A program made the translations under genes and the position numbers. Under the pieces are notes generated by a model, which had not been told where the DNA came from, did no database searches, and was given only the letters and a program-made list of their open reading frames with translations. Positions 1-64,000 of a stretch of 64,000 nt of DNA are shown piece by piece. This stretch comes from Zygnema cylindricum (Eukaryota; Streptophyta; Zygnematophyceae; Zygnematales; Zygnemataceae): assembly GCA_037447655.1 (NCBI GenBank), contig JBBHKE010002744.1, positions 186,001 through 250,000 of the forward strand. The letters run 5' to 3'. Numbering within the stretch: the first letter of the stretch is position 1; each line of letters opens with the position of its first letter.

Positions 1-996
1 TCTAGGATAACCCTGACCCCTTTGTGTTTTAGCAACAACAATTGCCACCCTCGCAAAAAATAACACTGACCACCTTCACCCCTGTAAAGGTAAGACTTCT
101 CTGAGTCGATAGCAAAAAGAATCTCTAAATTTGCTCCCCTGAGCAGTAAGTTATAGAGGGTCAAAGTTTACCTTTTGTACAGAAGCTCTCTAGGAGGGAG
201 GGTCCTATCTCCCAATTTTTCTAAGTCCTATCTCTCTCACAATCTACTGATGTACGGAGCCAATCAGAGTACACTTCGGTACACAAAAGTACAGCTGCCG
301 AAGTACTTTCTGTACGGACACTATACGACATGGCCTAAATGTCGACACATGGTATGTCCGGATTCGCTCCCTTAATCCTCGGAGATGCCGCGATCCAATG
401 TAATTCCGCCACGTGTCATCCGATGTGGCGATGACCACAAACCGCTGAAATTCCCTTCTGTGATCTCGGCGTTAATTCCGGCTGTTGGATTACATTCATA
501 TTAAATCGTAGCCGTATTTAATACATGCGCGGTATTTGTTTCGCTAAAGAAATAACTGGGCGGTATTCGTTTCTTATCCGTACCGTAATCTATACTTTTA
601 CATCACTGGATCTATGTATCTCGTAATCAATTACAGTTAAATGAATTATCTTACCTGATAATGTTTAATTAAATATCAAACCACATAGTATGTAACACTA
701 GTCAAAGACTTAACGGCTAAGGCTACCGGCTACCGGCAGTTTGCCGTCGGGTAGGTACTAGGAACAAATCCTGTGACCGGGACATACCTTTTAGTAAATA
801 AACCCCTAACTAATATATATTTCCCATAAACCTCTGGATAGCCTAGGTAGCCATGGCTCTAACTTCCTTTCCAATTTCTCAGTGACTGCGACAAGTTTGA
901 GAGTTAGAGCGACAAGTTAGAGGTAGACTGCCTCGGCTTCTTTTTATATTTCTATTCAGACCTAGAAAATACTTTAAAAGACCATGAATTTCTACA
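1..996 (-). repeat. R1 3' LTR (partial, family A)
   Basis: In element sense the LTR starts TGTAGAAATT just after the purine tract AAAATAAGGGGAG, so its edge is at 996. The other end lies outside the window. It contains degraded leader hairpins (GCTC/GAGC at about 151-162), a GTAC-rich block (about 255-325) and, on the plus strand, a tRNA-like module at 706-792. That module has TTAACGGCTAAGG, GGAACAAATCC and a TTTT run at 789-792. Confidence 0.8.
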
Positions 997-1010
997 CTCC
1001 CCTTATTTTC

Positions 1011-2570
1011 TAGTCAATCTTTAATTTCAGACCACACTTCTCCCTGCAGAAAATTAGCTTAAGGGAAGGCACAAGTTTGGTCATCATATCTGCTACCATC
1101 TCACTATCTGGTCGGTACTCTAAACTGATTATTTTGTTTTCTACTTTCTCTGTAACAAAGTTCAGTCTCATGTCCATGTGTTTGGCTTTAAAATGATTTT
1201 TAGGATTGGCAAAAATAGCGATTGCTGCCTAATTATCACAAAAAAAAATTTGCACACCACTCTTAAGGTGACTAAGCTCACCAAGCAAAGACTTGACCCA
1301 CATCAATTCTTTTACAGCAGAGCAAGAGGCCATATACTCAGCCTCCATGGTGGACTGAGCAATAACCTTTTGCTGTTTGCTACTCCAACAGCAAGCCCCA
1401 TCACCCACATATAATACATATCCAGAAGTACATCTCCTCATCGGAGCATCACCATAACTGGCATCACTCCAAGTAGTGATGTCAGTATTCTCCCCACCCA
1501 AATGCAACCATAGATCTCTAGTTCCTACCAAGTATCTAAGGACTCTCTTAGCTGCCTCCCAATCCTTCTTAGTGGGAGCATTTAGACTTCTACTCAGCAC
1601 TCCTACAGCTGCAGCTAAATCCGTCCGGGTACAATTCATAAAATAGATTAGACTTCCCACTTCTTGCCTGTAAGGAATAGTCTGCATGAACTTCTGTTCT
1701 TCAGGAGATAATTCCTTGTCTAAGACTATGACTCCTTCTTCCTCACTCCCCTTACTTCCCTTCTTCAACTCCATTGGAGTTGTACAACTATTAGCTTTAT
1801 CCATTTGAAATTTTTCAAGCATGTTCCCTATTGTTTCTTTTTGAGTTAATCTTATAATTTTTCTTTTTCGGTCTCTCTCTACTTGAATTTCCAAAATATA
1901 TTTTGCTTCCCCCATATCCTTCATTTCAAATCTCCCCTTAAGATCGGTTTTCAGTTTATTAATTTTTTCCATTGATTTACTTAAAACAAGCAAATCATCA
2001 ACATAAATTGCAATAAATATAAAACCTTCCTTATCTTCGAAAACATAGATTGAGTGATCTCAGTTGATCCGGATATATCCCAGACCGCTAAGAAACTCAT
2101 CAAGCTTCTTATTCCACAGTCGAGGCGCCTGTTTCAAACCATAAAGAGATTTAATCAGCCGGCATACCTTACTCTCCTCTCCTTCCTCCACAAACCTTTC
2201 GGATTGTTGCATGAAGATCTCCTCTTCCAATTCTCCATGCAAAAAGGTTGTCTTGATGTCCATCTAGTGCACTTCCATGTCTTGCGCTGCTGCAAGGCTG
2301 AGAAGTATGCCGAGGGAGGGAAATCTGACTATCGGGGCTAAGGTTTCCTCGTAGGCAATTCCCTCTTTTTGTGTAAATCCCTTTGCCACTAATCGGGCCT
2401 TGTAGCGCTCGATTGTGTTATCTGGGTTCAGTTTTAATTTGAAAACCACTTACAACCGATTGGTTTTCGGTTTGGTGGACAATCCACCAGCTCCCAGGTA
2501 TCGGCTGCCATAATTGAGGCCATCTCCTCATTGATGGCTGTCTTCCACCGGTTTTTTTCTGGACAAGTCA
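1011..2570 (-). pseudogene. R1 reverse transcriptase and RNase H (broken)
   Basis: Copia pol C-terminal half. RT would copy the element RNA in the particle and RNase H would remove the template. Visible in order are the RT start (KPIGCKW, near 2450), HQMDIK-type then LHGELEEEIF (about 2230), SLYGLKQAPR (about 2130), YVDDL (about 1990-2005), GEAKYIL, then RNase H motifs SDASYGDAPMRRCTSGY (about 1440) and STMEAEYMAS (about 1335). The reading frame is cut by frameshifts near 2055, 2263 and 2445 and by a stop after FCDN at 1229. Translation then continues to the tail KCGLKLK at about 1020. Not functional. Confidence 0.85.
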
Positions 2571-3885
2571 TCGCCTCTCCATAAGTTTGAGGTTCATCTT
2601 GATGAGATAGTTTAGTTACCTTGTTATTAACCTGTTTTTCTTGCAGTCTTTTGCTACATCTCCTTCCCCCCTCAAAATCTGAGGCCGGAATAGTTGGTTC
2701 TCGTGGATTCTTTCGAACAAACTTGGCTTCTCCCCTATCCCTTGATTCCGAATCAATTTCCACCACGTCTTCCACTTCGGGTAGAGTTGTCACTGGAGTT
2801 TCCACAGCCGAGTCCTTTTCGGTCTGATTTATACCTGCAAGAATGTCATCTTCTCTAAAACCTGGATAGTAAGGAAGCTCAAAGTCATCAGAATTTTCTA
2901 ACTCAAATCTGATTTTTACTGACTTTGTATACTTCAAGGGATCCACAGACTTTCCTTCATCCATAACTACTAGATGCTTTACTAAGATTATATCTTCCCT
3001 TTTTAGATCGTAAACTCTATATTCTTTAACATCCTCATTATATCCTAATAAGTATCCCGGTTTTCCTTTAAGATCTAGCTTCCAATTGGACTGATCTGTA
3101 TCTAGACTTAATACTTGACTGCCGAAAACCTTTAAGTGAGATATGTCTGGTTTCCGGCCTATCCATCTCTCATAAGGTGTTTGATCTTTTATAGCTGAAG
3201 TAAGAACTCTATTTTTGAGGTAATTAGTACAGTTCATTGCTTCTGCCCAAAACCTTTTTCCTATCTTCTTATCTGACAACATACTTCTAGCACTATCAGT
3301 TAGTGTTCTATTTAACCTTTCAGCTACCCCATTCTGTTCCGGGTTTTCTGGAACTGTCTTTTGGTGTTGGACTCCATCTTTCCTTAGAAAATCCTCAAAC
3401 TGGTTAGAGGTATACACCCCACCATTGTCACTCCTTACTCTCTTGATTGGAGTTTCATAAAGTTTTTCACTCTATGCTTTATATTGTCTAAAACACTCCT
3501 GAGCCTCTGACTTATTTTTCAAAAAATACACCAGGGAATACCGAGACCAATCATCAGTGATAGTCATCATAAATCTCTTCCCCCCCGGTGAGGGCACTTT
3601 AGCCGGTCCCCAAATATATGTGTGTACTAGATCTAAAATTTTTTCTCCCTTATAGGTGGCTGTTTTAGGAAAGGGTAATCTGTGTGTTTTACCTTGAGCA
3701 CATCCACTACAATCACTAATATAATCACTCTCACTAAACTTAATCCCTTCCATCACTCCCATCTTTTTCATCTTTCTTAACTTGTCTAGATTTACATGCC
3801 AAAGCCTCTTATGCCACATCATAATATCATGAACACCAGCATAATAAAGTTTCTTTATTTCATTTCTTAAAACTAGCCTAAACAT
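2434..3885 (-). pseudogene. R1 integrase (broken)
   Basis: GAG-pre-integrase/zinc region with MWHKRLWHVN and CSGCAQGK (about 3810-3690), then the catalytic core with ITDDWSRYS (about 3550), a break near 3472-3417, and PENPEQNGVAERLNRTL (about 3330), which holds the catalytic Glu region of the copia DDE. The variable integrase tail continues to about 2600 with the SLDTDQ and GYLLGYNEDVK segments. At least one frameshift separates the two core halves. In copia this enzyme inserts the cDNA and leaves 5-bp target duplications. Confidence 0.85.
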
Positions 3886-4467
3886 CCCATGGCTACCTTT
3901 CTCAGCAATGAAATAGACATCCTCCTCAAAACTAGCACTAAGTCTCCTTCTCTGGTGCTAGTAAAAAAACCCTTATCATCAAATACAGATGTAGAGATGA
4001 GGTTTTTGTTCAGCTCCGGAATAAACGATACATCGGAGAATGTTACTATGGATGTCTTTCCTTCTACTAACATTATCAAATCTACTGATCCTACAAGAGT
4101 AGTGGTGACTATCCTCCCATCTCCGTACACTATCTCTACGGTGGGAATCTTTCTTATCTTAGTGAACAGGTGCCTATCCTTACACATGTGCATGGAGGCA
4201 CCTGAATCTACAATCCAGCCTACTTCACCTTTCAATCCACCGTAAGCACATTTATGCCTTCGTGGAATTTCGACCTCGTTTTTTGCCTCCAACTCCTCAT
4301 CTAAAAAGAGCTCATCGTCCTCGTCCTTAAATTCCGCCTCATGTACCTGTGTCACGAGGGCCTTTTTCTTTCCTCTCGGGGTAGCACCAGTCTGCCCCTC
4401 TTTTAACCGAAGCTCGGTTAGCTTAGTGCACTCTACCATATAGTGCCCAGGTTTCTTACAAAAAAAA
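3873..4467 (-). pseudogene. R1 gag zinc knuckle and aspartic protease
   Basis: Reads FFCKKPGHYMVEC (about 4470-4430), a CCHC knuckle in which the first Cys position is not Cys, partly because the reading frame runs into the junction with R2. After an acidic linker comes GWIVDSGASMHMCKD (about 4215), the copia protease with its DSG catalytic triad intact. Everything upstream of the knuckle is missing because of the junction at about 4467. Confidence 0.8.
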
Positions 4468-5321
4468 TCACTGAATTTGCTCCCCTGAGAAGTTTGATAT
4501 GGCTGGCCAAAGTTGGCGTATGAAGACAAAAGCACTCTGGGAGAGAGGTGGCTACCTACTATTTTTCTAAGTCCTAATCCTCTCTCTTACTCAGCTACTA
4601 CTGAAGTACTGTACCAATCACAGGACTGTACTGTACATAAAAGTACAGGTGCCGGAGTACTTTCTGTACGACATTTGTAGGCATGGCCATAACTTTTACA
4701 TCAATCACATCTGGACTTGTTACCATGCATTCTAGAGATTTTGTAAACCCGTAAGATGTTGTTACCTGTCAACTAGAATGGCGGCATCCAAAAATCGTAA
4801 AGGCGGCCATTCAGGAACCTCGGCTCGCACCATGGCCGTCGATCTAAGTCACTTTTGATACAGACCGTCGAAAGTAATGTGTTTAACATTTATTTCGTAC
4901 GGTATATAAGGTACAGTGGGTTCTATGTTTTAAGATTCCATTCTATCAGTTAAATGGAATGTTCGACATGTACACATTTAAATATCTATCGTACCCTATA
5001 TATCTTTGCATTGTTCCTAGACTAAATGATAAAGCTAATTGTTGCCGACTATTTTGATAGTAGGATCAAATCCTTTTGTTGGCAACCCTTTTTGGTACAG
5101 AATAAGTATTTAGTCTATTCTATATCTCCTTGGACATCATAGGCAGCCATGGTTCTCGCTCTGTCTCCTTTGATAGGCAGCCATGGTTGTAGCTCTCTCT
5201 TCGGTCTTCAGTGACTGCAACAAGTATGGGGACTTCAGAGTGGAGCGAGAAGCACATTGCCTTTGCTGACTTCCTCCTTTTATTTTTCTTATTCAGACCT
5301 AGAAATACATGAATTTGAATA
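4468..5321 (-). repeat. R2 3' LTR (truncated)
   Basis: The edge at 5321 (element sense TATTCAAATT, from an ancestral TG start) follows the degraded purine tract. The U5 end is missing at the junction with R1. It holds GCTC/GAGA hairpin remnants, a GTAC-rich block (4590-4670) and a weak plus-strand tRNA-like module ending GGATCAAATCC (5063-5073) followed by TTTTT (5089-5093). Confidence 0.8.
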
Positions 5322-7280
5322 CTCTCATTATTTTCTAGTCTACATTTTTTTTCAACTCCTACAAAATCGTTTTTCTTCCCTTTTTTTTTATAAAACGTTA
5401 AGTAAATACCCTCGTATTTAAAGAAGTGCATTAGATGAGCCAAAATAAAATTTGCATCTTGTTGATTACACATTTTATTTCGCATGCCACTTTTTATGAA
5501 TCCGAGCTCATAGAGCAAGGATTTTATCAACCTCATCCCCTTTTCATCCAAAAAAAAATGAATTTCCGGCTTGCAGTTCCAACTTCAAGCCCCATCCCCA
5601 ATCTGCAACACTACCCAGATGCTAACCCTTTTACAAGCACACCTTTATAAGTGACATCACACCAAGTAGTGATGTCAAATCCACCCTCCCCCAAATTTAT
5701 CCAAAAACCAATAGTCCCTATAGAAGTTCTTATAAATTTTACATCTTCCCCACTTAAATAATTATCTATGATAATTACTCCATTTTTTGATTTTTTTTCT
5801 AACTTCCCCTTTTTAGATTCATATGAGTCTTTACACTATCACTTTTCATTTTGATTCCCAAAAAATATTTCTCCTCCCCTAAACCTTTCATTAAATTTTC
5901 CTTTTCTCCCCTATCCTTTGAAGTTTCTTCTAGATTTACTTCTCCCAATTCCTCGAAATCCGTTGAAGTCTTCTTTTTTAACCTGTTTTTTGTCTTCGAA
6001 ATACTATTAGAATATCCTCAATATTTTGTTTTTTTCCCTTCTTCCAATTTTAATTCCAAATCTGACTTTCTCATTTCTAATTCATTTACTCTTTACTCCT
6101 TGACATCCTCATCATGTTTAACTCCCTCAAGTACATCCTTTATTTTCACTTCCGTTATACCTCTAAAAAGACACTGTTGCATTTGTGGAATTTTCGTGTG
6201 CTTTTCTATCTTCCCTATACTACCGATGTGAAAAAGCTTCGAAATATCTTCATCTTGTTTCTCCTCTTCTTTTTCGTCCTCCTCATTCATATTCCAACTT
6301 CTAATTTCTTCTAAACAAGGACATTTCGCCATACAGTGACCCAGTTTTCCTACAAAAGTAGCAAACCCCTCCTTTCGAAGCTCCCTTTTTTTTTCATTTT
6401 CCTCTCTTTCCACCGAAGTTCCGATAAGGTTTATCTTTATCTTTCTTCCTCTTATCAAGATTCCACTAGTCACCACCAGCAGTCAAGGCATTCATCCTCT
6501 CACTTCCGATACGAAGCTCCAAAGTGTTTTCCCTCTCAAGAATCATCCCCATGGTAGTGTACCAATTCCTTGAGGAGTAATCCATTTCATGCATAGAGTT
6601 AAAGATGTTTTCGTGCTAATCTAGAAGTTTCATGATTAGTGTGTTAATCTTTCTCACCTCAGATTCTACATATTCTACACTAGCAAACTCAACATGTATT
6701 GTAGCAATTTCACAGCAAAACTCTATTGTGCTAACACCTTTATTAATATAGGCCACTATTTTTTGTTTTACTAACTATTGCTGTTGTATAGGCTCACCCT
6801 TTTAAGTCTAAATTAGTGCTTCCCATATTTCTAAAGATTTAGTTAAGGCTATAAAAGTGATAGTTATGGAATTAGACACGTTTCCATGTATAAGATGTTT
6901 TGCTATAACGTTTTAAAACTCCCAAATTTTACTGTGATTTTCTTCAAATTTGGTTTAGTTATCATCCCTACTAGTGGAACTGTAGCCGAAAGCCTACCTC
7001 CCCTCACTATCAGTGATTCTTTTTCCTTCTCCCATTTTCCATCTTCAATGGCAATGATTTGTTTTTCACCTTTTGTTGCATCTGAACTCCATTTGGTTTT
7101 TTGGGAAGCCCCAAATGAATTTTCATTGTGAGTTCCACCTAAGCTCGGTGGTGGACACCTCACTTGTCTTGAAACAATACCCTTTAAGTGCTTTTCGAAA
7201 AGCAATCCTCTATCATAAATTACCAATAAGTGACATCTGTTCTATCAAACATAGGCACCCTAGATGGTAGGTTTATAACC
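5322..7280 (-). pseudogene. R2 gag-pol remnant, internally deleted
   Basis: From the 5' side (right): gag N-terminus with LPSRVP and MFDR near 7260, GLLFEKHLKGIVS (about 7200), gag body, then a zinc-knuckle-like CFVGKLGHCMAKC region (about 6370-6330, degraded) and an acidic linker. Integrase and most of RT are absent. RNase H text follows (LQIGDGA region about 5600; MCNQQDANFILAHL about 5450). Multiple stops and frameshifts. The same RNase H variant occurs on the plus strand in R6 (22.3-23.7 kb), so R2 and R6 are one family. Confidence 0.7.
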
Positions 7281-7334
7281 TGAAATTCTATGGGCTACAT
7301 TTCCTCACAAGAATCCCATATCTAATGAAGCTTG
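7281..7334 (-). repeat. R2 5' LTR, terminal 54 bp
   Basis: Starts TGAAATTCTATGGG just after the primer-binding site (element-sense GGTTATAAACC, 7268-7280). It is cut by R3 at 7334, and the rest of this LTR resumes at 21167. The R3 target duplication is GCTTG (7330-7334) versus GCTTA (21162-21166). Confidence 0.75.
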
Positions 7335-8336
7335 TGAAATTATGTGGTCCTCGTTGAACCACAAAATTAGCAGCTTAGTAGAAGCCCTCTAAGATAAAAT
7401 CAGCTATCCTATTTTGCTTAAAGGTAGTAGGCAGTCAGAAACACAATAGAGCTGACCAACCTCACCCTGTGAGGGCTTTGCTCCCCTGAGTCAGATGCAA
7501 AAGAAATCTCCAAATTTGCTAAACTGAGCAGTTAATTATTAGAGGCCAAAGTTAGCCTTTTGTATACAAGCTTGCTGGGAGAGAGGCGACTGCCTCATAT
7601 TTTCCTAAGCCCTAAAACCCCTCTCTAATCCCCCTATTATTGAAGTACCTATCTAATCAGAAATGTATGGTAGAGTAAGGTAAAGAATCCGTGGTACCTT
7701 CTGTACGGTAGGTGTAGGATGTGGCTTAGTCGCCCCTTAACTTGTTCAGAAGTACTCTATGAATTTGCCAAAGCAATGTAAGTCTGCCACGTGTCATCCG
7801 GTGACGTTATGCTCAAAAATCGCCAAAAATGGTCATTCCATAATGTCGACCCTCATGCCAGCAGTCCGATGTAGATCGGCTTTTAATGTCGTCCGTTCAA
7901 ACAAATGTCCAGTATTTTTATTTTGTGCGGGGTATTGTATAACTAGTTTTGTCTTATGATACTCCCCTATAACCAGTTAAATGGTTTATGGTACACTAAC
8001 ATCTATAAGTAGTTGTCGAACCCTATATACTTCAACGATCCTCTACGACTTACCGGTTAGAACAGATGTCTACCCCTCGCATTGCCGGTCAAAGGTTTGA
8101 GTCCTACCAGACTCATCTTTTTGTGTAAGAGTGACTTTGTCACTCTCATTCTCCTCTACATTTTTGCCCTCTCCTCCTTTAGGCATGGCTTCTTCTCTCT
8201 CTCTTAAGTCTTGAGTGACTACAACAAGTGTGGGAACCTAAGAGAGTGATTAGGAGTCAAGCGGACTCATTATCTGATCTCTTTACGTTTCTATTTAAAG
8301 ACCTAGAAAATACCTCATAAATTTTTAATTTCTAAA
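7335..8336 (-). repeat. R3 3' LTR
   Basis: 1002 bp, TG at 7335 and TCTAAA (from TCTACA) at 8336, followed by the purine tract CTCCCCTTATTTT on the plus strand. Leader hairpin H3 reads CCTCAC-CCT-GTGAGG (7460-7474). The plus-strand tRNA-like module at 8040-8122 has CTTACCGGTTAGAAC, GGTTTGAGTCC (8094-8104) and TTTTT (8118-8122). Confidence 0.85.
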
Positions 8337-11300
8337 CTCCCCTTATTTTCTAGTCAATTTTTAGTTTCAGTCCACATCTATCTCTACAGATGTTTTATTT
8401 GGGAGAGGGAACATGCTTTTTCATCATGTCAGCTACCATTTTTTCATTTGGCTTGTATTCCAAACTGATAATTTTATTTTCTACCTTTTCTTTTACAAAA
8501 CTAAATCTGATATCCATATGTTTTGCTTTAAAGTGATGTTTTGTCTTTTTTGAAATAACTATTGTAGCCTGATTATCACAAAAAACCTTTTGAATTCCAT
8601 TCTTTATAAAACTAAGCTCTTGGAACAATGACTTAACCCACATCAATTCCTTTACTGTTGAACACGAGGCCATATACTGAGCCTCCATGGTGGACTCAGC
8701 AATAACCTTTTGTTGCTTACTACTCTAGGACCAAGCACCATTCCCAATATAAAACACATACGCAGAAGTGCATCTCCTCATTTGAGCATCCCTATAACTG
8801 GCATCAATCCATGTGGTGATGTCAGTGTTGTCCCCTCCCAAATGCAACCATAAGTCTCGATTTCCTACCAGATATCTCATGACTCTCTTAGCAGCCTCCT
8901 AATCTCTCTTTCTAGAATCATTAAGACTCCTACTTAAAACTCCAACAGCTGCTACAATATTAGTTATAGTGCAAGTCAAAAAGTAAATCTTACTTTCGAC
9001 AACCTGTCTATACGGAATAAATCTCATGAATGACTCTTTATCTTCACTCATCTGATCATCTAAGATTATAACACCACCCTCAAAGCTCCCCTCACTTGCT
9101 TTCTTCACTTCCATTGGAGTAGAGCAACTGTTGGCTTTCTCCAATCTGGAATTTTTCCAGCATATTTCATATTGCCTCTTTCTGTGTTAATCTGATGGTT
9201 CTTCTTTCCCTAACTCTTTCCATTTGTATCCCTATGTTGTATTTAACTTCCCCTAAGTTTTTCATGTCAACTGACCTTTCAATTCTTTCTACAGTTTATT
9301 TATCTTTTCCAGTGATCTTCTCAGAACTAGCAAATCATCTACATATAGTTCAATAAAAATCACTCTTTTTTCATCTTCAAACAAGTTAATTGAGTGATAT
9401 AAGCTGATTTTTAGATACCCAAGTACGGTCAAAAATTCATATAGTTTCTTATTCCATCGACGTTGCTTCGTTTCAGTCCATAGAGTGATTTTATTAACTC
9501 ACATTCCTTGCTTTCCTCACTTTTTTAAACAAATCCCTCTGGTTGATTAATGAAGATCTCCTCTTCAAGTTCCCCATTAAGGAATGTTGATTTTTATGCC
9601 CTTCTGGTGAACTTCCATGTGTTTTGCTGTGGCCAAGCTTAGGAGAATTCTTATTGAGGGAAATCTGACTACTAGAGCATAAGTTTCCTCAAAATCAATT
9701 CCCTTTATCTATGTATACCCTTTACCACCAACCGAGCTTTATATCTCTCAATAGTATTATCAAGGTTTACTTTGAGTGTGAAAAGCCACTTAAATCTGAC
9801 CGGTTTTGTGTTTGGTGGACATTCCACCAACTCCCATGTGTTTGCCTCCATGATGGAGACCATCTCTTCATTAATCGTAATGATCGATCGTTTTCTCTCT
9901 AGACTATCCATAGCTACTTGATATATCTGTGGCTCATTTGTGTGAGACAGTTTAAAAACCTTATTATCTAGCTGTCTCTCCCAGATCCACTTGCTTGTCC
10001 TTCGTCCTCCCACAAACTCAGACGTTGGTATTGATGGCAACCTTGGATTTCTATTTTCATTTTCCTCATCTCCCTTTTCGGGTGGATCCAAGTGTTCTCC
10101 ATTTTCTTCTTTTATATCTATTTTGGTGTGAATTACATCATTAGAGAAGTGTTCATTCTTCCGATGAACTTCATTCGAAACTAGTTCCTCTACCTAGATT
10201 TTTTTTTCTGTAGAAATACGTCCTATGACATCCTCTTGCTCATTTTCAAATCCGGGTCTTACTGTTTTTGTGTATTTAAACGGATCTATTGACTTCCCCA
10301 CGTCCATTACTACTAAGTGTTTGACCATAATTATATCTTTCCTCTCAAAATCATATAGTCTGTATTGTTTTGTGTCATCGTCGTAGCCTAGTAGATAACC
10401 TGGTTTTCCTCTATAGTCTAGTTTCCACTTTGACTTGTCATTTTCTAAGGTGTATACTTGACTACTATAGACTTTGAGATGTGAGAAAGTTGGTTTTATA
10501 CTTGTCTATCTCTCATAAGGTGTTTTGTCTTTTACAGCTGACATTAGTAATCCGTTTTTGAGATAGTTAGCGTAGTTCATGGCCTCTGCCCAAAAACGTC
10601 TTTCTATCTTTTTGTCATTCAACATGCTCATTGCACTCTCCCCTAGAGTTGTGTTTAGTCTTTGTGCAATCCCATTTTGTTTTGGATTGTATGGAACAAT
10701 TTTTTGGTGTCGGATTCCCTCCCCTTTCAAGTATTCTTCAAACTGATTTGAGGTGTACTCCCCCCCATTATCACTACTTATTCTTTTAATGGGTGTTCCA
10801 TGCAATTTTTCACTCTATGCTTTATATTTTGTCAAGCATCTGGATGCTTCCGACTTGTGAGTGATAAAGTAAACCTTTGAATACCTAGACCAATCATCTC
10901 TCAAAGTCATCATAAACCTTTTCCCTTTGGTGAGGGAACTCTAACTGGTCCCCATATGTCAGTATGTACTAGATCAAATACCTTAAAGCCTCTATCAGTG
11001 CCAGTTTTTGAAAAAGGCAACTTATGTATTTTGCCTTGAGCACATCCAATGGAATCTCCTTAGATCTCATCATATTCAAAATGCATTCCCTTTATCACTC
11101 CATTTTTCTTCATATCCTTTAACTTATCTGTATGCACATGCCTAAGTCTTTAGTGCCAAATCATCATATCAATCACACATGAATACATAAGTCTTTTTTT
11201 TCCATTACTCACGACTAACTTGAACATTCTTTGACTTCCTTTCCCAGGTGTAAAATAATTGCTACCCTCAAAGCTAGGTGCGAAGACACCCTTTTTAGTA

Positions 11301-11720
11301 TTTGTCTCAAAACCTATATCATCTAGCATAGAGGTAGATAAGAGGTTTTTGTTAAGTTGAGGTAGATAGAGTACATCTGTTAAGGTTACCATGAACACTT
11401 GTCCCTCTACCTGGACGTTTAGATCAACTAATCCTACTAAAGTGTTGGTTACAACCCTTCCATCTCCATATTCTATCTCGACTGAAAGAACATTTATAAG
11501 CTTCCAAACAACATTTTTTCTCTACACATGTGCATAGTTGCACTTGAATCAATGATCCATCCTTCCTCAAGTTCTCTTATACCTCCGAAGGCACACTTTT
11601 GCCTTCTTAGAATTTTTAATTCTGTCTCTTTCTTCTCCAATCGTTTGTTCAGAAGAAAATCACAGATCTTGTCGTTTAGATTCTCCACATCATCCTCTTC
11701 CACTTGAGTTGCCACAAATG
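8337..11720 (-). pseudogene. R3 protease-integrase-RT-RNase H (broken)
   Basis: Read right to left: protease GWIIDSSATMHMCRE (about 11580; catalytic DSG changed to DSS), gag-pre-integrase about 11150-11000, integrase core SSDNGGEYTSNQ (about 10790) and PKQNGIAQRLN (about 10700), integrase tail to about 10130, RT from about 9850 ([11 protein letters not shown] about 9720) through about 9330, then RNase H (about 9140-8400) with MEAQYMAS and FCDNQATIVIS. Many frameshifts and stops. The changed protease triad alone would abolish Gag-Pol processing. Confidence 0.8.
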
Positions 11721-12559
11721 CCTTTTTCTTTACACCTGAATTCTAATTTTCAGGTCCGTCTTTGCTCCTCAGATCGGCTTATCGGTTGGATTCAACCATG
11801 TAGTGATCAAGCTTTATGCAAAAGTCACATAGCCCTTTTGGAGAACCCATTGCTAATCCCTCTTTTTGACTTCCACGACCTCCTCCTCTAAATTTATTAT
11901 AAGGTTTTTTATAGTCTTGGTTTCTCCAATCTGTCCTCGCAACTAAGGCCCGTACACTCTTCCCACCTCTATGAATCTCCATGGTGTTCTCACAAACAAG
12001 GATCATACCTACCACTGAGTTGCAGATCCGCCCGTTATCTCGTAACTCTTGTACTCGGTTCACTATGTTCTCGTAGTCATCCGATAGTTTCATGATTAAT
12101 GTGTTCACCTTTTCCATTTTTGTCAACTCCCGTCCAACACTTTCAAGTTCCATGAAGAATCTGGCTAAGTCAATGCAAAAATCCAACATATTCTTCCCGT
12201 TTGTGAAAGTATGTGTTGATCCTCTGATCAGCCAGTTGTTCTTATTGAGTTGTTCTTATTGAATTGTACTGCTCTTGTATACGTCATCAAGAGCCTCCCA
12301 AATGTTTGTTGCTTTGACTACCATTAGATAAGAGGTAGCTACACCTTGAGTGAGGTCCCTTAGGATAAGATGTTTTGCTACTTCATTGCTGTAGTCCCAG
12401 ATCTTTGCGTCAAATGCCTCAATTTTGACTGTCTTTGTAGCTGACCCAGATGCAATGACTAGAGCGATCGGGGCAAGATTCTCCTTTCCTTTCTCCTTTC
12501 TTTTTTTAACGACAGTGCCGTCTTTTTCACTCTCTTCCGTCTCTTCTGTGTGTTCACAT
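11721..12559 (-). pseudogene. R3 gag, central and C-terminal part
   Basis: Copia-type gag. The visible parts are the UBN2-like body with MLDFCIDLARFFMELESVGRE and KLSDDYENIVNRVQ (about 12190-12050) and the basic GGRGSQKEGL segment. The zinc knuckle reads CDFCIKLDHYMVES (about 11830-11790), where the last Cys is Ser, so the knuckle is broken. The gene is cut at 12559 by R4; the N-terminal part is at 19962-20163. Confidence 0.8.
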
Positions 12560-13603
12560 TGTTACTTTGAGACCTCCATAAGTCCTCAAAGTAGGCAGCT
12601 CACACGAAGCCTCTAGGATAACCCTAACCCCCTTTTGTTTCAGAAAGAATAATTGCCACCTTGGCAAAAAAAAACTCTGACAACCTTCGTCCTTGTGAAG
12701 GCAAGACTCCCTTAAGTCTATAGCAAAAAGAATCTATGAATTTGCTCTCTTGAGCAGTAAGTTATAGAGGGTCAAAGTTGACTTTTTCTACACAAGCTAT
12801 CTGAGAGAGAGGGTCCTATCTACCAAATTTTTCTAAAACCTATCTCTCTCTAAAACTCTATCTACTAAATTACGGCACCAATCAATATACTATGTCGTAT
12901 AGAAAGGTATAGGTGCCGGTGTACTTTCTATATGGCCATGGCACGACATAGCGAACAAGTCGACACATGTCATATTTGGCTTTGTTCCAGCAATCCCCGG
13001 AGATGTCGTGATCCAATGTGGTTGTGCCACGTGTCAATCGATGAGGGGTTGACCGCAAACAGCCAAAAAAACTATTACGCAATCTCGGCATTCTTCACAG
13101 TCGTCTCATCAAAACCAGGATTTTATCGAAGCCGTCATAAATACTTGCACGATATTAGTTTCGCTGTCGAAACAAAATGCGCGGTATCTGTTTTGAGATG
13201 TCCGTACCCTGTAAAATGTAACCTGTATCTATGTCCTAATAAGTCGTTAAATGAAATTGTCTACGTGGAAATATTTATATATCTTTCAAACCCTATATTA
13301 TGTAACCTAGTTCTTAGACAAATACGTTAAGACTACCGACTACCGGCATCTTTGATGGACGGTAGGTAATAGGTTCAAATCGTGGGTCCATCAAGGATCA
13401 TTTTGGTAAATCTACCAACCTACTGTTCGTCTCTCTCTAGATAGCATAGGCAACCATGGCGCTAGCTCCCTCTCCAACTTTCAGTGAATGCCACAAGTGT
13501 GAGAGCTGAAGAGAGGAGTTAGAGGCAGACTGCCAATGCTTTTTTTCTGCATTTTATCTTTTACTAAACCTAAAAAATACTAAAAGAACCTTTAATTTCT
13601 ACA
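12560..13603 (-). repeat. R4 3' LTR
   Basis: 1044 bp; outer edge TGTTACTTTGAG at 12560, inner edge TCTACA at 13603 before the purine tract. It carries leader-hairpin remnants at 12640-12760, a decayed GTAC block (about 12870-12950) and a clear plus-strand tRNA-like module at 13325-13404. Confidence 0.85.
13325..13404 (+). other. tRNA-like module, antisense in the R4 3' LTR
   Basis: Plus-strand order: CGTTAAGACTACCG (D-arm-like), a 9-bp stem TTGATGGAC (13352-13360) with GTCCATCAA (13386-13394) enclosing the B-box-like GGTTCAAATCG (13372-13382), then TTTT (13401-13404). A TATA-like CCTATATTATG lies about 35 bp upstream. The paired LTR (R4 5') changes both strands of the stem together at one pair (T-A to C-G). 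Confidence 0.55.
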
Positions 13604-16600
13604 CTCCTCTCATTTTCTAGTCACTCTTTAATTTTAGACCCCACTTCTCCTTGCAGAAAATTAGTTTAGGGGAAAGCATAGGTTTGGTCTTCATATCTGC
13701 TACCATTTCAATATCTGGTTTATACTCCAAACTGATTATCTTGTTTTCTACTTTCTCCATAACGAAGCTAAGTCTAATGTCCATGTGTTTGGCTTTAAAG
13801 TGATGTTTAGTATTGTCTAAAATGGCAATGTTTGTCTGAGTATCACAAAACACCTTTTGGACACAACTCTTAAGATGACTAAGCTCTCGAAGCAAAGACT
13901 TGACCCAAATTAATTCTTTTACAGCAGAGCAAGAATCCATGTACTCAGCCTCCATGGTGGATTGAGCAATGACCTTTTGGTGCTTGTTGCTCCAGTAGCA
14001 AGCCACATCACCCACATACAATATATATCTAGACGTGCATCTCCTCATAGGAGCATCTCCATAGTTGGTAACACTTGAAGTGGTGATGTCAATATTTTTC
14101 CCACCCAAATGCAGCCATAGATCTCTACTCCTTATGAGATATCTAAGGACTCTCTTAGCTGCCTCCCAATCCTTCTTAGTGGGAGCATTCAGACTCCTAC
14201 TTAGTACTCCTTCAGCTGCGGCTATGTTTGGTCAGGTAGAATTCATGTAATATATTAGGCTGCCCACTACTTGCCTATTAGGAATTGTCTGCATAAATTT
14301 TTTCACTTCAAGGCCTAACTCATCATCCAAGATTATAACTCCCTCTTCCACACTCCCTTTACTTCCTTTCTTTAGTTCTATCAGAGTGGTACAACTATTA
14401 GCCTTGTCCATTTAGAATCTCTCTAACATGTTTCCAATGGCTTTTTTCTGAGTTAACCTTATTATCTTTCTATGTTTGTCTCTCTCTACCTGATTTCCAA
14501 ATTAAACCTTGCTTCTCCCATATAATTCATCTCAAATCTTCCTTTTAGATCATTTTTAACCTTGTTAATTTTATCCATATATTTTCTTAAAACAGGCAAA
14601 TCATCAACATAAATTGCAATATAAATAATTCTTTCCTCATCTTCAAACAAATAAATCGAGTGATCTGAGCTGATCCGAATGTATCCTTAACTTGTAAGAA
14701 ACTCATCGAGCTTCTTATTCCATTGTCGGGGCGCTTGTTTTAGCCTATACAAAGATTTGATCAATCGTCATACCTTTCTCTCCTCCCCTTGCTCCACATA
14801 TCCTCCTGGTTATCACATAAAAGTCTCCTCTTCTAACTCACCATGGTTGTGTTGATGTCCATCTGATGTACTTCCATGTCTTCTGTTGATGCCAGACTGA
14901 GAAGAATCTGGATGGAGGGAAACCTGACGAGTGGGGCTAATGTCTTCTCGTAGTCAATTCCCTCTTTTTAGGTATATCCTTTCGCCACTAACTGGGCCTT
15001 ATAACGCTCAATGGTGTTATTCAGGTTGAGTTTCAACTGAAATACCAACTTACACCCAATCGGCTTCTTGTCAGGAGGACAATCCACTATTTCCCATGTA
15101 TCGGCCGCCATAATTCATGCCATCTCCTCATTAATGACTCTCTTCCACCGGTTTTTCTCATGACAAGTCATTGCCTCATTATAAGTTTGAGGTTCATCGG
15201 GGTGAGACAGTTTGATTACCATATTGTTAACTTGTTTCTCTTGGAGTCTTTTGCTGCCTCTTCTTCCTCCCTCAAACTCGAATGCTGGAATAGATGGCTC
15301 ATTTGGATTCTTCAGAACAGTTTATACTTCTTCCCTATCCCTTGATTCCCGGTCGATTTCCACCACGTCTTCCTCTTCGGTTGGAGTTGCTACTAGGGGT
15401 TCCACATTTGGGTCTTTCTTGATTTGATTTGTACCTACAACATCATCTTCTTGAAATCCTGGATAGTAAAGAAGCTCAAAGTCATCAGAATTTTTTGAAA
15501 CAAATCTGAATTGACTCTCGTTGTATGTTTAAAAGGATCTATAGATTTCCCTTCATCCATAACCACTAGATTCTTCACTAGGATAATATCCTCTCTTTTG
15601 AGATTAAGACTCTATATCTTTTTATATCTTCAGCATATCCTAGTAGATATCCTGGTTTTCCTTTTCGATCTAACTTCTAGTTTGACCGATCTGTGTCTAA
15701 ACTAAACCCTTGACTACCGAAAACCTAATAAGTGTGAAACATCAGGTTTTTGGCTTGTCCATCTCTCATAGTGTGTTTGGCCTATTATTGCCAAAGTAAG
15801 AACTCTATTCTTGAGATAATTTGCACAGTTCATTGCTTCGACCAAAAACTTCTTTCCTATCTTCTTATTTGATAGCATACTCCTAGCACTATCACTCAGT
15901 GTTCTATTTAATCTTTCAGCTACACCATTTTGCTCTGGATTTTCATGAACTGTCTTTAGGTGTTGCACTCCATCTTCTCTCAAAAAATCCTCAAACTAGT
16001 TAGAGGTATACTCTCCACCATTGTCACTCCTTACTCTCTTGATTAGGGTTTCATGGAGTTTTTCACTTTATGCTTTATATTGTCTAAACCATTCTTGAGC
16101 CTTTGACTTTTTTTCTATAAAAAACACGCTAAAATACCGAGACCAATCATCGGTGATAGTTATCATAAGTCTCTTCCCCCCGGGTGATGGCACTCTAGCC
16201 GGTCCCCAAATAGGTGTGTGTACTAAATCTATAATCTTTTCTCCCTTATAAGTGGCAATTTTTGGGAAGGGTAACCTGTGTGCTTTACCTTGAGCATATC
16301 CACTACAATCACTTAAATTCTCACTCTCACCAAACTGAATCCCTTCCACTACTCCTATCTTTTCATCTCTCTTAACTTATCTAGATTCACATGTCCAAGC
16401 CTCTAATGCCACAACATTATATCATGAACACCAACACAATAAAGTTTCTTCTTTTCATTGCTTAATATCAGCCTAAACATCCCTTAGCTACCTTTTTCAG
16501 CAGTGAAATAAACCTCCTTATCAAAAATAGCAGTAAAGACTCCTTTCCTAGTGTTAGTATCAAAATCCTTATCATCTAATACAGATGTAAATATGAGGTT

Positions 16601-16831
16601 TTTGTTCAGCTCCGGAATAAATAATACATTGGAGAATGTAACTATGGATGTCTTTCCTTCAGCTAACACTTTTAGATCTACCGATCTTACAAGAGTAGTA
16701 GTGACTATCCTCCCATCCCCGTGCTCAATCTCTACGGTGTGAATCTTTCTTATCTTAGTGAACAGGTGTTTATCCTTACACATGTGCATGGAGGCACTTG
16801 AATGTACAATCCTGCCTGCTTCACCTTTCAA
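13604..16831 (-). pseudogene. R4 protease-integrase-RT-RNase H (broken)
   Basis: Protease region at 16831-16484 with GRIVHSSASMHMCKD; the catalytic Asp and Gly are replaced (DSG to HSS). Integrase zinc region and core at 16349-15714 (CSGYAQGKAHRLPF, ITDDWSRYF, PEQNGVAERLNRTL). RT lies over about 15180-14560 with many stops. RNase H is at about 14550-13617 (GDAPMRRCTSRY, STMEAEYMDS, LEYKPDIEMVADMKTKP). The purine tract on the plus strand is degraded to CTCCTCTCATTTTC. Coding capacity is lost. Confidence 0.8.
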
Positions 16832-17644
16832 TCCACCAAAAGCACATTTCTGCTTTCGTGGAATTTCAACCTCATTTTTTCTTCCAACTCCTCACCCAAT
16901 TGGAGTTCATCGTCTTTTTCCTGTGATTCCGCCTCATGTACCTGTGTCACAAGGGCCTTTTTCTTTCCTCTCGGGGGTCCACCAGTCTGCCCCACCTTTA
17001 ACTGCAGCTCGGTTAACTTAGTGCACTCACCCATAGTTTGCCCTGGTTTCTTACAAAAATGGCACAAACCCTTGGGAGTCCTTGGTCCGAATTCGTTGGT
17101 CTGATTTTTCCGCACCCCCCTTAAATAATTTCCGACCTATTTCTTGGAATCATTGTTCCTCCAATAGGTCCCAGCTGCAAAGGCTTTCCCACTCTTTCCT
17201 CCCCTTTGGATCTCAATCGTATCCTCTCGAACGAGAATCATCCGTACCACTGAATTCCAAATCCACCTTGAGCCGGGCAAGTCTTGCACAAGGTTGACTA
17301 TGTTCTCGAACTCATCTGGTTACTTCATGAGCAATTAGTTAACCTTCATCTTTTCAATTTCAACTTGTCCAACACTCTCTAGCTCCATGAAAATTTTTGC
17401 GAGCTCATTAAACTTTGATACATCTCTATGAGAGCTTCCCAAAGATCAGATGCCCTCTCTACCTGCAAATGAGGAGATGCAAGCCCTTGTGTAAGATTGC
17501 GGAGGATGAAGTGCTTTGCGGCCATATTGTTGTAGTTCCAGGTATCGATATCATTCTCCTCGTTCCTCGGAATAGATGACATGAATGTCAAACCGGTTCC
17601 TATTGGTGTGACCGTCTCCTTCTCCTTCTCTTTGTCCATCACCT
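16828..17644 (-). pseudogene. R4 gag, C-terminal two thirds
   Basis: Starts at the S1 insertion (17644) with VMDKEKEKETVTPIGTGL, continues through NMAAKHFILRNLTQGLASPH and the gag body to the knuckle CHFCKKPGQTMGEC (about 17060-17020), where the zinc-binding His is Gln. The preceding part of gag, ending TKEGE, is on the other side of S1 (18699-18936). Frameshift near 17110 and several stops. Confidence 0.8.
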
Positions 17645-17737
17645 TGAAACTCTGAGACCTCCATAAGTCCTCAGAGTGGACAGCTTCCAAGAAGCCTCTA
17701 GGATAATCATGACCCCTTTGTGTTTAAGCAAAAATAA

Positions 17738-17840
17738 CTGCCACCCTGGCAGACAAAAACTCTGACCAACTTCACCCCTGTGAAGATAAGACTCCCCTGA
17801 GTCGATAGCAAAAAGAATCTCTGAATTTGCTCCCCTGAGC
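17738..17840 (-). other. Four-hairpin leader array in S1
   Basis: Plus-strand text: CTGCCA-CCC-TGGCAG (17738-17752), CTTCAC-CCCT-GTGAAG (17770-17785), GACTC-CCCT-GAGTC (17790-17803), GCTC-CCCT-GAGC (17829-17840). In element RNA the loops read AGGG or GGG. All four stems are perfect in this copy. They lie in the last 200 nt of the LTR, so probably in R-U5 of the transcript. Confidence 0.7.
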
Positions 17841-17951
17841 AGTAAGTTATGGAGGGTCAAAATTGACCTTTTGTACAGAAGCTCTCTGGGAGAGGGGGTC
17901 CTATCTTCTAATTTTTCTAAGTCCTATCTCTCTCACAGACTCTATCTACTG

Positions 17952-18030
17952 ATGTACGGAACCAATCAGAATTGAGTTCCGTACGTAAAAGTACAGCTGG
18001 TGGTGTACTTTATGTACGGACATTGTACGA
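17952..18030. promoter_or_regulatory. GTAC cluster in S1
   Basis: Six GTAC tetranucleotides in about 80 bp, several in larger palindromes (TCCGTACG, TGTACGG), beside a CCAATCAG (CCAAT-box) sequence. The same block is present in the other R/P/M LTRs. GTAC is the core bound by plant SBP/SPL factors; binding here is inference. Confidence 0.45.
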
Positions 18031-18414
18031 CATGGCCAAAATGTCGACACATGTCAAATCCGGATTCGGTGCCATAATCTCCGGAGATTCCACAATCCAA
18101 CGAAATTTCGCCACGCGTCAACCGATGTGGCGATGGCCACAAACCGCCGAAATCTTCCTCCGCGATCTCGGCGCTAATCCTGGCCGTCCGATTGAATTCG
18201 GCTTTAATCGTAGCCGTAATAAATACATGCGCGGTATTTGTTTCATTTACGAAACAAATGCGCGGTACTGATTTTTGTCCGTACCCTAAGTCATACATTA
18301 TATATTACTGGATCTATGTATCCCGTAATTCATTGCAGTTAAATGGTTTATCGCACGTATACATATTTAAATAAATATCAAACTATATGCTACGTAACAC
18401 TACCGCTAGATTAA

Positions 18415-18494
18415 ACGGCTAAGGCTACCGGCTACTTCGTGTCTGCCGGCCGGCAGGTACAAGGATCAAATCCTGCCGCCGGCACATATATTTT
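18415..18494 (+). other. tRNA-like module, antisense in S1
   Basis: Plus strand: TTAAACGGCTAAGGCTACCGG, which resembles the D-arm of class II tRNAs; a 13-bp stem TGCCGGCCGGCAGG (18444-18457) with CCTGCCGCCGGCA (18472-18484) around GGATCAAATCC (18463-18473); then TTTT at 18491-18494. An ACTATATG sequence lies about 35 bp upstream. Confidence 0.55.
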
Positions 18495-18698
18495 AATTAA
18501 ATATATAAACCCTAATATAAAATTCCCGTAAACCTCAGGATAGCCAAGGTAGCCATGGCTCTAGCTTCCTCTCCAATTTCTCAGTGACTGCGACAAGTTT
18601 GAGAGTTAGAGAGAGAAGTTAGAGATAGACTGCCTCGACTTCTATATTTCTTTTGAGACCTAGAAAATACTAATAAAACCATTAGTTTATACACACCT

Positions 18699-18936
18699 CC
18701 CCTTCCTTAGTCTCCTCCTTTGGAGATGGATCTGCATCTCTGGTGAATCTGCTTCCTGTAAAACTAGTACAGATCCGAAGACTAGATGGACGCCTCACCC
18801 GTCCACTCAATATTCCCAAAAATCGTTTCTCACATAGAGCTCCTGTCATCATACTTTCCCAGTATATGAATCCAACTCCATTAAATATGGGCACCCTAGA
18901 TGGTTGGCCCATAACCTGCAACTCTGAGACCTCCAT
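18699..18936 (-). pseudogene. R4 gag, N-terminal part
   Basis: About 80 codons starting MEVSELQVMGQPSRVPIFNG at 18936, inside the R4 5' LTR, and ending TKEGE at the S1 target site. Residues 7-10 are encoded by the primer-binding site (element-sense GGTTATGGGCCA, 18905-18916). The rest of gag resumes at 17644. Confidence 0.8.
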
Positions 18937-19956
18937 TGGTCCTCAGAGTAGGCAGCTCATAGGAAGCCTCTAGGAAAACCTTGACCCCTTTGTGTTTCAG
19001 CAAGAATAAATGCCAACCTGGAAGACAAAAACAATAAACACCTTCACCCTTGTGAAGGCAAGACTAACGTGAATCGATAGAAAAAGAATCTCTAAATTTG
19101 CTCCCCTGAGCAGTAAGTTATGAAGGGTCAAAGTTGACCATTTGTACAGAAGCTCTCTTAGAGAGAACCTCCTATCTATTAAATTTTTCTAAGTCTTATC
19201 TCTCTCAAAAACTCTATCTATTGAAGAACGGCACCAATAATAATAATGTGTCGTATAGAAAGGTACAGGTGTCGATGTACTTTCTGTACAGTCGTTGTAC
19301 GACAAAGCCAACAAGTCAACACATGTCATATTTGGATTCATTCCTGCAATCCTCGGAGATGCCGTAATCCAATGTGGTTGTGCCACTTGTCAATCGATGT
19401 GGCACCTATCGCAAAACGCCGAAAAACCTTTTCCGCGATCTCGACATTTTATGCGGCCGTTCGATCAAAACCGGGTTTCAATTAAAGGCGTCATAAACAC
19501 TTACGTGATATTAGTTTCTCTGACGAACAAAATGCGTAGTATCCGTTTCGAGATGTCGGTACCCTGTAAAATACAAACTGTATATATATCCTAATAAGCC
19601 GTTAAATAAAATTGTCTACGTGTAAATATTTATATATCTATCAAACCCTATATTATGTAACCTTGATTTTAGACTAATTCGTTAAGACTATCGGCTACCG
19701 GCTGCTTTGACGCACAGTAAGTACTGGGTTTAAATCGTGGGTCCGTCAAGGATCATTTTGGTAAATCTACCAACCTACTGTGAGTCTCTCTGGATAACAT
19801 AGGCACCCTTGGCTCTAGCTCCCTCTACGCCTTTTAGTGACTGTGACAAGTGTGGGAGGTGAAGAGAGGAGTTAGAGGCTCACAACCTCTACTTCTTTTC
19901 TGCATTTTATCTTTTACAAAAGCTAGTAAATACTAAAGGAACCTTTAATTTCTACA
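18917..19956 (-). repeat. R4 5' LTR
   Basis: 1040 bp, TG at 18917 next to the primer-binding site, TCTACA edge at 19956. Leader hairpins: CCTTCAC-CCTT-GTGAAGG (about 19042-19059) and GCTC-CCCT-GAGC (about 19100-19111). The plus-strand tRNA-like module is at 19680-19759, with stem TTGACGCAC (19707-19715) and GTCCGTCAA (19741-19749), GGTTTAAATCG (19727-19737) and TTTT (19756-19759). Confidence 0.85.
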
Positions 19957-19961
19957 CAGAT

Positions 19962-20163
19962 CCCCAAAAGAACCTAACGCCACCGAATCTAGAGGACCTC
20001 CATACATTATTGATGGCCTCCTCACCCTTCGGTTCACTATCCACCATAAGTGTTTCTCATGAAGGGCACCTTTGGTCATGGTTTCCGAATAGATAAACCC
20101 TTTTCCATTAAATACGGGCACCCTAGAGGGTAGGCCCCTAACATGAAATCTTGTGGTCGCCAT
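19962..20163 (-). pseudogene. R3 gag, N-terminal part
   Basis: About 67 codons starting MATTRFHVRGLPSRVPVFNG at 20163, inside the R3 5' LTR, up to the R4 insertion site. It continues at 12559 on the other side of R4. The start context and the RxLPSRVP motif match the other gag N-termini. Confidence 0.75.
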
Positions 20164-21161
20164 TGAACCAAAAAATTACCAGCTATGTAGAAGCCCTCTA
20201 AGTTAAAATCAGCTTTCCTATTTTGCTTAAAGATAGCACGTAGTCGAACCAAAACAAAGCTGACCAATCTTACCCCTGCGAGGGCTTGACTTCTTTGAGT
20301 CAGACGCAAAAGGAATCTCCAAATTTGCTCAACTGGGAAGTTAATTATTAGAGGCCAAAGTTAGCATTTTGTATACAACCTTGCTAGGAGAGAGGCGGCT
20401 GCCTCATATTTTCCTAATCGCTAAAATCCCACCCTAAACCCCCATATTACTAAAGTAATTATCCAATTAGACGACTGCATGGTAGAGTAAGGTACCGAAG
20501 CCGTGATACCTTTTGTACCGTAGGTGTACGATGTGGGTTAGCCGAAGACGTTTGACGTCATTTAACTTATTCTAAAGTACTCCGTGAATTCCGCAGAGCA
20601 ATGTAAGTCTGCCATATGTCATCTGGTGATGTTATATCCAAAAATCGCCAAAAATGGCCATTTGGTGATGTTGGCCCTCATGGAAGCTGTCTGACGTAGA
20701 CCAACTTTTAATGTCGTCCGTTCAAACAAATGTCTGGTATATTTATTTTGTGCGGGGTATTGTACAATTGGTTCTATATTATGCTAAGTTTTTATAACCA
20801 GTTAAATGGTTTATGGTACACTAACATCTGTAAGTAGTCATCAAACCCTATATAATTCAACGATCTTCTACGACTTACCGTTTAGAGCGGACGGTTGCGC
20901 CGTGTTCTGCCGGTCAAAGGTTCGAGTCCTATCAGACTCACCTTTTTGTCCAATGGTAACTTTGTCACTCTTATTCTCTCTTACCAACTTGCCCTCTCCT
21001 CCATTAGCCATGGCTTGTTCTCTCTCTCTTAATTCTTCAGTGACTATAAAAAGTGTGGGAACCTTAGTGAGTGATTAGGAGTCAGGCGGACTAACTATCT
21101 AATCTCTTTTTGTTTCTATTTCAAGACTTATAAAATACCTCATAAATTTTTAATTTCTACA
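20144..21161 (-). repeat. R3 5' LTR
   Basis: 1018 bp, TG at 20144 and TCTACA edge at 21161. Pairs with the LTR at 7335-8336. The tRNA-like module on the plus strand is at 20850-20947. Confidence 0.85.
20850..20947 (+). other. tRNA-like module, antisense in the R3 5' LTR
   Basis: The best-kept Pol III-like signals of the set. TATATAA near 20850 is followed by CAACGATC, ACTTACCGTTTAGAGCGG (tRNA D-arm-like; compare the tRNA consensus GGTTAGAGCG), a perfect B-box GGTTCGAGTCC (20919-20929) and TTTTT (20943-20947). The A-to-B spacing of about 40 nt is within the tRNA range. The acceptor stem pairs poorly, so it is not a functional tRNA gene. Confidence 0.55.
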
Positions 21162-21166
21162 GCTTA

Positions 21167-22308
21167 TCTAGATAGTAATGACGGCAAGTTGATAAAAACC
21201 CAAATGACTCACACCCTGACACCTAAAACCCCAAAATATAACTTCTGTGAAACAAGACATTTTGTGTGCTCAATTCACACAAAAACAAAAAGAACGCAAA
21301 GTTAGAATATGAGTATTTGGATACATTCCCCAACTTTGAATTCCTGTATAAATGTCGCCACCCTAATCAACTACACCCTTGTGTAGCGTGGACTCCCTTG
21401 AGACCGCAACAAAAAAAATCATTGAATTTGCTCACTTGAGCAGTTCATTATGGCTCGCCAAAGATGGCCTTTAAATATAAAAGCACCCTAGGAGAGTGGC
21501 GGCTACCTACTATTTTTCTAAGTCCTAAACCTCTCTCTAAACCCTCTACTACGGAAATACAGTACCAATCACAAGACTATACTGTATATAAAAGTACAGG
21601 TGCCTTAGAACTTTCTGTACGGCATTTGTAAGGCATGGCCATAACTGTGACATATGTCATATCAAGACTTGTTACCGTGTATTCCGAAGATTCCGTAAAC
21701 TCGTAAGATTTTGCCACGTTTCATCTAGAGTGGTAGCGTCCAAACAACGCTAACGTGGCCATTCCTGAACCTTGGCTGGAACCATGGCCGTGGATCAAAG
21801 TCGGCTTTTGATACAACCGTCCAAATAAATGTCCGAAAACATTTATTTCATAAGTTATGTAAAACACAGTGGGTTTTACGCATTATGATTCCATTTTATT
21901 AGTTAAATAGAATATTCGGCGTGTACACATTTAAATATCTATCATACCCTATGTATCCTAGTATTGTTCCTAGATTATAGGATAAAGATAACTTTTACCG
22001 GCTATATTGACAGACGGTAGGTACCATGAAAAAATCTTGATGTCGGCAGCCATTTTTGGTATAGACTAAGTATTTAGTTAATTCTCTGTCTCTTTGGACA
22101 GCATAGGCAGCTTTGGTTCTAGCTCTCTATCCGGTCTTCATGGTTTTAGCTCTCTCTGCCCGTTCTTCATGGTTATAACTCTCTCTTCGAATTTTTGTTA
22201 CTACAACAAGTATGGGGACGAGAGAGTGGAGAGAGAAGCCGGCTGCCTTTGCTGACTTCCTCCTTTTATTTTTCCTATTCACACCTAGAAAATACATGAA
22301 TTTCAACA
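21167..22308 (-). repeat. R2 5' LTR, main part
   Basis: Continuation of the LTR split by R3; CAACA edge at 22308. Leader hairpin H3 reads CTACAC-CCTT-GTGTAG (21371-21386), with both arms changed together relative to CTTCAC/GTGAAG in family A. H1 is GCTC-ACTT-GAGC (21430-21441). A degraded tRNA-like module is at 21975-22057 with TTTTT at 22053-22057. The first 180 bp (21167-21350) is A-rich with no recognisable coding. Confidence 0.75.
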
Positions 22309-22387
22309 TGTCATTTATGAATATGTGTTCGTAAAATGATTAGCATTAAGGTATGTGTTGCATATTGGGGATGGGGCTTGATGTTCG

Positions 22388-23447
22388 TGAAACTCTGAGA
22401 CCTCCATAAGTCCTCAAAGTGGACAGCTTCCAAGAAGCCTCTAAGATAACCCTGACCCCTTTGTGTTTCAGCAAAAATAACTGCCACCCTGACAGACAAA
22501 AACTATGACCAACTTCACCCCCCCTTGTGAAGACAAGACTCCCCTGACTCGATAGCAAAAAAAAAATCTGAATTTGCTCCCCTGAGCAGTAAGTTATGGA
22601 GGGTCAAAGTTGACCTTTTGTACAGAAGCTCTTTGGGTGAGAGGGTCCTATCTCCTAACTTTTCTAAGTCCTATCTCTCTCAGAGACTCTATCTACTGAT
22701 GTACGGAGCCAATCAGAATGCAGCTTCGTACACAAAAGTACAGCTGCCGGTGTACTTTCTGTACGAACATCGTACGACATGGCCTAAATCTCGACACGTG
22801 GTATGTCCGGATTCGTTCCCGTAATCCTCGGAGATGCCGTGATCCAATGTTATTCCGCCACGTGTCATCCAATGTGGCGATGTTCACAAACCGCCGAAAT
22901 CCTCTTTCGCAATCTCGGGGTTAATTCCGGCTGTCCGATTAAATGCATATTTAATCCTAGCCGTAATAAATACATGTGCGATATTCTTTTCTATACAGAA
23001 ACAAATGTGTGGTTTTGATTTCTTATCCGTACCGCTATCCGTACTTTGACAATTATGGATCTATGTCTCCCGTAATCAGTTATAGTTAAATGAATTTTCC
23101 TACTGAATAACATTTAATTAAATATCATACCCTATAATACGTAACATTCGATGAAGACTTAACGGCTAAGGCTACCATCTACCGGCTGCCTGCCGGCCGG
23201 TAGGTACATGGATCAAATCCTGTAGCCGGCACCATATCTTTTTAGTGAATAAACCCCTAACTAATATATAATCCCGTAAAATTCTGGTTAGCCTACGTAG
23301 CCATGGCTCTAGCTCCCTCTTTCATTTCTCAGCGACTGCGACAAGTTTGAGTGTTAAAGAGAGAAGTTAGAGGTAGACTGCCTCGGCTTCTTTCTATATT
23401 TCTATTTAGACCTAGAAAATACTTTAAATGGATCATTAATTTCTACA
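22388..23447 (-). repeat. S2: solo LTR (family A) inserted in R6
   Basis: 1060-bp LTR with TGAAACTCTG at 22388 and TTCTACA at 23447, flanked by perfect 5-bp duplications GTTCG (22383-22387 and 23448-23452). The R6 RNase H reading continues across the site. It holds CTTCAC-type and GCTC-CCCT-GAGC hairpins (about 22480-22590), a GTAC block (22698-22770) and the module at 23160-23243 (AACGGCTAAGGCT, GGATCAAATCC at 23210-23220, TTTTT at 23239-23243). Confidence 0.9.
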
Positions 23448-23452
23448 GTTCG

Positions 23453-23719
23453 AACTGCAAACTAAAATCCTTTTTCGAAGAGCATGGATTTATGAAAAGT
23501 GGCACGCAAAATGAAATGTGTGATCAACAAGATGCAATGATTATTTTGGCTAATCTAATACAAGTCTTTAAACACGTGGGTATTCACATAAGATTTTATG
23601 AAGGGAAAAGGAAAAGGAAGAAGAAAAAATATATATATATATATATAAATTTGTATTATTTTGTTGTTTTTATTATTAATTGTGAGTTGAAAGAAAAGTA
23701 GACTAGATAATAAGGGGAG
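23453..23719 (+). pseudogene. R6 RNase H C-terminal fragment
   Basis: About 50 codons of copia RNase H (SFFEEHGFMKSGTQNE, then DQQDAMIILANL), degenerating into an A-rich and (AT)n stretch (23628-23650) before the purine tract at 23708-23719. The section between GDGA and the SFFEEHG motif (about 25 residues, normally with the STMEAEY motif) is missing, so there is an internal deletion besides the S2 insertion. Confidence 0.7.
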
Positions 23720-24338
23720 TGTAGTAATTAGTGGTTTTCTTTTGGTATTTTCCAGGTATAAAGGATGTAAAATAAAAGTCGGAAAATAAGCACATCTAGT
23801 CTGCCTCCAACTCATCTCTCAAGTCCCCACACTAACTCCTCTCTCATGTCCCCACACTTATCGCAATTATTGAAGATTAGAGAGGGAGGTAGAGCCATGG
23901 CTGTCTAGGTTGTGTGAAAGAGGCAAGTAGGAGAAGTTGGTAAAGTTACCAAAAAGATTTCACGGACGCATGATTTTATCCAGGTACTTGCCGTCCGTGA
24001 AAGTAGCCGTTAGCCTTATCCTACAAGCCTAAGATCTGTGTTGAGATAAATAGGGTTCAATATGTATTTAATGATATAAACGTAAACAAATTAATTTAAC
24101 CCCACAAATAGATTCTTACTCCATATATATAGTTTAAGTATAATATGGTTTATGGTACTGCACGAAAAAAACACCGCACTTTTGTTTTGATGAATGAAAT
24201 TAAAAGCCGGTTATGATCAAACGGCCACCATAGAAGCCAAGATCGCCGAATCGGCGTTTTAGCGACTTTCGGTCAAAGCCACGTCAAGTGACACGTGGCA
24301 CCACCTAATTTGCTTATGGCATTTGTGGAGAATATAAT
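23720..24338 (+). repeat. R6 3' LTR (truncated)
   Basis: Starts TGTAGTAATTA after the purine tract and is cut at 24338 by the R5 LTR. On the minus strand it carries a tRNA-like module (23951-24030) with an 11-bp perfect stem, TTTCACGGACG (23958-23968) and CGTCCGTGAAA (23992-24002), and AAAAA (TTTTT in module sense) at 23951-23955. Confidence 0.75.
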
Positions 24339-24840
24339 TGTAATTTTGTGACATCCATTGGTCCATAGAATGTCCTGCTTATATGAAGCCTCTAGGATAA
24401 TATTTGCACTTTTGACTTTGGCGATGAACAATTGCCACTCTGGCACGCAATCACTTTAACCAACGCTCTTCACCAACTATACCCCTATGTAGCTTGGACT
24501 CCCTTGAGTTCGCAGCAAAAAGAATCAATAAAATTGCTCACCTGAGCATTAAGTTATGGCTGGCCGAAGGTGGCCTATAAATACTGATGCACTTTGGGAG
24601 AGAGGCGGCTACCTAAATTTTTCTAAGTCCTAACCCCTCTCTCTCAACCTACTACTAGTGTACCTTAGCCAATCAAAAGACTGTAAGGTATAAGAAGGTA
24701 CAGGTAACGCTGTACTTTTTGTACAACCAAAGTGCGGTATGACCACTCCGCTAACGCGTGTCAGTTCCAAAGCAATAATTGCTCCCTCCGTAATATCCGC
24801 TGTCCAATCTTAGCTTGCCACGTGTCGCCGCCAACATTTG
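24339..24840 (-). repeat. R5 3' LTR, U5-side half
   Basis: Starts TGTAATTTTGTGACATCC. Hairpins: TGCCA-CTC-TGGCA (about 24437-24449), CTATAC-CCCT-ATGTAG (partly paired), GACTC-CCTT-GAGTT and GCTC-ACCT-GAGC. Contains a plus-strand CTATAAATA and a GTAC block near 24660-24730. Broken at 24840 by P1. Confidence 0.8.
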
Positions 24841-25018
24841 TGTAGAAATTAATGGTTTTTTAAGTATTTTCTAGGTTTGGATAGAAATAAAGAAGACGAG
24901 GCAGTCTACCTCTAACATGTCGCAATCACTGAGAAATTGGAGAGGAAGCTAGAGCCATGGCTACCTAGGCTATCCTGAGGTTTACGGGAAATTTATATTA
25001 GTCAAGGGATTAATTACT

Positions 25019-25107
25019 AAAAGGTATGTGCCGGCGATAGGATTTGATCCTGGTACCTGCCGGCCGTCAGAGAATAGATAGCCGGTAGCCTTAGCCGTTA
25101 AGTCTAG
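25019..25107 (-). other. tRNA-like module, antisense in the P1 5' LTR
   Basis: On the minus strand: ACTATATACTATG (TATA-like), CTTAACGGCTAAGGCTACCGG (D-arm-like), GGATCAAATCC (25040-25050) flanked by GCCGGC on both sides, then TTTT (25019-25022). A second copy is in the 3' LTR at 30420-30508. Confidence 0.5.
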
Positions 25108-25671
25108 AGTAGTGTTACATAGTATATAGTACGATAATGATTTAAACATGTACACGTAGGATAAATCATTTAACTATAACTGTTAACGGGATACATAGAT
25201 ATGGTAGTGTAAAAGTACGAATTGTTGTACGGATAAGAAATCAATACCGCGCATTGATTTTGTAAGCGAAACAAATACCGCGCATGTTTTTATTACGGCT
25301 ACGATCAAATGGGAGTTTAATCGGACGGCCGGAATTAGCGCCGAGATCGCGGAAGAAGAATTCGGCGGTTTGTGGGCATCGCCACATCGGATGACACGTG
25401 GCGATGTTACATTGGAGCGCGGCATCTCCGAGGATTAAAGGAGCGAATCCGGATATTCCACGTGTGGACATTTAGGCCATGTCGTACAATGTCCGTACAT
25501 AAAGTACACCGGCATTTGTACTTTTGCGTACGGAATTGTATTCTGATTGGTTCCGTACATCAGTAGATAGAGTCTGTGAGAGAGATAGGACTTCGAAAAA
25601 TTAGAAGATAGGACCCTCTCTCCCAGAGAGCTTCTGTACAAAAGGTCAACTTTGACCCTCCATAACTTACT

Positions 25672-25774
25672 GCTCAGGGGAGCAAATTCAGAGATTCTTT
25701 TTGCTATCGACTCAGGGGAGTTTTGCCTTCACAGAGGCGAAGGTGGTCAGAGTATTTGTCTGCCAGGGTGGCAG
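25672..25774 (+). other. Four-hairpin leader array in the P1 5' LTR
   Basis: H1 GCTC-AGGG-GAGC (25672-25683), H2 GACTC-AGGG-GAGTT (25709-25722), H3 CCTTC with GAAGG around a mutated loop (about 25727-25743), H4 CTGCCA-GGG-TGGCAG (25760-25774). In the 3' LTR copy, H1 to H3 are perfect (31074-31085, 31111-31124, CCTTCAC-AGGG-GTGAAGG at 31128-31145) and H4 has one mismatch. Confidence 0.65.
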
Positions 25775-25847
25775 TTTTTTTTGCTTAAACACAAAGGGGT
25801 CATGATTATCCTAGAGGCTTCTTGGAAGCTGTCCACTCTGAGGACTT

Positions 25848-26710
25848 ATGGAGGTCTCAGAGTTTCACGTTATGGGCCCACCCTCTAAGGTACCAATCTT
25901 TAATGGAACTGGCTTCATATACTCGGAAAGTATGATGATAGGAGCTCTATGCGAAAAAAGGTTTTGGGGGATAGTGAGTGGACGATTGGGGCGTCCATCA
26001 AGTCTTGGAATTCCTCTAGGGTTTAAAGGAAGCAGATTCACCAAGAAAGAGGATTCACCTTCAACGGAGGAAACAAAGGAAGGAGAGGTGGTGGACAAAG
26101 GAAAGGAGAAGGAGGCGACCACACCAATAGCAACTGGTTTAGCATTCATGTCACCTATTCCGAGGAACGAGGAGAATGATACTGAAACCTGGGACTTCAT
26201 TAATATGGCGGCAAAGCACTTCATCCTTCGCCATCTCACTCAAGGACTTGCATGTCCTCATTTGCCGGTAGAAAGGGCAACCGATCTTTTGATGGCTCTC
26301 ATAGAGATGTACCGAAGTGGTACGATTCAGCAACAACAGTTGGCTGATAAGAAAGTTAAGGAGTATGTATACAAAGGGGGAAATATGTTGGATTTTTGCA
26401 ATGAGCTTGCTACACTCTTCATGGAGCTAGAGAGTGCGGGAAAAGTTTTTAGTGAAAAAGAAAAGGTTAACTGCTTACTAATGAAGTTACCTGATGAGTT
26501 CGAGAACATAGTCAACCGTGTGCAAGACTTGCCGGACTGAAGGTGGATATGGAACTCAGTGGTAGGGATGATTCTCGTTCGAGAGAATACGATTGAGATC
26601 CGAAGGGGAGGAAAGAGTGGCCAAGCCTTGGCAACAGCGACCAATTGGAAGAACAAGGATTCCCGGAAACCAGTTGGAAACTATGGGGGTAGGGAGCAGT
26701 AAAAAACAGG
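25848..26710 (+). pseudogene. P1 gag (start in LTR, one stop, one frameshift)
   Basis: Capsid-like copia Gag. The first Met (25848) lies inside the LTR, and the sequence MEVSEFHVMGPPSKVPIFNG reads through the primer-binding site. The UBN2-like body spans residues about 100-230 (NMAAKHFILRHLTQGL, MLDFCNELATLFMELESAGK, KLPDEFENIVNRVQDLPD). A TGA at 26541 stops it where relatives read on. The same frame then continues (WIWNSVVGMILVRENTIEIR) to about 26690, where a frameshift moves the zinc-knuckle segment to another frame. Confidence 0.85.
25869..25881 (+). other. P1 primer-binding site (half-tRNA type)
   Basis: GTTATGGGCCCA starts one base after the LTR end. It is complementary to the anticodon arm of eukaryotic initiator tRNA-Met (GGGCCCAUAAC), the priming mode known for Drosophila copia, not to a tRNA 3' end. 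The same site follows the 5' LTRs of R2, R4, M1 and C1. Confidence 0.7.
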
Positions 26711-27640
26711 TTGACGAGTTCGAACCAAGGGCTCCCAAAGGTTTATGTCATTTTTGTAAGAAACCGGGGTACTATATGGCAGAGTGCACTAAGCTAACCG
26801 AGCTTCGGTTAAAGGAGGGGCAGCCTGGTGGTACCCCGAGAGGAAAAAAAAAGGCCCTTGTCACACAGGTACTTGAGGCGGAATCCGACGACGAGGACGA
26901 TGAGCTCTTTTTGGATGAGGAGTTGGAGGCGAAAACTGAGGTTGAAATTCCACGAAGGCAGAAATGTCCTTACGATGGATTGAAAGGTGAAGCAGGCTGG
27001 ATTATAGATTCAGGTGCCTCAATGCACATGTGTAAGGATAGGCACCTGTTCACTAAGATAAGAAAGATTCCCACCGTAGAGATAGAGTACGGGGATGGGA
27101 GGATAGTCACCACTACTCTTGTAGGATCGGTAGATCTGAAAGTGTTAGTAGAAGGAAAGACATCCATATTAACATTCTCCGATGTATTGTTTATTCCGGA
27201 GCTGAACAAAAACCTTATCTCTACATCTGTATTAGATGATAAGGGTTTTTTCACTAGCACTAGGGAAGGAGTCTTTACTGCTAGTTTTGAGGAGGATGTC
27301 TATTTCATTGCTGAGAAAAGTAGCCATGGGATGTTTAGGCTGATCTTAAGTAATGAAACGAAGAAACTTTATTATGCTGGTGTTCATGATATTATGATGT
27401 GGCATAAGAGGCTTGGGCATGTGAATCTAGATAATTTAAGAGAGATGAAAAAGATGGGAGTAGTGGAAAAGATTGAGTTCAGTGAGAGTGATGATATAAG
27501 TGATTGAAGTGGGTGTGCTCAAGGTAAAGCACATCGATAACCCTTTCCTAAATCAGCCACCTACAAGGGAGAAAAAAATCTAGATCTAGTACACACAGAT
27601 ATTTAGGGACCTGCTAGAGTGCTCCTCACCGGGGGGGAAG
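26711..27640 (+). pseudogene. P1 zinc knuckle, protease and integrase N-terminus
   Basis: Knuckle CHFCKKPGYYMAEC (about 26745-26786) has Tyr where zinc-binding His is expected. The acidic linker is followed by protease GWIIDSGASMHMCKD (about 26995-27040) with DSG intact, flap-region sequence, then the GAG-pre-integrase domain MWHKRLGHVNLDNL (about 27400) and CSGCAQGK (about 27515). Stops at 27507 and 27538 and a G-run frameshift near 27625 break the frame. Confidence 0.85.
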
Positions 27641-28585
27641 AGATTTATGATGACTATAACTGATGATTGGTCTCGGTATTCCCGGGTGTATTTTTTGAAA
27701 AACAAGTCAGAAGCTGAGGATTTTTTTAGACAATATAAAGCATGGAACGAAAAACTCTATGAAACTCCAATCAAGAGAGTAAGGAGTGACAACGGTGGAG
27801 AGTATAATTCTAACCAGTTTGAGGTTTTTTTGAGGGAAGATGGGGTCCAACACCAAAAGACAGTTCCAGAAAATTCGGAACAGAATGGGGTAGCTGAAAG
27901 GTTAAATAGAACACTAAGTGATAGTGCTAGAAGAATGTTGTCATATAAAAACATAGGAAAAAGATTTTGGGCAGAAGCAATGAACTGTGCTTATTATCTC
28001 AAGAATAGAGTTCTTACTTCAGCTATAAAAGATCAAACACCTTATGAGAGATGGACAGGCCGGAAACCAGACATATCTCACTTAAAGGTTTTCGGCAACC
28101 AAGTATTTAGTCTAGATATAGATCGGTCTAATTGGAAGCTAGATCTTAAAGGAAAACCGGGATATTTATTAGGATATGATGAAGATGTTAAAGGATATAG
28201 ATTTTATGATCTAAAAAGGGAAGATATAATCTTAGTAAAACATCTAGTAGTTATGGATGAAGGAAAGTCTGTGGATCCCTTCAAATATACGAAGTCAGTA
28301 AAAATCAGATTTGAGTCAGAAAATTCTGATGACTTTGAGCTTCCTAACTATCCAGGTTTTAGAGACGATGATATTCTTGCAGGTACAAATCAGACTGAAA
28401 AGGACTCGGCTGTGGAAACTCCAGTGACAACTCTACCCGAAGCGGAAGACGTGGTGGAAATTGATTCGGAATCAAGGGATAGGGGAGAAACCGAGTTTGT
28501 TCGAAAGAATCCACGCGAACCATCTATTCCGGCCTTAGATTTTGAGGGGGGAGGGAGAAGTAGTAAAAGACTGCTAGAAAAATAG
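27641..28585 (+). pseudogene. P1 integrase core and tail
   Basis: Continuous frame of about 312 codons. Catalytic core: TITDDWSRYSRVYF (first Asp), VRSDNGGEYNSNQF (second Asp), PENSEQNGVAERLNRTL (Glu). The C-terminal part holds PYERWTGRKPDISHLKVFG and GYLLGYDEDVKGYR, then an acidic variable stretch. A TAG at 28585 (LLEK then VNNKV) ends it before the RT. Confidence 0.9.
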
Positions 28586-30207
28586 GTTAATAACAAGGTA
28601 ACTAAACTATCTCATCAAGATGAACCTCAAACTTATGGAGAGGCGATGACTTGTCCAAAAAGAAATCGGTGGAAGACAGCCATCAATGAAGAGATGGCCT
28701 CAATTATGGCAGCCGATACATGGGAGCTGGTGGATTGTCCACCTAACCGAAAACTAATTGGTTGTAAGTGGGTTTTCAAATTAAAACTGAACCCAGATAA
28801 CACAATCGAGCGCTACAAGGCCCGACTAGTGGCAAAGGGATTTACACAAAAGGAGGGAATTGACTACGAGGAAACCTTTGCCCCGGTGGTCAGATTTCCT
28901 TCGTCCGCATACTTCTCAGCCTGACAGCAGCGGAAGACATGGAAGTGCACCAGATGGACATCAAAACAGCCTTTTTGCATGGAGAATTAGAAGAGGAGAT
29001 CTTCATGCGACAACCCGAAGGGTTTGTGGAAGAAGGAGAGGAGAGTAAGGTCTGCCGGCTGATTAAATCTCTTTATGGTTTGAAACAGGCGCCTCGACAG
29101 TGGAATAAGAAGCTTGATGAGTTTCTTACCGGTCTGGGATATATCCGGATCAGCTCAGATCACTCAATCTATGTTTTGGAAGATGAGGAAGGTTTTATAT
29201 TTATTGCAATTTATGTTGATGATTTGCTTGTTATAAGTAAATCAATGGAAAAAATTAATAAACTGAAAACCGATCTTAAGGGGAGATTTGAAATGAAGGA
29301 TATGGGTGAAGCAAAATATATTTTGGGAATTCAAGTAGAGAGAGACCGAAAAAGAAAAATTATAAGATTGACTCAAAAAAAAGCAATAGGGAACATGCTT
29401 GAAAAATTTCAAATGGATAAAGCTAATAGTTGTATAACTCCAATGGAGTTGAAGAAGGGAAGTGAGGGGAGTGAGGAAGAAGGAGTCATAGTCTTAGACG
29501 AGTATTTATCTCTTGAAGAACAGAAGTTCATGCAGACTATTCCTTACAGGCAAGTAGTGGGAAGTCTAATCTATTTTATGAATTGTACCCAGCCGGATTT
29601 AGCTGCAGCTGTAGGAGTGCTGAGTAGAAGTCTAAATGCTCCCACTAAGAGGGATTGGGAGGCAGCTAAGAGAGTTCTTAGAATGTTGATAGGAACTAGG
29701 GATCTATGGTTGCATTTGGGTGGGGAGAATACTGACATCACTACTTGGAGTGATGCTAGTTATGGTGATGCTCCGATGAGGAGATGCACTTCTGGATATG
29801 TATTATATGTGGGTGATGGGGCTTGCTGTTGGAGTAGCAAACACCAAAAGGTTATTGCTCAGTCCACCATGGAGGCTGAGTATATGGCCTCTTGCTCTGC
29901 TGTAAAAGAATTGATGTGGGTCAAGTCTTTACTTGGTGAACTTGGTCATCTTAAGAGTGGTGTGCAGAAAATATTTTGTGATAATCAAGCAGCAATTGCT
30001 ATGTCTGCCAATCCTAAACATCATTTTAAAGCCAAACATATGGATATTAGACTCAGCTTTGTTAGAGAGAAAGTAGAAAATAAAATAATCAGTTTAGAGT
30101 ACCGACCAGATAGTGAGATGGTAGCAGATATGATGACCAAACCTGTGCCTTCCCCTAAGCTAATTTTTTGCAGGGAGAAGTGTGGTCTGAAATTAAAGAT
30201 TTACTAG
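28586..30207 (+). pseudogene. P1 reverse transcriptase-RNase H
   Basis: RT begins about 28646 ([32 protein letters not shown]) and shifts frame near 28900. A 422-codon frame then runs from 28939 to the end: MDIKTAFLHGELEEEIFM, SLYGLKQAPRQW, IYVDDLLV (catalytic YVDD intact, about 29208-29225), RNase H SDASYGDAPMRRCTSGY, STMEAEYMAS, FCDNQAAIA, tail CGLKLKIY. This is the best-preserved pol segment in the window. Confidence 0.92.
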
Positions 30208-30220
30208 AAAATAAGGGGAG
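30208..30220 (+). other. P1 polypurine tract
   Basis: AAAATAAGGGGAG directly before the 3' LTR; primes plus-strand DNA synthesis. The same motif, in reverse complement, precedes the 3' LTRs of R1 and R3, and variants occur in M1, R5 and C1. Confidence 0.9.
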
Positions 30221-31269
30221 TGTAGAAATTAATGGTTTTTTAAGTATTTTGTAGGTCTGAATAGAAATAAAGAAGCCGAGGCAGTCTACCTCTAACTTCT
30301 CTCTCCAACTCTCAAACTTGTCGCAATCACTGAGAAATTGGAGAGGAAGCTAGAGCCATGGCTACCTAGGCTATCCTGAGGTTCACGGGAAATTTATATT
30401 AGTCAAGGGATTAATTACTAAAAGGTATGTGCCGGCGACAGGATTTGATCCTGGTACCTGCATGCCGTCAGAGAATAGATAGCCGGTAGCCTTAGTCGTT
30501 GAGTCTAGAAGTAGTGTTACATAGTATATAGTACGATAATGATTTAAACATGTACACGTAGGATAAATCATTTAACTATAACTGTTAACGGGATACATAG
30601 ATATGGTAGTGTAAAAGTACGAATTGCAGTACGGATAAGAAATCAATACCGCGCATTGATTTCGTAAGCGAAACAAATACCGCGCATTTATTTATTATGG
30701 CTACGATCAAATGCGAGTTTAATCGGACGGCCAAAATTAGCGTCGAGATCGCGAAAGAAGAATTCGGCGGTTTGTGGGCATTGCCACATCGGATGACACG
30801 TGGCGATGTTACATTGGAGCGCGGCATCTCCGAGGATTAAAGGAGCGAATCCGGATATTCCACGTGTGGACATTTAGGCCATGTCGTACAATGTCCGTAC
30901 ATAAAGTACACCGGCAGCTGTATTTTTGCGTACGGAACTGTATTCTGATTGGTTCTGTACATCAGTAGATAGAGTCTGTGAGAGAGATAGGACTTAGAAA
31001 AATTAGAAGATAAAACCCTCTCTCCCAGAGAGCTTCTGTATAAAAGGTCAACTTTGACCCTCCATAACTTACTGCTCAGGGGAGCAAATTCAGAGATTCT
31101 TTTTGCTATCGACTCAGGGGAGTCTTGCCTTCACAGGGGTGAAGGTGGTAAGAGTATTTTTCTGCCAGGGTGGGAGTTATTTTTGCTTAAACACAAAGGG
31201 GTCTGGATTATCCTAGAGGCTTCTTGGAAGCTGTCCACTCTGAGGACTTATGGAGGTCTCAAAGTTTGA
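30221..31269 (+). repeat. P1 3' LTR
   Basis: 1049 bp. The last bases are GTTTGA instead of GTTTCA. Pairs with 24841-25867 and lacks the 21-bp deletion of that copy. Contains the minus-strand tRNA-like module (30420-30508; GGATTTGATCC at 30441-30451), GTAC block (about 30885-30962) and hairpins 31074-31176. Confidence 0.95.
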
Positions 31270-31274
31270 ATTTG

Positions 31275-31740
31275 CTTGCAAACCACCAAATGTTTTCATT
31301 GTGATTCTGCCTCCTCTGCTAGTCGTTGATAGAGAACAACATTAAATTTCGTCAATTGAAATTCGATGTTGTTTTGTTTATTTCGTGCGGTCTTACATGT
31401 TTTATGTTCACTTCGTCTCGTAATATGTTAAATGGAGTATGGCGCTATGATTTGTGGTAAATATAAATCAAATCCAATATCTGAATCTATTCACCAAGAC
31501 CTAGCGGATTAGGCGAACGATAGCGCAATACCGCAATTACCCGAGAGGTCATAGGTTCATATCCTTTCCTTGGCACCAATATTTTGCAAAGGGCTATGTT
31601 TCCTACTCTTTATGCGTGTCTCCATCTTTACTTGAGATAGCCATGGTTGCTTGTCAGTCCTTAGTGACTACAACAATTATGAGGAATGTAGTAAGCTCAT
31701 ATACCACAAAAGATAGAATATAAATTACCCTTTTTCAACA
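31275..31740 (-). repeat. R5 3' LTR, U3-side half
   Basis: Continuation of 24339-24840; TTTTTCAACA edge at 31740. Plus-strand tRNA-like module at 31495-31585: CTAGCGGATTAGGCGAACG, GGTTCATATCC (31554-31564), TTTT (31582-31585). Confidence 0.8.
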
Positions 31741-33570
31741 CTCCCTTTATTTTTCTAGTATATCTTTAGCTTCATTCCACACTTCTCCCTGCAATATATC
31801 AATTCGGGAGAAGGAACCGGCTTAGTCATCCTATCTACTACCATTTCTCCACCCAGTCTATACTCCAAACTAATTATTATATTCTCAACCTTCTCCTTAA
31901 CAAAGCTCAAACAAATATCCATATGCTTTGCTTTAAAGTGATTCTTGGGGTTTGCAGTAATTGCAATCGCAGCTTGATTATCACAAAATATCTTTTGCAC
32001 ACCATTTTTCATATATCCAAGTTTTTGAAGCAAGGATTTCACCCACATTAATTCTTTCACAGCCGAACAAAAGGCCATATACTTAGCCTCTATGGTGGAC
32101 TAAGCAATCACCTTTTGTTGCTTGCTCCTCCAACAACAAGCCCTATTCCTAACATACAACACATACCCAGAAGTACACCTCCTCATCGCAGCATCCTTAT
32201 GACTGGCATCACTTCAAGTGGTGATGTCAGGATTTTCCCCTCCCAAATGAAACCACAGCTCTCTTGTTCCTATCACGTATGGCATGACCTTTTTGGCAGC
32301 TTCCCAATCCTTTTTCAATTGATCATTCAGACTTCTACTTAATATCTATTTTAGGACAAGCAGAGTTCATAAGATAGATCAAACTACCGACAACCTGTGT
32401 GTACAAAATAGTTTGCACAAACTCGAGATTATCTGGTCCTAACTCATTATCCAAGATCAAGACTCTACTTTCTGAGCTCCTCTCATTTCCCTTCTTTAAA
32501 TCCATTGGAGTCGCACAATTATTTGCTTTATCCATTTCAATTTTTTTTAGCATATTTCCTATTGCTTCCTTTTGAGTTAGCCTAATTTCTCTTTTTCTTT
32601 ATCGTTTTTCCATGTGAATTCCCAAAATGTACTTTGCCTCTCCCAAGTCTTTCATTTCAAATCTACTCTTTAGATCCTATTTCAATCCATTAATTTTCTT
32701 CATTGATTTACTCAAAATAAGCAAATCATCAACATAGATGGCAATGAAAATTTTACCTTCCTCATCCTCAAATAGATAAATGGAATGATTCGAACTTATT
32801 CAGATATATCCCAAACTCATCAAAAACTCATCCAGTGTTCCATTGGCGTGGAGCTTCTTTAGTCCATAAAGAGACTTGATCAATCTGCACACCTTTCTTT
32901 CTTCACCTTTCTCCACAAATCCTTCCGGCTGCCACATGAAGATCTCTTCTTCTAATTATCTATGTAAAAAAGCGGTTTTGATGTCCATCTGGTGCACTTC
33001 CATGTCTTCCGCTGCCATTAGACTAAGTAGAATCCAAATGGAGGGAAATCTAACAACCGGAGCGAAGGTCTCCTCATAATCGATTCCCTCATTCTGTCTG
33101 AACCCCTTTGCCACTAATCTGGCCTTGTATCGCTCGATAGTGTTATTCAGATTGAGTTTCAACTTAAACACCCACGTGCATCCTATTGGCTTTTTGTTTG
33201 GAGGACAATCCTCTAAGTCCCATGTGTTTGCTTCTATAATGGAAGCCATCTCATCATTAATGGTTGTCATCCATCTACTACGTTCCGGACTATTAACTAC
33301 TTCCTAGTATATATGGGGTTCGCTCAAATGTGACATCTTAGCTACCTTGTTGTCCACTTGTCTCTTTTGAAGTCGCTTGCTGCTTCTCCTTTCTTCTTCA
33401 AACTCCGATGCTGGAATGGAGGGTAATCTCTGATTTCTCTGAACGACTTCATCTTCTCCCCTATCAGTGGAGTACATCTCCGGATGTTTATTGTCCGTTT
33501 CCGGTCTATCCTCGTTTTCTTCCTCGGTTTGAATAAGATGCTGTGACTCTAAAAGAGGGTCGCTCTCGGT
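31741..33570 (-). pseudogene. R5 RT and RNase H
   Basis: Right to left: RT start with TINDEMASIIEANTWDLED and [14 protein letters not shown] (33270-33120), HQMDIKTAFLH (about 32960), KSLYGLK-like (about 32860), YVDDL-like (about 32720), then RNase H from about 32550 to 31755 with AFCSAVKELMWVKSLLQKL and FCDNQAAIAITANPKNHF. The tail CGMKLKIY ends at 31755. Several stops and frameshifts. Confidence 0.8.
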
Positions 33571-34560
33571 CAGTTTTTTCACTTCCTATGCAAGGTCAGG
33601 CTGAACCGGAGTTCGGTTAGAAGAATTTGAATCCAACTCATTTTTGGATTCAATTCTAATTTTAACCCGTTTAGTGTGTTTAAAGGGATCTATGGATTTT
33701 CCTTCATCTATGACTACCAAGTGTTTTACTAGAATGATGTCTTCTCTTCCGAGATCATAATATCTATATCCTTTTACATTTTCATCACACTTAAGTCGGT
33801 ATTCCGGCTTTCCCCTTACATCTAAATCCTAATCAGATTTTTTTGTGTTTAGACTAAACGCTTGACTTCCGAACACCTTTAATTGTGAAATATTAGGTTT
33901 TCTCCCGGTCCATCTTTCATAAGGTGTTTGTTCTTTTACAGCTAAGGTAATGACTCTATTTTTGAGATAGGTAGCACAATTCATAGCTTGTGCCTCAAAT
34001 ATTTTTCTTATATTTTTATTCGACAACATACTACGGGCACTATCACTTATTGTCCGATTTAGTCTCTCGGCTACACCGTTTTGTTTTGGGTTCTTTGGAA
34101 CAATTTTTATTTGTTGAACCCCTTCCTCTTTCAAAAAATCCTCAAACTCTTTAGAAGTGTATTCCCCCCCATTATCACTCCTCACTCTCTTTATAGATGT
34201 CTCATGAAGCTTCTAACTCCATGCTTTATACTATTAAAGATAAGTCAAAGCTATAGATTTGATTTTCGAGAAATATACTCTAGTGCATCTAGACCAATCA
34301 TCAGTGATAGTAAGCATAGATCTTTTCCCTCAAACTGATGGCACTTTGGCCGGTCCCCATATTCATTATGAATTAAATCTAAGACCTTTCACCCTTATAT
34401 GTTGCGGTTTTTGTGAAGGGCAATATGTGGTCCTTGCCTTGAGCACATCCACTACTATCATCGAAGGTCTCATTATCTCCAAATTGCATTCCCTCAACTA
34501 CACCCATTTTGTTCATTTCTTTCAATCTATGTAGATGCACATGTCCTAATCTTTATGCCA
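33571..34560 (-). pseudogene. R5 integrase
   Basis: Core motifs SDNGGEYTSKEFEDFL (about 34180) and PKQNGVAERLNRTISDS (about 34080) are readable, then PYERWTGRKPNISQLKVFG (about 33910) and the acidic variable tail. The upstream part (34190-34560, with TDDWS-like and the zinc region) is frameshifted. Confidence 0.75.
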
Positions 34561-35545
34561 CATCATTAAGTCACTTACACCGGCATAGTAAACTCCCGTC
34601 TTTCCATTACTCACGATCAGCCTTACTCACGATCAGCCTAAACATTCCTTGGTTGCCCTTTTCAGTTTTGAAGAACACTTCATTCTCATAGATAGCAACA
34701 AAGACTCTTTTCTTAGTACTAGTCTCAAAACCATTATCAGTCTTTCCATTACTCACGTTCAACCTAAACATTCCTTGGTTTCCCTTTTTAGCTGTGAAGT
34801 ACACTTCATTCTCATAGCTAGCAACAAAGACTCCTTTCTTTGTACTAATTTCAAAACCCTTATCATCTAAGACCAACGTAGAGATAAGATTCTTGTTCAA
34901 CTTTGGAATAAAAAGAACATCAAAGAAAGTGACTATAGATGTCTTACCATCAACTAAGACTCTCAGATCCATAGATCCCACTAAATTGTTGGTTAATATT
35001 CTCCCATCCCCATACTCTATCTCTATAGTAGGGATCTTTCTCATTTTGGTAAACTATGGTTTTTGGTTTTTCTCTACACATATGCATAAAGGCTCGTGAA
35101 TTAATAATCCATCCTTCTTCAAGAGCTTCTTTTACTCCACCGAAAGCACACTTTTGCCTCTTTGGAATCTTTGGCTCACCTTTCACCTCCAACTGCTCAT
35201 TGAAAAAAAGTTCTCCATCGTCCTAATTGGAATCCTCTCCCATGACCTATGTTGCCACAAATGCATTTGTCTTTCCTATGATTGATTTTCCAGTCTTTCC
35301 CTCCATCAATTTGAACTCTTTGTGTTTAGTACACTCCGCCATGTAATGTCGTGGCTTATTACAAAAGTGACAGAGCCCCTTCGGAAGCCTCGATCCAGAT
35401 CTGTCCGATTGGTTTCCTCTTCCTCCTCCACCAAAATTTCCATAAGGTTTTTTGGAATCCTTATCCCTCCAGTTAGTTTCAGAAGCCAATGTTTGAACAC
35501 TCTTTCCTCCTCTCCGAATCTTGAAAAACAATATCAAAACCGCAA
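34561..35545 (-). pseudogene. R5 zinc knuckle, protease and duplicated spacer
   Basis: Knuckle CHFCNKPRHYMAEC (about 35370-35330) keeps all CCHC ligands. The protease region reads GWIINSRAFMHMCRE (about 35115), so the DSG triad is lost. The protease-integrase spacer holds a tandem duplication of about 135 bp (about 34607-34735 and 34736-34870): FETSTKK, YENEV and KGNQGMFRL each appear twice. Gag upstream of GGKSVQTLASETNWRDK is missing. Confidence 0.8.
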
Positions 35546-36695
35546 ACTTTCTTGTAACTCCTCAAATCGTTTGTACCAAAGAAGCTTCACAAGAACGGTT
35601 TCAACTTTGTTGCCTTGATCTTGTTAGAAAAATGTGTGAACTAAAAAAATGTGTGCACAAAAAAAAATGGACAAGAGAACGATAAGATGCAATTGTCAAA
35701 GGCAACTGTATAAATAGAATCCTTTCGTCAATTACCACAATAGATATGGTCGATTCCCTCAAAAAAAAAACATCTGCCCTATTTAGGAAAAAATGGACTA
35801 TTACCAAAAGAAAAGACGGCAAAATAACACAAATTGAACATATACAGAATGATATTTAGAATCCTCAGCAACTATTTTTTTTATTTATTTTTTGTCTTTC
35901 TTTCGTTTTTGTGTTTTATGTTTTTTTTTTTCGTGTTTAGGACTCTGATTTCAACGCTACTTTGAGAACCATTATTAAAAAACCGTAAATGCCTTCCTAA
36001 AGCAGAAAAAAACAATAAAAAAAGAATTGTCATAAGTGTTATCCCTCATGAATTAAGATTGTTCTCCCTTTTCCTCCTTATTTACATCTACCTTTTTTTG
36101 AGTTTGTTTGCTAAAAAAGGTTTTGATCGTATTTTCTTTCGATGCTTTCAACTGTAAAATATAAAAAATCAACACATAAGATCTAAAAAAGATAAACGAA
36201 TTGATCAAAGAAAAAAAAAAAAAACGTTCATTTTCCCCTCTAACATACGCAACTAACAAAGAGATAAACATTTATCTTTTTTTTTTAATTTGTTTCCTCC
36301 TTTACAGATGAGAAAGGGGAGAGGCTCAAATCTCATATAGAGAGGCGAGGAGAGAGGCGATAAGAGAGGGAGGAGAGGGGGAGGAGAGGTAGGAGAGAGG
36401 CAAGAAAAGAGGCGAGGAGAAAGAGAAGAGAGAGAGAGGGAGGGGAGAGAGAGGGGGGAAAGAGAGGAAAGAGAGGAGAGCAAGAAGATAGAAAGAAAGG
36501 AGAGATATTGGAGATAAAAAAAAGTCGAGAGAAAGGAGAGAGGAGAGAGAGGAGAGGGGCGAGAGAGAGAAAGAGAAAAGAGGAAAAGAGAGAGAGGGGG
36601 AGAGAGAGGAAGAGAGAAAGAGGGGAGGGGAGAGAGGAGAGAGGTCAGAGGAGGGAGGGGAGAGAGAGAAGAGAGGGCAGAGAGAAAAAAGAGGG

Positions 36696-36744
<49 letters not shown>

Positions 36745-37245
36745 AAACTACAGATGAAAAACATAACCGAAAACCAAAAAAAAAAATTGAATATCAATAA
36801 AAAAAAATAATAAGGAAAACAAACCTCGACAACACATTGGGGTCCGGCAACACATTGGGTTCCGTCTACTGACAACTTTCCCATAGAAGAACTGAACGCG
36901 TGCCAAAACTAAAACAATAAAAAATAAATTTATCAATTACAAAAGAATAAATAATGAGAAATAATAATAACAATATTAATTCCTTTTAATAATAAATTAT
37001 TTTTTCCGAATATTAAATTATTTTTTCGAATGCTAAATTAATATTTTTTCTTATTGAATCGTGTAATGGCTGGTGGTTGGTTCTTTTGGGTTGTTTCGTT
37101 TTGATTACTTTTTTTATTTAGATTTTTTGACGTCTTTTTCTTGAGTTATGCTCATCTTCTTACACGGGCTATTTGAACAAGATTGTTATACTTGTTAAAC
37201 TAGGTGTTACAACGTTTTATTTGGTGAATGGATCAGTTTGGTAAA
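35546..37245. other. Non-coding interval between R5 and O1
   Basis: AT-rich sequence with no convincing gene. 35546-36290 and 36745-37245 have only short low-complexity frames. The middle is a long purine tract (separate entry). Confidence 0.6.
36320..36745 (+). repeat. GA-rich purine tract
   Basis: About 420 bp that is almost pure purine on the plus strand, built from irregular GAGAGG, GAGAAAG and AGGGGAG units, ending in (GA)n at about 36697-36742. Long frames in it (R/E-rich or S/L-rich) are low-complexity artefacts. Confidence 0.9.
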
Positions 37246-37893
37246 TGTTGGGATTTTGCCGAATCGCCAATATATCGCGAAGCGGAATATCGACATTTAT
37301 TTGTTTGACGTAAGGTAGCGCGTCATAATACGAAATGTGCGACGCCGTTTCGTGGCACTTTTTGAGGCGTTCGCGAATAAAATGTACTATTTCGTTTCGC
37401 GTCACATTTTGTTTTGTGTGCAGATGTTTGATTTTGCGTGTAGGTGTCTTCGTGAGACGACACGTGTAAAACTAATTGTTTGAAGTTTCGCGTTTGAGAG
37501 GAAAAAGGCGTGTGCGCCTTCCTCCGTGGAAATTTACATGCAGTGTGTTTCTGTGTTTCTAATTGCTTTTGCCCAGCTAGGGACAGAGTTTGTGTCCGCT
37601 TTTGCCAGCTAGGGATAGAGTTTGTTGCCAGGCTAGTTTGTTTTTTTTTTGTTTGTACGTTAATTTCATAAGGGGTATAGGCTGCAATATTCAATCGCAG
37701 TAAATTTAATCGTTGGAGTAAAGATTATAGAGAAGAGAGAAGATTGAGGAGAGATGATATAAAGAGGCTTCGGCCAAAATTAATCATAAATCTTTTTGGC
37801 TGAATACACCTCTTGGTTTTTAAGAGCTTCCGCTGTGATTATTTTTTGCAATTTGTAAATGGAATGTAGAGATCACTATTTTAAGATCCTACA
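37246..37893 (+). repeat. O1 5' LTR
   Basis: 648 bp from TGTTGGGATTTTGCCG to AAGATCCTACA. The 3' copy starts with the same TGTTGGGATATTGCCG at 53661. No tRNA-like module or AGGG hairpin array is seen here, unlike the R/P/M LTRs. Confidence 0.88.
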
Positions 37894-37895
37894 AT

Positions 37896-37907
37896 TGGTA
37901 TCAAAGC
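37896..37907 (+). other. O1 primer-binding site (tRNA-Met 3'-end type)
   Basis: TGGTATCAAAGC, two bases after the LTR end, matches the usual plant copia site complementary to the 3' end of initiator tRNA-Met (TGGTATCAGAGC) with one difference. Confidence 0.9.
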
Positions 37908-37969
37908 TAGTGCTTCGGAGATAGAGAGGGGGTGCATGGGGAGGAAGAAGAATAGAAATACTCCTTCCC

Positions 37970-38770
37970 CTATGTGGAACTCGGAGAGAGCAAGAGAGTT
38001 TTGTTTTTCGGGTTCTCAATTTGAGGAGACCTGAAATACGGAGAGAAAATTTGAGGAAATGTTCAATACACTTATGAGATATGTACATTCCCGTTTTCAA
38101 ACTCAACCGAGTGAGAGCAAAAAAAACACTTCCTTTTTGGATGCCGATCCATTTAGTGGAGGAGCTAATGAGAGTGAGAGAAAATAGAGGATTAGGAAGG
38201 GAAAGGCGAAGATAGAAGAAGATTACGAATTAAACGAAGCATTGGAAAACGAAGAAGATTATCATATGTCGGAGAAATCCGTGGCCTTTAATGGTACCAA
38301 TTATCTCGTTTGGAAGAAGTTTATTTCAGGCCAACTTATTTTTAAGAAGCTTTGGGGGATTGTTAATGGAGAGGAGAAAATGCCAATCGAGGGTAAAGCA
38401 CGTGCTTAATGGAGGTTGAATGATACTGCGGCAACGACCGGTTTGATAAAAAAATGTACTTCTTCCTTTCTTGATCAATTCCTTGCTCACGGCAGGGCCG
38501 ATGAGTGTTGGCAGGCACTTGAGGAGCAATATGAGAAGGGCGTTGAGAACAAGGGTCAATATATGTATACGGCTTTTTGAACTTTAAAATCAAGTCAAAT
38601 GAATTGATGGATGATGCCATGAAGCGCTTCAATATTATACTCGAGCAATTATCAAATAATGGCCGAGTTATCTTGGATACGGATAAATTAAGCGTTTTTC
38701 TTAACGCTTTACCGGACAAGCTTTCTAATCTTAAAGCTATTTTACGAGCGAAAGGCCGATAACACCTTCA
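37970..38770 (+). pseudogene. O1 gag N-terminal and body
   Basis: Frames shifted and stopped. Readable parts: DADPFSGGANESE (about 38135), a long copia-gag stretch with VAFNGTNYLVWKKFI (about 38285) and ECWQALEEQYE (about 38510), then MNFKIKSNELMDDAMKRFN to LKAILRAKG (38577-38760), the UBN2 domain. It is a Gag relic and the start codon cannot be placed. Confidence 0.75.
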
Positions 38771-38793
38771 AGTTCACAGTCAACTTTATCAAA

Positions 38794-39444
38794 ATGTCAC
38801 AGGGAACTCCATCGGCTTCTTCAAGTGAAGGAGGAGGAGTTCTCAACTCCACCACTCTCGAAACCCCGGATATTAATTTTACTGGTGGTAAAAGAGGTGG
38901 CCCGAGAGGTGGTGGTGGCGGCCGAGGCAACAAGAAGGATCAAGGTCGTCCATTGAAGGTCCATTCGAATCATTCCAATGTGAAATGCTACCGGTGTAAT
39001 CGGCTTGGACAGTTGTCTTCCTCTTGTCCGAATAAGGACAAGCAATGCCATTATTGTGGAAAGTGGGGGCACACGAGCCCTCAATGTTATGCAAAAAATG
39101 GAGATTCTGGAGGTGGAAGAGGAGGTAGAGGAGGTGATAGAGGCGGCCAAGGTGGCGGCCGAAGAGGAGGCCGCGGCAAAGGCCATGGTTATGATAATAC
39201 AAATTACTTTGACTATGGTAATGAAACCGGTGATGAGTTTCCGGTTTTTAACCTTACCCTTGACTCGGTAAGTAGTGGAGGAAATTCGGAGAAAGGGTGG
39301 ATTATTCATACGGGGGCATCTCACCATGTTTGCACGGATGCCACATTGTTCGATGATATGAGGGAACTTACGATTTCGAAGTTTATTACGGTGGCAAACG
39401 GCAATGTCATCTCGGTTGGTACAGTTCGGCTTGATCTCCTTTGA
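38794..39444 (+). pseudogene. O1 gag C-terminus (two zinc knuckles) and protease start
   Basis: Frame of about 216 codons. A Gly/Arg-rich stretch, then two CCHC knuckles, CYRCNRLGQLSSSC (His position Gln) and CHYCGKWGHTSPQC (intact), a second GGRGG-rich linker, then GWIIHTGASHHVCTD, the protease motif with DTG changed to HTG. Unlike the R/P/M families it has two knuckles and an RGG-type linker. Confidence 0.85.
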
Positions 39445-40105
39445 TGGGATATTGATGGAAAGGAAAAATCGATGGAGTATTGCCTTCAAAATACTCTTTA
39501 TATTCCGGACGGTTCCGTCAATTTGTTAAGTGTTCCGCAAATCCAACGGATTGGTGGAAGCTTACTCGCGATTGGTGATCAGTCTATTAAGATTTGGAAT
39601 GAGAAGGGGACTGTAATTCGAGAAGGAGTTGTAACGGATGCGAATCATAGTCGGATACTATAGAGGAGGCCGAAATCTAAAGTTCCCACCGAGGGAATTC
39701 CACATCAAATTTTGGAGTTGAAAGGTGATCTTACCTTATGGCATCATTGGATGTGTCACACATCCGAGGAAAGTTTGAATAAGATGATTCTTCATTCTTC
39801 GGTGAGGGGTTTGGACCTCGCATCCGGTGAGAAGGTGAACGGAGGAGGATGTAGCAAAAGACATCAAATTCGGAAATCCCATACAAATAAAGACATCAAG
39901 CATCAAGCTCAAAATTCTTTGAAGGTTGTTCACATCGATCTGTGTGGACATATTAAACCCAAGATAATAGGAGGTAATAAGTATTATTTGGTGATTGTTG
40001 ATGATTTCTCTAGGAAGTCATGGGTGTATTTATTGAAAAAGATATCAGATACATTTGAAAAATTTAAGGAGTGGCATGTAATGGCCGAAAAGCAAAATTT
40101 ATAAG
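39445..40105 (+). pseudogene. O1 protease end, GAG-pre-integrase and integrase start
   Basis: Protease C-terminal half with MEYCLQNTLYIPDGSVNLLS (39472-39590). GAG-pre-integrase with LTLWHHWMCHTSEESLNKMI (39730-39790), so HHCC-type zinc residues are partly kept. Integrase core start IDLCGHIKPK and VDDFSRKSWVYLL (first Asp, about 40000). A stop at 39442 and a frameshift near 40100. Confidence 0.8.
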
Positions 40106-40938
40106 AAGCTTAAGTCCATTCGGTCGAAAAATGGAAGGGATTTTGTTGTTTTTGAGTGGTATTGTAAAGGGTGGGGGATAAGGCATCAATTCACAACACC
40201 TTATTCTCCGGAGTCAAATAGAGTGGCCGAGAGGTAGAATTGTACCATACAAGAAATGGCCCCTGCGATGATTCATAACTCCGGACAAGAGATGTTCTTG
40301 TGGGGAGATGCGATTCTTACGGCAAATTGCATTTGTAACCAAAGACTCACATCGGTTTCTGGAAGAAAAACATCTGAGGAGTTGTGGAGTGGTAGAAATC
40401 CCACGGTTCATCATTTGAAAATTTGGGGATGTCATGCTACGGTTTATGTGGAATCAATTAAGAGGAAAGGAAAATTTGCACCAAGGAGTTGGCCGAGAAG
40501 TTTTATTCGTTATAGTGCGAAAGGGAATTCATATTGTGTGTATGATCCGACTCGTCACACCGTGGAGGAATCTCAAAATGTCGATTTTTATGGGGATCTC
40601 AGCTCCACTATGAATTCTGTTGGGAATTTTAAGGAGAATTTCGACTTTTATAAGGAGAGTGATATTGAGAGTTTTCGTACATAGGGGATTACGGAATCCG
40701 GAGATGAACCGTATGTAAAATCTCAAAAAAAAAATTGGGGAAATCGGTTGAAATTGAATTTGAAAGAAAAAGTAACGAATTTTTGGATTCCCGAGTGCCT
40801 TTTGACATTCAAAAATCTCAAAGCTCTAAATCGAGTGAGAAAGAAATTGAAATAGAATCTAAGGAAGAAAAATAGAAAACGGAGGATGAGCAAGTTCATA
40901 GAAGGAGCTCTCGTCGTTCAAAGAGGAAGAAACCGGTC
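40106..40938 (+). pseudogene. O1 integrase C-terminal part
   Basis: Degraded core around 40120-40255, then a 142-codon frame (40256-40684) with QEMFLWGDAILTANCICNQ, LWSGRNPTVHHLKIWG and YDPTRHTVEESQNVDF, which are integrase tail motifs. The acidic/basic variable region (RRSSRRSKRKKPV) ends at the C1 junction, 40938. Confidence 0.75.
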
Positions 40939-40944
40939 AGTCTG

Positions 40945-41400
40945 ACACACAAGATTTTATTTTCCTGCTTCCTCATAACCCTCAAGGTGCTTCATATAAA
41001 TGACATCTTCTAAATCACCATGCAAAAAGGCTGTTTTTACATCCATTTGGTGGATTTCAAAATCCTGTATGGCAGCTAATCTAAGTAAAATGCGGACAGA
41101 TGGAAACCTTACAACCGGGGAAAAAGTTTCTTCAAAATCTATCCCCTACTTTTTATTATATCCCTTAGCAACCAAACGAGCCATATACCTGTCTATTGTA
41201 TTATCTAGGTTCAATTGTAATTTAAACACTCATTTACTTCCAATAGCTTTTCTTCCTAAAGGAAGTTCCACCACATCCCATGTTTGGGCCTCCATGATGG
41301 ACTTCATTTCTTCAATAATGGCTTCCACCCAGTGTTCCCTTTCATTACTCGAAAAAGCTTCAATCAACGTTAGAGGTTGTTCTGTGTGTGCTGATTGAGC
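40945..41400 (-). pseudogene. C1 RT, N-terminal half
   Basis: Reads from about 41400: EAIIEEMKSIMEAQTWDVVE region, LPLGRKAIGSK, RYMARLVAKGYNK (about 41180-41150), HQMDVKTAFLHGDLEDVIYM (about 41030-40980), then EAGK, stop, NLVCQ at the junction. The rest of the RT is at 45470-45785. Confidence 0.8.
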
Positions 41401-41502
41401 AAAGGCTGCATTTTCTCCCGTGAGTCGTGCACTTCGCCTAACTCCACCTAGAAATTCTGTCGCTGGTATAGATGGTTTGGTCCTCCTCCTCGATACTTGT
41501 GA

Positions 41503-42590
41503 TTATTCTTGTGATTCAGTTTCTGCTTGAGGTAGAGGAGAGTCTGCAACTCTTTCAAGCATAACACATCTCGTTTTTGGTGGAGAAGATGATTGCAAGT
41601 CACTTTGAGTTGATGTAGATGCATTTTCTATATTTTTCTTAAAAAACATAGGATTTTCCTCTAAAAAGATATAATCAACACTTCGATCTTTCTTTTCACT
41701 TGTACGCTGACTAAATACATCTACTCTTTTTCCCTCATCCTTCAATATGATGTTTCTAGCTACCACGACTCTATATCTCTTTATGTCATATACTTTATAA
41801 CCTTTGGCATGATCATCATACCCTAAAAACATCCCTCGTATGCCTTTTGGCTCTAATTTCCATTTGGATGGATCATTATCTAGCAAAAATATCTTACTTC
41901 TAAAGACTTTGAAGTGACTTATATATGGTTAGTGTCCTGCCCACATTTCGTAGGGAGTTTTATCTTTTACGACCCTTGTTTCTAGCCTGTTTCTCACATA
42001 AGCAGCACAATTCATAGCCTTTGCCCAAAATTTGAAATCTATGTCCATATCAGCCATCATTGTCCTAGCACACTCTGGTATGGTCCTATTCATCCTCTCT
42101 GAAACACCGTTTTGTTGCGGAGAATAAAAAATTGTTAGAAAACGTGAGATTCCATGCAATTTTAGGAATTCTGCAAACTCATTAGAAATGTACTCCCCTC
42201 CATTATCAGATCTGAATCCCGCTATCTTTCTTTCATGCAAATTTTCAACCCTAGCTCTATACTCCTTAAATTTTGAAAAGATTTCATCCTTACTTTTCAA
42301 AAAATAAACTGTAGTAAATCTACTATAATCATCAGTAAAGGTAAGCATAAACTTAGCACCTCCCACAGATGGATACCTAGATGGCCCCCATACATCTGAA
42401 TAAATTAGTTATAGCAACCTGCTAATTCTATGATCACTTTGCGGAAGGAAAGGCAACTTATGAATTTTTCCCATTGCACAACCATCACATACATTTGATG
42501 TTGGTTTTTGACTAATTTTTACACCTTCCACCATTTTTTAATTTACCATCTTTTCTAATCTATCATAAGTCACATGTCCTAAACGTTTAT
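41503..42590 (-). pseudogene. C1 integrase
   Basis: Zinc region about 42590-42440 (frames broken), core frame 42366-41929 with MLTFTDDYSRFTTVYFL (first Asp), FRSDNGGEYISNEFAEFL (second Asp) and SPQQNGVSERMNRTI (Glu), so the DDE is complete. Then PYEMWAGH and, after a stop, the tail LDNDPSKWKLEPKGIRGMF (41886 down) and an acidic region to about 41503. Confidence 0.85.
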
Positions 42591-42591
42591 G

Positions 42592-43389
42592 CTATAAATC
42601 ACAATCACTGATTACACTTGAGCATATAACATCATTGTCATTATCATTTGCAAGACTCAACCGATACAAATTGTTTCCTCCAACAAATCCCACTGCAGCT
42701 ATTTTCCCATTCTTGCTCACTGTTGTCTTTTTATTCTCGTATATAGTCTTAAAACCTTTCTTTTCTACCACTGACGTAGGGAAAAAGTTTCTTTTAAAAG
42801 CTGGGACATGCAACACATCTTCCAAGACCCTTTTCACAGGTTTTCCATCTACATTCAACATAAGAGACACCCTCCCTTTTGCTTTCGACTCAACAAAAGT
42901 ATCATCACTAAAATAAATTTTGATGGGTGAAATAGATTGAATACGCACAAACAGATGGCGATTGCGGCACATGTGGGCAGATGCACCGGAGTCTATTATC
43001 TATTCGTCTTCCTCCACGCCTTGCGTTGCTTAAGCCATTGCAAAGTATTTCTTTTCCCTATTGTCGAGAAAGCTGCTCACGTCCTCCTCCTGAAGTACGT
43101 TGGAAAATGCTGTTGGACGTCCACCTGACTGAGATGGAACTCGGCTTTCATCCCAACCAGAGAAAAAATTTCTTGTAGCTTTCGGTCTCTTATATGCATT
43201 ACAAAGCGTGAAAACATGGCCTTTCTCATCACAGTAATAGCATGTCAAAGGTGGCTTTCTAGGACCACTACCTCTACCTCTGCCACTGCACATCTTAGAA
43301 TCAGAAAATTCATTTGCTAATGCTTGAAAAGACTTAGTATTACCTCTCTGTGAAATTTGGTTAGCTTCTTCACTCAAAATAAACTGCAT
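42592..43389 (-). pseudogene. C1 gag zinc knuckle and protease
   Basis: Gag C-terminal frame 43389-43030 with CSGRGRGSGPRKPP then CYYCDEKGHVFTLC (an intact CCHC knuckle). The protease start IIDSGASAHMC (about 43000-42965) keeps DSG but lies across a frameshift, then the frame 42972-42592 carries the rest of the protease and spacer (MCRNRHLFVRIQ; LEDVLHVPAFKRNFFPTSV). Confidence 0.85.
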
Positions 43390-44063
43390 TGCTAACGCTA
43401 TGTTCTACTGAAGTTGTGGAAGAACTCTAAGCCTATCCATGGCTCCCATATATTCATCTGGTAAAGTTCTCATCAATAGCATAGCCTGCTAAGGTGGTGA
43501 AAAGTCACCACTTGCTGTAGTACTCTGGATAAACAACCTTTTTATAGCATGACAGTGATCTGACATACTACCTCCAAAATATCTAAATTCAAAGTAGAAT
43601 ATCTATATATGTTGCTATATTAGTTTGAACAGTGACATCTAGCTGAACATACATAGCATGTACACTAAACCAGATTTGAGAAGCCTTTTTCATCTCAAAG
43701 TAAGACATTACCAATTATTTTGTCATATACTGCTTCAAGACGTTGATGCAGTGGAGATTTTTCTTTCTCCAATCCAGTACAGTCTCATCAGCAGTCCCAT
43801 CCAGAATTGATGACAAATCCCTCTCTTCAAAATAGAAGCTCAGCATATCTTCACAATAGAGGTAGTCCGATCCTTCAAAAATAGGCAAATTTGGGCGGTG
43901 GGCCCATAACTTGTTGAAGGTCATGGGCATATAGACTCGGTTGTGTTGCACTCCCACTAGGAGTCACACTTGCACCAGATGTGATATTCGTCCCTGAATG
44001 AGCACGTGGAGCACTAGGGCTAATTGGAGCACTTGCAACAGGAGGAGAGCCATTATCGGACAT
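43390..44063 (-). pseudogene. C1 gag N-terminal part
   Basis: First Met at 44063, well inside the LTR: a Ser/Pro/Ala/Thr-rich leader of about 50 codons, then LQQVMGPPPKFAYF, where VMGPP is encoded by the primer-binding site. A frameshift follows. The body continues in another frame (PNLPIFEGSDYLYCEDMLSF, 43900-43715) and in broken pieces to 43390. About 50 gag codons thus lie in the LTR, more than in the other families. Confidence 0.7.
43897..43910 (-). other. C1 primer-binding site (half-tRNA type)
   Basis: Element sense GTTATGGGCCCACC, one base after the LTR end CTTCAACA; complementary to the initiator tRNA-Met anticodon arm, as in P1 and M1. Confidence 0.65.
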
Positions 44064-44598
44064 ATTAGCAGAAGCAAACCCAAAGAGGAATACCTATCAG
44101 ACTATTTTAAAACTTTAAGATATGTAACTACAAATGAAAAAGGTCTTTTAACCAAACAAACATATACAACAAGCAAATCAAGGACAATAGATCACAAATC
44201 ACCTTAAACTGCACTTTGTGCTCTCATTTCCTTAACTTTGTGTAGAATGTACATTCTGTATCAAACTGATCATTCCTAATTGAATTAAATACTCTAAAGA
44301 TCCTCAAAATATCTAAAACGTATGTACAAGGTTCACCAGACAACCTACTAACAAAAATTTAAGTGTTTGGACCAGAATTGTCCACTAACAATATCTATAC
44401 CCTAAATGTCCGGGCGATTCTTATCACGTCCACATTCATTGGCGGCCCTACACACTAATTTACTTAAAGATAACTATTCGTGTAGATACAACAAAAAATC
44501 CACACTAAATTTGGTCAATTTTGAACAATTGGTATTCCAAAAATATGTTTAGTCCTAGACTCAAATTTCTAAGACTTACTAAAGTTTAACTTTCAATA
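43912..44598 (-). repeat. C1 single LTR
   Basis: 687 bp. Element sense starts TATTGAAAG (from TGTTGAAAG) after the purine tract GCTTAAGGGGAG (44599-44611) and ends CCTTCAACA. It is flanked by the 3' end of the element on one side and the 5' end on the other, so it serves as both LTRs. No AGGG hairpin array or tRNA-like module was recognised. Confidence 0.75.
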
Positions 44599-44620
44599 CT
44601 CCCCTTAAGCTTTAGAAGAC

Positions 44621-45785
44621 TTACTCACTTAGACCACATGCTTTTTTGCAGTACTCCAACATAGGAGCGGGAAGGGCTTTTGTCAACATGTCCGGAACCA
44701 TTTTCTCATCACGCAAATAACAAAGCTTGACCACTTTTGCAAATACTTTCTCTCGTACCAATTGTAGCCGAATGTCCATATGCTTATTCTTAAAATGGTG
44801 ACTTGGGTTTGAAGCCACAAAAATGGGTGCTTAATTGTCGCACCACATTATTTGTGTCCCGTGTTGTGTAAAACCAAATTCTTGAATAAATGCCTTAATC
44901 TATAGAAGCTCTTTCAAGGGTACACTCGCAGCCATGTATTCGGCTTCCATAGTAGATTGAGCCGTGACCTTTTGAAGTTTACTACTCCAACTACAAGTTC
45001 CACTTCCAATCTGAATGACATACCCAGTTGTAGTCTTCCTACTAGGCACATCACCATAGCTAGCATCACTCCTAGTATTAATGCCAACCTTGTCCCCTCC
45101 GAAAGTAAGCCAAAGATTTCTAGTCCCAACAAGATACCTTAAGACCCTTTATTTTGCTTCCCAGTCTCTCTTTCATAGATTTTGCAAACTTCTGCTCAAC
45201 ACACCAACAGGTGCAGCTATATCGCGCGTAGTACAATTCATGTAGTAAATCAGACTCCCTACTACTTGTCTATAGGGTACTTGGGACATAAATTTAGGGT
45301 ACTTGGGACATAAATTTTTGCTCTTCTCCATTGAGTTCCTCATCTATTATGACTCGAAACTCATGCTCCATTCCTTCAAGTTTTTGCTTATACTCCATAA
45401 GAGTTGCACAATCTTTGGCATCAACCAAGCCAAATTTTTCCAACATGTTTCCTATCACTTCTTTTTCAATTAGCCTAATGATTTTTTTTCTCTATCTCTT
45501 TCAACTTGTATGCCAAGGATATATTTTGCCTCACCCAAATCTTTCATTTCAAATTGTGAATTAAAAGCATGTTTTACTCTAGCAATTCTTTCTTTGTTCC
45601 TACTATTTAGCAGCAAATCATCAACATACACAGCAATGAATATCACCTCATCAGGATCATCACCACACATCACATTTTCTGAATGATCTGAGCTAATTCT
45701 AGTAAATCATAATCTTGTCAAGAACTCATCAAACTTTCGGTTCCATTGCCTAGGGGCCGTTTTTAGGCCATACAAAGATTTTAAA
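44621..45785 (-). pseudogene. C1 RT C-terminal half and RNase H
   Basis: From the right: CRLLKSLYGLKTAPRQWNRK, IFIAVYVDDLLLNSRNKERI (YVDD intact, about 45625), MKDLGEAKYILGIQVERD, then RNase H with a 22-bp tandem duplication (45274-45317), SVGDVPSRKTTTGYVIQIG region (about 45030), STMEAEYMAASV, and the tail MASNPSHHFKNKHMDIRLQL to CKKACGLSE (44621). Frames are broken in RNase H. Confidence 0.82.
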
Positions 45786-45791
45786 AGTCTG

Positions 45792-46629
45792 CAAAAGGGG
45801 AAAATGCATCGAATTCGCATTATTTTCTTTTTGATGCCAAAGAGACAGAGTTTCTTTTATAGCAATCACTTACGGAAAATATGACCGACGACCCTCAATC
45901 TTATGGCGAGGCGAGGAGGTTGACCCATTAGGAGAGTAAGTGGAAACCGACGTGGGAGAAAGAATTTAAATGGGTGGTTGATAATCAAACATTGATGAGG
46001 TGAAATTATCGGAGGAAAAAAAGCGATTGATGCAAAGTGGGTCTTTAAGACTAAGACTAGAGCTTCAGGAGAGATAATTAAATAAAAGGCGCGGCTCGTT
46101 CGTAAGGGATTCCAACAACGTGAGGGAATCGATTTTAAGGAGACTTATGCTCCCGTGGTGAAGTTCGACTCACTACAGATTATTATTGCACTTGCAGCGA
46201 TGGGGACGAAGCACGACTATCAAATGGACGTGGAAATGGTGTTTTTAAATGGCGAGTTGGAGGAAGAGGTATATATGAAGGTACCGGAAGGCGTGTTTCC
46301 TTCGCATGAAAGAAATGTATAGCGTATGCGAAAGTTGTTATACAGTTTGAAACAGGCGTCACGCAGGGGGTTTTTGAGACTTCATCAGGTAATATTAAAG
46401 TTTTGATTTGTACCGACTACATCCGATCCTGGAGTTTACCAGAAAAGTGAAGGTGTTTACCAAATCATTTTTTTCTGTATATGTGGATGATTTTTTGATG
46501 GCATGCGACAAGTTGGAGCACATTAATTAGTTGAAACGTTACCTTAGATTACATTTCAAAGTAACAGATCTTGGAGAGGTACGCAATATTTTGGGATTGA
46601 AGTGATACGGGACAAAGGGGGGAATATTA
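45792..46629 (+). pseudogene. O1 RT, N-terminal part
   Basis: Resumes after C1: FLFDAKETEFLL (about 45830), TDDPQSYGEA (about 45880), AIDAKWVFKTKTRASGEII (about 46020-46080), KARLVRKGFQQREGIDFKET (about 46087-46145), MGTKHDYQMDVEMVFLNGEL (about 46200-46258), YSLKQASR (about 46340), YVDDFLMACDKLEH (about 46480-46520) and VTDLGEVRNILGLKV-like to the M1 insertion. Stops throughout. Confidence 0.78.
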
Positions 46630-46634
46630 AATTG

Positions 46635-47523
46635 TGAAATTATGTGGTCTCCATTGACCCACAGAATGAGCAGCCTATGTAAAGCCTCTAGGATAATATT
46701 TGCCCCTTCCACTTTCCCACTGAATAAGTGCCGCCCAGGCCCAAAAGTATTCTGACCACTCTCACCCTTGTGAGGACAAGACTCCCCTGAGTCAAACGCA
46801 AAAAGAATCACTGAATTTGCTCCCCTGGGCAGTAAGTTATGGCTGGTCAAAGATGACCTTTATAGTTACAAGCTCTCTTAGAGAGAGAGGTACCTAAATA
46901 TTACTAAGTCTTGGTCTTCCTTCTCACGACTACCTACTACTAAACCCTAGTCCAATATGAACACTATATAGTACAAGAAGGTAAAATAGGCGATGTACTT
47001 ATTGTACCACCATTGTACGAAAAGGTTTACAAGGTGACACCTGTCAAATCGGAAGCCATGGTTCCTCCTCCCATCTTCTCCGGTATCAAATAATGTGGCG
47101 CCACGTGGCACCGCGTGACGCTACCTCCGTATGCCGCCAAAATATCACTTCGCGTGGCGGCTATAATGTCGGCCGTCCCATCAAATCATGTTTTACACGG
47201 TTCAGATTCGCGTACATGCAGGAATTGCTCCTTTTGGTTAGTGTGTTGTTAATTAGCTGTTGCGTTAATGTTTATATATTCATGAAACTTGTCACGTGTA
47301 TTGTTTCGCAACGCCTTATTGGTTAAGGCGTTTAGCTATAGAGAATCTAGAGGTCGTAGGTTCAAATCTAGACTTAGGCATCGTTTTAGCAAAATATTCT
47401 TTACTTCAAAAACTGCCACTTTCTAAATATGGCGGCAGGCATGGTGCGCCTTTGATCCTCACTCTCTTTCTTTAAAGCAAAACTAAAATAGAGAAGTTAA
47501 CTATTAATTACCTCTTTTCAACA
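46635..47523 (-). repeat. M1 3' LTR
   Basis: TGAAATTATG to TTCAACA. Leader hairpins partly kept: CTCAC-CCTT-GTGAG, GACTC-CCCT-GAGTC, and H1 mutated to GCTC-CCCT-GGGC. tRNA-like module at 47305-47387. Confidence 0.95.
47305..47387 (+). other. tRNA-like module, antisense in the M1 3' LTR
   Basis: Plus strand: CGCC-TTATTGGTTAA-GGCG (47312-47330) folds as a D-arm with a GG in the loop; GGTTCAAATCT (47359-47369) is B-box-like and sits inside a TCTAGA/TCTAGA stem; TTTT follows at 47384-47387. TTATATATTC lies about 40 bp upstream. Confidence 0.6.
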
Positions 47524-48470
47524 CTCCCCTTAATTCTTAGTCACTTTTAAATTTTAATCCATAGTTTTCTCTACAATAAATCAACTTAGGGGAAGGCACT
47601 GGTTTTGTCATCATGTCTGCAATCATTTCTCTATCAGTTTTATGAACCATTTTAATAATTTTATTTTCAACCTTCTCTCTGACAAAGCTTAGTCTTATAT
47701 CCATATGCTTAGCTTTGAAGTGATGTTTCGGATTAGCTGCAATAGAGATAGCAGCTTGATTATCACAAAAAACATTTTGAGTTCCAGACTTTATGAACCC
47801 AAGTTCTTCAAGAAGAGATTTAACCCACATTAATTCTTTGGTGGCAGCACAGGAAGCCATGTATTCAGCCTCCATAGTGGACTGAACAACTACTTTTTGT
47901 TGCTTGCTACTCTAACAACATGCACCGGATCCAATTTGCAACACATATCCAGTCGTACACCGCCTTAAAGCAACATCTCCATAATTGGCATCACTCCAGG
48001 TGGTGATGTCAGTGTGCTCCCCTCCGAAATGCAACCACAATTCCCTTGTCCCCACCAGATATCTCATCACCCTTTTGGCAGCCTCCTAGTCTCTCTTTCT
48101 TGGTTCATTTAGACTTCTACTAAGGACACCTAGAGCTGTAGCTATATCTGGACGGGTACAGTTCATAAAATAAATTAAACTGCCTACAATCTGCCGATAA
48201 GGAATATTTTCCATAAATTCTCTTTCTATCTCATCCATCTTATCATTAATGATCAATATTCCTCTCTCTTCACTCCCCTCAAACACTTTTTTCAAATCCA
48301 AAAGAGTAGTACATCCGTTTGCCTTTTCCATTTGAAATTTTTCTAGCATATTACCGATTCTTTCTTTTTGAGTGAGTCTTATAATTCTATTCCCTCTATC
48401 TCTCTCCATCTAAATTCCCAAAATGTACTTTGCTTCGCCGAGATCTTTCATATCAAAACTGCTTCTAAGA
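47524..48470 (-). pseudogene. M1 RNase H and RT C-terminus
   Basis: RT end MERDRGNRIIRLTQKERIGN (48409) through YFMNCTRPDIATALGVLSRS, then RNase H broken by a stop near 48086 and others, with MEAEYMASCAATKELMWVKS (47875), FCDNQAAISIAANPKHHF and the tail YGLKFKSD (47537). The plus-strand text CTCCCCTTAATTCTT just inside the LTR edge at 47523 is the purine tract. Confidence 0.85.
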
Positions 48471-49828
48471 TCCCGTTTTAGTTTGTTAATTTTATCTAAG
48501 GACTTACTTAAGACCTACAAATCATCCACATAAATAGCAATAAATATCACTCCATTCTCATCCTCAAAGAAATATATAGAATGATCTGAACTAATTCTGA
48601 TATACCCCAAACAGGTCAGAAATTCGTCTAGCTTTATATTCCACTGTCGCAGGGCTTGCTTAAGCCCATAAAGTGATTTTATCAATTTGCAAACTTTATT
48701 TTCTGCCCCACTTTCCACGAATCCTTCCGGTTGCCTCATGTAAATTTCTTCTTCCGACTCTCTGTGCAAAAAGGTCGTTTTAATATCCATCTGGTGGATT
48801 TCCATATCCTCTGCTGCGGCTATACTTAAAAGGATTTTAACAGAAAGAAATCTGACTACAGGTGCAAAGGTTTCTTCGTAGTCTATCCCCTCTTTCTGAG
48901 TATAACAATTTGCAACCAACCTAGCTTTGTACCTGTCAATGGTAATATCGGGGTTTAATTTAAGTTTAAAAATCCACTTACATCCGATCGGTTTTCGGTC
49001 CGGTGGACAATCTACCAACTCCCATGTATTGGCTTCCATGATAGAGGCCATTTCTTCATTTATAGCTGTGATCCACCAGCTACTTTCTGGGGTGTTTATG
49101 GCCTCTAAATATGTCTGAGGTTCAATCGGGTGAGACATCTTTGTGAGTTGGTTATTAACTTGTCTTTTTTGAAGTCGTTTACTACTTCTTCTTCCCCCTT
49201 CAAAATCGGAAGCCGGTATAGAAGGCATCCTTGGGTTTCGTTTAGGAAGATTTTCAGCTCCCCTCTCTTCCAATTCCAGTGTCTCATCAAGTTCCTCTTC
49301 GGTTTCCACTTCGTATTGTGGCGTTGCCTCGGATGTTGTCCTTTCCTCCTTCTCCTTTGGTAAATCTGCAGATTTTTCTTTTTCTCCCTCTTCCTTCTCA
49401 TCATTTTCAAAGTCAAAGTCAAAAAAATGATCAGTTTCAAATCTGATTTTGACTTCCTTATTATATTTGAATGGATCAATGGACTTCACTTCATTCATCA
49501 CCACTATGTGTTTTACCAAAATTATATCTCTCTTTTTCAAGTCATACACCCGGTATCCTTTTGTGCTCTCATCATATCCTACAAGATATCCTGGTTTCCC
49601 TCTTCCCTCCAACTTCCATTTAGTCTTATCGAAATCCAAACTATAAACTTGACTTCCGAACACTCTCAAACTAGACAAATCAGGCTTTCTTCCTGTCCAC
49701 CTCTCATACGGAGTTTCCTCCTTATTTGTTGAAGTTAGGACTCTATTTTTGATGAAATTAGCATAGTTCATAGACTCAGCCCAAAACTGCAGCCCTATCC
49801 TATTGTCACTTAACATACTTCTGGACAT
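48471..49828 (-). pseudogene. M1 integrase tail and reverse transcriptase
   Basis: A 437-codon open frame, the longest in the window. Integrase end (MNYANFIKNRVLTS, PYERWTGRKPDLSSLRVFG, GYLVGYDESTKGYR), acidic Glu-rich linker, then RT with [84 protein letters not shown] and IFIAIYVDDL, where the frame ends. Its upstream start is only the first Met after a break, not the true N-terminus. Confidence 0.88.
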
Positions 49829-50338
49829 ATCTCCTAAAGTTCTATTGACTCTTTCTACTACTCCATTTTGTTTCGGATTATAGGGAACATTTTTCTCATG
49901 ATGAATTCCTTCTTCTTTAAGATATTCTTCAAATTCCCTTGAGGTGTATTCTTTCCCATTATCACTTCTTATCTCTTTTATTGAGGTTTCATGTAGCTTT
50001 TCGCTCCATACTTTATACTATATGAAACATCTTAATACCTCTGACTTATGTCTTAGAAAGTATACCTTCGTGTATCTAGACCAATCATCTGTGATAGCTA
50101 ACATCCATCACTTCCCCCCATTAGAAGCATACCTAGCAGGTCCCCAAACATCAATGTGAACTAGATCTAATACTTTCTCTCTCCTAAATGTGGTTGCCTT
50201 TGGAAATGGAAGTCTATGAATCTTCCCTTGGGCACATCCACTAAAATCATCAAATGTCTCATCATCTTCAAACGTAATACCCTCCACTATTCCCTTTTTC
50301 TTCATTTTCTTTAATCTATCTTGATGCACATGCCCCAA
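49829..50338 (-). pseudogene. M1 integrase zinc region and core
   Basis: GHVHQDRLKKMKKKGIVEG (50338), CAQGKIHRLPFPKAT (about 50235), HIDVWGPARYASNGGK (about 50130), then broken frames with TDDWSRYTKVYFL (about 50070) and SDNGKEYTSREFEEYL (about 49960), PKQNGVVERVNRTLGD (about 49870). The catalytic residues are recognisable but frames are shifted between 50108 and 49828. Confidence 0.8.
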
Positions 50339-51368
50339 CCTTTTTATGCCAAAGCATCATCTCACTTGCACACGAGTAGAGAACACTCTTTTCATTGCAA
50401 ATAACAATTTTGAACATTCCTTGATTGCCGTTCTCAGCTATGAAATAAACCTCATTATCAACGCTTGCTGTGAAGATTCCTTTCCTAGTTCCTGTTTCAA
50501 AATCCTTTTCATCTAGGACAGCTATTGAGACTAGGTTCTTGCTAAGCTCTGGAATGTAAAGAACGTCTGAGAGTGTTACAATTGAGGCCTTTCCATCAAC
50601 TAGAACCTTCAATTCAACAGTTCCAACAAGACTTTTGGTTTCTACTCTACCATCTCCGTACTCTATCTTAACTGTTGGGATCTTTCTCAGTTTAGTGAAC
50701 CACCGCTTATCTTTGCACAAATGCATTGAAGCCCCTGAGTCTATGATCCACCCATCCTCGGGTGGATCCCTCTTTCCTTTGAAAGCACAATTTTGTCTCC
50801 GTGGAATGTCGACATGCTTTTCACTGTTTTTCAGATTAAAAAGAAGCTCCTCAAGCTCCTCTTCTGGTTTAGTTTTTTCTTCCACTTCCTCATCAAGAAC
50901 TTGAGTCAGGAAAGCTTTTTTCTTTCCTCCGTCCTTTGAGGTTCCTTGACCATCTTTTAGTCAAAGATCTGCAAGTCTGACACAATCTGCCATATAGTGT
51001 CCCGGTTTCTTGCAGAAGTGACATAATCCTCCTCGAGAAGTTCCTCTCCCCTGTCTATAAAATCTGCCACCTCCTTGTCCTCTTCCACCTAAGTTTCGAT
51101 AAGGATCTTTCCCTCTCTCCTCATCACGCTTCCGCCAATCAGCTCTACAATGCTTGAACACTTGGACTCCCTCTCCTAGGCTCTATGGTGCTTTCTTTCA
51201 CTAAAATCATTCCCACTGTGTCATCCCAATTCCAATTGCTATCACCTATGTCCTGCAATCAGTTAATGATATTCTCATACTCTTCAGGTAGTTTCATCAT
51301 TAATGTGTTCACTCTTTGTCTCTCACACCATGAGTTACCAGCACTCTCTAACTCTCCAAATAATGCTC
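50316..51368 (-). pseudogene. M1 gag C-terminus, zinc knuckle and protease
   Basis: Gag end with SPEEYENIINxxQDIG-like text (about 51290-51240, frames broken), RGGLCHFCKKPGHYMADC (51020-50975, a fully intact CCHC knuckle), then the 189-codon frame 50885-50316 with DGWIIDSGASMHLCKD (protease, DSG intact), VLYIPELSKNLVSIAVL and MLWHKK, the start of the integrase zinc region. Confidence 0.87.
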
Positions 51369-51968
51369 CTAATCATTGCAATAATTATTCATACTTCCTC
51401 CTTTATAAGTATAAGCTGCAATCTTATTTTCCGCCAACTGTTGTTGCTGCAATGATCCACTCTTATATTTGTTAACTAGTGATATCCAAATCTGGGATGA
51501 AGATTTGACATGCATAAGGGGAATGGCAATGCCCTTAGCTACACTTTTAAGAATTAAGAGCTTAGCAACCTTGTCTTTGTGGTTCCACTTTTTATACTCT
51601 GATCTTTCGATCTGAACCCTTGTCGTTGTTACTCCTGGTGCTGCTGCTGGTATCGCCTTCAGCAATGGTGTCACTTGAGTTGCAACTCCTCTCTTTTCTA
51701 CTTCCATGACAATCTCCTCTCCTTCCTCATCTTCATCCTCGGTGATGGTGGCAGCTGTTCTACCAACTGTAGAGGCGGAGGTGCCAGAAAAACGTGTCCC
51801 TCCAAACCCAGGTGGAGGTGGGCATCGAATTTGTCCAGACACTATGCCCCATAGATGCTTCTCAAATAGTTCTCCCTCCATCATCATTTCCCAATACAAA
51901 AAGTCTGATCCATCAAATATGGGCACCCTAGAGGGTGGGCCCATAACCTGAAATTCTGTGGTCTCCAT
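51369..51968 (-). pseudogene. M1 gag N-terminal part
   Basis: A 199-codon frame. METTEFQVMGPPSRVPIFDG begins at 51968, inside the 5' LTR, and passes through the primer-binding site (51936-51948). Next come LYWEMMMEGELFEKHLWGIV, a Pro/Gly and acidic spacer, then the UBN2-like body (KVAKLLILKSVAKGIAIP, YKSGSLQQQQLAENKIAAYT). It ends at a stop after NYCND, where relatives continue with ELAxLFxELES. Confidence 0.88.
51936..51948 (-). other. M1 primer-binding site (half-tRNA type)
   Basis: Element sense GGTTATGGGCCCA immediately follows the LTR end CAGAATTTCA. It is a 12-13 nt match to the complement of the initiator tRNA-Met anticodon arm. Confidence 0.72.
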
Positions 51969-52041
51969 TGACCCACAGAATGAGCAGCCTATGTAAAGCC
52001 TCTAGGATAATATTTGCCCCTTCCACTTTCCCACTGAATAA

Positions 52042-52144
52042 GTGCCGCCCAGGCACAAAAATATTCTGACCACCCTCACCCCTGTGAGGACAAGACTCCC
52101 CTGAGTCAAACGCAAAAAGAATCACTGAATTTGCTCCCCTGAGC
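52042..52144 (-). other. Four-hairpin leader array in the M1 5' LTR
   Basis: Plus-strand text: GTGCC-GCCCA-GGCAC (52042-52056), CCTCAC-CCCT-GTGAGG (52074-52089), GACTC-CCCT-GAGTC (52094-52107), GCTC-CCCT-GAGC (52133-52144). Relative to S1/P1 the outer pair of H4 (C-G to G-C) and the second pair of H3 (T-A to C-G) are changed on both arms. Confidence 0.7.
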
Positions 52145-52617
52145 AGTAAGTTATGGCTGGTCAAAGATGACCTTTATAGTTACAAGCTCTCTTAGAGAGA
52201 GGTACCTAAATATTACTAAGTCTTGGTCTGCCTACTCACGACTACCTACTACTAAACCCTAGTCCAGTAGGAACACTATATAGTACAAGAAGGTACAATG
52301 GGCGATGTACTTATTGTACGTCCATTGTACGACAAGGTCTACAAGGTGACACTTGTCAAATCGGAAGCCATGGTTCCTCCTCCCATCTTCTCTTGTATCA
52401 AATAATGTGGCCCCATGAGGCACCGCGTGACGCTATCTCCGTATGCCGCCAAAAGCTCACTTCGCGTGGCGGCTATAATGCTGGCCGTCCGATCAAAACA
52501 TATTTTACACGGTTCAGATTCGCGTACATGCATGAATTGCTCCTTTTGGTTAGTCTGCTGTTAATTAGCTGTTGCGTTAATGTTTATATATCTTTGAAAC
52601 CCATCACGTGTATCGTT

Positions 52618-52700
52618 TCGATAACGCCTTAGTGGTTAAGACGTACGACTATATAGAAGTCCACAGACCCAGGTTCAAATCTGGACTTAGGCAACATTTT
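52618..52700 (+). other. tRNA-like module, antisense in the M1 5' LTR
   Basis: ACGCCTTAGTGGTTAAGACG (close to a tRNA A-box/D-arm), stem AAGTCCA (52657-52663) with TGGACTT (52682-52688), GGTTCAAATCT (52672-52682), TTTT at 52697-52700. The M1 3' LTR copy uses TCTAGA arms at the same place. Confidence 0.6.
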
Positions 52701-52841
52701 AGTAAAATATCCTCTACTTCAAAATTTGCCACTTTCTAAATATTGCGGCAGCCATGGCGTGCCTTTGATCCTTACTCTCTTTCTTTAAAGTAAAACTAAA
52801 ATAAAGAAGTGAACTATTAATTACCTCTTTTCAACAAATTG

Positions 52842-53626
52842 AGTCAAGCTCAATACTGTTAGAAGGTATTGGAAAGATTTGGTATGACAAACGCGAAACC
52901 GCTTTTTACGCCGTTGGATGCAAATCTACACATTTAGAAGTTTGAATAGGAGGATTCTGTCGAAGTACCATATTGACAAGTAGTTGGTTCACTTATGTAC
53001 CTTAGCGTTAATACTCGTTTAGATATTTCGGCCGCGGTTTTTATCGTCAGCCGTTATTGTCACGAGCCAAAGAAGGCGCATTGAGAGGCCGTGTAACGTA
53101 TCATTAGATATTTGGTTGGAACGATAAATCTTGGACTTACGTTCACTTCGGAAAAAGATTCATTGGAGTGCATTGGATATTGTGACGCGGATTGGGGCGA
53201 CAATTTTGATTCAGGTAAATCTACGTCAGGTTATGCATTTATTTTTGGAGGAGCCGCGATTTCATGGAGTTTTATGCTACAACCTAAGGTTGCGTTGAGT
53301 TGAACAAAATCCGAGTATATAGCTGGGTGTCATGCATCAAAGGGTTCTATTTGGATTAAGGAGATGTTACATGATTTAAAAGTTCCCATTGGACGTATGA
53401 CGATTTATTATGACAGCATGAGTTCAATGGCGTTGGCAAAAAATCCAATCTTTCACAAAAAGACGAATGTTATCTATATTTAGTGGCATTTTGTCAAACA
53501 TTTGGTTACAGCGAACGAGATTGTATTTTCGTACGTATCAACAAAAGAGGAAGCGGCTGATTTGCTGACGAAAGCTGCCACGCATAAAGTATTTCAGAGG
53601 GGGGGACCGAAACTTGGATTATTTTG
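52842..53626 (+). pseudogene. O1 RT C-terminus and RNase H
   Basis: Resumes after M1 with SQAQYC (stop) KVLERFGMTNAKP, VVGSLMYLSVNTRLDISAAV (about 52980-53040), then RNase H: YLVGTINLGLTFTSEKDSLE (53110), CDADWGDNFDSGKSTSGYAF (catalytic Asp region), TKSEYIAGCHASKGSIWIKE, YYDSMSSMALAKNPIFHKKT, EEAADLLTKAATHKVF. It ends KLGLF at about 53626, followed by the purine tract AAAAAAAAGAAGG (53647-53659). Several stops. Confidence 0.85.
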
Positions 53627-53660
53627 AGGAGTTTGGCAATTCCGCCAAAAAAAAGAAGGT

Positions 53661-54078
53661 TGTTGGGATATTGCCGAATCGCCAATATATCACGAAGCGG
53701 CATACCAACATTAATTTGTTTGACGTAAGGTACCGCGACATCATACAAAATTTCCGATGTTGTTTCGTGGCACTTTTTGAGGCGCCCGCGAACAAAATAT
53801 ACTATTTTTTTTTGCGTCACATTTTGTTTTCGTGCGTAGGTGTTTGATTTTACGTGTAGGTGTTTTTGTTGGACGACACGTGTGAAACTTATTGTTTGAA
53901 GTTTCCCGTTTGAGAGGAAGAAGGTATGTGCGTCTTCTTTCGTGGAAGTTTACCTTCTGTGGGTTTTGATCTGCTTCTGCCAGGTAGGGACAAAGTTTGT
54001 TGCCAGGCTAGTTTGTTTGTTTTGCGTTTGTACGTTAGTTTGAAAAGGGGTATAGGTTGCAATATTCAGCTGCATTAA
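53661..54078 (+). repeat. O1 3' LTR (truncated)
   Basis: Starts TGTTGGGATATTGCCG and matches the 5' LTR to about GCAATATTCA at 54070. The last 190 bp of LTR are missing, so no TSD can be read. Confidence 0.85.
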
Positions 54079-55920
54079 TAATGTTTATGACGGTCAAAAA
54101 AGCATAAATGCAATATAATTTTCTAACTTATTAAGAGGTTTGAATAAGAGTGAAGGAAATAATGCCAAAAAGTGTTAAAGGGGTGAGACTAAGAGAGCTA
54201 TACCCGTCAATAACATGTAGGACATCAAATTTTGAAGAAATAATGTTTATTGTTGGAAAATTCTTATGACTGATTTTCCATCCCTTTTTCTCCAATGGTA
54301 GTTGATGGCTTCCTATATCCGAAATTGTATATCACGCTACCATGTTCTTGCATGAAAATTGCATACTAGTAGTTTTATTGATAAAAAATGTGTGTTTTTT
54401 TTCCATATCCAACAAACATTTTTGAGGAAGTGCAATTTATTTTTTGCTATAATATCAACCATGATGAAATATGATGATGTAAGAGTGATGATACCGAATT
54501 TAAAATGGCGAACGATTAAGTGTTGCAGCTTGTGATGCAACGACCTCCAAAAAAAACCGACAATGCGCACAACCCAACTTGTAGTTTTGTATAAGTTATT
54601 CTTCCGACAACTTTTTACATGACAACACTCGACGATCCTTTGAAGTTAGAGGACCTGACAACTCTTATAAAACTCCATGTCGGCTTTCTAGGGAAAACCC
54701 TTCTCAAGCTCCACGTTGACTTTCTAGCACAAACGTATGTGTGTTGCCCTTCAACATTTTGGCTAATATTCGACTGAACATGGTGGTGAATAATGGTGGA
54801 GGATTGCAAGACTTACCTCGTCGCCACAAGCTGCATATAGATGATATTCGTAGCTCAAACTTTTAGTGTAGCATACGCTTAGACTTGAGTGTCTAGGGTA
54901 GTTTTGATGTTTGTACAGATTGATTTTTGTTTTTCTTTGTTCTTGCTTTTCTCTTTAGACTTTTTTTGTTGTTTAACCTTTGTTGTGCTTTTAGTCCTTT
55001 ATGATTTTTGTCTTTTTACCTTTAATGGTCATCAATTACTTTAAGTTACAATAATGTTTTGTAGGTTGATTTTCTTATCAGCTCGTTTTTTGAAATATAT
55101 ATATTTTTTTTAAAGAATGTTCAACCAAATCCTAAGTTACATTTCAAAGTTTTGAAAATATTTTATAAACATCTCCAATTGCACAAAGCTAAATTAACTA
55201 ATAATTAAATAACAACCTTGTCTTTAGACATTGGAACACTTTAAAAAATAGTAAAATGAATCTTCATTAAAATCCAAAATGACATTTTACATTTTAAAGT
55301 TTCCGTTACATGAGGAGCAGCCCAACTTAAGTTGTAATTCAAACTCCCGAACAAAAGGAAACAATATCGGCCGTTCAAAAAGAACGCTGCAACGCGAAAC
55401 TTAAATTTCCAGACGGACGCGAAAGCGAATCGTGCTCCGTCCCATAACCCTAACACCGTCAAAACCTGCGCACGCCCGATTCTCCAAAATGGATCCGACA
55501 GAACACCAACTTTACCGTACACGGTAGCAAAGGACCATAGTTGTCCAGTTCGTACGGATTTAGTTTTTTTTCCGAAAACTGCGTAGCATTCGCTTGTTTC
55601 AAAAATTTCGTAAATTTCGTACGTTTCAATCTGTACATAACCCATTTTTTTGCATCAAAAAAACTCCTCCATTAACTCCGTATGCACCAATGTCACCCAC
55701 GTCATCTCTTTCCTCCCCCTACCTGGTAATGCTTTCAGCACCGCAACACTTCGCCTTCCAAATCTCGAGGAAGACAAGGTATTCGTCGTTTCCCTTATCC
55801 CTCTTAAATTTGCCTCCCTTTGTATCCACCATCGTCGTGCCTTTTGGTATTATGCAAACAGAAATTATAAATCATAACCAAGAAGCAAAAATCGAAAGAA
55901 ACCAGGAACCAGAAAACATA
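54079..55920. other. Non-coding interval
   Basis: No recognisable gene, repeat or element. Frames are short and without known motifs. A 134-codon minus frame at 55241-55645 has no domain signature and is not called. Confidence 0.5.
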
Positions 55921-56600
55921 AAATAGAAAACTGAAATAAAAAAATAGAAAACAAAAAACATAAAAACATAAAACAGTAATAATAAAACAGAGACCACAAA
56001 ACAGTAAAAAACAAAGAGAAAACAAAAAACTGAAAATTAAAACCCTAAAAAAAAAAAAAAATCAGAAAACAGAAAACCGAAATAAAAAAATAGAAAACAA
56101 AACAAAGAGAAATCAAAAAACTGCAAACTGAAACCCTACAAAAAAAAAAAACAGAAAACATAAAATTGAAATAAAAAAATAGAAGACAAAAACAAAGAGA
56201 AAACAAAAAACTGCAAACTGAAACCCTAAAAAAATAAAAAAAACAGAAAACAGAAATCTGAAATAAAAATTTAGAAAACAAAACAAAGAAAAACATAAAA
56301 CTGCAAACTGAAACCCTAAAAAAAAAAAAAAAAACAAAAAACAGAAAACTGAAATAAAAAAATAGAATACAAAACAAAGAATAACATAAAACAGTAATTA
56401 TAAAACAGAGACCACAAAACAGAAAATAAAATAAAAAAACAGAAAATAAAAACAAAAAACAGAAAACAGAAAATAGAAATAAGAAAACAGAAATCAGAAA
56501 ACAAAAAAAAACAAACAAAAAATAAAAAATAGAAATCAGAAACCCTAGAATAAAAAACAAAAAACAGAAAACAGAAACCACAAAACAGAAAACATAATCC
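55920..56600. repeat. A-rich minisatellite with higher-order repeat
   Basis: About five imperfect copies of an 85-bp unit (GAAATAAAAAAATAGAAAAC, then CAAAGAGAAA, then CTGCAAACTGAAACCCTAAA). The segment ACAGTAAT with CAGAGACCACAAAACAG occurs near 55965 and 56385, giving a second period of about 420 bp. Each unit has one AAACCCTA, a telo-box motif, but this is not a telomere array. The F/Y-rich minus-strand frame across it is an artefact. Confidence 0.85.
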
Positions 56601-56662
56601 TGTGACAAATAATAAGTGAATTTGGGGTTAGAAATGATTTGATAAAAGACAAACACTCTTAC

Positions 56663-57067
56663 GTGTCATATACACCCCTGTAAAGTGTTCTGGAAACTTC
56701 TTTATAGTCCTCGGAATAAGTAAATGCTCTCCATTGACATAAGAATCCGCAATCATCCAGTTGATTACTCGCACGCGAGAAATCTTTGTGGATACGTGCT
56801 GAAGTTTTCGCCTCGACACCAAGACGCCACTGTAGTCTCCACGTGTCGGGTCCACATCTCCATTTAACGCTTCTTCTTCGAAGGGCTCCACATCTCCGAT
56901 TAAAGCTCTTTCTTCGAGGGGCTCCACGTTCGATGTATCTTCTGTCGGTAAATCAGGTTCTTGAGTCTCGCTTCCCACCATTTCGTCCAAAACAGGAGAT
57001 GGAGAAATTTCCGGCCTAAGGGTGCTTCTTGCCGTATATTTTGCGAACATTGTGTTAATGGGCCACA
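56663..57067 (-). CDS. Possible host exon, unknown protein (low confidence)
   Basis: A minus-strand frame that looks less repetitive than its surroundings. From Met at about 57067 it reads MWPINTMFAKYTARSTLRPE, then an acidic stretch with three related units (NVEPLEERALIG, DVEPFEEEALNG, DVDPTRGD), then VINWMIADSYVNGEHLLIPR and FPEHFTGVYM. A GTAAGA donor-like site follows at 56661-56656, so it could be a 5' exon. I recognise no family. An upstream hydrophobic extension to 57263 is open but unlikely to be coding. It could equally be chance. Confidence 0.25.
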
Positions 57068-57263
57068 TATTTTCAAAAACAAACAACACTTGCAGACAAA
57101 AAAATATATGGAGAAAATAAAACTGAATGTAAAACGCAAGGTAAATGGAGAAACTGATGAGATAGTGCCATGGTTGAATTGGAGGAGATGAATATATACC
57201 AATGAAAGAGAAGGTGGCAGTAAAAAAAGGAGGGAAACCTTTTCCCAAAATTTTGGTGTACAA

Positions 57264-57776
57264 ATTTTAAAATTTAAAATTGTGTTTCAAATTATCAAAA
57301 ATTTTAAAACGAAAAAATGAGCGGGAATGTTTGAAAATTTTGACCAGTTTCTGGCGAAAGATGTTCCCGTGCAATTTTCATGGCTGACCCATGGGAAGCG
57401 TTGGAGCATATTGAATGTACGGTTCGTTTTTGGACAGCCAAAATAGGGCATTCGATTACTGTGACGTTATCATATCGTTTTTACAGCCATATCATTTGCT
57501 TCATTTGCGCGAGCGTATATTTCTCTGTCCTCCAATCCGTCTTCAGAAGGAAGCCGCCGTTGGAAACGCCATGAATTTCTCCGCTCGCCTCTAGTTCGTT
57601 GTACTTTTCAGTTTTTTAGGGGTATTGAATATTTAAAAATTTTGAAATTTGAAAGTCTTAATAAGGTACGAATTTTCAAAATTCCGTAATAGTTTGATGC
57701 GCACCGTACGTAGTAATCCTTAGTTTAATCTGTGCATGTTATGCGCATAGGACATCTATGGAAAGGACCCAAATCG
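57264..57776. other. Non-coding interval
   Basis: AT-rich; only short frames; nothing recognised. Confidence 0.5.
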
Positions 57777-58285
57777 AGAGTACACCGCGAATCGTAATTA
57801 GAGTTATGTACGTTATTCCGTCACCCCAAATTTTGACTCAATCACCATAAATAGAGTACATTACTCTAAATTATTCTTTATATTATTTAAGGTGGTTTTT
57901 GAATGAGCATTAATAACACTAATACAGTGCCCTTTTAAATAGTGTGGCATATAGGTCGGTGTCTGACCGTGCAAAATTGTACTTTAATAAGTAAAAGATT
58001 ACAAAAAATGATTTAATACAAGCCGTTATCATGTAACTGCGTTTTAACAAACTGTGTAGTGCAAACGTCATAATGACGTGAACTGTATTCTGTATGTGAA
58101 CCTAATTTACTATAGATATATTAAGCGCCCAAATTTACGCCCAAATTACAGTTATTGATAAATTAAAGTATTTTTGTTTTTAAAAGGGTTGATTACCCAA
58201 AATAGAGTTAGCAACTCTAATTGTTTTTTTCCGTTGTTTTACTCTAATTATTTATTTATTCTATTTACGATTCGCGGTGTACTCT
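57777..58285. mobile_element. MITE-like element with terminal inverted repeats
   Basis: A 20-bp perfect inverted repeat, AGAGTACACCGCGAATCGTA at 57777-57796 and its reverse complement at 58266-58285, bounds 509 bp of non-coding AT-rich DNA. Subterminal TTAGAGT/ACTCTAA motifs recur inside on both sides. No transposase frame. No clear target-site duplication was found, so the superfamily is open. Confidence 0.6.
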
Positions 58286-58856
58286 ACCCTGTACGAAACA
58301 ACACCACCAAAAGTTTTGTAATGGAAAATTGACTAAAACCGTGTGCAAGAAACGAAATCGAAACGTACACATGGAAAACTGCCGACGAAACAAAAGGCTC
58401 GACGTGACCCACGACCAAATTAAACCACACTATCAACGAACCAACATTGCTAAAGCAACAACTACAGAAGTCACACAATTAAAAACCTAACAGGCTATTT
58501 ATTTTTATTTGTTGGAAAGCATCGAAAAGCGTCACAAAAGCGAAAAGAAACCCTGCCATTGGTTCGTACGATGCAGTTTGACGTGGTGAACTCAAATCCG
58601 AGACAATGGACAGTTCGATGAAATTGGTCGACGTTGAAGCGAAAGAAGGGTGATGATACGAGGGCGGTTGACGGTCCGCAGACTGCCGACAAAACCAGCC
58701 TACTTGGCATTCATCAAAAGCAGGCGTCGGCTAAATAATAAGTCGGCGTATACAGCTCGATTTGAAGTAAATACCTCCTGGTAGTCAATTAAGCTAGTCA
58801 ATTAAGCTGAAGTGAAGCTACTTTATTAATCGTGTCACTCCATCATAAGAAGCTTG
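58286..58856. other. Non-coding interval upstream of the BiP copies
   Basis: No gene recognised. It leads into the first copy of the 2.4-kb tandem duplication, which starts at 58857. Confidence 0.5.
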
Positions 58857-61249
<2,393 letters not shown>

Positions 61250-61250
<1 letters not shown>

Positions 61251-61500
61251 CGATATAAATTTACCCGATACCCAACAACACTTTTACCTGCTCGACTCAG
61301 ACGATCGTTTATTGATCTTTTTATTTAGCAGGGATCGTCTCTCTCTCCTCTCCCTCTCCCTTTCCCTCTCCCTCTCCTCTCTTCCCATATCCTCTTCTCT
61401 CCTCTCCTCTCCTCTCCTCTCTCTCCTCTCCTCTCCCTCTCCTTTCCCTCTCCTCTCCCTCTCCTTTCCCTCTCCTCTCCTCTCCTCTCCTCTCCTCTAT
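61250..61500. repeat. Polypyrimidine tract upstream of BiP copy 2
   Basis: (CTCTCC/CCTTT)n tract at 61330-61500, nearly pure C/T on the plus strand. The corresponding tract of copy 1 (58905-58970) is less than half as long, so it expanded after or during the duplication. Confidence 0.85.
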
Positions 61501-61537
61501 CGTGCAACTTAGAATCTTTGGTCTCCTAGTAGGAGAG

Positions 61538-64000
<2,463 letters not shown>

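Follow-up and report, generated by a model that had tools for sequence, protein, structure and literature searches.

An antisense tRNA-gene-like stretch in the LTRs of half-tRNA-primed copia elements, read as a possible Pol III unit

Polymerase III (Pol III) units in LTRs have been described for the tiny, non-autonomous Cassandra and Helenus elements (PMC10886601) and for foamy viruses (PMC7693620, PMC7104284). In the sections of the Helenus paper cited here (Kojima 2024, PMC10886601), the LTRs harbour a tRNA-like stretch whose conserved parts are boxes A and B and which, in the author's view, is mostly not a functional tRNA. These elements are TRIMs of 311–1263 bp, with Selaginella (120-bp LTR) as the sole plant case listed; most fungal members have primer sites for the tRNA anticodon loop, iMet included; target duplications are 5 bp in plants and fungi; and autonomous partners, it is argued, must use Pol II promoters (PMC10886601). 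The same sections describe Cassandra as non-autonomous TRIMs with 5S rRNA sequence in the LTR and reported Pol III transcripts. According to the passages cited, foamy viruses make Pol III-directed hairpin RNAs or microRNAs, LTR-encoded in the simian case (PMC7693620, PMC7104284), in Ty3 the 3' part of a bipartite primer-binding site falls within U3, where the primer tRNA is contacted through its T and D arms (PMC5371799), and a 1/2tRNA-Met primer site is found in Osser, Bryco, and part of Gymco-II, all lineages of plant copia elements (PMC6317226).

The window, a 64-kb stretch of DNA, contains nested Ty1/copia elements, in all likelihood from a plant, with LTRs of about 0.9–1.05 kb and a half-tRNA-Met primer site. 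Their assignment to Ty1/copia rests on matches to gag, integrase, and RVT_2 domains of the copia type, within elements of more than 6 kb, and on a 5-bp target duplication. Two full-length elements and their primer sites are located as follows.

24841..31269, plus strand: element A, full-length copia; LTRs 24841-25867 and about 30221-31269
25868..25882, plus strand: primer binding site of element A, half-tRNA type, adjoining the 5' LTR
46635..52836, minus strand: element S, full-length copia; LTRs about 46635-47523 and 51949-52836; target duplication CAATT
51934..51948, minus strand: primer binding site of element S, same half-tRNA-Met type as element A

Element A is flanked by the 5-bp duplication ATTTG (24836–24840 and 31270–31274), has LTRs that are 93.9% identical, and gives Pfam matches to gag, integrase, and RVT_2, each in a separate frame. 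The LTRs of element S are 91.7% identical, and its RVT_2 and SH3 domains share one frame, where rve also matches below its cut-off. Fourteen bases of the element A primer site are complementary to the anticodon arm of plant initiator tRNA-Met, and the complement of this site is present in plant tRNA-iMet. A search for the standard full tRNA-Met primer site found none adjoining the LTRs discussed below; its one near match (single mismatch, at 37896) belongs to other sequence. Viral contigs scanned with the reverse-transcriptase frame for relatives outside the window gave no match.

In 15 of 15 LTR copies, all from the window, we found the same ordered set of parts near the start of U3 on the strand opposite to the element. 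The sequence-only reading of this DNA had described such a module, antisense and near the LTR start, and its order and spacing are supported; all 15 of its proposed terminators are T4 or T5 at the given position and strand. Module letters denote the family, P3 counting as a family of its own.

691..792, plus strand: module A1; B-box-like 761-771; T-run 789-792
5008..5093, plus strand: module P1; arms 5041-5049 and 5078-5086; B-box 5063-5073; T-run 5089-5093
8032..8122, plus strand: module R1, without outer stem; B-box 8094-8104; T-run 8118-8122
13301..13404, plus strand: module M1; arms 13348-13360 and 13386-13398 (13 pairs, one G-T); B-box 13372-13382; T-run 13401-13404
18393..18494, plus strand: module A2, in a solo LTR nested in element M; arms 18444-18450 and 18478-18484; B-box 18463-18473; T-run 18491-18494
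19656..19759, plus strand: module M2; B-box-like 19727-19737; T-run 19756-19759
20857..20947, plus strand: module R2, without outer stem; exact B-box GGTTCGAGTCC 20919-20929; T-run 20943-20947
21959..22057, plus strand: module P2; degenerate B-box at 22027; T-run 22053-22057
23140..23243, plus strand: module A3; B-box 23210-23220; T-run 23239-23243
23951..24044, minus strand: module P3; arms 24002-23992 and 23968-23958 (11 pairs); B-box-like 23981-23971; T-run 23955-23951
25019..25119, minus strand: module A4, in the 5' LTR of element A; B-box 25050-25040; T-run 25022-25019
30420..30521, minus strand: module A5, in the 3' LTR of element A; B-box 30451-30441; T-run 30423-30420
31494..31585, plus strand: module X; A-box 31502-31512; B-box 31554-31564; CTTGGCACCA 31569-31578; T-run 31582-31585
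47313..47387, plus strand: module S1; A-box 47320-47330; B-box 47359-47369; T-run 47384-47387
52626..52700, plus strand: module S2, antisense to the element; tRNA-like cloverleaf 52626-52693; A-box 52633-52643; B-box 52672-52682; T-run 52697-52700
52657-52663 and 52682-52688, plus strand: stem arms of module S2

A profile built from these modules and searched over the window recovered the same 15 (weakest E 1e-18), and the next match had an E of 5.2. Like Helenus, these elements have an anticodon-region primer site and 5-bp target duplications, and their LTRs may share the tRNA-like stretch, with both boxes good in S1, S2, and X and mostly the B-box alone elsewhere; unlike Helenus, the elements are not short non-autonomous TRIMs lacking coding domains, since they carry copia gene domains and exceed 6 kb, and the unit is antisense in LTRs of about 0.9–1.05 kb. 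The comparison with Cassandra made in the sequence-only reading is supported, in that plant LTRs would hold the Pol III regulatory sequence of a gene for a small host RNA, but Cassandra is of the 5S type, non-autonomous, and with reported Pol III transcripts, whereas the unit here is a candidate of the tRNA type; Rfam scans of the window gave no 5S match. Foamy viruses likewise are retroelements with Pol III-directed hairpin RNAs, but they are animal retroviruses whose RNAs have been demonstrated, and those considered here are predictions. Foamy-virus LTR microRNAs are in sense orientation. Pol III transcripts have also been reported for murine leukaemia virus LTRs. Among the open-literature matches listed, as judged by title and start of abstract, none concerned these murine transcripts, which the comparison leaves aside, and none described an autonomous plant copia element with an antisense unit of the tRNA type. 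The words antisense and opposite are absent from the main text of the Helenus paper (PMC10886601), and the cited passages on Osser, Bryco, and part of Gymco-II (PMC6317226), which share the 1/2tRNA-Met primer site with the present elements, mentions no tRNA-like unit in the LTR.

The tRNA-like set was partly confirmed as an observation, and its parts differ in how well they are kept. First, a T4–T5 run starts 13 to 18 nt after the end of the B-box in 15/15 modules (background 0.053–0.056), which is the spacing of a tRNA gene and puts the run shortly after the end of the expected RNA. Module P1 has an additional T4 immediately after its B-box, which could stop Pol III early. Second, B-box-like sites are enriched in the modules: 16 sites in the 64 kb, counting both strands, have at most one mismatch to GGTTCRANTCC, and 11 of them lie in modules, including the sole exact B-box in the window (R2, position 20919). 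A B-box-like segment had been claimed for every copy; 11/15 modules come within one mismatch, but A1, M2, P2, and P3 have at least two. Third, the A-box (TRGYNNANNNG, 30–60 nt upstream of the B-box) is exact in 3/15 modules (X, S1, and S2; 3.4% of random places match exactly), where both boxes are good, but the other 12 modules, with one mismatch in five and two in seven, are at chance level, and most modules other than these three are good in the B-box only. The TATA-like run proposed upstream corresponds to conserved AT-rich blocks 5' of the A-box, though such stretches are common in this sequence.

Families differ at 33–59% of aligned positions. When 11-base blocks of the first 420 nt of the LTR were ranked by their conservation between families, the B-box block came 2nd and the A-box block 7th; the T-run block fell outside the top 12, and its place is what persists. 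The best conserved block is a palindrome, AGCCATGGCT, which lies beyond the T-run and is unaccounted for by a tRNA-gene-like unit.

The stem round the B-box had been described as having arms that differ totally between copies yet still pair. With a fixed geometry, identical for own and crossed arms and set after viewing a free stem search, the stem scored at least 7 in 7/15 copies (P1, M1, M2, A2, A3, P3, S2) and was weak or absent (score of 6 or less) in eight (A1, A4, A5, P2, R1, R2, X, S1). It pairs well, with differing arms, in at least one copy of 5/7 families (A, M, P, P3, S) but not in R or X. "Totally" overstates the difference, as M and P3 arms are partly alike, and the pair TTGACGCAC/GTCCGTCAA, quoted as pairing, contains one C–C mismatch. 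At the family level, the own-arm pairing sum was the best of 5040 re-pairings, although the arms of family A score slightly higher against those of P (6.6) than against each other (6.1). The free search for any stem round the B-box was set aside as too noisy, with cross-family pairs often scoring equally high. Wobbles in the arms, which are defined for 10/15 copies, are G–T on the antisense strand in P1, M1, and M2 and A–C in S1, a weak lean toward an antisense RNA (3 of 4 cells, two of those common to M1 and M2). Folding energies gave no preference between the strands, with a mean z of about –1.3 for antisense and –1.2 for sense; a fold shared by all copies was rejected, as individual folds differ and neither strand wins.

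Likeness to whole tRNAs is limited. ARAGORN at its normal threshold found no tRNA in the window, Rfam found none there at gathering score or up to E 5, and Rfam searches of small regions gave no tRNA match for modules X and S1; with no cloverleaf above normal detection thresholds, a full functional tRNA gene was ruled out. At 90% of threshold, ARAGORN's sole candidate was S2, and the same bases align to RF00005 over the full model (1–71) at 13.6 bits, below the gathering score of 29. Relaxed candidates match shuffles in number (1 versus a mean of 0.57 at 90%; 25 versus 23.1 at 80%). Similarity to 18 plant tRNAs exceeded the 95% control level in 6/15 modules (A2, A4, A5, R2, S1, S2) and did not in the other nine. 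S1 aligned to positions 16–57 of tRNA-Asn, the nearest of these tRNAs for A4 was iMet (positions 42–62), and A5 shares 19/22 bases with plant tRNA-iMet 42–63.

As the best explanation of this pattern we propose, tentatively and at somewhat less than an even chance, that U3 of this half-tRNA-primed copia lineage carries, in antisense, a Pol III promoter unit of the tRNA-gene kind (type 2) that either descends from a tRNA gene or mimics one. The layout would comprise an AT-rich upstream stretch, an A-box (good in S and X, worn elsewhere), a B-box, and a T4–T5 stop placed where a tRNA gene would have one. TFIIIC would bind the B-box, and Pol III would start upstream of the A-box and stop at the T-run, yielding an RNA of roughly 90–100 nt whose 3' part is predicted in several families to be a hairpin followed by U's, a short hairpin RNA being the probable product. 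T-run placement, B-box enrichment, own-arm pairing, the S2 candidate, and the exact A-boxes of S1, S2, and X support the unit; we counted against it that no tRNA is called at normal thresholds, that the A-box is at chance level in 12/15, and that the stem is weak or missing in 8/15. The resemblance to a Pol III gene kept antisense holds for order, spacing, B-box and T-run constraint, and a covarying stem in some families, but not for most A-boxes. A promoter alone does not explain everything because an internal promoter needs no conserved stem.

Some of this evidence fits a decaying remnant, in which an ancestral LTR took up a tRNA gene or the tRNA-derived head of a SINE in antisense and the families resemble one another by descent, without present function. 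The worn A-box in 12/15 copies, tRNA likeness above controls in just six, and the lack of a tRNA call at normal thresholds would all be natural for such a remnant, and the cited sections of Kojima 2024 (PMC10886601) propose that Helenus arose when a SINE inserted into an LTR. We nevertheless consider it unlikely, as the place of the T-run is kept in 15/15 despite 33–59% family divergence, the B-box ranks second in conservation, and the stem arms change together, whereas compensating changes are not expected of a remnant. Quite unlikely, too, is a second, Ty3-like primer contact, in which U3 of the sense genomic RNA would bind the primer tRNA by pairing with its T and D arms and bridge the RNA ends before reverse transcription. 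The element does use half-tRNA-Met, the A5 match is to iMet, and gapped similarity to tRNA-iMet reached p <0.05 in 7/15 copies (A1–A5, X, S2; controls included modules). The Ty3 interaction has been described, however, whereas here just family A matches the primer tRNA well on the sense strand: complementarity to its T arm was at the 5% control level in 5/15 copies, all of family A (p 0.005–0.043; controls included modules), and in 0/10 others (lowest p 0.075). In families R, S, X, and M the motif is GGTT, as in elongator tRNAs, and not the GGAT of iMet, yet element S shares the same primer site; a fixed T-run is not predicted by such a contact. A half-tRNA primer, moreover, excludes the 3' half of the tRNA.

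About as doubtful, or slightly more so, is docking without transcription, in which TFIIIC or another factor on the B-box and flanking blocks would make U3 a boundary or open site. The B-box is indeed better kept than the A-box, and the conserved palindrome and other blocks flank it, but the fixed T-run and compensating stem point beyond a binding site to an RNA and its end. Finally, an RNA structure on the sense strand in 3' U3 (a stability, export, or packaging hairpin) with a merely B-box-like loop would account for the covarying stem and for a sense strand that folds about equally well, but it would make the B-box consensus and T-run spacing a coincidence, the few wobbles lean antisense, and we regard it as highly improbable.

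Returning to the antisense Pol III unit, the gain to the element may be that this part of U3 stays open, to the benefit of the element's Pol II promoter further along, or, alternatively, the short hairpin RNA itself, and we give both less weight than the unit. tRNA genes act as chromatin barriers. The full account, in which gene-bearing copia elements have kept a backward tRNA-type Pol III gene over long divergence, make from it a short antisense hairpin RNA with a compensating stem, and use its promoter also as a chromatin opener for the Pol II promoter, is possible but on the unlikely side.

Parts of the backward tRNA-like stretch do appear to be selectively conserved. If full copia elements do carry a conserved antisense unit, then an element driven by Pol II would maintain a Pol III unit as well. 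Antisense RNA made by the element itself, silencing, and chromatin boundaries would then become subjects for testing, and such units could give rise to false tRNA and SINE calls when plant genomes are annotated.

The module, an antisense set of tRNA-gene-like parts in U3 (an AT-rich stretch, an A-box, a stem around a B-box and a run of four or five Ts), was counted in 15 LTR copies, in line with the "about 15" of the sequence-only reading, and all 15 T-run coordinates of that reading were correct. By eye, we sorted the modules into families A (five copies), P (two), P3 (one), R (two), M (two), X (one) and S (two), names that differ in part from those used earlier; identity between these groups was 41–67% over the first 420 nt of the LTR. 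In the seven copies measured, the T-run lay 137–213 nt from the LTR start, and the module extended somewhat more than 100 nt beyond that position. A profile built from the 15 modules found no sixteenth copy below E 5 in the window. These 15 copies form one cluster in one genome, and many are old and worn.

Judged by sequence, the parts of the module are consistent with a Pol III unit of tRNA type that would be read in the direction opposite to the element. Sixteen sites on both strands of the window matched GGTTCRANTCC with at most one mismatch, 11 of them inside modules; the B-boxes of A1, M2, P2 and P3 exceeded one mismatch. A run of at least four Ts began 13–18 nt past the B-box end in all 15 modules, compared with 5.3–5.6% of background positions, and because about eleven bases separate the B-box from the end of a tRNA, this is the place of a tRNA gene's stop. 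P1 has a second T4 immediately after the B-box. The claimed A-box held for X, S1 and S2, which fit TRGYNNANNNG; other modules were at chance level.

Stem arms had been said to differ between copies yet still pair. With one fixed geometry for all copies, picked after a free stem search, seven of the 15 scored at least 7, and R and X lacked a stem; the same score was reached by 5.5% of cross-family arm pairs. Using family averages, the true pairing topped all 5040 re-pairings. Own arms were best in their row for M, P, S and P3, and the own pairing of X was beaten by none and tied with M; family A arms paired slightly better with P arms than with their own, and R arms better with others. Wobbles in the named arms (10 of 15 copies) were few: the antisense strand of P1, M1 and M2 had G–T, shared by the latter two, and S1 had A–C. 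Folding energies favored neither strand. As a sign of a structured RNA, the stem counts as real though modest evidence, with a weak lean to the antisense strand.

At standard thresholds, ARAGORN and Rfam found no tRNA in the window, and Rfam searches up to E 5 over the window found nothing tRNA-like. With ARAGORN at a 90% threshold, the sole window candidate was exactly module S2 (mean of 0.57 in 60 shuffled windows); at 80%, there were 25 candidates versus 23.1 in shuffles, three of them modules (S1, S2 and X). The Rfam tRNA model spanned S2 end to end (13.6 bits, E 1.9 over all families); small-region searches otherwise covered just X and S1 and gave no tRNA match in either. In similarity to 18 plant tRNAs, six of the 15 modules exceeded the 95% level of 400 controls. 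The nearest tRNA was iMet for A2, A4 and A5 (19 of 22 bases at positions 42–63 in A5) and Asn for S1 (over positions 16–57), with ties between Ile and Asn for R2 and among iMet, Gly and Glu for S2. From these nearest matches, the likeness to tRNA is general, with the primer tRNA clearly indicated only by family A.

When 11-base blocks within the LTR's first 420 nt were ranked by between-family conservation and the 12 best listed, the B-box block ranked second and the A-box region seventh. Blocks 3–5, AT-rich or telo-box-like, lay upstream of the A-box and block 6 towards the LTR start. None of the 12 listed blocks was that of the T-run. Rank 1 fell to a palindrome just beyond the antisense T-run, exact in seven of 15 copies and perhaps a site for a dimeric factor.

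24953–24962, + strand, palindrome AGCCATGGCT in LTR A4 (corresponding place in other copies)

Upstream of the antisense unit (e.g. about 30505–30560, − strand) are conserved blocks ATAGGGTTTGA, TATTTAAATA and ATTTAAC; the complement of ATAGGGTTTGA contains AAACCCTA, which we take to be telo-box-like.

The window holds nested Ty1/copia elements. Nine of 10 supplied reading frames gave Pfam matches at E ≤ 0.001, some under Pfam's curated cut-off, to copia gag, Pol_BBD, integrase parts and RVT_2. Because the domains of element A are spread over separate frames, this copy may be broken, and "gene-bearing" here labels the copia lineage, not the individual copy. Directly 3′ of the 5′ LTR, elements A and S both carry GTTATGGGCCCACC, the complement of the plant tRNA-iMet anticodon arm.

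24841–31269, + strand, element A, LTRs 93.9% identical, 5-bp duplication ATTTG
46635–52836, − strand, element S, LTRs 91.7% identical, 5-bp duplication CAATT
12564–13604 and 18921–19957, LTRs of element M, 82.4% identical
25868–25882 (+), 51934–51948 (−) and 18902–18916 (−), half-tRNA-Met primer binding sites (anticodon arm)

This primer type is uncommon in plants, where the only copia lineages reported to use it are Osser, Bryco and part of Gymco-II (Neumann et al., 2019, PMC6317226). A further half-tRNA-Met 15-mer, with one mismatch, lies at 43897 (−). At 37896–37907 (+) lies a match, with one mismatch, to a primer site of the full-length tRNA-Met type; it is probably from a different copia element, with a frame at 38692–39444 that has a weak Pol_BBD match. 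A family-A solo LTR (about 17645–18700, 5-bp duplication AGGTG) is nested in the element M leader. Element A apparently split the X LTR (parts at about 24336–24835 and 31275–31733), inserting ~220 bp upstream of where the antisense unit of X is predicted to begin; by analogy, this single case raises the idea that Ty1/Ty3-like targeting to Pol III units may operate. The window also contains tandem copies of an interrupted HSP70/BiP-like gene (58908–61245 and 61451–63807, 88% identical), whose translations (58.9–63.8 kb) we take to resemble plant BiP, which makes a green plant the most likely host, and a 0.4-kb repeat pair (37246–37693 and 53661–54068, 78% identical).

We favor a module that would be transcribed by Pol III now or recently, with an RNA hairpin that matters in several families; its transcription, binding and benefit are what we infer. 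This preference rests on two points: explanations placed on the sense strand predict neither the B-box to T-run spacing nor the stop, and neither a bare promoter nor a dead remnant predicts a compensating stem. One sense-strand alternative is a contact like that of Ty3 (PMC5371799), in which U3 of the sense RNA would serve as a second primer site for the primer tRNA. The likeness of family A to the element's own primer tRNA makes it worth attention. Sense-strand pairing with tRNA-iMet is absent in 10 of 15 copies, although X and S2 have gapped similarity to it, and we consider this contact unlikely.

An antisense Pol III unit would have relatives among known LTRs. PMC10886601 describes Helenus as short, non-autonomous LTR elements of fungi, animals and one lycophyte with tRNA-like LTRs. 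Its author observes that partial tRNA matches occur in not a few LTRs of Repbase, and argues that Pol II promoters are obligatory for autonomous partners. Whereas Helenus is short and non-autonomous, the modules here are antisense and belong to a copia lineage with coding domains; Cassandra carries 5S sequence in its LTR (PMC10886601), whereas these modules are tRNA-like. Among the papers listed by a limited open-access search, none evidently described an autonomous copia with a tRNA-type unit in antisense.
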